Shown piece by piece: positions 1-35,488 of a stretch of 35,488 bases of DNA. The notes beneath the pieces were generated by a model. That model did not search any database. It saw only the letters and a program-made list of their open reading frames with translations, and was not told the origin of the DNA. The DNA comes from a virus: positions 1 through 35,488 of IMG/VR virus record IMGVR_UViG_3300047554_000238. One strand, 5' to 3'. Position numbers and translations under genes: made by a program. Numbering within the stretch: the stretch's first letter is position 1; each line of letters opens with the position of its first letter.

Positions 1-66
1 GACTATGACTTCAAAGCTTTTGGATTCGGTCTGCTTATGGCACTACACGACTGGGATGCAAAATGA
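1..66 (+). CDS. 3' end of an unidentified upstream gene (partial)
   Basis: Reading frame 1 is open from the first base and ends at a TGA at 64-66. The visible 21 residues end in FGLLMALHDWDAK. The stop overlaps the ATG of the next gene as ATGA, a typical translational-coupling junction in phage operons, which supports the frame being real. Too little is visible to identify a family. Position just upstream of the head-assembly genes would fit a portal protein or another head gene, but that is inference from gene order only. Confidence 0.6.
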   Translation, partial: DYDFKAFGFGLLMALHDWDAK

Positions 67-482
67 GTATATTAGATAGCTACGAATACGGAATCAATTC
101 AACCAGTGCAGGCTTCTCTAAGTTGGAGCCTTGGAGCGTTGAAATTGAAGACGTGAAAATTACATGGGTTCCAGGGTCACCATATATCATCGGTGACGAC
201 TCGTCCGAAGCGGAAGAAGTTATTTACCAAATTAATAAGTTCATCAACTTCTCCGAGGTAGATGAAGACGGCGCATACATGCTGACCCCTGTAGGCCCTA
301 TCTTTGCTGGCAACAATAGCTCTCCCTACATGGTCCGCCATGCGATAGAATCAATCTACGGTGACACTACTGACCTAGTGTTCTCGGAAACTGCTCCCGA
401 GCTTGAACCAGAAGACCAAGAAGATGAAGTCATTCCAGCTGACCGAGACTTCAATGACCCAGAAGAGCAGCCAACTAACTAA
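63..482 (+). CDS. Small acidic protein of unknown function in the head module
   Basis: A 139-residue protein I do not recognise. The body has alternating hydrophobic and polar residues as in a beta-rich fold (for example VKITWVPGSPYIIG), and the last 35 or so residues are strongly acidic and probably disordered (ELEPEDQEDEVIPADRDF). No signal peptide or membrane segment is seen. The ATG overlaps the upstream stop (ATGA), which fixes the start by coupling. Location ahead of the protease and capsid genes suggests a virion or assembly role; this is inference. Its 3' end overlaps the putative 40-residue gene that follows. Confidence 0.75.
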   Translation: MSILDSYEYGINSTSAGFSKLEPWSVEIEDVKITWVPGSPYIIGDDSSEAEEVIYQINKFINFSEVDEDGAYMLTPVGPIFAGNNSSPYMVRHAIESIYGDTTDLVFSETAPELEPEDQEDEVIPADRDFNDPEEQPTN

Positions 483-576
483 TAAGAAAGCAGAGAGTTA
501 TGGTAGACTTGATGAAGAGGCTAAGGCTTTGCTCGTCTTCCAAACTTTCAAGAAGAAGGTAAAAATTAATGGCTAA
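454..576 (+). CDS. Putative 40-residue basic protein, overlapping both neighbours
   Basis: An ATG at 454 opens a 40-codon frame ending with TAA at 574-576. It overlaps the last 29 bases of the upstream gene and the first 8 bases of the downstream gene (TAA inside ATGGCTAA). It fills the otherwise empty 86-base gap between 482 and 569. The product is lysine-rich, with a plausible amphipathic helix (LDEEAKALLVFQTFKKK) that looks protein-like rather than random. No convincing Shine-Dalgarno precedes the ATG, so translation would rely on coupling or a different start. Function unknown. Alternative: noncoding spacer; the competing 20-codon frame at 500-562 has less protein-like composition. Confidence 0.5.
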   Translation: MTQKSSQLTNKKAESYGRLDEEAKALLVFQTFKKKVKING

Positions 577-940
577 TCAGATTCCTGAGAACGCACCTGG
601 ACTTTTTGACGTCCACCTATACATCAACCCTCAGACCCTAGAGGTAGAGGGCCTATTTGCCTTCACATTTATGGGTATGGTAGTTCGCGACGGCGGCGAC
701 TGGGTACCAGCACGTCGAGAAGAGACTCGACTGAATGAATTCACTAAATTCATCGATTACGAAATTGACTGGGACGTAGATTTCAAGGCAGTAGAAGACC
801 TAGCCGAAGGCGAAGAACTTCAAGAGCACGAGATTGTTCAGGCTTACGACAACAACACCCTTACCTGGGAAATGATTAAGAAGTACTGCGTCCTTGTTAG
901 CGACGAGAATGGTCGCAACCCAGAAGCAGCAAACCAGTAA
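569..940 (+). CDS. Unknown head-module protein, 123 residues
   Basis: Family not recognised. The N-terminal half is beta-like and aromatic (LFDVHLYINP, LFAFTFMGMVVRDGGDW); the second half is acidic and probably helical (DFKAVEDLAEGEELQEHEIVQ). There is no membrane segment or signal peptide. The ATG is preceded by AAGAAGG at a good distance, supporting this start. It lies 19 bases before the large LysM-bearing gene and is in the same operon. A structural or assembly role is inferred from position only. Confidence 0.75.
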   Translation: MANQIPENAPGLFDVHLYINPQTLEVEGLFAFTFMGMVVRDGGDWVPARREETRLNEFTKFIDYEIDWDVDFKAVEDLAEGEELQEHEIVQAYDNNTLTWEMIKKYCVLVSDENGRNPEAANQ

Positions 941-959
941 CTAAATAAAGGCGTCTCAA

Positions 960-3900
960 ATGGTAGATTTCATTGGTCGCGACGGTAACGTTGTTCTATT
1001 CAGCAACGGGTCCGATGCGGTAGCAATCAACACTGACCTCAACCTTGTGGTCGGTGTAGGTGAGCACGCCGTACTTGCGTCTGCACGCAACTGGGAGCAG
1101 ACTGACGAGACTCCATCAGACTCCCTCATAGAACTTGCCAGTGGTGCCGTTACTACTCTCGACATCAATGTCATAACCGCATCTGCCCGTATGTACACTA
1201 TCCCAGATGGTGCTAAGGCTGAAGCAAAGAAGGCCCTTGAATGGCGTAAAGAGCACAAGCGTGGTGGAACCCCTGTAGGTCTCAACACTGCTCGCACCCT
1301 AGCTAAGGGTGGACAAATAGGCATCGAGAAGATTCGCCACATTGCTAAGTACTTCCCTCGTCACGAAGTTGATAAAAAGGGTAAAGGCTGGAAGCCAGGG
1401 GATGACAAGTTCCCAAGCAACGGACGAATCGCCTGGGCACTCTGGGGCGGCGACGCCGCATGGCGTTGGGCCCGTGCAATCGTTGAGCGCGAAAACAAGA
1501 AGTCAGTTACAGCTGGCGGTTATGCACTGCCTGGCTACCACGACAGCGTAGACACCTACAAGACTGCTGGCGACTACGATGCCAACGTAAAAGCGTTTAA
1601 GGACGCCTACGAGCTAGAAGAAAACTATGGACCAGAGTTTATGGCTCGCGTCTGCATGGATGGTTCTGGCGTTGACCGTCTATACAAAATCGACATCAAC
1701 GGCAAGGTTTGCGTCTGGGACGACGGCGTCTGGGACGACCTGGGCCATGTTGATGGAGACATCTGGCTATACGACAACGCTCTTGATGACCCATACGACC
1801 ACGTCCAGAAGGACCACTTCCTAATTGACCCAGAGTCTGCTGTCTATATTTCAGCAATGCTTCAGGCAAACCCTCACGGCAAAGTTCGTATCGAAGACAT
1901 GGACCCAGACGAGGCTAACCTTGTTGCTATGGGTCTTATGGACGAAGACCTACAGATGCTTGACTACGCTCTAGTTGCCGCTGGTGACTCAATGTCTGGC
2001 TCTAAGCCAAAGGGAGCTGTAAAGGCTGGCGATGGTCAGTACACGGGAGCCGAGCGTTCGGCTATTGCTAGCCAAGCTCCTCGTGATGCTACTGGTAAGT
2101 TTGCCAAGGCTGGTGGTCGTGCCGTTATCGGTAACGATGCATCTAAGGGTGCTGGAACAATTGTAGGTAGAAGTAGCATTGCTGGAAACATCAAGTTTAA
2201 GCTTGACTCGACTGGCAAGACCATTGACATCCCTGCCAAGTTCAGTACCCCAGAGGACAAGTTTGTTGCTCCTCAGGCTCCAAAGGTTGACTTCGGTAAG
2301 CCACTAAACGTTGAGGGTATCCTAGGCGAGCCACGCACCCCTCAGAGTATGCCTAATGCTCAGCTTCCTGGAACCTTACCTCCAATGGACCCAGCTGGCC
2401 TAAAGAGTGTTCTCAACGACTGGGATGGCTATGTCGCCGAACAGCGTGCATCTTTCAAGCCACTAACCGACAAGCAAGTTCGTCAGTACGCTAAGGACAC
2501 CAACCAGAAGGTTCGTGAAGTTGGCTCTGAGACCCGTACTCCTCTCCCTGGTCAAAAGAATGGTCCTACTGGAAACGTAACCACCGTCAAGGACGGCAAG
2601 CTAGTTACCCAGTCTGGTCCAGCCCCTAGGTCTAGCGGCTCTACAGGCAAGTCTGCCCCTACTGCTCCAGCTGCCCCTGCTGGTCCAGTTGCTCAGGCGC
2701 AAGGCACTGGCAAGGCAAAGGCCTTTAAGCCAGCAGTTACGACTGACTCGAAGGACGGTGGAGAGAAGCCAGTAGTTCCTCCTCGTCCGTTCAACGATGG
2801 CAAGATGGATAGCAAGACAACTTCTAAGCTTCTTGCTCCTCTTAACAAGAAGAGTTCTGGAACTAGCGGAGCCAAGCTTGTTGCTCCACTGTCTGGCAAA
2901 AGCCCTACGCAGAAAATCTTTAAGGATGTCCCTGTTGAGAAGCGTCTCTACACAGGCAGCAAGGCTCAGGATGCTTTGCGCGATGATAGAAACGCTGACC
3001 GCAAAAAGGGCCGCGAGGCTGATGCTCAGGACAGACTACGCGACGTCAAGAACGCCGAGCGCAAGTCTGGCGCATCTAGCGTTAAGCCAAAAGCAGGCGG
3101 TAAGGGCGGCTCTGGTTCTGGCAAGGCTTCAACTGGCGGAACCTTTACCAAGGATGGTCAGTACGTAATTCAGAAGGGCGACAACCTGTGGGCTCTTGCT
3201 GAGAAGTACAAGCCTAAGGGTGAAACAACTGCCAGCTACTGGAACAAGGTTATGAAGGCTAACCCTAAGGGTAACTTCAAGTCTGGCAACCCTAGCCTCA
3301 TCTACTCGGGTGAAAAGGTAAACCTTCCAGGTGTTACTGGTCCTGCAGCTCCGTCTAAGCCAAAATACGGCGATGACAACCGCGACAGCCTAAAGCCAAG
3401 ACCTGCAACTCCTGGCAAACCTTCGAGCGATGAGCGTCGTGACAGTCTCAAGCCTAAGACAGGCAAGCCGTCAAGTGACGAACGCCGAGACAGCCTGAAG
3501 CCAAAGGATAAGCCAGCTGCTAAGCCTAGCAGTGACGAGCGTCGTGACAGTCTCAAGCCTCGACCTAAGCCAGACGCTAAGCCTAGCAGCGATGAACGTC
3601 GCGATAGCCTTAAGCCGAAGACAGGTAAGCCTAGCAGTGACGAGCGTCGCGACAACCTGAGACCAGAGCAGAAGCCATTCTTGGATAAGCCAGTCGAATC
3701 TGGTGTACCTAAGTCATTGCAGAAGCCAAAAGGCCCTGCCACTCCGCGTCAGGCTGATGGTCCTGCCAAGAGAACCACTAGCGACCCTAAAGACAAGGGT
3801 ATGGCTCCTGGTAAACCAGCTGCAAAGCCTTTCCTAGACAAGCCAGTAAACTCTGGAGTCCCTAAGTCACTACAAAAGCCTAAGGGACCTGCTACTCCTC

Positions 3901-4130
3901 GCCAAGCCGATGGCCCAGCTAAGCGTACTACTAGCGACCCTAAGGATAAGGGCATTGCTCCAGGAAAGCCAAAGCCTAACCTAACCCCAGGAACCAAAGT
4001 AGGACCTTCTACCCTGCCGTCTAACCAGCCGCAGAAACAGCCAGGTGGTTCTCGTGTAGTTTCGAACAAGCCGTCAATTCCAGACAGCATCATCAAGCGT
4101 GGCAAGTCTGGCACCAAGAAGCGCAAATAG
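960..4130 (+). CDS. Large head-module protein with LysM-like domain and C-terminal tandem repeats
   Basis: A 1056-residue protein. About residues 78-180 form a domain with GRIAWALWGGDAAWRWA and a conserved-looking basic helix region; I know comparable WGGD segments from other phage virion proteins, without an assigned function. Residues 374-381 read PRDATGKF, a motif also found in the next gene. Residues about 735-788 look like a LysM domain (YVIQKGDNLWALAEKY), a family that binds peptidoglycan or chitin-type glycans. The C-terminal 270 residues are Pro/Lys/Ser-rich, with five full copies of PSSDERRDSLKP and two 49-residue repeats, and are probably disordered. A weak AAAGGCG precedes the ATG. 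Likely a virion component, either a capsid-associated or an ejected internal protein; the role is inferred from its neighbours and the LysM domain. Confidence 0.7.
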   Translation: MVDFIGRDGNVVLFSNGSDAVAINTDLNLVVGVGEHAVLASARNWEQTDETPSDSLIELASGAVTTLDINVITASARMYTIPDGAKAEAKKALEWRKEHKRGGTPVGLNTARTLAKGGQIGIEKIRHIAKYFPRHEVDKKGKGWKPGDDKFPSNGRIAWALWGGDAAWRWARAIVERENKKSVTAGGYALPGYHDSVDTYKTAGDYDANVKAFKDAYELEENYGPEFMARVCMDGSGVDRLYKIDINGKVCVWDDGVWDDLGHVDGDIWLYDNALDDPYDHVQKDHFLIDPESAVYISAMLQANPHGKVRIEDMDPDEANLVAMGLMDEDLQMLDYALVAAGDSMSGSKPKGAVKAGDGQYTGAERSAIASQAPRDATGKFAKAGGRAVIGNDASKGAGTIVGRSSIAGNIKFKLDSTGKTIDIPAKFSTPEDKFVAPQAPKVDFGKPLNVEGILGEPRTPQSMPNAQLPGTLPPMDPAGLKSVLNDWDGYVAEQRASFKPLTDKQVRQYAKDTNQKVREVGSETRTPLPGQKNGPTGNVTTVKDGKLVTQSGPAPRSSGSTGKSAPTAPAAPAGPVAQAQGTGKAKAFKPAVTTDSKDGGEKPVVPPRPFNDGKMDSKTTSKLLAPLNKKSSGTSGAKLVAPLSGKSPTQKIFKDVPVEKRLYTGSKAQDALRDDRNADRKKGREADAQDRLRDVKNAERKSGASSVKPKAGGKGGSGSGKASTGGTFTKDGQYVIQKGDNLWALAEKYKPKGETTASYWNKVMKANPKGNFKSGNPSLIYSGEKVNLPGVTGPAAPSKPKYGDDNRDSLKPRPATPGKPSSDERRDSLKPKTGKPSSDERRDSLKPKDKPAAKPSSDERRDSLKPRPKPDAKPSSDERRDSLKPKTGKPSSDERRDNLRPEQKPFLDKPVESGVPKSLQKPKGPATPRQADGPAKRTTSDPKDKGMAPGKPAAKPFLDKPVNSGVPKSLQKPKGPATPRQADGPAKRTTSDPKDKGIAPGKPKPNLTPGTKVGPSTLPSNQPQKQPGGSRVVSNKPSIPDSIIKRGKSGTKKRK
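3370..3666 (+). repeat. Tandem PSSDERRDSLKP-coding repeats
   Basis: Five full copies of a 12-residue unit begin at about 3420, 3469, 3525, 3583 and 3631, after one degenerate copy (DNRDSLKP) near 3376. Spacers between copies vary in length. Copies differ at many synonymous positions (for example TCGAGC, TCAAGT and AGCAGT for the Ser-Ser pair), so the protein sequence is more conserved than the DNA. The unit is charged and lacks hydrophobic residues, as expected of a disordered linker or a multivalent binding tail. Confidence 0.9.
3672..3971 (+). repeat. Two 147-base direct repeats, 153-base period
   Basis: Copy 1 spans 3672-3818 and copy 2 spans 3825-3971. Each encodes 49 residues beginning KPFLDKPV and ending APGKP, containing PKSLQKPKGPATPRQADGP. 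The protein copies are nearly identical (VESGVP versus VNSGVP, GMAPG versus GIAPG), while the DNA has drifted at synonymous sites. This indicates a duplication retained under protein-level selection. Confidence 0.9.
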
Positions 4131-4185
4131 GCTTTAGCGGTCCAAAGTATACTAGTTATAAGCGTTTAAACAGAAGGCATAGCAA

Positions 4186-7100
4186 ATGGCAGAAGCTCAG
4201 AAGGTTGCCCCTCAGCCTAAGGGTGGTACAGCGGTGACTCCCGCTACATCTGACGTACCTCCCCTGTACATGGCTATTGTGTCTCCTGATGACCCGACTG
4301 CTGTTATGCAGGTTGTCGCGCTAACTCCTGAGAGCACCACTTCTACAGCACCTACCACTTTTAAGCGTGTTGAAGGTAAGTGGGTTAAGGATGAGCAGAT
4401 TCTTCGTGACTTGAAGTCTGCTACTCCTCCCCCTGTAGTTCCACTAGACGCTACTGTTCTTGATGACGTTCTAAAGCAGACCGACAAGGTCAGCCCAGCC
4501 ATCACTGCTTCTGGTCTTATTCCTATCTTCCGTCTTACTGACCTTGATGAAATCATGGAGAAGGAAGAAGAGATTAGCGAGATAGACAGCCTGGTTGCTT
4601 CTATCTGGCAGCCAGGAAGCGAATACGTCGCAGATGAAGAAGACTACTTCTCTATGCTTTCTGCTGAAGACTACGCTTTGCTTGAGGCTGAAGGTCTCCT
4701 AGAGGATTTCTCTATTCAGGCTGCTGGCGGTATGGACCGCAACCGTGGTAATGCCGAAGAGCTTCGCCGCTACTGGACTGTAGGTAAGGGTGCTGCCAAG
4801 ATTCGCTGGGGGACTCCTGGTGACTGGACCCGCTGCGTCCGTCAACTTTCAAAGTACATGGGACCTCGCGCAAAAGGTTACTGCCAGCTCCGTCACAAGG
4901 AAGTTACTGGCGTCTACACTGGCAGCCGTTTCAACCCAGGCAACGAGAACTCGATGGACGAGATGTTCTCGAACCGAGTCATAGAGCAGGCGTTCTTGAA
5001 CGCCAAGGCTAACGAGGCTCGTTCTCGTATGTCTTTGACTGCTGGTGCTACTCCTGCTGGCTATGGTTCTCAGTTTTCTATTCCTCTAGTTCTCCCTGAA
5101 GACCACGAGTCTGGTGATGGACGTAAGTTCAAGCCAAACTCGATTGAGATTAGAGAGCTTCCACTGCCTTTGCTTTGGCAGTACAAGACTGGAGACGGTC
5201 ACACAGGTTCTGTAGTCGTTGGCCGTATCGACTACATGGAGAGAATTGATGGCGGTATTGGAAACGCATATGGTGTGTTTGACAATGGCCCTCACGGTAA
5301 AGAAGCTGAGCGTCTAGTTCGCAACGGATTCCTTCGTGGCGTATCTGCTGACCTCGACCAGTTTGAAGCAAAAGAAGACAAATCTGAAAACGGCTCGGAT
5401 GAGCTTGGCGATGAGCTTGGCAAGAACAAACTCACCATCAACCACGCTCGCGTGATGGCCGTCACTATCGTACCTAAACCAGCCTTCCAAGAATGCATCA
5501 TCATGCTAGTAGATGGCGAAGAAGAAGAGGAAGAAATGATTCCTGAAGATGGAATTTATGAGGAGACTATCGAGGCTCCAGAAGACAATGCAGCTGCTCT
5601 AGTTGCATCTGGCTTCTTGTCTGCTCCTATCCCTGCCGTCCCACCGCGTGACTGGTTCACTAATCCAGCACTCAGCAAGCCAACCCCACTAACTGTTACT
5701 GAAGATGGTCGTGTCTACGGTCACATTGCTGCATGGCACGTCAACCACATTGGACTACCTAACAACACCAAGCCACCTCGCTCACGCAGCAAGTACGCCT
5801 ACTTCCACACTGGTCTAGTCCGCACCAACGATGGCAAAGATGTTCCAGTTGGTCAGCTAACTCTTGCTGGCGGTCACGCTTCGCTACACGCTAGCGCAGC
5901 TCAGGCAGCTAAGCACTACGATGACACTGCATCGGCTATCGCTGACGTCCACGCTGGCGAGGACCAGTACGGCATCTGGGTAGCAGGTTCGCTACGTCCA
6001 GAAGCTACCGAGGCTCAGATTCGTGCTCTACGCGCTTCGGCTCCTTCAGGTGACTGGCGTCCAGTTGGCGGCTCGCTTGAGCTTGTTGCTGTCTGCCAGG
6101 TCAACGTTCCAGGTTTCCCAATCGCTCGTGCTCTTATGGCTTCTGGCTCGGTAGTTGCTCTTGTAGCTGCTGGTGCGTTTGAGATGGCTATGATGCGCTA
6201 CGACGCAGCTGGTCGTCTTTCGGCTAAGGCTGACGCTCTTAGTGCTCTAAGTGCTAGCGTCGACACACTTAACATCAAGGAGCGTATCGCTGCTCGTCGT
6301 ATGGAAGCCGAGTTTGGCTACATCTCTCGCGACGAGCGTGAGAAGCTAGCCGCTAAGGGCGAGGCTCTTCCAGACGGTTCATACCCAATCCGCAACGTTG
6401 ACGACCTAAAGAATGCTATTCAGGCTTACGGACGCTCTAACGAATCAGACCGAGCCAAGGTTCGCAAGCACATCATTAAGCGTGCTAACTCGCTCAAAGT
6501 CCGTCACATGATTCCTGACGAGTGGAAGGACCTGGCTTCTAAGGAAGCTACCTTCGCTGTCGACTCGATGCGTGCAAAGATTGCTGCTCTAACTGCTGCA
6601 ATCCCCCTACCTCCAGAGGTTGACGAAGCTGACGTCAAGGCTGTAGCCGAGGCTAAGAAAGCTGCAGACGCAGAGCGCGAGCAGATTGAAGCTGAAATCG
6701 AAGCAAGCAAGAACGGTGAAACCACTGTTGTTGACAAGTTTGGTCCAGGCGGACGCACTGCAAAGTACGTTCCTGGTAAGACTCAGCCTCGTGACGCTGC
6801 TGGTAAGTTCCGTAAGGTTCTTGCTCGTCTAAAGCAAGACCTAGGTGTTGCTGGTCTTCAGAGCGTTCTGAAGGAAGTCGAGCAGGCTGAGAACCTCGAG
6901 TTTGCTGGTAACTACGCAGGTGCAGCTGAAGCAGCTGGAAACCTAATTAACACTATTGACCGTCTCGACTCAGGTGCTCTAGATGCAACTAAACTCGAGA
7001 ACGTAAGAAACACCGCTGGTGAACTTGGAAAGGTGATTGCCAACCTACCGTTGCCATTCACTAACCAAGCCCAGAAGGTGCGCTTTTCAGATTTACCTCC

Positions 7101-7272
7101 AGCGTTGAGCAATCTTATCGACGATATGATTACTCGCGTTGAGGCAAAAATTGGCAAGGAAGATGCAGATATTGCAACCGCAGATTTGAAGTCTTTCATG
7201 TCAGGTGGAGATGTATATAGCCAAGCTGAGATTTCATCGAAGATGGCTACATTGCTCCGACTCCTTACCTAA
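4186..7272 (+). CDS. Multidomain prohead (capsid maturation) protease
   Basis: A 1028-residue protein built as a string of domains. Residues about 185-246 (NAEELRRYWTVGKGAAKIRWG) match a segment I know from actinophage head proteases. Residues about 297-440 resemble the HK97-type prohead protease: LPLPLLWQYK, then a candidate catalytic His339 (DGHTG) and candidate Ser387 (FLRGVSADLD). Residues about 486-660 form a second domain (GRVYGHIAAWHVNHIG, PPRSRSKYAYF) typical of actinophage proteases. Residues about 719-783 (ALPDGSYPI, KAHIIKRA-like) resemble DUF6582. PRDAAGKF lies at 868-875, followed by a helical tail. The protease would cleave scaffold and capsid precursors during maturation. It is several times longer than simple HK97 proteases (about 200 residues). 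AGAAGG precedes the ATG. Catalytic residues are inferred by alignment from memory. Confidence 0.8.
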   Translation: MAEAQKVAPQPKGGTAVTPATSDVPPLYMAIVSPDDPTAVMQVVALTPESTTSTAPTTFKRVEGKWVKDEQILRDLKSATPPPVVPLDATVLDDVLKQTDKVSPAITASGLIPIFRLTDLDEIMEKEEEISEIDSLVASIWQPGSEYVADEEDYFSMLSAEDYALLEAEGLLEDFSIQAAGGMDRNRGNAEELRRYWTVGKGAAKIRWGTPGDWTRCVRQLSKYMGPRAKGYCQLRHKEVTGVYTGSRFNPGNENSMDEMFSNRVIEQAFLNAKANEARSRMSLTAGATPAGYGSQFSIPLVLPEDHESGDGRKFKPNSIEIRELPLPLLWQYKTGDGHTGSVVVGRIDYMERIDGGIGNAYGVFDNGPHGKEAERLVRNGFLRGVSADLDQFEAKEDKSENGSDELGDELGKNKLTINHARVMAVTIVPKPAFQECIIMLVDGEEEEEEMIPEDGIYEETIEAPEDNAAALVASGFLSAPIPAVPPRDWFTNPALSKPTPLTVTEDGRVYGHIAAWHVNHIGLPNNTKPPRSRSKYAYFHTGLVRTNDGKDVPVGQLTLAGGHASLHASAAQAAKHYDDTASAIADVHAGEDQYGIWVAGSLRPEATEAQIRALRASAPSGDWRPVGGSLELVAVCQVNVPGFPIARALMASGSVVALVAAGAFEMAMMRYDAAGRLSAKADALSALSASVDTLNIKERIAARRMEAEFGYISRDEREKLAAKGEALPDGSYPIRNVDDLKNAIQAYGRSNESDRAKVRKHIIKRANSLKVRHMIPDEWKDLASKEATFAVDSMRAKIAALTAAIPLPPEVDEADVKAVAEAKKAADAEREQIEAEIEASKNGETTVVDKFGPGGRTAKYVPGKTQPRDAAGKFRKVLARLKQDLGVAGLQSVLKEVEQAENLEFAGNYAGAAEAAGNLINTIDRLDSGALDATKLENVRNTAGELGKVIANLPLPFTNQAQKVRFSDLPPALSNLIDDMITRVEAKIGKEDADIATADLKSFMSGGDVYSQAEISSKMATLLRLLT

Positions 7273-7399
7273 AAAGTAAGGTAAAATTAGTTATAGGTGG
7301 AGTGCCTCCACGCCTAGATGCGTGTTAGTCCCTCGGCCTGACTGTTCACCCGTAAGTGCAATCCCGCGCTTACTTTAATAACTGGCCTAAGGAGGTACA
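7273..7399 (+). promoter_or_regulatory. Structured leader upstream of the capsid gene
   Basis: This 127-base gap can form three hairpins: CCTTAC/GTAAGG (7263-7268 with 7276-7281, straddling the protease stop), GTGGAG/CTCCAC (7297-7302 with 7306-7311) and GTAAGTGC/GCGCTTAC with one G-U pair (7352-7359 with 7366-7373, followed by TTT). None is a classical terminator. No clear sigma-70 promoter is seen. The element sits directly before the most highly expressed phage gene, so roles in RNA processing, stability or partial termination are plausible but inferred. Confidence 0.5.
7389..7395 (+). promoter_or_regulatory. Strong ribosome binding site of the capsid gene
   Basis: AAGGAGG lies 4 bases before the GTG at 7400. 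The spacing is short, but the match is full, and no other start nearby has a comparable site, so it supports the GTG start. Confidence 0.75.
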
Positions 7400-9352
7400 G
7401 TGGACCACATCAAGGCGCAGCTCGATACTATGGCTGAGCTCAGCGATGAACAACTCGCGGAGCTACAGGCAGCTATCGTAAGCGAATTTGAAGCGGTCGA
7501 AGGCGAAGAGCCTACTCCTGAAACAGTTGATGCCATGACGTCACTTGCTGACTCTCTTGACACAGTACGAGGTGAGCTTTCGCGCCGCGAGGTGCAGGCT
7601 GCCGAGCTAGCACAGGCCGCAGCCGACGCTACCGCACGTGTTAAGGGCACAGATGATGTCGAAACCGATGGAGAGGTTATGACCGACGATTCAGAAGAGA
7701 TGGAGATGGAAGAAGTTCCAGCCGAAGTCCCTGCCGAAGAAGTTCCAGCCGAGGAGGCTCCTGTAGAGGAAGCTCCAGCCGAGGAAGTTCCTGCTGAAGA
7801 GGAAGAGGTCGAAGAGACCCCTGAGGACGAGGAAGAGGAAAAGAAGATGTCTTCTGAGTATGCTGCCGAGACCGAGGATGCATCAATTAACCAGGAGGAA
7901 GCTTCAGAGCTTTCTACCGAAGATGGAGTTCCTGCCGATGCAGAAGCTCCAGCCGAAGTTGCCGAGACAGTCGTAGAGGCTGTTGAAGGTGCAGAGGCAT
8001 CGACCCAAGAAACATCTATTGAGCAAGACGCTCAGGAAGGGCAGGCACCCGTGACCGCCGCAGCAGAAGAGAGCTTCCAGGCTCCAGCTGACCGCCAGCC
8101 TGTAATCGAAGTAGTAGAGGCAGCCAAGGTAGCAATTACCGCTGGCGCTGACATCCCAGGTTACACCGCTGGAACAGAAATCAAGGACATGTACGAGGTA
8201 GCTTCGGCTATGGAGAAGCGCATCCACTCGCTTCGTCGTGTCAACGGAGGAGACGGAGAGCAGCACATCGTTGCATCTGTTACCACCGCGTACCCAGAAG
8301 AGCGCGTTCTGACAACCGACGCAGAGTCGAACCAGCTGAAGATTAACGCAGTTGCAGGCCCTGAGGCACTTGTTGCTTCTGGTGGTCACGCTGCTCCATT
8401 CGAGGTTAAGTACGACATCTACAGCATCGGTTCGACCACCGTTCGCCCACTTCGCGACTCGCTTCCGAAGTTCCAGGCTGACCGTGGCGGTATCCGCTTC
8501 GTAACCCCACCTCAGTTCGCTGACGGTACCTACGCTGACGCTGTTGGTATCTGGACTGCTGCTAACGACTCGGCTGAGACCCCTTCGCCTTCGGCTAAGA
8601 CCTCGCTGACCGTTTCGGCTGCTAACGAGCAGACTGTATCGACTGACGCTGTAACCTTGCAGCTACAGTTCGGTAACCTGATGACTCGTGCTTACCCAGA
8701 GCTAATTGCCCGTCACAACGAGCTAGCTCTTGTACAGCACGCTCGTGAGGCTGAGCAGAACATCGCAAGCAAGATTGGTAACGCTTCGACCGCTGTAACC
8801 ACCACGTCGCTAATCGGTTTCGGCCGTGACTTCCTGGTTCAGATTCGTCGCGCTGCTGTTGCTTACCGTTCGCGTCACCGCATCGACCCTAAGACCCAGC
8901 TCAAGGCTATGATTCCTATGTGGGTCTACGACGCTATGGCTGCTGACCTAACCCTCAGCATGCCTGGTGACGGTACCCTTTCGGTCTCAGAAGGAGAAAT
9001 CAACGGTTACCTTGCTAACAGCAACGTTACCCTGGTTGCTTCGCCTGACCTAACCCCGTTTGGTTCTCAGGGCGCTTCGGCTCTTCTTGAGTGGCCAGAC
9101 AGCTTCGTATGGTACCTCTTCGCCGAGGGTTCGTTCCTCTTCCTAGACGGTGGAACTCTAGACCTAGGTATCATCCGCGACAGCACACTAGTCGGCACCA
9201 ACGACTACAAGATGTTCGTTGAAACCTTCGAGAACGTTGCCTTTGTTGGTATCGAGTCTCTGAAGATTACATCGACCATCTCGGTCAACGGTGTAGCCGC
9301 TGCCCTACGCGACACCACTGGTGGCGCAACTGCAGCTGCAATCGAGTACTAA
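7400..9352 (+). CDS. Major capsid protein with fused scaffold domain
   Basis: A 650-residue protein. Residues 1-85 are helical and acidic (LSDEQLAELQAAIVSEF) like the scaffold (delta) domains fused to HK97-type capsid proteins. Residues 104-148 are an almost pure Glu/Pro/Ala low-complexity segment with PAEE repeats. From about residue 245 the sequence matches the HK97-fold capsid protein of actinophages (TTVRPLRDSLPKFQADRGG, AVGIWTAANDS, IRRAAVAYRSRH, LEWPDSFVWYLFAEGSF). It assembles the head shell, and the N-terminal part is presumably removed by the upstream protease. The start is a GTG with a strong ribosome binding site. In-frame ATGs at residues 94 and 150 could serve as internal starts. 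Serine is often TCG and arginine CGT/CGC, consistent with high expression. Confidence 0.92.
   Translation: MDHIKAQLDTMAELSDEQLAELQAAIVSEFEAVEGEEPTPETVDAMTSLADSLDTVRGELSRREVQAAELAQAAADATARVKGTDDVETDGEVMTDDSEEMEMEEVPAEVPAEEVPAEEAPVEEAPAEEVPAEEEEVEETPEDEEEEKKMSSEYAAETEDASINQEEASELSTEDGVPADAEAPAEVAETVVEAVEGAEASTQETSIEQDAQEGQAPVTAAAEESFQAPADRQPVIEVVEAAKVAITAGADIPGYTAGTEIKDMYEVASAMEKRIHSLRRVNGGDGEQHIVASVTTAYPEERVLTTDAESNQLKINAVAGPEALVASGGHAAPFEVKYDIYSIGSTTVRPLRDSLPKFQADRGGIRFVTPPQFADGTYADAVGIWTAANDSAETPSPSAKTSLTVSAANEQTVSTDAVTLQLQFGNLMTRAYPELIARHNELALVQHAREAEQNIASKIGNASTAVTTTSLIGFGRDFLVQIRRAAVAYRSRHRIDPKTQLKAMIPMWVYDAMAADLTLSMPGDGTLSVSEGEINGYLANSNVTLVASPDLTPFGSQGASALLEWPDSFVWYLFAEGSFLFLDGGTLDLGIIRDSTLVGTNDYKMFVETFENVAFVGIESLKITSTISVNGVAAALRDTTGGATAAAIEY
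7705..7850 (+). repeat. Low-complexity Glu/Pro/Ala-coding repeat
   Basis: Variants of GAAGTTCCAGCCGA recur through this stretch and encode PAEE/VPAE units in the capsid precursor. The segment is very acidic and purine-rich and is probably a disordered linker between the scaffold and capsid domains. Confidence 0.85.
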
Positions 9353-9364
9353 AAAAGATGTGGA

Positions 9365-9388
9365 GGGGGGTCTGGAAACGGACCCCCC
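9365..9388 (+). terminator. GC-rich hairpin with GAAA tetraloop after the capsid gene
   Basis: Bases 9365-9374 pair with 9379-9388 in a 10-bp stem (eight Watson-Crick pairs, one T-G, one G-C) closing a GAAA loop at 9375-9378. It lies 13 bases after the capsid stop. No T tract follows immediately; the next sequence is CA-rich. It may be a partial terminator or a 3' stability element that raises capsid mRNA relative to downstream genes. Confidence 0.7.
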
Positions 9389-9429
9389 AACACACAACAA
9401 CAAACAGACTTTTAATTTAAGGATTTCAG

Positions 9430-10305
9430 ATGGCTTTCCCAAATAACGGCGTTGTAGAGGCTCCCGCAATTGTGCCCTCCGCCTTTGGCCTACTCGCTGT
9501 AGTCAAGCCTGAAAATTCGGCCGATGAAGACCAGTGGGTGCGTGGCTTCTCTCAGGAATGGGAAACAACCCTTTACTCAGCAACTAACTGGGACGCCACT
9601 GACACCAGTGATGGTGAAGTAGTAGCTGCTGGTGTACCTACTTACTACACCGAAATCAAACCATTCTTCATTGAAGCAGAAGAGCTTCGCTCGACACTAG
9701 GCTTCATGGGCCTCGACCGTATCGCTCGCCTAAAGCGCCAGCTCGAGGGTGTTACTCAGCACGCTATGGAAGTTGAACTTTGGGACGGCGCAGTCCGTAA
9801 GGCCGAATCTCACGCTAACCTGGCTCTTTCAGATGCTGCCGCTACAATTCTCAACTCTGGAACTGCACTCTCGCCTAAACGAGCACTTGCCCTTCTAGAG
9901 CACACAATTGGCCAGACATCTGACGGTGGCGAGCAGGGTGTAATTCACATGACTCGCGACGTTGCAGCTCTTCTTGCTAGCAACTCAAACATGCTTTTCC
10001 ACGACACTGGCAAAGACCACCTACAAACTATGGGTGGGACTCCAGTTATCGTGGGGTCTGGTTACACAGGTACTGGACCAGACGGTGCGACAGGTGCAAC
10101 AGCAACTGCCACCAACAAATGGATTTACGCCACAGGCACTGTCCGCACATATGTGGGCGATGTAGATGTCGTAAACGACAACTTGGCACAAGCTTACGAT
10201 GTGTCGGGAAACGCGAATGACATGAGGCTAAAAGCAATCCGCCCAGCTGCGGTTTACTTCGACACCTCGATACACCTAGCTGTTCGGGTCGACCTAACAG
10301 CCTAA
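9430..10305 (+). CDS. Second head protein, capsid-like or minor capsid
   Basis: A 291-residue protein following the capsid gene, with AAGGA before the ATG. The N-terminus (FGLLAVVKPENSADEDQWVRGF) and C-terminus (AAVYFDTSIHLAVRVDL) resemble a recurring actinophage protein found next to the capsid gene. The closing beta-strand pattern and the helical middle with a Gly-rich loop (VGSGYTGTGPDG) are reminiscent of an HK97-like fold, but I cannot establish that from sequence. Likely a virion head component such as a minor capsid, vertex or decoration protein. Alternative: tail-related protein. No catalytic motif is seen. Confidence 0.5.
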   Translation: MAFPNNGVVEAPAIVPSAFGLLAVVKPENSADEDQWVRGFSQEWETTLYSATNWDATDTSDGEVVAAGVPTYYTEIKPFFIEAEELRSTLGFMGLDRIARLKRQLEGVTQHAMEVELWDGAVRKAESHANLALSDAAATILNSGTALSPKRALALLEHTIGQTSDGGEQGVIHMTRDVAALLASNSNMLFHDTGKDHLQTMGGTPVIVGSGYTGTGPDGATGATATATNKWIYATGTVRTYVGDVDVVNDNLAQAYDVSGNANDMRLKAIRPAAVYFDTSIHLAVRVDLTA

Positions 10306-10338
10306 CAAACAACAAGATAACCAAGGAGAAATAGCTAA

Positions 10339-11496
10339 ATGGCTACTCAAGAATATGCTGCTAGCATCCAGGGTGTGTCAATTCGTGTCACCCGCCTGGA
10401 CGCCGCTGGCAACCTACTAACTGGTGCTGGTGACTCATACACCACATCAGCCTTTATGCGTGTCTCGTTCACCCCTGAATATGAAGAGGGCGACGAAATC
10501 GTTGAAAAGGGCGCAAACGGTGTGATTTGTGTTTCCTACAAGGCACCAGACACACTAAAGCGCATCACCATGGAGCTCGCTATCTGTGAGCCAGACCCAG
10601 AGCTTTCGGCCCTACTTTCGGGTGGTCTACTGCTTCGCAAGGACATTTCGAACAGCGGCAACGCTAACGTTAAGTCTATTGGTTGGGCTGCTCCTGGCGT
10701 TGGTGACGACCCAGCTGGTAACGGTGTTGCCATTGAAGCTTGGTCGCACGCTGTATCGGGTGGAAAGCGTGCTTCGGTACTGCCTTACTTCCACTGGGTA
10801 TTCCCTTACGTCAAGATGCGTCAGTCGGGCGACCGCGTAATTGAAAACGGTATGCTAGCCAACACCTTCGAAGGTTACGGTCTAGGAAACGCTGGTTTCG
10901 GTTCGGGTATCGACGGCCGCTGGGAGTTCCCAGTTGCTGCAGAGCGTCCATACGCTTACGCACGTACCTCATGGGCTCCAACTGGTCTCTCGGGCTTCTA
11001 CACCTGGTCTGACAACTCGACCAACCAGGTCGTATTCTCGGCTAGCGGTTCTGGCACCAAGAACAAGACCACAATCACCATTGCTAACGTTGCTGCTAGC
11101 AACGCTGCAACCACTAATAACATCACTGTTGGCTTCTCGGCTGCTCCAGCTCTTGCAGCTGACGATGTTATCAAGGTTAGCGGTATTGGTGCAGAGTTCG
11201 ACGGTACAGTTACAGTCGTTTCGGCCACTGCAAACAGCATTACCTACACCTCGCCTTTGGCAGATGCATTCAGCAACGTTACAACCAACACTGCGTTGGT
11301 CACCAACACCACTGCTCGCATCCAGGTAATCAACTCGCAGACCGAGGTTCGCGTATCGCCAGTACCAGTTACAGCACTTACTGACACTGTAACTGGCGAA
11401 GCGTACAACGTTCCTGGCAACTTGCTATACAACGCTGACAACGCTATCGACAACATCATCATCGCTAACGAGACTGGTACAACCAGCGCTAACTAG
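10339..11496 (+). CDS. Probable major tail protein
   Basis: A 385-residue protein with AAGGAG before the ATG. The core (IRVTRLDAAGNLLTG, VSFTPEYEEGDEI, SYKAPDTLKRITMELAICE, YFHWVFPYVKMR) resembles a conserved actinophage virion protein that I associate with the tail tube. It is the best tail-tube candidate because no other gene between here and the tape measure fits. About residues 240-312 carry a beta module (LAADDVIKVSGIGAEFDGT) of the kind repeated in the tail-tip proteins, probably displayed on the tube surface. Ser TCG and Arg CGT codons are frequent, as in the capsid gene, consistent with an abundant structural protein. Alternative: head decoration protein. Confidence 0.6.
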   Translation: MATQEYAASIQGVSIRVTRLDAAGNLLTGAGDSYTTSAFMRVSFTPEYEEGDEIVEKGANGVICVSYKAPDTLKRITMELAICEPDPELSALLSGGLLLRKDISNSGNANVKSIGWAAPGVGDDPAGNGVAIEAWSHAVSGGKRASVLPYFHWVFPYVKMRQSGDRVIENGMLANTFEGYGLGNAGFGSGIDGRWEFPVAAERPYAYARTSWAPTGLSGFYTWSDNSTNQVVFSASGSGTKNKTTITIANVAASNAATTNNITVGFSAAPALAADDVIKVSGIGAEFDGTVTVVSATANSITYTSPLADAFSNVTTNTALVTNTTARIQVINSQTEVRVSPVPVTALTDTVTGEAYNVPGNLLYNADNAIDNIIIANETGTTSAN

Positions 11497-11512
11497 TGCA
11501 TGACAACTCAGT

Positions 11513-11546
11513 GGGCGGTGTATCCAGTAAAATGGATATACCGCCC
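11513..11546 (+). terminator. 14-bp hairpin between major tail protein and connector genes
   Basis: Bases 11513-11526 (GGGCGGTGTATCCA) pair with 11533-11546 (TGGATATACCGCCC) with a single G-T pair; the loop is GTAAAA. Only a broken T tract (GCTTAGTTT) follows, so it may be an inefficient terminator or an RNA end-protecting element that lowers expression of the connector genes. Confidence 0.7.
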
Positions 11547-11578
11547 GCTTAGTTTCATAAAGATAGAGAAGGATTGAA

Positions 11579-12688
11579 ATGGCAAATAATCTATGGATTC
11601 AGCCAGAAGACCTGGGCGAATACGCAAACACTGAGTTTGCCACAGAGGCCTGTGAGGTCGCTTCTTACCTTCTCTGGGCTATGTCTGGTCGTAAGTACAC
11701 TGGAATCACTACAGTAACCGAGCGTTACACCTGTGTTCTTCGCAATAACCGCATGGGTCCATCAACTAAGACCAACTCTCCAGTCCTTTTTGGTGGAGAC
11801 GTTTATAACATCCCGTCTGGTGACTATGACGAATACTCGGAACTCACAGCAGATGGCCTCTCCCCAGACGCACGTATTCGACTGCGTGGTCGCCCTGTTA
11901 CCAAAGTTATCGCTATGCGTAACAAGACTGGAAAGATTCTAGACCCTTCCAGCTACTACCTTGTAGACCACTCGACTATTCACGTTGTTGCTGGTACTCC
12001 TTGGACACCTTGTAATACAGAAATTACTTACGAGTATGGCACTCCAGTTCCAGTTGCTGGAAAAATGGCTGCTCGTACAATGGCTCTGGAGTTTGCAAAG
12101 CTCTGGGCTGGCGATGATGACTGTGCTCTTCCGCAGCGTATTACGTCAATCTCTCGCCAGGGTGTCTCCTACACAATCCTTGACAACCAAGAGTTCATCG
12201 ACGAACTTCGCACTGGTCTTTACGCAGTTGACTTGTTCCTCAAGACAGTCAACCCAGATAATGCTCGCCGCAAGGCTAAGGTCTTTACTCCTGACGTTCC
12301 TCGCGCCCGCCGCTACACAGCTAAGCCGCTTTACCTAACTGCTGACGCTGACTACGACCTAGTTATGACCAGAGACACCGCGGTCACTTGGTCATCTGAT
12401 GGTGTCGACGTTGACCTAACTGCTCTAGTTGATGAGTCTGGTTGGACACCTGTAGTTACACTACGTAACTACGGTTCAACTAAGTCTGTTGATTTGGACA
12501 CTGCTTCGATAACTGTAAACCAAACAACAGACATCGTAACATTCACCATCCCTTACTCTAAGGCTCAGACTGCACTTGGAATGGTTGACCCTGGAACTTG
12601 GACTCTATACGCCACTAAGACAATTGCTGGAGTAGAGACAGTCACTGAGCTTGCGACAGGCAACCTCAGTATCAAGATGTATGGTTAG
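11579..12688 (+). CDS. Head-to-tail connector (adaptor) protein with C-terminal beta domain
   Basis: A 369-residue protein. The N-terminal part (IQPEDLGEYANTEFATEACEVASYLLW) has the helical pattern of head-tail adaptor proteins of the HK97 gp6/SPP1 gp15 type, which dock onto the portal. The middle contains RLRGRPVTKVIAM and a stretch ending in ISRQGVSYTILD, as in other actinophage connectors. The last 100 or so residues (DLVMTRDTAVTWSSDG onwards) look like an added immunoglobulin-like beta sandwich, so the protein is longer than a minimal adaptor. GAAGGA precedes the ATG. It starts the connector gene group that follows. Confidence 0.7.
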   Translation: MANNLWIQPEDLGEYANTEFATEACEVASYLLWAMSGRKYTGITTVTERYTCVLRNNRMGPSTKTNSPVLFGGDVYNIPSGDYDEYSELTADGLSPDARIRLRGRPVTKVIAMRNKTGKILDPSSYYLVDHSTIHVVAGTPWTPCNTEITYEYGTPVPVAGKMAARTMALEFAKLWAGDDDCALPQRITSISRQGVSYTILDNQEFIDELRTGLYAVDLFLKTVNPDNARRKAKVFTPDVPRARRYTAKPLYLTADADYDLVMTRDTAVTWSSDGVDVDLTALVDESGWTPVVTLRNYGSTKSVDLDTASITVNQTTDIVTFTIPYSKAQTALGMVDPGTWTLYATKTIAGVETVTELATGNLSIKMYG

Positions 12689-12696
12689 GAGAGACC

Positions 12697-13200
12697 ATGG
12701 GTTATTTTGATTTGAACGGTGTTTCTGAAGAAGCACTTCCACTTAAAAATCTAATGGACGGAGTTCTCGAGCGCGTCGAGGCCGTCTACCAGTCATACAA
12801 CGTTCCACTACCAAACCGCCGTTACTGGATGATTGGTGACCCAGCTCTAGACTGTGAGCAGGTTGTAGTTGCGTTTGACCAACTCTACCTAGGCCCTCCA
12901 GGTGATGAGATTGCTCAGCCTAACCGTTGTAACGTTCCTCGCAGCGTAACTTTCCGTATTCTAATCTCGCGCGAGATTGCAGTTGTTGGTGTTAATGGAC
13001 GTCCACCTTCAGGCGACAAGATTCAGCAGACTTCTGTACTTCCTACTATCGACGCCTGGGTTCTAATGGAAACCGTGCGCGAGTTTGACATGTGGGATGA
13101 AACTGGCTATGGGCTAGGTGTTGTAGCTACCCTACAAATCCAGGGTCCAGAAGGTGGCTTCCAAACTGTAGGTCTTCAACTAACAATGGCGGTTCCATAA
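12697..13200 (+). CDS. Head-tail connector or tail terminator-like protein
   Basis: A 167-residue protein 8 bases after the adaptor gene, with TTAGGAGAG before the ATG. The sequence (LPNRRYWMIGDPALDCEQVVV, PRSVTFRILISREIAVVG) resembles a conserved actinophage connector-region protein. Its position between adaptor and gp10-like genes fits a tail terminator or stopper that caps the tail tube. The stop and next start overlap as TAATG, which implies translational coupling. The exact role is inferred from synteny. Confidence 0.6.
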   Translation: MGYFDLNGVSEEALPLKNLMDGVLERVEAVYQSYNVPLPNRRYWMIGDPALDCEQVVVAFDQLYLGPPGDEIAQPNRCNVPRSVTFRILISREIAVVGVNGRPPSGDKIQQTSVLPTIDAWVLMETVREFDMWDETGYGLGVVATLQIQGPEGGFQTVGLQLTMAVP

Positions 13201-13634
13201 TGGCTGTTTATCAATATCGCTACTCTAAGCTAGAAATTTATGATGTCAAGCTGAATGAATTTCTAAATACCAATAGGAGCACAGACACTAAAACCCTGTG
13301 GAAGTATTTAGAGATTGGTAGAAAATTAGCAGTAGATAAAGCTAGAGAGCAAGTTGGAGTTAAGACTGGCGCATTGCGGAAAAATATTAGCTCATACCAC
13401 CTAGGAAACTTTACTGGTCAGTACGTCGGTCTTCGTTCTACTTTGCCCTACTCTTACATCCACCACCAAGGCTCTAAAAAGCACATCATCGAGCCTAGAG
13501 GCACGAATCAACTTATCTTCCGTGGTCGTAGCGGAGTTATTGCAACTTACCATGTCAACCACCCTGGTACAAAGCCTAATAGATTCCTAAAAGACCAAAT
13601 GCGTGGATTTGGCAAGGTTCGTTTTGGCAGATGA
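13200..13634 (+). CDS. HK97 gp10-like tail completion protein
   Basis: A 144-residue protein with the gp10-family signature: basic helical N-terminus, VKTGALRKNIS, a central beta region (YVGLRSTLPYSYIHHQGSKKHII) and a C-terminal PNRFLKDQM helix. In this family the protein acts at the head-tail junction or in tail completion. The start overlaps the previous stop (TAATG). Codon use is AT-richer than its neighbours (AGA/AGG arginine, TTA leucine), unlike the capsid gene; this may reflect lower expression or a separate origin. Confidence 0.75.
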   Translation: MAVYQYRYSKLEIYDVKLNEFLNTNRSTDTKTLWKYLEIGRKLAVDKAREQVGVKTGALRKNISSYHLGNFTGQYVGLRSTLPYSYIHHQGSKKHIIEPRGTNQLIFRGRSGVIATYHVNHPGTKPNRFLKDQMRGFGKVRFGR

Positions 13635-13696
13635 GCCTAGGCCCTAACTAGGCATTTCCAGGTCATAGTACAATAGACCTAGGTGCAAACGCACCT
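13635..13696 (+). promoter_or_regulatory. Hairpin cluster ahead of the tail chaperone genes
   Basis: Three inverted repeats lie in the 97-base gap: GCCTAG/CTAGGC (13635-13640 with 13648-13653), AGGTC/GACCT (13660-13664 with 13676-13680) and AGGTGC/GCACCT with AAAC loop (13681-13686 with 13691-13696). A TACAAT at 13669-13674 resembles a -10 box but has no good -35 partner. The cluster may tune transcript levels or mark an RNA processing site between connector and chaperone genes. Confidence 0.45.
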
Positions 13697-13731
13697 TTCC
13701 ACGATGACTCTAAGAGAAAGATATCAACAAG

Positions 13732-14073
13732 ATGGCAAGATTTAAAGATTTTGGCAAAGGCAAAGACGACGGCAGTCAGTCTAGCGAACCCCTAAAATTT
13801 GCTCTTCACGGTGAAGAGTTCGAATGCTACCCACGCCTTCAGGGTAAGACCCTACTACAGTTCGTTGAGCAAGCAAATGCTGACGACGCTGCATCGTCGG
13901 CACGTGTTACCCGTACCTTCTTTGAAAAGGTTATGAGCAAGGAAACTTACGAGCGTTTTGACGCTATGCTCGAGGACCCAGAAAAGATTGTAACCGTTGA
14001 AGCATTAGGTGAAATCATTGGTTGGCTGCTAGAGGAGTACAGCAGCCGCCCAAATCAGCAGCCAGAGGTTTAG
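13732..14073 (+). CDS. Tail assembly chaperone, short form (gpG-like)
   Basis: A 113-residue acidic protein directly before the tape measure region, in the position and with the size of lambda gpG-type chaperones. The sequence (LKFALHGEEFECYPRLQGKTLLQFVEQ, VTRTFFEKVMSKETYERFDAML) matches the actinophage chaperone pattern. It keeps the tape measure protein soluble and recruits tail tube subunits. Most ribosomes should end at the TAG at 14071-14073; a fraction should shift at 14049-14055 to make the longer form. AGAGAAAG precedes the ATG. Confidence 0.85.
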   Translation: MARFKDFGKGKDDGSQSSEPLKFALHGEEFECYPRLQGKTLLQFVEQANADDAASSARVTRTFFEKVMSKETYERFDAMLEDPEKIVTVEALGEIIGWLLEEYSSRPNQQPEV

Positions 14074-14465
14074 CACTCTGGGCGGTTGACCTCTGGCCGT
14101 ATGTAAATGGAAAGGCATTAGTAAATGGCATCAAACTATTGGAGATGGAAGTCTCCGACATGCTCGATGTCATTCACTATTTCTATGAAGATGACCTCAA
14201 CTATCCCTCAGTCGAGGCCGCTCAGATGGCAGAAGCTAGAAGGATTACGGTTTTCAAGCAGCTATATAACGAAGACTATAGATATGCTTCTAAATCTACT
14301 ACCAGTAGGACTGCAAACTCTTTTGCTGGTCAGTATGACTTCGACGACCCAGTGCCTTTCGACCCAACCAATGCTCCAACCAAGCCGTACATCCCGCCGA
14401 CAGAAATGGACGCAGATGCTATGGACCCATTCGGTGGCGTGTTAGACGCGCCAGTCAACTACTAG
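13732..14465 (+). CDS. Tail assembly chaperone, frameshifted long form (gpGT-like)
   Basis: Predicted product of a -1 ribosomal frameshift: codons 13732-14055 (108 residues, ending SRPN) continue in the -1 frame from base 14055 (SAARGLALWAVDLWPY) to the TAG at 14463-14465, giving 244 residues. The extension is helical and then acidic and Pro-rich (DPVPFDPTNAPTKPYIPP). It has no start of its own with a ribosome binding site at a sensible place, as expected for a T-type extension. Fusion proteins of this kind are known in most siphoviruses and act in tape measure-directed tail assembly. Confidence 0.85.
14049..14097 (+). promoter_or_regulatory. Programmed -1 frameshift signal
   Basis: The slippery heptamer C CCA AAT (CCCAAAT, 14049-14055) has exactly the X XXY YYZ form in the chaperone frame. 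After 5 bases, GCCAGAGGT (14061-14069) pairs perfectly with ACCTCTGGC (14089-14097), a 9-bp stem with a 19-base loop. The short-form stop TAG lies in the loop. Frame direction (-1), spacing and the continuing open frame all agree. Confidence 0.88.
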
Positions 14466-14472
14466 AAACCAG

Positions 14473-14483
14473 TAAGGAGGTGA
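14473..14483 (+). promoter_or_regulatory. Full-length ribosome binding site of the tape measure gene
   Basis: TAAGGAGGTGA is complementary over all 11 bases to the consensus 3' end of 16S rRNA and lies 4 bases before the ATG at 14488. It is the strongest such site in the window. Confidence 0.8.
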
Positions 14484-14487
14484 GAAT

Positions 14488-17400
14488 ATGGCTGTAGTCG
14501 GTCATGCCGAGATTATCGTTAGAGCGATTACCAAAGGCGTTAAAGATGACATTAAGCGCGGTTTTGATAGCGTTCAAAAAGATGCCGAAACTGCTGGTAA
14601 GAATGTTGGTAAGTCTTTCAATACTGGTGTTGGCAATGCTATGGGCGGCAGAGGTGGCATTGGTAAGTTCAGTAAAGAATCTGAAGAGCTAGCTCGCGCC
14701 TTCCATAAGGGCATACGTAGTAGCTACAAGTTGCAGGCTGGTATAGGTGCTTTGGCTCAAAGTGCCATGGCTGCTGGTGGCGGTATTCTCGCTCTTGCTG
14801 GGAACATGGCTGGAGCAGCGGCATCTGGTATCGCCTTAGTTGGTGTAATGGCTCAGCTTAAGGTAGCTACCTTAGTAGGAAAACAAGCTTTTCATGGAAT
14901 CATGGCTGCAGTTAAGCAGTCTGATAAAGCCAGCGGTGAGGCTGGCAAGACTCTTCGCGAACTCCGTGAAGAGATGCAGCAACTTGCGTTTGCTGCCGAA
15001 GAAGCTGCACTAGGAGAAGAAGGTGCGGCTATGAAACTGGAGAAAGCCCGCGAGGCTCTCTCCCGTGTACAGAACTTGCCCCCTGACAACCGAGCTCGAC
15101 GTGAAGCCGAACTTGCATATAAGCAAGCTGACTTGGCATACCGCCAAGCTAAAGACAAGGCTGCTGACCTTCAAGAACAAATAGCCAACCCGCCTAAGAA
15201 GAAAGACAAGGCGGGAGATGACCCATACAAAGACCTCACCGAGACGCAAAAGAAGTTTGCAATCTATCTTAAGAGCGTAATGCCTAAGATGAAGGAGCTC
15301 CGCGAAGCAGCTGCTTCTAGCTTCCTGCCAGAGCTGACTACGCAGATGAAAATAATGTTTAAGGGCGGCTTCTTCCAAATGCTTGTAAAAGGCTTTGGAG
15401 AAGTGAGCAAGGGCTTGGCTAAAGCTACTAGAGGCTTTACTGGAACCTTGTTTGACCCTCAAAGCAAGTCTAATATGGCTGAATTCTTTAAGAATAGCTC
15501 TACTACAGTTGGCACTCTAGGTGGGGTACTTGGTAAGGCATTTGGTGGATTCTTAACTCTTATGAGGGCCATCCAACCCCTAATAAGCACGTTCACATCG
15601 TTTTTAAACTCTAAAGCAGATAGCTTTGCTAAAAACATGCAAGGCAACTTTGCTAACATTGGTGGATTCTTTAGACAAGCAGGGGATGCAGCCGCTGGAT
15701 GGGGTAAAATCCTTGGCCGTATTTTTGAAAAGTTTAAAGAAATGATTAAGGCCAACATCGGTCCTGGTACTGGTGGACAGCTTCTTCTAGATTTCTTTAA
15801 TAGGGGCACTACTGGATTTAAAAACCTTGACGGTGCAGCTGGAGAGTTTGCTCGTAAGCAACACTTCTTAGCAGCAGCTACCAACCTAAGAGCAATGCTT
15901 GACAGTGTTGGTAAGATTTTTGGCTTCATGTCAGACCTAGGTACAGACCCAGCGATTGCTGGTTTCTGGGGAATTCTAGCTGAACTTGAAGGCCCTCTAT
16001 CGGAGATTTTTGAATCAATTACTGGGTCCAGCGATGAACTAGCTAAGATGCTAGTTGCAATTGTTGAAATTGTTGCAGCATTTGCTGACTCTGAGCAGCT
16101 AAACGCTTACATGTCGGTGTTAACTTCTGTACTCCAATACATTGCTTCAATTGTTAGAACTCTTCAGCCTCTGATGAAGCTCTTTGGGCCGTTGATTGGT
16201 ACTCTGGGTGCTGTAGTTACATCTATTCTATTGATTAAAAAAGCAACCATGATTCTGTATGGTTCAGTACTGATTCTAAAGAGCGCTGTAACCGCTATTA
16301 AGGTAGCCATGCTGGGCTATAGGGCAGTTACAGCGGCTTCGGCAGCAGCAAACGCAGGTTGGCTGCTTACTGAAAAGGGTGCTACTAAAGCAACAATGCT
16401 TAGGGGTAAAGAACTGCTTGTTGCTAACATTAGAACTGCTATGTCGGCAGCCGCGAAAGGCGCGGACGCGGCTGGAAACGTAGCCGTAGGAGCCACGGCT
16501 GCAGCTGCGACCCCAGCGGTTACGGCTTTCGGTGTAGCCGTCAACTCTGCCATCTGGCCACTAACTCTCATTGTTCTAGCGATTGCTGCTGTTATTGCAG
16601 CAGTCGTTCTGCTTGTGTCTTGGTTCAATCAAATGAAAGCCGACAACGTTAAAAAGGCTAGCAAAGAGATTAACAAGAGTTTTGACGACACTAAAGGCAA
16701 GGTAATTGGCGCTGCTGACGCTCAGAAGCAGTGGAGTGCCGCGCTTCTGTCAGTGAGAGACGACCAAAAATCAGGAATTAAGTCTATCCAGGATATGGGT
16801 AAAGCCCTTGATATGAACAGTCAGTATGTGAAGGGTAACAAGAACATAACTGTTTCTCAGGCTCTTGCGTATATGGATGCTAAAGAGGCAATGGATACCT
16901 ACATGACTAACCTAGGTAAACTTGCTAAGAAGAACCTCCCAGAGGCTCAGCGACAGTTCCGCAACATGATTGTCTCCAGCGGTATGAGCCGAGATGCTAC
17001 CGAAAAAGCCGTTCTTGCTAACAAAGACATGATTAAGTCTTTGGAAAAGCAAGCCAAGGCAATGGGTGACACCATTATGAATGCTGACGGAACTGTCAAT
17101 GCCATGAAGGCTGTTGATTATGCCATTGGTGAAGGCTCATTCCTTCGTCAAAAAGCTATCCTTGAGCAAAAGAAATTTGCCGAAACCTATGCTAACGCGA
17201 CCAAGAGCTTCATCAACAGCGAAGACGCTATGCAAAAAGCTACCGAAAAGGGTAAGTTCAGCCTAAAAACTTACCTAACCGAGATGGGAAACCAGAGCAA
17301 GGCTCTTCTAAACTGGACTTCTAACATCTCTAAGCTTCAAGGCTTGATGACTGACAAGAAGGCTCTTCAGTCTATTGTTGCTCAGGGGTCTGCTGGTGCT

Positions 17401-18168
17401 GGTCTAGTTCAAACTTTGGTAGACGGCGGTAAGGCTGCAATTGACCAATATACTGAAGTAACTTCAGCAACTGATAAGGCTAAAGCAGCTGCAGAAAACT
17501 ACGCTCGTGCCTATGGAGATACTAGAGCCGCTGAGAATATTATCAACAAACTGGCTTCAGTTGGTGGAGCAGTTGGTTCGTCTTATAAATCTAAACTTGC
17601 TGGCTTACTCAATAAAGGTGCTGGAGCATTCGAAATTGCTGCTGCATTTAATATCTCCGAGGAGTCTTTGCTAGCTGAACAGCAGCGTATTGACTCTGGT
17701 GTAGACCTGGCTAAGAACGTAGACATTACAGCATCCTGGAATAAAGACAGTCTTAATGACGCTAAAAAAGAACTTGATGAGGCCCTAGGTGTTCAGGAAT
17801 GGGTAATTAGTAATAAAAAGAAAGGCGGCGATAAAGACGGTGGCCTTAAGATTGTTAGACGGGCCACTGGTGGTTTCGTTGGGCATTTTGCTGACGGCTA
17901 TAGCGGTCGCGTTTCTGGTCCTGGAACTGCTCGCTCAGACCAAATTCCTGCCATGATTTCTAACGGTGAGTTTGTTATGAACGCCCGTGCCACTGCTGCT
18001 AACCTTGACCTTCTCAATGCCATGAACAGCAATAAGAATGTTTCGGGAATGGTCGGCAACCAGGTCGGTATCACCATCAATGCCGCACCTGGTATGGACC
18101 CAACTCAAATTGCCAAGGCAGTTGCCGCTGAACTAGACAACCAGCTATCTAGAGGTTCCTCAATCTAA
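14488..18168 (+). CDS. Tape measure protein
   Basis: A 1226-residue protein, by far the longest helical protein here, placed immediately after the chaperones. It has an N-terminal hydrophobic Ala/Gly-rich region (about 75-135), a coiled-coil section (about 150-235; LREEMQQLAFAAEEAA), a membrane-like segment at about 688-712 (WPLTLIVLAIAAVIAAVVLLV) and a C-terminal GGFVGHFADGYSGRVSGPGT segment typical of actinophage tape measures. It sets tail length and is ejected into the cell envelope. At about 0.15 nm per residue, the family rule predicts a tail near 180 nm. Its TAA overlaps the next ATG (TAATG). No lysozyme or peptidase domain is obvious. Confidence 0.92.
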   Translation: MAVVGHAEIIVRAITKGVKDDIKRGFDSVQKDAETAGKNVGKSFNTGVGNAMGGRGGIGKFSKESEELARAFHKGIRSSYKLQAGIGALAQSAMAAGGGILALAGNMAGAAASGIALVGVMAQLKVATLVGKQAFHGIMAAVKQSDKASGEAGKTLRELREEMQQLAFAAEEAALGEEGAAMKLEKAREALSRVQNLPPDNRARREAELAYKQADLAYRQAKDKAADLQEQIANPPKKKDKAGDDPYKDLTETQKKFAIYLKSVMPKMKELREAAASSFLPELTTQMKIMFKGGFFQMLVKGFGEVSKGLAKATRGFTGTLFDPQSKSNMAEFFKNSSTTVGTLGGVLGKAFGGFLTLMRAIQPLISTFTSFLNSKADSFAKNMQGNFANIGGFFRQAGDAAAGWGKILGRIFEKFKEMIKANIGPGTGGQLLLDFFNRGTTGFKNLDGAAGEFARKQHFLAAATNLRAMLDSVGKIFGFMSDLGTDPAIAGFWGILAELEGPLSEIFESITGSSDELAKMLVAIVEIVAAFADSEQLNAYMSVLTSVLQYIASIVRTLQPLMKLFGPLIGTLGAVVTSILLIKKATMILYGSVLILKSAVTAIKVAMLGYRAVTAASAAANAGWLLTEKGATKATMLRGKELLVANIRTAMSAAAKGADAAGNVAVGATAAAATPAVTAFGVAVNSAIWPLTLIVLAIAAVIAAVVLLVSWFNQMKADNVKKASKEINKSFDDTKGKVIGAADAQKQWSAALLSVRDDQKSGIKSIQDMGKALDMNSQYVKGNKNITVSQALAYMDAKEAMDTYMTNLGKLAKKNLPEAQRQFRNMIVSSGMSRDATEKAVLANKDMIKSLEKQAKAMGDTIMNADGTVNAMKAVDYAIGEGSFLRQKAILEQKKFAETYANATKSFINSEDAMQKATEKGKFSLKTYLTEMGNQSKALLNWTSNISKLQGLMTDKKALQSIVAQGSAGAGLVQTLVDGGKAAIDQYTEVTSATDKAKAAAENYARAYGDTRAAENIINKLASVGGAVGSSYKSKLAGLLNKGAGAFEIAAAFNISEESLLAEQQRIDSGVDLAKNVDITASWNKDSLNDAKKELDEALGVQEWVISNKKKGGDKDGGLKIVRRATGGFVGHFADGYSGRVSGPGTARSDQIPAMISNGEFVMNARATAANLDLLNAMNSNKNVSGMVGNQVGITINAAPGMDPTQIAKAVAAELDNQLSRGSSI

Positions 18169-20513
18169 TGACTAACAAACTTTTCAATACTAGCTTCTCC
18201 GTCAATACTGACGGTTGGAATGCTCGCAATAATGCAACCATTGCTCGCACTACCGAAGACACCTATCTCGGTCGTGGAGCCGTTGAGGTTATACTAAGCG
18301 ACTCAACGGCTGAGAGTGGAGTCTACAATCTAAGCGCTAAAGTTGGATATGTTAAGGGTTCGCAGATAATCTTTTCAGCATATGTGAAAGTCCCAGATGG
18401 CTCTCCTAATGTAACGCTTAAGCCAGCTATGTATTTTTACAACTCGTCAGGAACATATCTTTCGGGCACGGTTGTATCTGGGGCAGACTATGACATTTCC
18501 AGCTCCGACGGCTGGGTCAGGATTTTTGTGGTCGGGTTCAGCAATAGCTCTTCGGCTGTATCCGTTAGCGTCGCTATACAGGCCTCTTCTTCTTACACTT
18601 ACGTTTCTGATGCTAAGTTTTTGGCTGATGCTTTCATGCTTGAAGATGGCGGAGTTCTTACTGCCTATACTGAAGGTCAAATCCCTCAGGATTACAAGAA
18701 CAAAGCTACAAACCTAGGCTTAACGAAGCTACCTCAGCCTCACCTGACTGGTATGAAGTTGAATGCGGATGTCCGCATCAATGGACTTACGCTCAATACA
18801 ATCGACGAGAACGATATCGTTTGGGTTTGCACGGACATCCAGAACTGGTGGAACCTGCCTGGCATCGAAACTCCAGACATTGCTCGTGGTCTCGATGATG
18901 GCTCTTACGATGTCCGCGGCCGTCGAACTGCACGAAACATCACGCTTGCTGGTTCAATCCTTGTACCAGACCCAGCGTTGGCTCCTGCAGCTCGTCAAAA
19001 ACTTTTGGAAGCAGTAGACCTTGTCTACACTGGTGGCTGGCTGTTTGTAGATGAATCGCCAACCAAAGCCGCATACGTGCGTCTAGTCGGGCAGCCCACA
19101 ATTGACTCGGTGACCCCTCGTGGTCGTATCAACTTCTCCGTCCCCCTCCGTGCTGGTGACCCAATCAAGTACAGCTGGGAAGAGTCTAACAACGATGGCT
19201 ATACTGCCATTGGCATGTCTAATCTTCTGACTAACCCTAGCTTTGAAGGAGGGTCTACTACAAAATGGGCTTCTGGCTCTGGCTCGTCATCAGCAACAGC
19301 TTCGCTAGATTACGCCTACGACGGCACTTACTCCTACAAAGTCACCTCTAACGGAACTTCGGCTAACTTTGGAGCGTACATTACTGGCGGCAACCGAGTT
19401 AGTGTTGACGGCGGGGATACCTACACTTTTTCTATGTATGTTCGTGATGGCAACACTGCCGTAACTTACCAGGCTCAGGGTGTTTGGTACGATGCTAATG
19501 GAGACACTATTGGAAGCGGTGCTAGAGGTACTGCTACCGCGGTATCCAACAGTGCTTGGACTCGTGTTTCTATGATTGCTAAAGCTCCCGAAGATGCCGT
19601 GAGCGTTCAGCCAATTCTTTATGCAACTACACCTCCAGCGAACGGAACTATCGCCTATTTCGACGCTGCCGAACTCCGTAAAGATACCGAACTATCTACG
19701 GACTATATCGGAAACAATGCTTCCAACTTGAACATTGTCAATGACGGTAACGCTGAAGTTGCTGCTATCTACAAGCTGACTGGACCGATTACTGCGCCTG
19801 CCTACATCGTATCTAACAATGCTGCTGGGCTTACTCAGACGTTAACTATTCTGACTAATCTGCGAGACAACACATACTCTGAGAGCATCACAGCCAGCGA
19901 ATTTACTGCTGGAATTGCAACTATAACCACCTCTGCCGCCCACAGCTTCCTGGTTGGCGATGTAATTACAGTGAATGCGTCTAACAACTACTACGATGCA
20001 ACCAGCGTTACTATTACTGCGGTAACGGACACCTCGATAAGCTACGCTAATCCGACAGCAAACATTACTAGCATTACGCACAACTCAAACTTGGGTACAG
20101 TTACTGCAACGGCTCATGGCTATTCTGCTGGAGACACGTTCTACATTAGCGGCTCCAGTAACCCTGTATTTGATGGTGCCTACACAGTCGTGACTAACGT
20201 CAGTGCAAATGTGTTTACCTTCACTAAGACTGCTGCCAACCAGACCACTGGCTATGGTGGAAAGATTTCTCGTCAAATCACGTACTCGGACCTGACTACG
20301 GGAACAGTTACCCTGGCTCAGACTGACACCTTAGAGATTGACACATACAACAAGACTGTTCTCTATCGTGACCTACCTGATAGCTCGCGTTCAACCCTGG
20401 CTGTGAACGTTGACTGGATTAAGTTGTACCCAGGTAACAACATTCACACGTTCTCTACTACAGGCGGCACTGGAGACGCTGAGGTCAAATACCGCTCTGG
20501 CTGGATAGGGTAG
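18168..20513 (+). CDS. Distal tail (Dit-like) protein with two carbohydrate-binding-like domains
   Basis: A 781-residue protein. Residues about 185-345 and the C-terminal end (VKYRSGWIG, preceded by LYPGNNIHTFS) resemble the distal tail protein that forms the ring between tail tube and hub. Residues 1-165 (KLFNTSFSVNTDGW) and about 351-515 (LLTNPSFEGGSTTKW) look like CBM4/9-type beta jelly rolls, presumed to bind host cell-wall glycans. Two short beta modules (HSFLVGDVITVNA, HGYSAGDTFYISG) sit at about 575-700. It is about three times longer than minimal Dit proteins because of these insertions. Translation is coupled to the tape measure gene by TAATG. Confidence 0.75.
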   Translation: MTNKLFNTSFSVNTDGWNARNNATIARTTEDTYLGRGAVEVILSDSTAESGVYNLSAKVGYVKGSQIIFSAYVKVPDGSPNVTLKPAMYFYNSSGTYLSGTVVSGADYDISSSDGWVRIFVVGFSNSSSAVSVSVAIQASSSYTYVSDAKFLADAFMLEDGGVLTAYTEGQIPQDYKNKATNLGLTKLPQPHLTGMKLNADVRINGLTLNTIDENDIVWVCTDIQNWWNLPGIETPDIARGLDDGSYDVRGRRTARNITLAGSILVPDPALAPAARQKLLEAVDLVYTGGWLFVDESPTKAAYVRLVGQPTIDSVTPRGRINFSVPLRAGDPIKYSWEESNNDGYTAIGMSNLLTNPSFEGGSTTKWASGSGSSSATASLDYAYDGTYSYKVTSNGTSANFGAYITGGNRVSVDGGDTYTFSMYVRDGNTAVTYQAQGVWYDANGDTIGSGARGTATAVSNSAWTRVSMIAKAPEDAVSVQPILYATTPPANGTIAYFDAAELRKDTELSTDYIGNNASNLNIVNDGNAEVAAIYKLTGPITAPAYIVSNNAAGLTQTLTILTNLRDNTYSESITASEFTAGIATITTSAAHSFLVGDVITVNASNNYYDATSVTITAVTDTSISYANPTANITSITHNSNLGTVTATAHGYSAGDTFYISGSSNPVFDGAYTVVTNVSANVFTFTKTAANQTTGYGGKISRQITYSDLTTGTVTLAQTDTLEIDTYNKTVLYRDLPDSSRSTLAVNVDWIKLYPGNNIHTFSTTGGTGDAEVKYRSGWIG

Positions 20514-20550
20514 AATAGTCTTATAAAGACGATTCGACGTGAGGATGTAA

Positions 20551-23500
20551 ATGCCAGACGGCCTTCTACCAGTAACTAGCGCAGCTGCCCCGCGCTATCG
20601 CTACTACACGGTAAACATTGTCACCAATACTGTTATTGGTGAAATTCCGTTTGAAGACGTTAGCTTTACCCGTTCGATTAAAACTGCTGGCCCTTTCGAG
20701 GGAAAAATAACCATCTCCGAGCAGACTAATAATCTGGACCTCTACAACTCGACCATGCCTGGTAAGACGGCTATCTATGTTGTTCGTGATGACCAGGCGG
20801 TGTGGGGTGGGATTATCTGGGGCCGCACGTATGATTTGCAAGGTCGAAGCCTGGCTATCTCTGCCAGTGAGTTCACTAGCTACTTCGGTCGTCGACTTAT
20901 TTGGAAGAGCTACTCAAACAGCTTTAGCTCGCAATTGATAAAGCGTTCTAAAGATGGATACGTTCTGGTAACCCTACAGAACAACACTCTTAAAGAAGCA
21001 CTCCCTGTGACGGATAGTGCTAACAACCCGACTTATGTGTCAGTTAACTTTGTTGACAGTGCTCTGCGTAAGTACAGCGGATTTTACCCTCTAGTGGGTA
21101 AGGACTCGGCTCCTGCCGCTCCTGCCAACCCTGGCTTAACTGCTTTCTATGTAGATATTCCTAACCTGCCGCCGCTAAGTACTGGCGTCTACGATGGCGT
21201 TGGAATCACTATCAACTCTGACACGTATGCTTATTTGCGTGACCTGCTTGAGGCTACCCTAAGCGACTTCATCAGCATTCAGTTTCCTAATGAGGTCATT
21301 ACTCCAGGTATTAAAGTTCCGTATCGAATTGCAACTAAGCAACTTACTATTGCAAACTCGGTTTACGGAACAGCCACTCTCACGACTTCTGACGTACATG
21401 ACCTAACTGTTGGACAGCGCGTCGAGGTAGTCAACGTTGATGCTATGTTGGACGGCCAGCACATTATCACCGAGGTTCCAAACAAGTTTTCGTTCAAGTA
21501 TGTTCTAGATAACCCAATTAGCCGTAGCGACTATGTTAGCCCTATCTACCTGGACAGCAGCCTAAGCACTGCCACCGATGTGGACAATGTCATAGACAAG
21601 GTTAAATATCGAGAAGTCATTCAGTTCTTGCCTCAATATGTTAAGCGTCTATCTCGTTCGTCAGGTCTTGTGACAGTAACCTTCAACTCGGTTCACAACT
21701 TTAAAAAAGGTAACAAGGTAATTGTTAACTTCGAGAAGAGCAAAGCCACTATCTTCAAAATCAAGGTAGAAAAGAAAAATGCTAAGGGTGCGGTGACTTC
21801 CAGCAAGATTGAGGAAGTAAACACTTTTGACTACACCAAGTACAACAACACTGTGACAGTTGAATCAGCGACTCCAACAACAATCACATACCTAGACCCA
21901 AATCCAGACTACGCTGACTCTAAATACGACAGAACCGCAAGCACTGTTACCATTAATAAAAACTCGGTCAAACTAGCAACTGAACTACCTCTGCTAAGAA
22001 TTTATCCAGAAAACTCATCTGGCTACAACATCGGTGACGACATCAGAGTTGATGGTGTAGATGAAGCTGGCTGGGGCTACCCAATCTATGACGGCTACCA
22101 CAAAGTCTATGACGTTGACCCAGGCACTGCGCTAAGCATCGACAAATACAAGGTCGAGTCTGAATATATAAATGAAGACGAAAGCGACACTAGCTACTTA
22201 GGAACGGTGGCCTATCTCTACACTGTAACTGACCCCGCATTCGAAGGTGGAGACTGGATTACTGTTAGTGGGTTCACCTCTGGCCCAGCGAAACTGAATG
22301 GTAGGTATCAGGTACTTGTCGATTCTTATTATGAGCCTAGCCTAAGCCGTTATGTCATTAAGTATGTAAAGCCATACTCTACTGTTTCTCTAACGAACGT
22401 TACTGGTGTGTCCGTTATCAAGACTGGAGCTTCCTGGCTCGTCTATCAACCAGCAACAAGTGAGACAAGGTATTCTCTCAAATCTGAACCAGACTCTTCT
22501 ACTGCTATTTCTGGTCTGTACTACACTCCTGCAAAGGGTAAAACAAAAAATAAGGTCACTATCACCACTAAGACTCGACATGGCTTAGCTGTAGGTAGTA
22601 CCGTTGACATTTTCTTTAGCTTGGAGAGCAAGGACGACAAGACTCAGAAGATTTATGGCGGCCGTGTTACTGTCACTTCGGTTGGCGATGTTGATGAGTT
22701 CAGCTATACCCTAGTCAAAGGCAAGCACCCTGAGGCAGCTCCTAAAGACCCTACCAACGGAACTTTAGCAAAAAAGGGTACAGTAAACAGAATAAAGCAC
22801 TCTGTACTAAATCCTCCGCACATTTCAGTCCCTATCGAAGGTCTTAGAGCGGAGTCTATTCAAAACGGTGGTTCCCTAGTTACCATCTACTCCCCAGACC
22901 ACGACTTAAGCGTTAACGATTATGTCTCGGTGTCGGTAGACGACAAGACGTATAGTGCCTACAGCACTACAAAAACTCCTGTAAAGGTGAAGCAAGTAGC
23001 TGAAAACTACTTTAGATATGAGTCTGGTGCTCCAACAATTGCAGGAGACGTGGCTTCTGTAACTGGTATTAAGTATCTAGAAAATGGGTCAAAGATTCGT
23101 CTTTTGATTAACGAGTTTGGAACATATAGCTCAGTAAGTACCACTGCGTCTTCCATGACTTTTAGCCCTGACACGGGTCACATAACATTTACTACGCCAT
23201 CGGCTCATGGGTTGGTAGTTGGTCGTAAAGTTAAAATCTCTGGATTCCCCGACCCAGTCACTCAGAGTGTGTCTGGAACAACTACTTCTAAGACTATCTC
23301 CACTAGCAGTGTCATTAGCTATAACTCTTCTAGTAAGACTGTGTTTATTCGATTCAGCACTGAACACGGGCTGAGTGAGCTTGAAGACATTGATGGAGCC
23401 ACGCTAACTATTGCTGGAGCTAATCAGGCGGCATCATTCCCTGCTGGAACACCAAACTTTGGTGGGGTTTCGTTGTCTTGGTTGAATGCGACTCACACCA

Positions 23501-25797
23501 TCACCGAGATTCCAGACAAGTATTCGGTTGGCATCAAATACTTAGGCGGCTCGACAGACTGGACTGTCTATGTTAATAGCTACGGTCTTGGCTCGCCTAC
23601 GACCGTGGATGTCACTTCCGCTACTAAACCTGCCATGTTTGTCCCTGCCTCTGACTATTCTAAGTTCAACTTCACTGCTGACGTTGTTCAGGTTCCGAGC
23701 ACTACGAAGATTGTATTCAACTACCCAGACTCGGCTGATGATAACTTTACTGGCACTGTTACCATGGCTTCGTTAGGTATTACTGTAAACGTAGTTGCCC
23801 CTGCTCAGCGGGGGTCTGGTGCCGAGCAATTGGAAGCGAATGACTTTATAAGACTATCTGGCTTTACAGATGTCGGTACAGATTTATATTCAAAGCTGAA
23901 TGGTGACGGGTATAAGGTTGTTTCAGTGGCCTCTGCAGGAGCGACCTCAAATTACATCACAATCATCAACCCACTGAGGTCTGGTGGTAAGCCAGTAGCT
24001 TACTCCAACAGAACCCTATCTGGAACTCCAGCCGCAACTAGAGGATACGATGTTGGAGGTAGCGTTGTTGTTTCCAACACTCAGGGGTACGCTGGTGTAG
24101 ATAAGAACGCTTACAGCATCGAGCGAGTTCAGATGGGAGCAGTGGTAAGCACTACTGGAACTATCGGAACTGTGACAACTTCTGGTGGCTATTATGTTGC
24201 CACGATTACTTCGATGTCTAGTACCACTGGACTGTCGGTAGGTGAGGTTATAACAGCTACTGCTGGAACTGGAAATGTTGGTTCTGGAACGATGACGGTA
24301 GTTTCGATTAATAGCTCTACGTCAATTAGTGTAAAGTCAACTACAACATTTACTGCTGGCTCAATTACAAACCTAAGAGGCCTAGCTGCCACAGTTACGC
24401 TTACTGGTACTCACGACATGCTTGTGGGTGAGTACGCCAACATCCGAGTGTTCAATGATGATTTTGACGCCTTCAGTCAAAATAACAGAGATGTGACTCT
24501 AATAGACGTAACTTCTAGCACAGTCAAGTACAACGTTAGAAAATCTACTGACATTGAATATGTCTCCTTTGCAGCTGGGAAAGCTACTGTCTACTTTGTT
24601 GAAGGGGCAGACGGCTCCCACGGCTACAACGTTGGTGATACTGTAACTATTGCCAGCGTCCCTAGCCCATACACTGGATTCAACGCTACTGGCGTGACTA
24701 TTGTCGCTGTTGGTCCTACCAGCATTACATACGATGATGCTTCCTATACTTCTAAGATTACTAAAACCGCTGTCTCGGCTGGAACAGTCACAAGAACGGC
24801 TGTAGTAGCAATCGATTCTAATGTTGGTGGTGTACTTACTAAAGTTCCAACTATTACAAAAATTCCAGCAGTATTTGCCAGAACCTATGGTGAGTTCCCT
24901 GGCAACGCTAATGTTGGTGGAATCACGCTCTCTACTCAGGAGTACAGCAACAAAAACATGGAGAACTCTCCACTATACGGAAGTAGGCTACAAAGCCTGT
25001 CTGAAGTTCTGGAAGCCTACTCCAACACAAAGAGCGGTTTTGACTATCGAGTAGATGTTGCACTGGAATATGACGCTAACGGAAACAAGGTGTTTACAAG
25101 AACTTTTGTTCTCAAGCCAATTGTTCCGCAGAGCCTTACTGACTACCTAGCTACTCTTCCAGACGGAAAACTTGCTAGAGGTCAGGTAGCCACGCCTAAT
25201 GCTTTTGGTGCAGATAAGGTTGTCTTTGAGTACCCAGGCAATATCTCGAACGTGAGCCTGGCCGAGAAAGCAGAAAACGCGGCAACTCGTGTGTTTGTTA
25301 GCGGTAATAGCTCTGGCGCTGGTGCTGGAGCTGAAGCACCTTACTCGGCAGCAGCGGCTACTGACCTACTTGCCGACAACTGGCCTCTTCTTGATAAGAA
25401 AGAATCAGTAAAGTGGCCTAGCGGCACTTCCAATGAAGAAACCACTAACACCTCTCAGACGGACGAGTGGGGTAATCACGACGATGAAACTGACTACCAC
25501 GCCAGTGCTGTTAGATTCCTAAGTGAGTTCAGACCGCCTGCTGGTGATTTTGTGATTGACGTAAACGGTTCCTTGACTCCAGTAATTGGCTCATATAACC
25601 CAGGCGACTGGTGCAGTATCATTATTAATGACAACTTTGTTAAGACGCGTCTGAACAGCGTACTTGAGCCAAGAAAAGACGTAATCGTGAGAAAGATTGA
25701 TGCCATTAGGGTAGATGTACCTAATAACCCAGCATTCCCTGAGAAAATCAGCCTCACTCTAGTTGCAGACTGGGAGGTAGACGCAGTTGGCAAGTAG
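20551..25797 (+). CDS. Giant tail hub (Tal/gp37-like) protein with a long beta-module array
   Basis: A 1748-residue protein. The N-terminal 165 or so residues (PFEDVSFTRSIKTAGPFEG, AVWGGIIWGRTYDLQGRSL) match the start of actinophage hub proteins. The C-terminus from about 1460 (SLSEVLEAYSNTKSGFDYRV, then YNPGDWCSIIIND and DAIRVDVPNNP) matches the end of the same family, sometimes named Gp37-like. Between about 265 and 1440 the fold is interrupted by about twelve short beta modules (HGL-x-VG-type motifs). The hub closes the tail tube and contacts the cell surface. Usual relatives are several hundred residues long, so about two thirds of this protein is insertion. GTGAGGATG precedes the ATG. 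Confidence 0.78.
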   Translation: MPDGLLPVTSAAAPRYRYYTVNIVTNTVIGEIPFEDVSFTRSIKTAGPFEGKITISEQTNNLDLYNSTMPGKTAIYVVRDDQAVWGGIIWGRTYDLQGRSLAISASEFTSYFGRRLIWKSYSNSFSSQLIKRSKDGYVLVTLQNNTLKEALPVTDSANNPTYVSVNFVDSALRKYSGFYPLVGKDSAPAAPANPGLTAFYVDIPNLPPLSTGVYDGVGITINSDTYAYLRDLLEATLSDFISIQFPNEVITPGIKVPYRIATKQLTIANSVYGTATLTTSDVHDLTVGQRVEVVNVDAMLDGQHIITEVPNKFSFKYVLDNPISRSDYVSPIYLDSSLSTATDVDNVIDKVKYREVIQFLPQYVKRLSRSSGLVTVTFNSVHNFKKGNKVIVNFEKSKATIFKIKVEKKNAKGAVTSSKIEEVNTFDYTKYNNTVTVESATPTTITYLDPNPDYADSKYDRTASTVTINKNSVKLATELPLLRIYPENSSGYNIGDDIRVDGVDEAGWGYPIYDGYHKVYDVDPGTALSIDKYKVESEYINEDESDTSYLGTVAYLYTVTDPAFEGGDWITVSGFTSGPAKLNGRYQVLVDSYYEPSLSRYVIKYVKPYSTVSLTNVTGVSVIKTGASWLVYQPATSETRYSLKSEPDSSTAISGLYYTPAKGKTKNKVTITTKTRHGLAVGSTVDIFFSLESKDDKTQKIYGGRVTVTSVGDVDEFSYTLVKGKHPEAAPKDPTNGTLAKKGTVNRIKHSVLNPPHISVPIEGLRAESIQNGGSLVTIYSPDHDLSVNDYVSVSVDDKTYSAYSTTKTPVKVKQVAENYFRYESGAPTIAGDVASVTGIKYLENGSKIRLLINEFGTYSSVSTTASSMTFSPDTGHITFTTPSAHGLVVGRKVKISGFPDPVTQSVSGTTTSKTISTSSVISYNSSSKTVFIRFSTEHGLSELEDIDGATLTIAGANQAASFPAGTPNFGGVSLSWLNATHTITEIPDKYSVGIKYLGGSTDWTVYVNSYGLGSPTTVDVTSATKPAMFVPASDYSKFNFTADVVQVPSTTKIVFNYPDSADDNFTGTVTMASLGITVNVVAPAQRGSGAEQLEANDFIRLSGFTDVGTDLYSKLNGDGYKVVSVASAGATSNYITIINPLRSGGKPVAYSNRTLSGTPAATRGYDVGGSVVVSNTQGYAGVDKNAYSIERVQMGAVVSTTGTIGTVTTSGGYYVATITSMSSTTGLSVGEVITATAGTGNVGSGTMTVVSINSSTSISVKSTTTFTAGSITNLRGLAATVTLTGTHDMLVGEYANIRVFNDDFDAFSQNNRDVTLIDVTSSTVKYNVRKSTDIEYVSFAAGKATVYFVEGADGSHGYNVGDTVTIASVPSPYTGFNATGVTIVAVGPTSITYDDASYTSKITKTAVSAGTVTRTAVVAIDSNVGGVLTKVPTITKIPAVFARTYGEFPGNANVGGITLSTQEYSNKNMENSPLYGSRLQSLSEVLEAYSNTKSGFDYRVDVALEYDANGNKVFTRTFVLKPIVPQSLTDYLATLPDGKLARGQVATPNAFGADKVVFEYPGNISNVSLAEKAENAATRVFVSGNSSGAGAGAEAPYSAAAATDLLADNWPLLDKKESVKWPSGTSNEETTNTSQTDEWGNHDDETDYHASAVRFLSEFRPPAGDFVIDVNGSLTPVIGSYNPGDWCSIIINDNFVKTRLNSVLEPRKDVIVRKIDAIRVDVPNNPAFPEKISLTLVADWEVDAVGK
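21356..24760 (+). repeat. About twelve divergent beta modules within the hub gene
   Basis: Modules of about 50-70 residues share the pattern [T/S]-x-H-[G/D/N]-[L/F]-x-[V]-G-x-x-V-x-[I/V], then Y/F-x-V-x-x-V and a closing strand. Approximate anchors: HDLTVGQ 21398, HNFKKGN 21697, GYNIGDD 22021, WITVSGF 22256, HGLAVGS 22579, HDLSVND 22900, HGLVVGR 23206, HGLSELE 23366, NDFIRLSG 23839, GLSVGEV 24231, HDMLVGE 24413, GYNVGDT 24622. Similar repeats in phage tail proteins are sometimes matched to the E1 FCCH-type barrel. Copies are divergent in DNA. Confidence 0.7.
25772..25778 (+). promoter_or_regulatory. Ribosome binding site that fixes a TTG start
   Basis: GGGAGGT lies 8 bases before the TTG at 25787, inside the end of the hub gene. 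The first ATG (25802) is 23 bases from it and has no site of its own, so TTG is preferred. Confidence 0.75.
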
Positions 25798-28700
25798 AAG
25801 AATGAATAGGACCAAGAATTTTGGGTCCTACCTAAATGCACTGAACTCCCAGGTCTCTGATGTAGCCGCACGTAATGAAATCACTAGCATCAGTGCTGGT
25901 GCGATTACTGGCGATTCTCTAGCCGAGAACGTAACACTATTTGGAAGTGCGATTCAGAGCAGCGACTATGTGTCTGGTTCTACTGGTTGGAAGATTGACG
26001 GAACTGGTGTAGCTGAATTTGCTGACGTCTATGTTCGCGGCGATATCAACGCTGAAACTGGAACCATCGGCTATTGGAACATTAGCTCTCCTGGTGTAAC
26101 TCGCACAATTGGCGACCGAGTCTTGTTTGGTACGTTCCTTGAGAGCAACGATTTCGGTCAAAGAGACGATGAAATTACCGAAGGTGTCTACGTTGGCCTA
26201 TTCAAGTCTTATTTTGAAGATGCCTCCCCTGTAACTTCTAGAACTCGAACTAGCAACCTAGCAACAATTCTTATTAAGAACAACGCTTATCAGCCAGGCG
26301 ATAGGGTTTTTGTCACAATAAACGAAGATACTTCGTTTAACAACGGCGGTCTACCTGTAACCGTAATTGCCAGTACAAGCGAATCAATCACTTACTACAA
26401 TGTTGGCTCTGACTTCCCTACCTACGATGTAAACGGTATCCCTGCGTCTACAGTCACTACTGGTGAAGCCGTTCTTTACAATCCAGATGTCGCTGGTCTT
26501 TACATTAGGGATTATGGGAAGACAGCTCTAGATTACGGCTACTTCTCAAACCAGGGTGTGGCATATGTAAGTGCTAGCCGCGTTAACCTAGTCCACAACC
26601 CGAGCTTTGAATACAACCAGCTCGCCAATGTCACGGCAATCTCTGGCTCTGGGTCTGTTGTTACATATACTGCTAGCAACTCGTTTATGGCTGGACAGAC
26701 TGTAACAATCACAGACTCTGACGTCGAAGCTTACAACTTGACTAACGTAGTCATTGCTAGTGCTAACTCTACGCACTTCACTGTAAGCAGTACTGCAACT
26801 GGCACTGGCAACACCGTAGCAAATGCCGTATCTCTAGCTGCTAGCAATTCAGCTTGGAAGTTTGGAAACACTGCCAGCAACACTACAATCTCTACCTTCC
26901 GTTACAGTAACCTAGGCAATCAACTCCTAACTACAAGTACGTTTGCTGGATATGGCTCTTGGTCTGCGACTGCACCATCAGCAGCTAGGTATTTCCGAGG
27001 AACAATCAACTACTCCAAGGGCGTTGACTACAACGTATTTGACTTGGATAAAGTACTTTACCTAAGCTACGATACTCACTTCAATGTCACTCCGTACTAT
27101 GCCGAGTATTCGTCTATCTCGGCTACTTCCTCAAACTGCACCATCACGACAAATGCTGCTCACGGGTTTAGCGTTGGAGATATTGTAGTTATAGACTTTT
27201 CTCTCATTGATTTGTCTGGGCAAGGCGCTGAATTTGTTGGCAATACTTCTGACCCATCGCTTTGGTACACTAGTGCAAACTACAACATCGCGGCCGTTGA
27301 AGTTCTAGCTAAAACAAACACTACATTTACTTATGCTAATCCAGCTGCAAATGCAATCTCTGGAACCGTTGTCCCGACGGCAAACGATGGTCGAGACCTA
27401 CGAATCTATAAAATTCCTTATGGTGCGGTTGACCTAAGTCAAATTACTTTTGAATACAGCAATGGGCAAGCGACCGTTGTGGCAAACGTTGTCACAGATA
27501 TGACTACAGCTTCGTGGACATCCAACCAAAATAAGTACCTCTCTCTTGACCCAATCAATTACTTCCTTCAATACATCTCACCTACTGAAGGTTTATCTCC
27601 TCTTCAGCCTGTAGGGTCAGTCCCATTGATGGTGGACTCCAACAAACTTAGATTAGATTACAGTACCAAGGATGCAGCTGGCTATGCCGCTAAAAATAAC
27701 ATAACCCTGAACCTACCTTGGGTGGTCTATGCTCAGAGACAGAATGCGGCAGCAAATGTCTATACATCCACTACTGCCTTCCAGATGACTTCTGTAGTGG
27801 CTGTTAGTGCTATTTCTGGCAACGGAACTACAGTCACGTATACAGCGAGCAACAACTTTGCTGTTGGTGACCGAGTAACTATTACTGGAGCTACAACTTC
27901 TGCTTATAACCTGAGCAACGTTGCTGTAGCTAGCGTTATTGGTACAGCACCTAACTACACTGGTTTTACTGTAACAAACTCGGCCACGGGTACTACATCT
28001 ACAGCTACTGCTACTGGCTATAAAGGTGTTACTACTTTCATTGATGCTGTCTCTCTATCAACCGAGCCTATCCCTTTCTTCGGCGATAGCTCGGATGACT
28101 ATTCGTGGGAAGACCCTACGCTAAACAGTACTGACCAGATTTCTCTGCAAGATACTAAAAAGTGGTTGGACATTAATCTTGATGACCAGACTGGCTCTAT
28201 ATCCAATCTGGATTACCTAGGATTTAAGCAAAGTAGGCTCAGTGTGCCTATGCTAACTCAGCCTAAAATCAGCACGACAACTGACTACAGTTCTGATATC
28301 GGTTCTTTCCACTCACCGCACTACGATTACGAGAATCTCGAGATAAGTAGTGGAGCTGTCTCTACTATCAATCTAGATGGAACGTATTACAACACCTTTG
28401 AGTCAAAAATCAACTTGTCTTCTTCTAGGGTGAAATCTGCTTCCCAGATAATTTCTACCTATGATGACGGCAACGGTGGCACTAACTCGGCCTCAATAAC
28501 TGCTGTAGCGGATGTGACCAACACCTCTAAGATTGACTTAAGGGCAGACACTGTAAATTTCTATGGTGATGCCAAAGTAGATATGAATAGCGGGCTGTAT
28601 GCCACGTTTATCTATAGCAATGATGCCCTTCTTCCAATCTCTTTTCAAAATAACGTCTCGACATACGCTGACTTAAGTGTTGGAGGGGTGTTTACCGCAG

Positions 28701-29374
28701 AATCTACTGCAGATTTTCAGGACTATGCAACATTCACTGCAACCACTCCTACATACTCTACAACTGACTCGGCAAATACTGGTGTATTCATCTCTAATAG
28801 CAACTTCATTGCGGTCCAAAGAGATAGTGCAACACCGCTGTTCATACATCGTCAAACCAATGACGGAACTCTGATTGACTTTAGAAGAGCTACTGCATCT
28901 GTAGGTAGTATTTCTGTGTCTTCTGGTACAGTCTCCTACAACGCCTTCATGGGTTCGCACTATACGGAACTGGAGAACCTAGCCACTAGCAACATACTTC
29001 GTGGAACCGTAGTCGAGTCGTTAAATGAGCTTGTTTCTGAAATATACTTTGAGCAAGAGCGTCTTCCGAAAGTTAAAATCTCCGACACTGTTAGCAGCAC
29101 AAAGGTTTACGGAGTATATGTAGCCGCTGACGTTGATGAGGATACTGAGAACGGATGCTATGTAGCCGCTCTTGGAGCGTCGTGGGTTCGTGTGGCGTCT
29201 GGTGTTACTGTGTCTAGAGGAGACTTGCTTGACTCTAACGGCGATGGCTGTGCCAAGGTTCAGTCTGATGATGTGATTCGTTCGTCTACTATCGGAAAGG
29301 TCACTTCGGCTACGCCAATTGAGACCTACGAAGATGGTTCTTACCTAGTACCTTGCGTACTGTATTGTGGGTAG
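25787..29374 (+). CDS. Tail fibre or receptor-binding-like protein
   Basis: A 1195-residue protein starting at TTG (strong ribosome binding site) and overlapping the hub gene by 11 bases. The N-terminal part (GWKIDGTGVAEFADVYVRGDI) is the common attachment segment of phage fibres. From about residue 267 (LVHNPSFEYNQL) a carbohydrate-binding-like domain starts, interrupted by short beta modules at about 281-345, 438-525 and 672-750; a further module lies at about 160-225. The C-terminal 160 residues (SVGSISVSSGTVSYNAF, GVTVSRGDLLDSNGDG, SSTIGKVTSA) resemble the chaperone-type or G2-peptidase-like ends of fibres and may self-cleave. Presumed to recognise host surface glycans. Confidence 0.7.
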   Translation: MASRRMNRTKNFGSYLNALNSQVSDVAARNEITSISAGAITGDSLAENVTLFGSAIQSSDYVSGSTGWKIDGTGVAEFADVYVRGDINAETGTIGYWNISSPGVTRTIGDRVLFGTFLESNDFGQRDDEITEGVYVGLFKSYFEDASPVTSRTRTSNLATILIKNNAYQPGDRVFVTINEDTSFNNGGLPVTVIASTSESITYYNVGSDFPTYDVNGIPASTVTTGEAVLYNPDVAGLYIRDYGKTALDYGYFSNQGVAYVSASRVNLVHNPSFEYNQLANVTAISGSGSVVTYTASNSFMAGQTVTITDSDVEAYNLTNVVIASANSTHFTVSSTATGTGNTVANAVSLAASNSAWKFGNTASNTTISTFRYSNLGNQLLTTSTFAGYGSWSATAPSAARYFRGTINYSKGVDYNVFDLDKVLYLSYDTHFNVTPYYAEYSSISATSSNCTITTNAAHGFSVGDIVVIDFSLIDLSGQGAEFVGNTSDPSLWYTSANYNIAAVEVLAKTNTTFTYANPAANAISGTVVPTANDGRDLRIYKIPYGAVDLSQITFEYSNGQATVVANVVTDMTTASWTSNQNKYLSLDPINYFLQYISPTEGLSPLQPVGSVPLMVDSNKLRLDYSTKDAAGYAAKNNITLNLPWVVYAQRQNAAANVYTSTTAFQMTSVVAVSAISGNGTTVTYTASNNFAVGDRVTITGATTSAYNLSNVAVASVIGTAPNYTGFTVTNSATGTTSTATATGYKGVTTFIDAVSLSTEPIPFFGDSSDDYSWEDPTLNSTDQISLQDTKKWLDINLDDQTGSISNLDYLGFKQSRLSVPMLTQPKISTTTDYSSDIGSFHSPHYDYENLEISSGAVSTINLDGTYYNTFESKINLSSSRVKSASQIISTYDDGNGGTNSASITAVADVTNTSKIDLRADTVNFYGDAKVDMNSGLYATFIYSNDALLPISFQNNVSTYADLSVGGVFTAESTADFQDYATFTATTPTYSTTDSANTGVFISNSNFIAVQRDSATPLFIHRQTNDGTLIDFRRATASVGSISVSSGTVSYNAFMGSHYTELENLATSNILRGTVVESLNELVSEIYFEQERLPKVKISDTVSSTKVYGVYVAADVDEDTENGCYVAALGASWVRVASGVTVSRGDLLDSNGDGCAKVQSDDVIRSSTIGKVTSATPIETYEDGSYLVPCVLYCG

Positions 29375-29375
29375 T

Positions 29376-29507
29376 ATGTACAAGATTATGAAATCCGTAG
29401 ACGCTGATGGTAACGAGATTTACCAGGTATTCAACAACATCAGCAAACGCCTTGTTGGCACATACGCAACTTACGAAGAAGCCAGGAAATCAATCCTCGG
29501 TAAATAG
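29376..29507 (+). CDS. Putative 43-residue protein at the end of the tail operon
   Basis: An ATG 1 base after the fibre stop (TAGTATG) opens 43 codons ending at TAG 29505-29507. The product (MYKIMKSVDADGNEIYQVF, then ISKRLVGTYATYEEARKSI) is well balanced and looks like a real small beta-alpha protein. No strong ribosome binding site is seen; coupling to the fibre gene is likely. Its last 18 bases overlap the 3' end of the opposite-strand WhiB gene. Function unknown. Confidence 0.65.
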   Translation: MYKIMKSVDADGNEIYQVFNNISKRLVGTYATYEEARKSILGK

Positions 29508-30041
29508 CTGACTAGCCTTCTTTTGCATCAGCTTATCGTGAGCTTTTCTAGCAGCAGCACGCTTCTTAGTTTGCTCTTTCTCGGCACGAATCATACGCTC
29601 AGCTCGTTGAGCGTGATACGCGTCAACAGCATTAGCACTTGTTCTACTCTGCCACTCAAAGCCACATTCGGTACATTCAACCATTCGCATAGTTGCCCAG
29701 CGGCCACCATTAGGGCGTTCGACCGTTTTTGTTACTAGGTCTATTGTTCCAGTGTCACATCCTGGGCATTTTGGAAAACGCTTGCGACGCATCTCCTGGC
29801 CTTCCCAGTTGATAGAAAGTGTTCGCTTAATGCGACGCTCATCCATACCGCCCCAGATGCCGTAAATTTGCTTATTCTCTAGAGCGGACTTGGCACACAT
29901 TAGTCGTACTGGACAGTCCATGCAAATTATTTTTGCCGAGGCTTGTTTGTTTTTATTAGTCGAGAAGAAGAAATCTATCTTGTCTCGGTTTTCTGGTTTG
30001 GCGCAGGCTGAGTCTTCGTGCCAATCTTCGCTAGGTATCAC
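29490..30041 (-). CDS. WhiB-family iron-sulfur regulator fused to a zinc ribbon
   Basis: A 183-residue protein. The N-terminal WhiB domain has the four cluster-binding cysteines C13, C40, C43 and C49 in the usual C-x26-C-x2-C-x5-C spacing, followed by GIWGGMDERRIKR (61-73), the turn that contacts the vegetative sigma factor and the basic DNA-binding end. Residues about 92-126 add CPGC and CTEC pairs, a probable zinc ribbon, and the tail is strongly basic. Typical Wbl proteins are about 80-120 residues, so the C-terminal extension is unusual. The start is a GTG overlapping the upstream TGA (GTGA). Phage Wbl proteins such as TM4 WhiB act on host transcription; the same is inferred here. Confidence 0.9.
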   Translation of the reverse strand: MIPSEDWHEDSACAKPENRDKIDFFFSTNKNKQASAKIICMDCPVRLMCAKSALENKQIYGIWGGMDERRIKRTLSINWEGQEMRRKRFPKCPGCDTGTIDLVTKTVERPNGGRWATMRMVECTECGFEWQSRTSANAVDAYHAQRAERMIRAEKEQTKKRAAARKAHDKLMQKKASQLFTED

Positions 30042-30385
30042 TCGTAAGCCACCTCTACGAGAGTAATCTCGTGAATCGTGTCTACTTCAGTGCCTTCGGT
30101 AGTGTAGCCTTCGTCGTCGCAGATGGTCCAATACATGTCACCATCAACTGGACCAGCGTAGGACTGCTCTATTTTGCCTTCGTCTATGAGTTTGAATGCT
30201 TGACCAAGCGAGGACACAATTCCGTCTCGCTGTAGACAAGATGCTAGGGCTCGCCTAACTATCTCATGCTCAACATCAACATGGTCTTCGGTATAGAAAA
30301 CCACTCCGCTGTCACCAAACGAATAGTGGTAGGCGTAGCCTTCCCATTCGGACCAGAGGGCCTCGCCTTTTCTAGAATCTTTCAT
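30038..30385 (-). CDS. Unknown small protein, 115 residues
   Basis: Not recognised. It is rich in Glu/Asp and aromatic residues (ALWSEWEGYAYHYSFGDSGVVFY), probably a small alpha/beta fold, followed by an acidic C-terminal half (YWTICDDEGYTTEG). No membrane segment. It is immediately upstream of the WhiB gene and overlaps it by the GTGA junction, so the two are co-translated. The start codon sits in the loop of a 9-bp inverted repeat (30373-30397) and no clear ribosome binding site precedes it. A regulatory or host-modulating role is possible but unsupported. Confidence 0.75.
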   Translation of the reverse strand: MKDSRKGEALWSEWEGYAYHYSFGDSGVVFYTEDHVDVEHEIVRRALASCLQRDGIVSSLGQAFKLIDEGKIEQSYAGPVDGDMYWTICDDEGYTTEGTEVDTIHEITLVEVAYE

Positions 30386-30397
30386 GTTAAGATTCTA
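30373..30397 (-). promoter_or_regulatory. Perfect inverted repeat covering a start codon
   Basis: TAGAATCTT (30373-30381) and AAGATTCTA (30389-30397) are perfect reverse complements separated by 7 bases that contain the ATG (30385-30383 on the minus strand). As RNA it would place the start codon in a hairpin loop; as DNA it could be an operator for a dimeric protein. Confidence 0.6.
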
Positions 30398-30444
30398 ACT
30401 TGTCCAGAGAGCTTTTGTATGAAAAACACTCCGTAAAGGTGAAA

Positions 30445-30687
30445 TTAATTTCCTGGCGTTAAAATAAAACCGTTCTTGACTTGTCCGTCAACAACTACAG
30501 TATATTTACCGAACTGAGTCACGTCTTCCTTCTCTTCAAGGATTTCTACTCGCATTTCGGTAGTGACTTTTTCTGCCACTTCTGGTTCTGGGATTCCTAA
30601 GAAGTCAGCAATGATTTCTGTCGCAAATTTGTTTGCTTCGACAGCATCGTCTGCATTGAACTTTAGGTGGAAGTTAATGCGTGCCAT
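30445..30687 (-). CDS. Unknown small protein, 80 residues
   Basis: Not recognised. The alternation INFHLKFNADDAVEANKFA followed by EMRVEILEE and YTVVVDGQVKNGF suggests a compact beta-alpha-beta fold. The ATG overlaps the stop of the upstream 141-residue gene (TAATG), so translation is coupled. A 59-base gap separates it from the next gene. It belongs to the leftward early operon; no function can be assigned. Confidence 0.75.
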   Translation of the reverse strand: MARINFHLKFNADDAVEANKFATEIIADFLGIPEPEVAEKVTTEMRVEILEEKEDVTQFGKYTVVVDGQVKNGFILTPGN

Positions 30688-31112
30688 TACTTAATTCTCT
30701 TCTCAAGCTTGTATGGTGAGTAGTGAACGCCATCTAGTACAGGTTCCTTACCATCAGTTGACTTGAAGATAATGTCACCGTATCGAATAGCAGCTACTTT
30801 ACCGCGACGCCCGTTGTGCATTGCACCAGTTGCGTCATCGAAAGCGTTAGTAAGAACTCGAACTTCGTCACCGACAGTAATCTGACCTGGCTGAGCAGGA
30901 ATCCAATCCTCATCTGGAGACTCTTGACCAGCTGTTAGAGCCTGGTTTAGGGCAAGCTTACTGAATACTTCTACGGCTTCTTTAGCTAGTGCTGGGGATA
31001 GGTTCTCGCCTTCCCATAGCTCAAGGAGCTTTAGCACGGCCTTACCTGAGCCAATCTTTACCTTGGCTTCTTGCATCTGCTGGCGTACCCAGTCAAAATT
31101 TACTTCTGGCAT
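30687..31112 (-). CDS. Unknown protein with C-terminal SH3-like domain
   Basis: A 141-residue protein. The N-terminal 70 or so residues are helical (VNFDWVRQQMQEAKVKIGSGK). The C-terminal part (ITVGDEVRVLTNAFDD, NGRRGKVAAIRYGDIIF, YSPYKLEK) has the pattern of a KOW/SH3-like small barrel, which in other proteins binds nucleic acid or protein. TAGGAG precedes the ATG at a good distance. It lies 8 bases after the glycosyltransferase-like gene. The family is not recognised; the domain assignment is by pattern only. Confidence 0.72.
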   Translation of the reverse strand: MPEVNFDWVRQQMQEAKVKIGSGKAVLKLLELWEGENLSPALAKEAVEVFSKLALNQALTAGQESPDEDWIPAQPGQITVGDEVRVLTNAFDDATGAMHNGRRGKVAAIRYGDIIFKSTDGKEPVLDGVHYSPYKLEKRIK

Positions 31113-31120
31113 TTCTTCTC

Positions 31121-32134
31121 CTAGTTGTTTTTTAGTAGGTTTTTTAGAACGGTTAGTGATTCTTCGATTTCTGGAATGGCATCCAGATACGTCTGACGTT
31201 GCTCTAGTGCGTGCATGTATCTCTCTTGCGCTGTCATTTCTTCAATTTGATAAGGAAGAAGTGCCCAGCGTGGAGAGATTTCTGCTGACTCACGCCACTC
31301 GGTAGCTACTGGGGTCAGGTTGCTTAGTGCCTGAACCAGCGAGTATGACCACCAGGTCCCGCCTGAGCGTTCCTGAGGGGAGAGCAGTAGACCAATTGAG
31401 TGGTGGATGTTGTAGAGAGCTTCTTCGTCTGTGTCGCTCTTCTTCTCACGAAGTGGTTTGATTGGGTGCTTTACTGTTTCGGCCACTTTCTCAGACCATT
31501 TTGATGTCAGGTTAGTGGAGACCCAGGCACTGTCTTCATTTTTAGCTTCGTTGATTGGGTTTGTGTGGCTGTAGTAGCGGTCAAAATTGAAGCCAAGAAG
31601 ACTACTAGCAGCTCCAGATGGCAGGTTAGAAGCGACAGATTCGTCGTCTTTCCAAGGCAATCCAGGATATAAAGTGATTGGCCAGGACTCGGTCAGGAGA
31701 AGCCTACAGGCGGCCACCAGACGCTCTAGGACGGCTTTTGAGCGGGCCTCTAGGTACTCGGAACGCTTGGAATAAAAGGGTTTTACGAGGCTCTCAGGGT
31801 TGTTTACGACCGAGTTTAGGCTTGGCTCAATCTGCCACTGCTGAGGGCTGTCGACTACTAATTTAAGTTTAGGAGAGCTGAACATTAGCTCAAGTACGCT
31901 CAAAGCTCCGTAGGCTTTATTAGCACTTACGGACGTTGGCGGAACAATGCCTACAAAGATTGCATCAAATTGTTCTAGGTATTCTTTGGTCCATAGGACG
32001 CTTGCTGGTTGCCAAACTACTTCATGCTTCAGGGTCAGCAGAGCGTCATTCAGTGTGCCAAAAAAGTTCTTGTTTTTCTTATTGGCTTTTGGAGACGTGT
32101 GGCTTGATGCCATACCAGTTAGAAGTATTTTCAT
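31121..32134 (-). CDS. Glycosyltransferase-like protein
   Basis: A 337-residue protein. The N-terminus (MKILLTGMASSHTS) is a Rossmann-type nucleotide-binding start, followed by FDAIFVGIVPP and KLKLVVDSPQQW strands. I associate this arrangement with a phage family commonly labelled glycosyltransferase of GT-B type. The C-terminal part (GLLLSPQERSGGTWWSYSLVQAL) has the Gly-rich turn and helix pattern seen in donor-binding lobes. The substrate is unknown; candidates are modified DNA bases, virion proteins or host glycans. AAAGGA precedes the ATG, and a 10-bp hairpin lies just upstream. It may equally be an inactive relative, since no metal-binding motif is evident. Confidence 0.45.
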   Translation of the reverse strand: MKILLTGMASSHTSPKANKKNKNFFGTLNDALLTLKHEVVWQPASVLWTKEYLEQFDAIFVGIVPPTSVSANKAYGALSVLELMFSSPKLKLVVDSPQQWQIEPSLNSVVNNPESLVKPFYSKRSEYLEARSKAVLERLVAACRLLLTESWPITLYPGLPWKDDESVASNLPSGAASSLLGFNFDRYYSHTNPINEAKNEDSAWVSTNLTSKWSEKVAETVKHPIKPLREKKSDTDEEALYNIHHSIGLLLSPQERSGGTWWSYSLVQALSNLTPVATEWRESAEISPRWALLPYQIEEMTAQERYMHALEQRQTYLDAIPEIEESLTVLKNLLKNN

Positions 32135-32151
32135 AGTTTCCTTTAGTAGAA

Positions 32152-32176
32152 AGGGGGCATCACTAGGATGCCCCCT
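32152..32176 (-). terminator. 10-bp hairpin between SSB-like and glycosyltransferase-like genes
   Basis: GGGGGCATC (32153-32161) pairs with GATGCCCCC (32167-32175), extended by A32152-T32176, with a 5-base loop. On the minus strand it is followed by TTC and then the AAAGGA of the next gene. The T tract is short, so partial termination or mRNA 3'-end protection for the SSB-like gene is more likely than a full stop. Confidence 0.7.
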
Positions 32177-32189
32177 CCGCTACATTGTT

Positions 32190-32732
32190 TTAGAACGGTG
32201 CGTCAGTCGCGGCCACTGGAGCAGCAGGTGCTGGGGCAGGGGCAGGAGCTGGAGCAGGTGCTGGGGCTGGAGCTGGGGCAGCAGCCTCAAACGGGGTTGT
32301 AGGTACAGCGACCTCAGGAGTACCAGCAGGAACTACGTAGTACATCTTGATTTCGTTCTTCTTCGAACCCTGCCAAACACGCGAGCCAACCTGGCCACGG
32401 AAAGTGCGGTGAAGAAGAGCGGCCTCAATCTGAGCGTTGCTTGGGTTCTGGTCGAAGAATGACTTGGCAAGACCAAGAGCACCCATCTTCTTGAAGAACA
32501 TACCTAGAGCAGCGTTGTTCTCAGGGGAGACAACCAGGTTGTCCCATACGAGACGCTTTGCGTGTGGACCAGACTGTACCTCGGTCTTGAGGGCAAACAT
32601 GGTCTTGCCAGAGGCCGAAACCTTGGCTGTAGCTTCGACGACCTTTAGGTCGTAGTCGCCGTCTGGTAGTGGCTCGTAGCTTGCTACATCGCCTGCCTCT
32701 TTAACGAGGTCGCTCCAATTTAGTGAGCTCAT
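32190..32732 (-). CDS. DUF669-like presumed single-stranded DNA-binding protein
   Basis: A 180-residue protein. The N-terminal 135 or so residues (YEPLPDGDYDLKVVEATAKV, FALKTEVQSGPHAKRLVWDN) match the pattern of DUF669-type phage proteins, which stand next to recombinases and are thought to act like SSB. Then comes a Pro-Ala repeat linker (about 148-172) and the end DAPF, close to the acidic Asp-x-Pro-Phe tip that bacterial SSB uses to recruit partners. It sits directly after the Sak4-like ATPase, with 5 bases between them. Single-strand binding is inferred from family and context. Confidence 0.65.
   Translation of the reverse strand: MSSLNWSDLVKEAGDVASYEPLPDGDYDLKVVEATAKVSASGKTMFALKTEVQSGPHAKRLVWDNLVVSPENNAALGMFFKKMGALGLAKSFFDQNPSNAQIEAALLHRTFRGQVGSRVWQGSKKNEIKMYYVVPAGTPEVAVPTTPFEAAAPAPAPAPAPAPAPAPAPAAPVAATDAPF
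32221..32290 (-). repeat. Pro-Ala-coding low-complexity repeat
   Basis: A run of GCAGGN/GCTGGN triplet pairs encodes alternating Pro-Ala in the linker of the SSB-like protein. Such dipeptide arrays form stiff, extended linkers and are prone to length change by slippage. Confidence 0.85.
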
Positions 32733-32737
32733 AGGTA

Positions 32738-33502
32738 TTAACCTGCTTTCTTAGTGGTTGGTTTAGTTTTCTCTCCGAAAACCATGTCGAGCATACGCTC
32801 AATGCCAAGGTCTTGCTGCTCGACAATTTTGCCGAGACGACCTTGTACACGCTCACCAGCTTCGTACTCTGGTGTGCGCTCTACATACATGCGGCGTACC
32901 TTGTAAGGAGGCTGCATCGGGTCTGGGTTAGGGACCTGCTCCACGGCGATTGCGCCTAGGATGTCGTAGAAATATGGTGCCTGAATTGCTAGCTGACCCT
33001 GTAGGTAAGGACGGTATACGCCATCCTGACCCTTACGGGACATAGCAGTCAGAACAACAGCCTCGAGAGGCTGAGTAGGGTGATTCGTCAGGTCACGTAG
33101 GTCGCGCAGAAGAGCACCCATGTGGCGAAGTAGCTCGCCCCACTGCTGCATCTTCATCTGCTCTGTGCCTGCGATGTTGTCCATGCACTTGACCTGGAGC
33201 TCCGAGATGGAGTCAATAATCAAAGACTTGAACTGGTGCTTACCGCTCTGAAGCCATTGGAAGGCTTTCATAACGACATCGTAGTCACGAACCACTACTA
33301 CGACAGTGTCCCAGGTTCCGTCAGCCACAGGTGGCTCTTCGCGGATTGGGTCCCAGTACTTGACGTTGATTGGGAGGAATCGGTGTCCACCCTCTACGTC
33401 AAGCATTAGGCGTGGGTAAGGTGCTGTAACAGCAAGGCTGGACTTACCAACCTTGGATTCGCCGTGAACCATAATTGTCAAACTGCGTGTTACTTCTGAC
33501 AT
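32738..33502 (-). CDS. Sak4-like RecA-fold ATPase (single-strand annealing/recombination)
   Basis: A 254-residue protein. Walker A is GESKVGKS (14-21) and Walker B ends at Asp97 (KSLIIDSISEL). VEGGHRFLPI and the later LTAMSRKGQDG segment fit the phage Sak4/AAA_24 group, short RecA-like ATPases that promote strand annealing or exchange with phage SSB. The length matches the family. Start and upstream stop overlap as TAATG. Flanking PD-(D/E)XK nuclease and SSB-like genes support a recombination role in replication or repair of phage DNA. Confidence 0.8.
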   Translation of the reverse strand: MSEVTRSLTIMVHGESKVGKSSLAVTAPYPRLMLDVEGGHRFLPINVKYWDPIREEPPVADGTWDTVVVVVRDYDVVMKAFQWLQSGKHQFKSLIIDSISELQVKCMDNIAGTEQMKMQQWGELLRHMGALLRDLRDLTNHPTQPLEAVVLTAMSRKGQDGVYRPYLQGQLAIQAPYFYDILGAIAVEQVPNPDPMQPPYKVRRMYVERTPEYEAGERVQGRLGKIVEQQDLGIERMLDMVFGEKTKPTTKKAG

Positions 33503-34446
33503 TACTCACTTCCTTTCTTCTCTTCGGTATTTCCATAATAGTCGTAAGGGTTACCAACCGCAAACGAATCTTCAATAGCTGCTTCTGCAGCCGAGCCGTC
33601 GTCCACTAGTGGACAAACGGAGAAGAACTGACACTTCCACTTGCAGTCACGACTTGGGCGAGGGTAGGCCACTTCTTGGTGGTCTGCGCCTTTGTCGAGA
33701 GCATCGCGGACGTTAAGCATATCACCGACGGAACCCTGGAGTCGCTTCCAGAAGTTACGCAGTGCGTAGATGTTGTGACGTACTTCAATCTGCTGGTAGA
33801 AAGGCGGACGTGCATTGGCAGTACGCTTTACTTTCTTTAGCATCGTGAAGATACCGCCGTCTGAACGCTCGCCTTCGGCGTTCTGAGCAGCTTCCAAAAC
33901 CATGTAGGTAAGAATCTGTTCATTCATGTGAGCAGTCGCACCGAACTCGGTGAACGAGCCACCTACGGTCTTAAAGTCACGGAACATGCGAGCACCATCA
34001 GACTTGCGACGAACACGCATGTCGAGCTTACCTTGTAGCTCAACGCGTCCATCAAACATTGGCATCGAGATAATCTCTTCGTTCGAGATACGCTCTAGCT
34101 CAACGTCAATACCTTCGTCTTCAACCCACTCTAGGTAGCCCTGAAGCATGATGTGTCCGAGTTCGGCTTCTGCTTCTAGGTCCGAGGTGTCGCGGTATGA
34201 ATCCATCAGAATCTTGCGGTCAGCAGCTACAAGCTCCGAGTGAATCTCGAGCAGGTCGAGTTCCATGTCTGACGAGTAGTAGCGGTCCATAGCTTCGTGG
34301 ATTCGGGAACCAAGTGCAAGTGCTCCAGTGAACTCCTGCTGCTTTGGCTTAAGACGGCGGTAGTAACCGAAGTACCACTTACGACGGCAGTCTTTGAATG
34401 TTTGAATCTCCGAGTTGGAGATGCGGATTGGTTGTACGTCTGTCAT
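33502..34446 (-). CDS. Cas4/RecB-like PD-(D/E)XK nuclease with probable iron-sulfur cluster
   Basis: A 314-residue protein. His50 (GSRIHEAM), Asp142 (GKLDMRV), Asp157 and Lys159 (RDFKTV) and the QxxxY motif (Gln177-Tyr181) form the RecB/Cas4 nuclease core. Cysteines C20, C268, C272 and C278 have the C-n-C-x3-C-x5-C layout of the cluster-binding nucleases (Cas4, AddB). It would resect DNA ends for the neighbouring Sak4-like protein. It is not associated with CRISPR genes here. AGGATAGAG precedes the ATG, 11 bases after the helicase gene. The C-terminal 30 residues are acidic and probably disordered. Confidence 0.83.
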   Translation of the reverse strand: MTDVQPIRISNSEIQTFKDCRRKWYFGYYRRLKPKQQEFTGALALGSRIHEAMDRYYSSDMELDLLEIHSELVAADRKILMDSYRDTSDLEAEAELGHIMLQGYLEWVEDEGIDVELERISNEEIISMPMFDGRVELQGKLDMRVRRKSDGARMFRDFKTVGGSFTEFGATAHMNEQILTYMVLEAAQNAEGERSDGGIFTMLKKVKRTANARPPFYQQIEVRHNIYALRNFWKRLQGSVGDMLNVRDALDKGADHQEVAYPRPSRDCKWKCQFFSVCPLVDDGSAAEAAIEDSFAVGNPYDYYGNTEEKKGSE

Positions 34447-34457
34447 TTGTCTCTATC

Positions 34458-35488
34458 CTACTTCTCACTCTTGAGCATGTCAAGTAGCTTAGCCCTGTCT
34501 TTTACAACTTGCTCAAAGTTGTCGGCCTTGGTATCGAGAGCCTGGATTACACGCTCTTCGATTGTGTCCTCGGTCACGTAGTCAGTAATGAGAATCGAGT
34601 CGTGAATCTCAGAACCGATGCGGTGAACGCGGTCCAGTGCCTGCTTATAGTCGACTAGCGACCACGGACGCTGGAGCATTACTAGGCGACGTGCAGCTGT
34701 AAGGGTTACACCCACACCGCCAGCCTGTGCAGTGAATAGAATCCACTTAATCTTGCCTGACTGGAAATCATCAATAGCCTTCTGACGTTCGTCTTCGGAC
34801 TGAGCACCAGTGATTAGACCGTGCTCGATACCTTCCTTAGTCATGCGTGCGCTGAGGAGTTCGATTAGCTGACGCGATACGGCGCAAACAGCAACCGAGT
34901 CGCCTTCGTAATCATCGTTCTTGATATCGTCCATCAGAGCATCCACCTTACAGGAGGGGTCCGACAAAACAATCTTCTCTTCGCCAGTGACTGGGTCAAT
35001 AACTACATCTGCATACGAGCTAGCAAGTTGTAGCAACCGCAGGGTCTGAGTCAACGGGTTCGGAGCAACTACAGCATCTCCGACTTCGCCATCAGCTTTT
35101 TCTAGCAGGGTAATCATGTTCTCGCGCATCTGCTTATAAGCCTTAGCCTGCTTAGCGGACATCTCGACATCGCGGCGAGTAGTCATAACTTCTGGCAGCC
35201 AAGGAAGTACACGAGCCTTTAACATGCGACGCATGCGTGGGTTGATGGCTGAGTAGAACTCTTCCTCCATGTGAGTCTTCACACCAAGGACCATCATCCC
35301 ACCGAATGCGTTTAGCATGACGTTCACCATGCGGTCAATCCAACGAGTCTTGCTAGGCCATTCTTCTGGTGATAGCCAGTGCAAGATAGCCCACATGTCA
35401 ACAACGTTGTTGGCAATAGGTGTACCTGTTAGGGCGTAGCGAATGTCTGCATCTCCAGTAGCAGCCCACAGTGCTCGAGACTGCTTAG
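34458..35488 (-). CDS. SNF2-family helicase/ATPase, C-terminal part (cut by window edge)
   Basis: The frame is open from the window end at 35488 to the stop at 34458, so the gene is 5'-truncated by the window and does not begin at the ATG at 35396. Upstream of that ATG the frame still encodes RYALTGTPIANNVVDM, the SNF2 motif III region. Further on are the helicase motifs TAQAGGVGVTLTAA (V) and QALDRVHRIGS (VI). The N-terminal lobe with Walker A and B is outside the window. Phage SNF2 proteins are DNA translocases associated with replication and recombination genes, as here. Confidence 0.88.
   Translation of the reverse strand, partial: KQSRALWAATGDADIRYALTGTPIANNVVDMWAILHWLSPEEWPSKTRWIDRMVNVMLNAFGGMMVLGVKTHMEEEFYSAINPRMRRMLKARVLPWLPEVMTTRRDVEMSAKQAKAYKQMRENMITLLEKADGEVGDAVVAPNPLTQTLRLLQLASSYADVVIDPVTGEEKIVLSDPSCKVDALMDDIKNDDYEGDSVAVCAVSRQLIELLSARMTKEGIEHGLITGAQSEDERQKAIDDFQSGKIKWILFTAQAGGVGVTLTAARRLVMLQRPWSLVDYKQALDRVHRIGSEIHDSILITDYVTEDTIEERVIQALDTKADNFEQVVKDRAKLLDMLKSEK

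Follow-up and report, generated by a model that had tools for sequence, protein, structure and literature searches.

The virus record IMGVR_UViG_3300047554_000238, a 35,488-base stretch analysed here in full (the window), raises the question of whether a short beta module that recurs in several of its tail genes is one domain family spread among them, and what such a family would do for the virion. The genes follow the order capsid protein, gp9430, major tail protein, adaptor, chaperones, tape measure, distal tail protein (Dit), hub and fibre, followed by WhiB and replication genes on the opposite strand. The same order is found in the Microbacterium phages Pumpernickel, A3Wally, Cece and Zooman and in the lake phage DSL-LC01, and the phages carrying the module form a group of actinobacterial siphophages. 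Megablast of the region matched no phage record. Relatives were retrieved using the hub alignment as the query (80 IMG/VR loci), and the module census covered 85 related loci. The assignments of the major tail protein, Dit, hub and tip of the window are each backed by PHROG or Pfam family matches. Elsewhere in the window, a WhiB-like regulator is encoded at 29490-30041 on the minus strand, a trait shared with the related Microbacterium phages, and a 1056-aa protein at 960-4130 carries a LysM domain and several tandem KPSSDERRDSLKP-like repeats. In the major capsid protein (7400-9352), the N-terminal part is long, acidic and rich in repeats (EVPAEEAPVEE...) and may be a scaffolding region. The ORFs at the tail-assembly-chaperone position (13732-14465) overlap or adjoin one another and are possibly joined by a programmed frameshift.

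The module is about 45-60 aa long, has four core strands and follows the motif H-G-x-x-x-G-D-x-V ... F-(N/D)-G-x-x-x-V-x-x-V-x-x-x-T-F-x-Y. To avoid circularity, we seeded a profile only with modules of the Microbacterium phages and DSL-LC01, iterated it on loci excluding the window, and ran it against the 18 window proteins. The results showed 16 firm modules (at least 10 bits), one in the major tail protein, two in Dit, nine in the hub and four in the fibre, and three weak hub segments that reached 5-8 bits with at least one of the models, which brings the total to about 19 modules. None of the other 14 window proteins had a match above 3 bits with this profile. No match of 8 bits or more was found in 800 block-shuffled copies (200 per protein), and the shuffled background at 5 bits or more was about 0.02 per hub. 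The first-pass annotation had counted about 19 copies (1, 2, about 12 and 4) and had proposed such a profile search; with seeds from other phages, the search recovered exactly the four proteins it had named, at positions agreeing with its own to within a few tens of bases. The copy in the major tail protein lacks the H-G-L of the pattern it described and was recognised by the remaining profile. Profiles made for the gene classes (hub, Dit, major tail protein, fibre and adaptor) matched one another with 96.5-99.5% probability over 44-49 columns, while control slices from the cores of these proteins reached 9% at most; because the modules had been gathered with a joint profile, this test is supportive, not independent. 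Judged at the sequence level, the roughly 19 segments of the window belong to one family of small, predicted beta-barrel domains, as had been supposed. The only DNA repeats in the window region were short, low-identity, chance-like pairs, so that the repetition exists at the protein level only and the window duplications are old.

The major tail protein gene (10339-11496, plus strand, 385 aa; phrog_792, 7.7e-21 over aa 7-180) encodes an N-terminal tube core and, closer to the C-terminus, its module at aa 263-304 (11125-11250, plus strand; independent profile E 2e-10). Dit (18168-20513, plus strand, 781 aa) is of the evolved type, since matches to phrog_5577 (3.9e-15), the SPP1_Dit C-domain (4.7e-6, above cut-off) and Pfam CBM_4_9 (4.8e-13, above cut-off) correspond to Dit N- and C-domains with an inserted carbohydrate-binding domain. 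This CBM_4_9-type domain occupies aa 351-484 (19218-19619, plus strand), and CBM_4_9 matches two stretches of the protein. The N-terminal 180 aa (18168-18700), kept in some relatives and missing in others, may be a second CBM_4_9-like domain. The two Dit modules follow at aa 584-627 (19917-20048; profile E 1e-11) and aa 644-686 (20097-20225; profile E 6e-9, End_beta_barrel 0.012), both on the plus strand. As in evolved Dits generally, a carbohydrate-binding insertion separates the N- and C-terminal Dit domains; in the window protein it holds CBM_4_9 together with the modules, and so differs from the known type by a second, non-CBM module family that is common to other genes. The fibre-like tail-tip protein (25787-29374, plus strand, 1195 aa; Phage_Tail_Tip 3.6e-5, above cut-off) carries four modules on the plus strand, at aa 165-203 (26279-26395; 14.6 bits), aa 292-332 (26660-26782; 14.3 bits), aa 452-517 (27140-27337; profile E 1.2e-6) and aa 682-718 (27830-27940; 10.5 bits).

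Most of the modules lie in the tail hub (20551-25797, plus strand, 1748 aa), which was assigned by phrog_1885 (2e-18), alignments and fold search. Aligning short and long hubs divided it into a conserved N-core (aa 1 to about 260), a C-core (aa 1437-1748) and the module array between them, all of whose members are on the plus strand. The array begins with modules 1 (aa 274-317, 21370-21501; profile E 6e-13, strands in the model), 2 (aa 374-447 with a hairpin insert, 21670-21891; 14.7 bits, pLDDT about 85-90), 3 (aa 491-524, 22021-22122; 19.3 bits) and 4 (aa 553-588, 22207-22314; 16.1 bits), and continues with modules 5 (aa 669-720, 22555-22710; profile E 3e-8), 6 (aa 777-823, 22879-23019; 19.7 bits) and 7 (aa 879-917, 23185-23301; 17.0 bits). 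Two weak modules follow, 8 (aa 931-992, 23341-23526; 5.4-7.7 bits) and 9 (aa 1091-1128, 23821-23934; 4.8-6.1 bits, strands in the model). Module 10, the third weak one (aa 1215-1262; scored at 6.8 bits by the first model alone), lies inside an insertion of about 75 aa (aa about 1195-1277, 24133-24381, plus strand; low pLDDT) that is specific to the window, being absent from 13 aligned long hubs; a PHROG search with this insertion returned no family. Modules 11 (aa 1280-1327, 24388-24531; 17.8 bits) and 12 (aa 1355-1394, 24613-24732; profile E 6.5e-7, E1_FCCH 0.0012) close the array.

The modelled short hub, from locus L035 (655 aa, pLDDT 72.7), had as its best solved relatives in Foldseek the T5 pb3, Mu gp44, 80alpha, VgrG-type and lambda tip hubs; after these came the phi92 and K1F endosialidases and UBA1/UBA6. 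The model suggests that the hub core is of the ordinary gp27/pb3 type, with the array between its two halves. A model of the window array (hub aa 241-1440) showed a string of units, mostly four-stranded and many at pLDDT 80-90, and was poor over the weak modules and the window-only insertion; its top solved matches were endosialidases, with E1 lower, and were weak for so long a query. The first-pass annotation had allowed that the segments might be unrelated folds or integral parts of the hub core; for the array neither was found, as it lies between the conserved halves of a gp27/pb3-like core, and some relatives' hubs hold merely 2-3 modules. The profile search also found an extra, degenerate member in short hub homologues (aa about 131-176), within their conserved part, which gave no score in the window hub. 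This member seems to be built into the hub core, and the family may therefore have begun as a hub-core element.

To place the fold, we compared 69 diverse modules with Pfam. E1_FCCH (PF16190) weakly matched 19 of them (best E 1.6e-4), staying below its gathering threshold of 29.5 bits (window best 19.3 bits), and End_beta_barrel (PF12195) matched 10 (best E 3.5e-5), below its threshold of 35 bits (15.6-18.3 bits in the cases shown). In Foldseek, UBA1/UBA6 matched the L035 short hub with a probability of 1.0 but an E of 3e-3 to 1e-2, and the window array with a probability of at most 0.72; the phi92/K1F endosialidases matched the short hub with a probability of up to 0.98 and an E of 1.5e-3. 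The structure models are moderate (pLDDT 72), and because the Foldseek output came without aligned query residues, the E1 and endosialidase matches were assigned to modules by sequence. The resemblance to E1 FCCH-type barrels named at first pass was supported by these weak sequence matches and by the UBA1/UBA6 matches in Foldseek. The module profile also matched phi92 endosialidase 4hiz at aa 198-246 (E 5e-4), remotely and with the HGLKVGDAV motif in common. Matches to TAL effector PDB entries (E down to 1e-9) were rejected because they are the sum of numerous minute 'AHGL' hits worth 2-3 bits apiece.

These comparisons suggest that the module is a distant relative of both the phi92/K1F endosialidase beta-barrel and the E1 FCCH barrel, the kinship being remote, and the nearer phage relative is the endosialidase barrel rather than E1 FCCH. 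End_beta_barrel has the HGL-x-VGD motif and probably the barrel in common with the module and also sits on phage adhesive proteins, but there it is part of an enzyme, the phi92/K1F endosialidase tailspikes, whereas the module forms arrays in tail proteins. E1_FCCH, the first catalytic cysteine half-domain of UBA1/UBA6, resembles the module weakly in sequence and fold, but is a eukaryotic enzyme domain without phage context or glycan function. Within 1v0e, the profile match presumably covers about residues 443-488, counting the chain from 246, and would take in S460 and S468. These two residues are named in PMC12632334, according to which K1F has three sites for polysialic acid, the beta-barrel among them, and this barrel is a host-discrimination hotspot whose loops tell hosts apart.

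The known kind to which the module is closest in habit is that of the promiscuous Ig-like virion domains, from which it differs by its non-Ig fold. No Ig-family match (Ig-like, FN3 or Big) rose above cut-off; two of the 69 modules touched Big_11, at E 0.012 at best, and the solved structures best matching the window array were endosialidase and E1 chains, not Ig. In the account of Fraser 2006 given in PMC8718954, the Ig-like domains are likewise small, optional beta domains on major tail and exposed proteins, outward-facing and with proposed weak carbohydrate binding, a role described there for phage tails as unverified. The module, by contrast, is not Ig by Pfam, occurs in many copies per protein and spans hub, Dit, major tail protein, fibre, adaptor and capsid-proximal protein in one phage group. 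We found no paper describing it on phages in the part of the literature searched.

The comparison with related phages, which had been suggested for copy-number variation, revealed wide differences. Over the 85 loci, copies per gene ranged from 2 to 11 in the hub, 0 to 11 in Dit, 0 to 3 in the major tail protein, 1 to 4 in the fibre and 0 to 1 in the adaptor, where 18 of 62 ORFs had one module; gp9430 had a module in a few relatives. The remaining census matches all fell either in tail-tip genes near or beyond the hub or in a truncated major tail protein. No module was found in 74 tape-measure ORFs (85,757 aa) or in the ten capsid-protein ORFs searched. In relatives, the module therefore ranges more widely than the four tail genes, over at least six virion genes, and among the PHROGs containing it are major tail proteins, tail fibres and virion structural proteins. 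A tblastn search of the phage collection with the consensus module found Microbacterium phages and one unannotated record only, a narrow range that reflects the limit of a short query, not the true range. In DSL-LC01, whose tail genes have few modules, a 2,853-aa ORF (L092:2225-10783, minus strand) adjoining collagen-like genes carries 12 modules; it is annotated as 'ALK tyrosine kinase receptor' and is likely a misannotated accessory adhesin or fibre locus.

Insertion could be seen directly in gp9430 (9430-10305), a phrog_779 protein of unassigned function between the capsid protein and the major tail protein, whose C-terminal part reads like a putative capsid-type fold. In the window and in L088 and L089, alignment and module search showed GSGYxGxGP, about 12 residues and then KWIYATG, an empty site between P217 and K230 (10081-10116, plus strand); in L087 (the genome of L006, the closest hub relative), L090, L038 and L043, a module of about 70-90 aa occupies precisely that site. 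This suggests that the insertion loop is exposed. L056 has a Dit module and a fibre module that are 72% identical over 54 aa (about 75% at the DNA level) and cluster with a neighbouring Dit module with a clade support of 97, so movement between genes is real. On the module tree we counted 58 gene-label changes, a number inflated by the short alignment, against 151 with shuffled labels. The well-supported mixed-gene clades were only five and small; the first window fibre module and an L025 hub module grouped together (support 90). The tree suggests that inheritance within a gene is the rule for the modules and that they have crossed between genes repeatedly. A general test of whether modules of other genes in the same genome are nearest gave about random results (mean rank 0.46, with a strict BLAST cut-off limiting), so recent within-genome transfer is evident only in single cases such as L056. 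Taken together, the census, the tree and the filled and empty sites mark the family as optional and movable between virion proteins, and the duplication and transfer between genes proposed at first pass agree with these sites, the L056 pair, the supported mixed-gene clades and the window-only hub insertion.

The modules are homologous, have spread, change in copy number and are restricted to a set of virion genes. We propose, with a probability of about 0.6, that a barrel family copied within and between virion genes of an actinobacterial siphophage group is displayed on outward surfaces, namely tail tube, Dit, hub and fibre and, in relatives, the adaptor and the capsid-proximal protein. In the hub, it would form an expandable array between the halves of the gp27/pb3-type core. 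Many copies would bind the glycans of the host surface in a multivalent, weak and easily re-evolved manner; with this grip, and with the CBM_4_9 domains that the same Dit carries, the phage could hold on and get to its receptor. The sticky coat or receptor-binding array suggested at first pass is likewise plausible. We infer the outward display from the gene distribution and by analogy; the tape measure lies inside the tail tube, and its lack of modules fits such display. Host-glycan adhesion is plausibly the most likely use, because the K1F barrel binds polysialic acid and the same window Dit carries CBM_4_9. Against it speak the remoteness of the endosialidase kinship and the E1 FCCH domain, whose similar fold has no glycan role.

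The modules could instead be structural accessories (spacers, clamps or stiffeners) that stabilise tail and tip and bind no glycan, a reading we consider less likely. Most of the conserved residues (H, G, F and aliphatics) appear to serve the fold, the analysis identified no conserved ligand site, and core-type conservation is all that the consensus shows; the hub modules also stand in series between the core halves, and the lambda gpV C-domain is partly such an accessory, its Ig domain making intra-ring contacts (PMC8718954). A required part would, however, hardly vary so freely (hub 2 versus 11, major tail protein 0 versus 3) or leave empty gp9430 sites. The same variation, with insertions at permissive places such as the gp9430 loop and the C-terminal part of the major tail protein, would also fit near-neutral proliferation, in which self-contained barrels are tolerated at surface loops or termini and drift by recombination with no specific benefit; yet long open-frame hub and Dit arrays recur in many lineages, and DSL-LC01 has an entire separate array gene, which makes this improbable. 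Convergence of simple beta-strand patterns, conceivable for short, Thr/Val-rich sequences, is very improbable given that 0 of 800 block shuffles reached 8 bits, that profile-profile probabilities were 96-99% versus at most 9% for other segments of these proteins, and that close cross-gene pairs (71-72% identity over 49-54 aa) imply common descent.

Under the proposed glycan-adhesion reading, a wider and more tentative possibility is that one non-Ig barrel serves as a general, interchangeable adhesion unit for the whole virion, on the capsid-proximal protein, the neck and tube, Dit, hub and fibre as well as in a stand-alone array gene. Recombination would shuffle it between genes, and adhesion could then be retuned while the core machinery stays untouched. 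Among the mobile decoration domains of phages, the Ig-like ones have been the textbook case; here a different fold would do what they do, at a larger scale within one lineage. The filled and empty sites make the question of the module's role directly testable, and kinship with a glycan-binding tailspike barrel points to a concrete ligand class. The module family would also aid the annotation of phage proteins that are labelled after ubiquitin-activating enzymes or kinase receptors.
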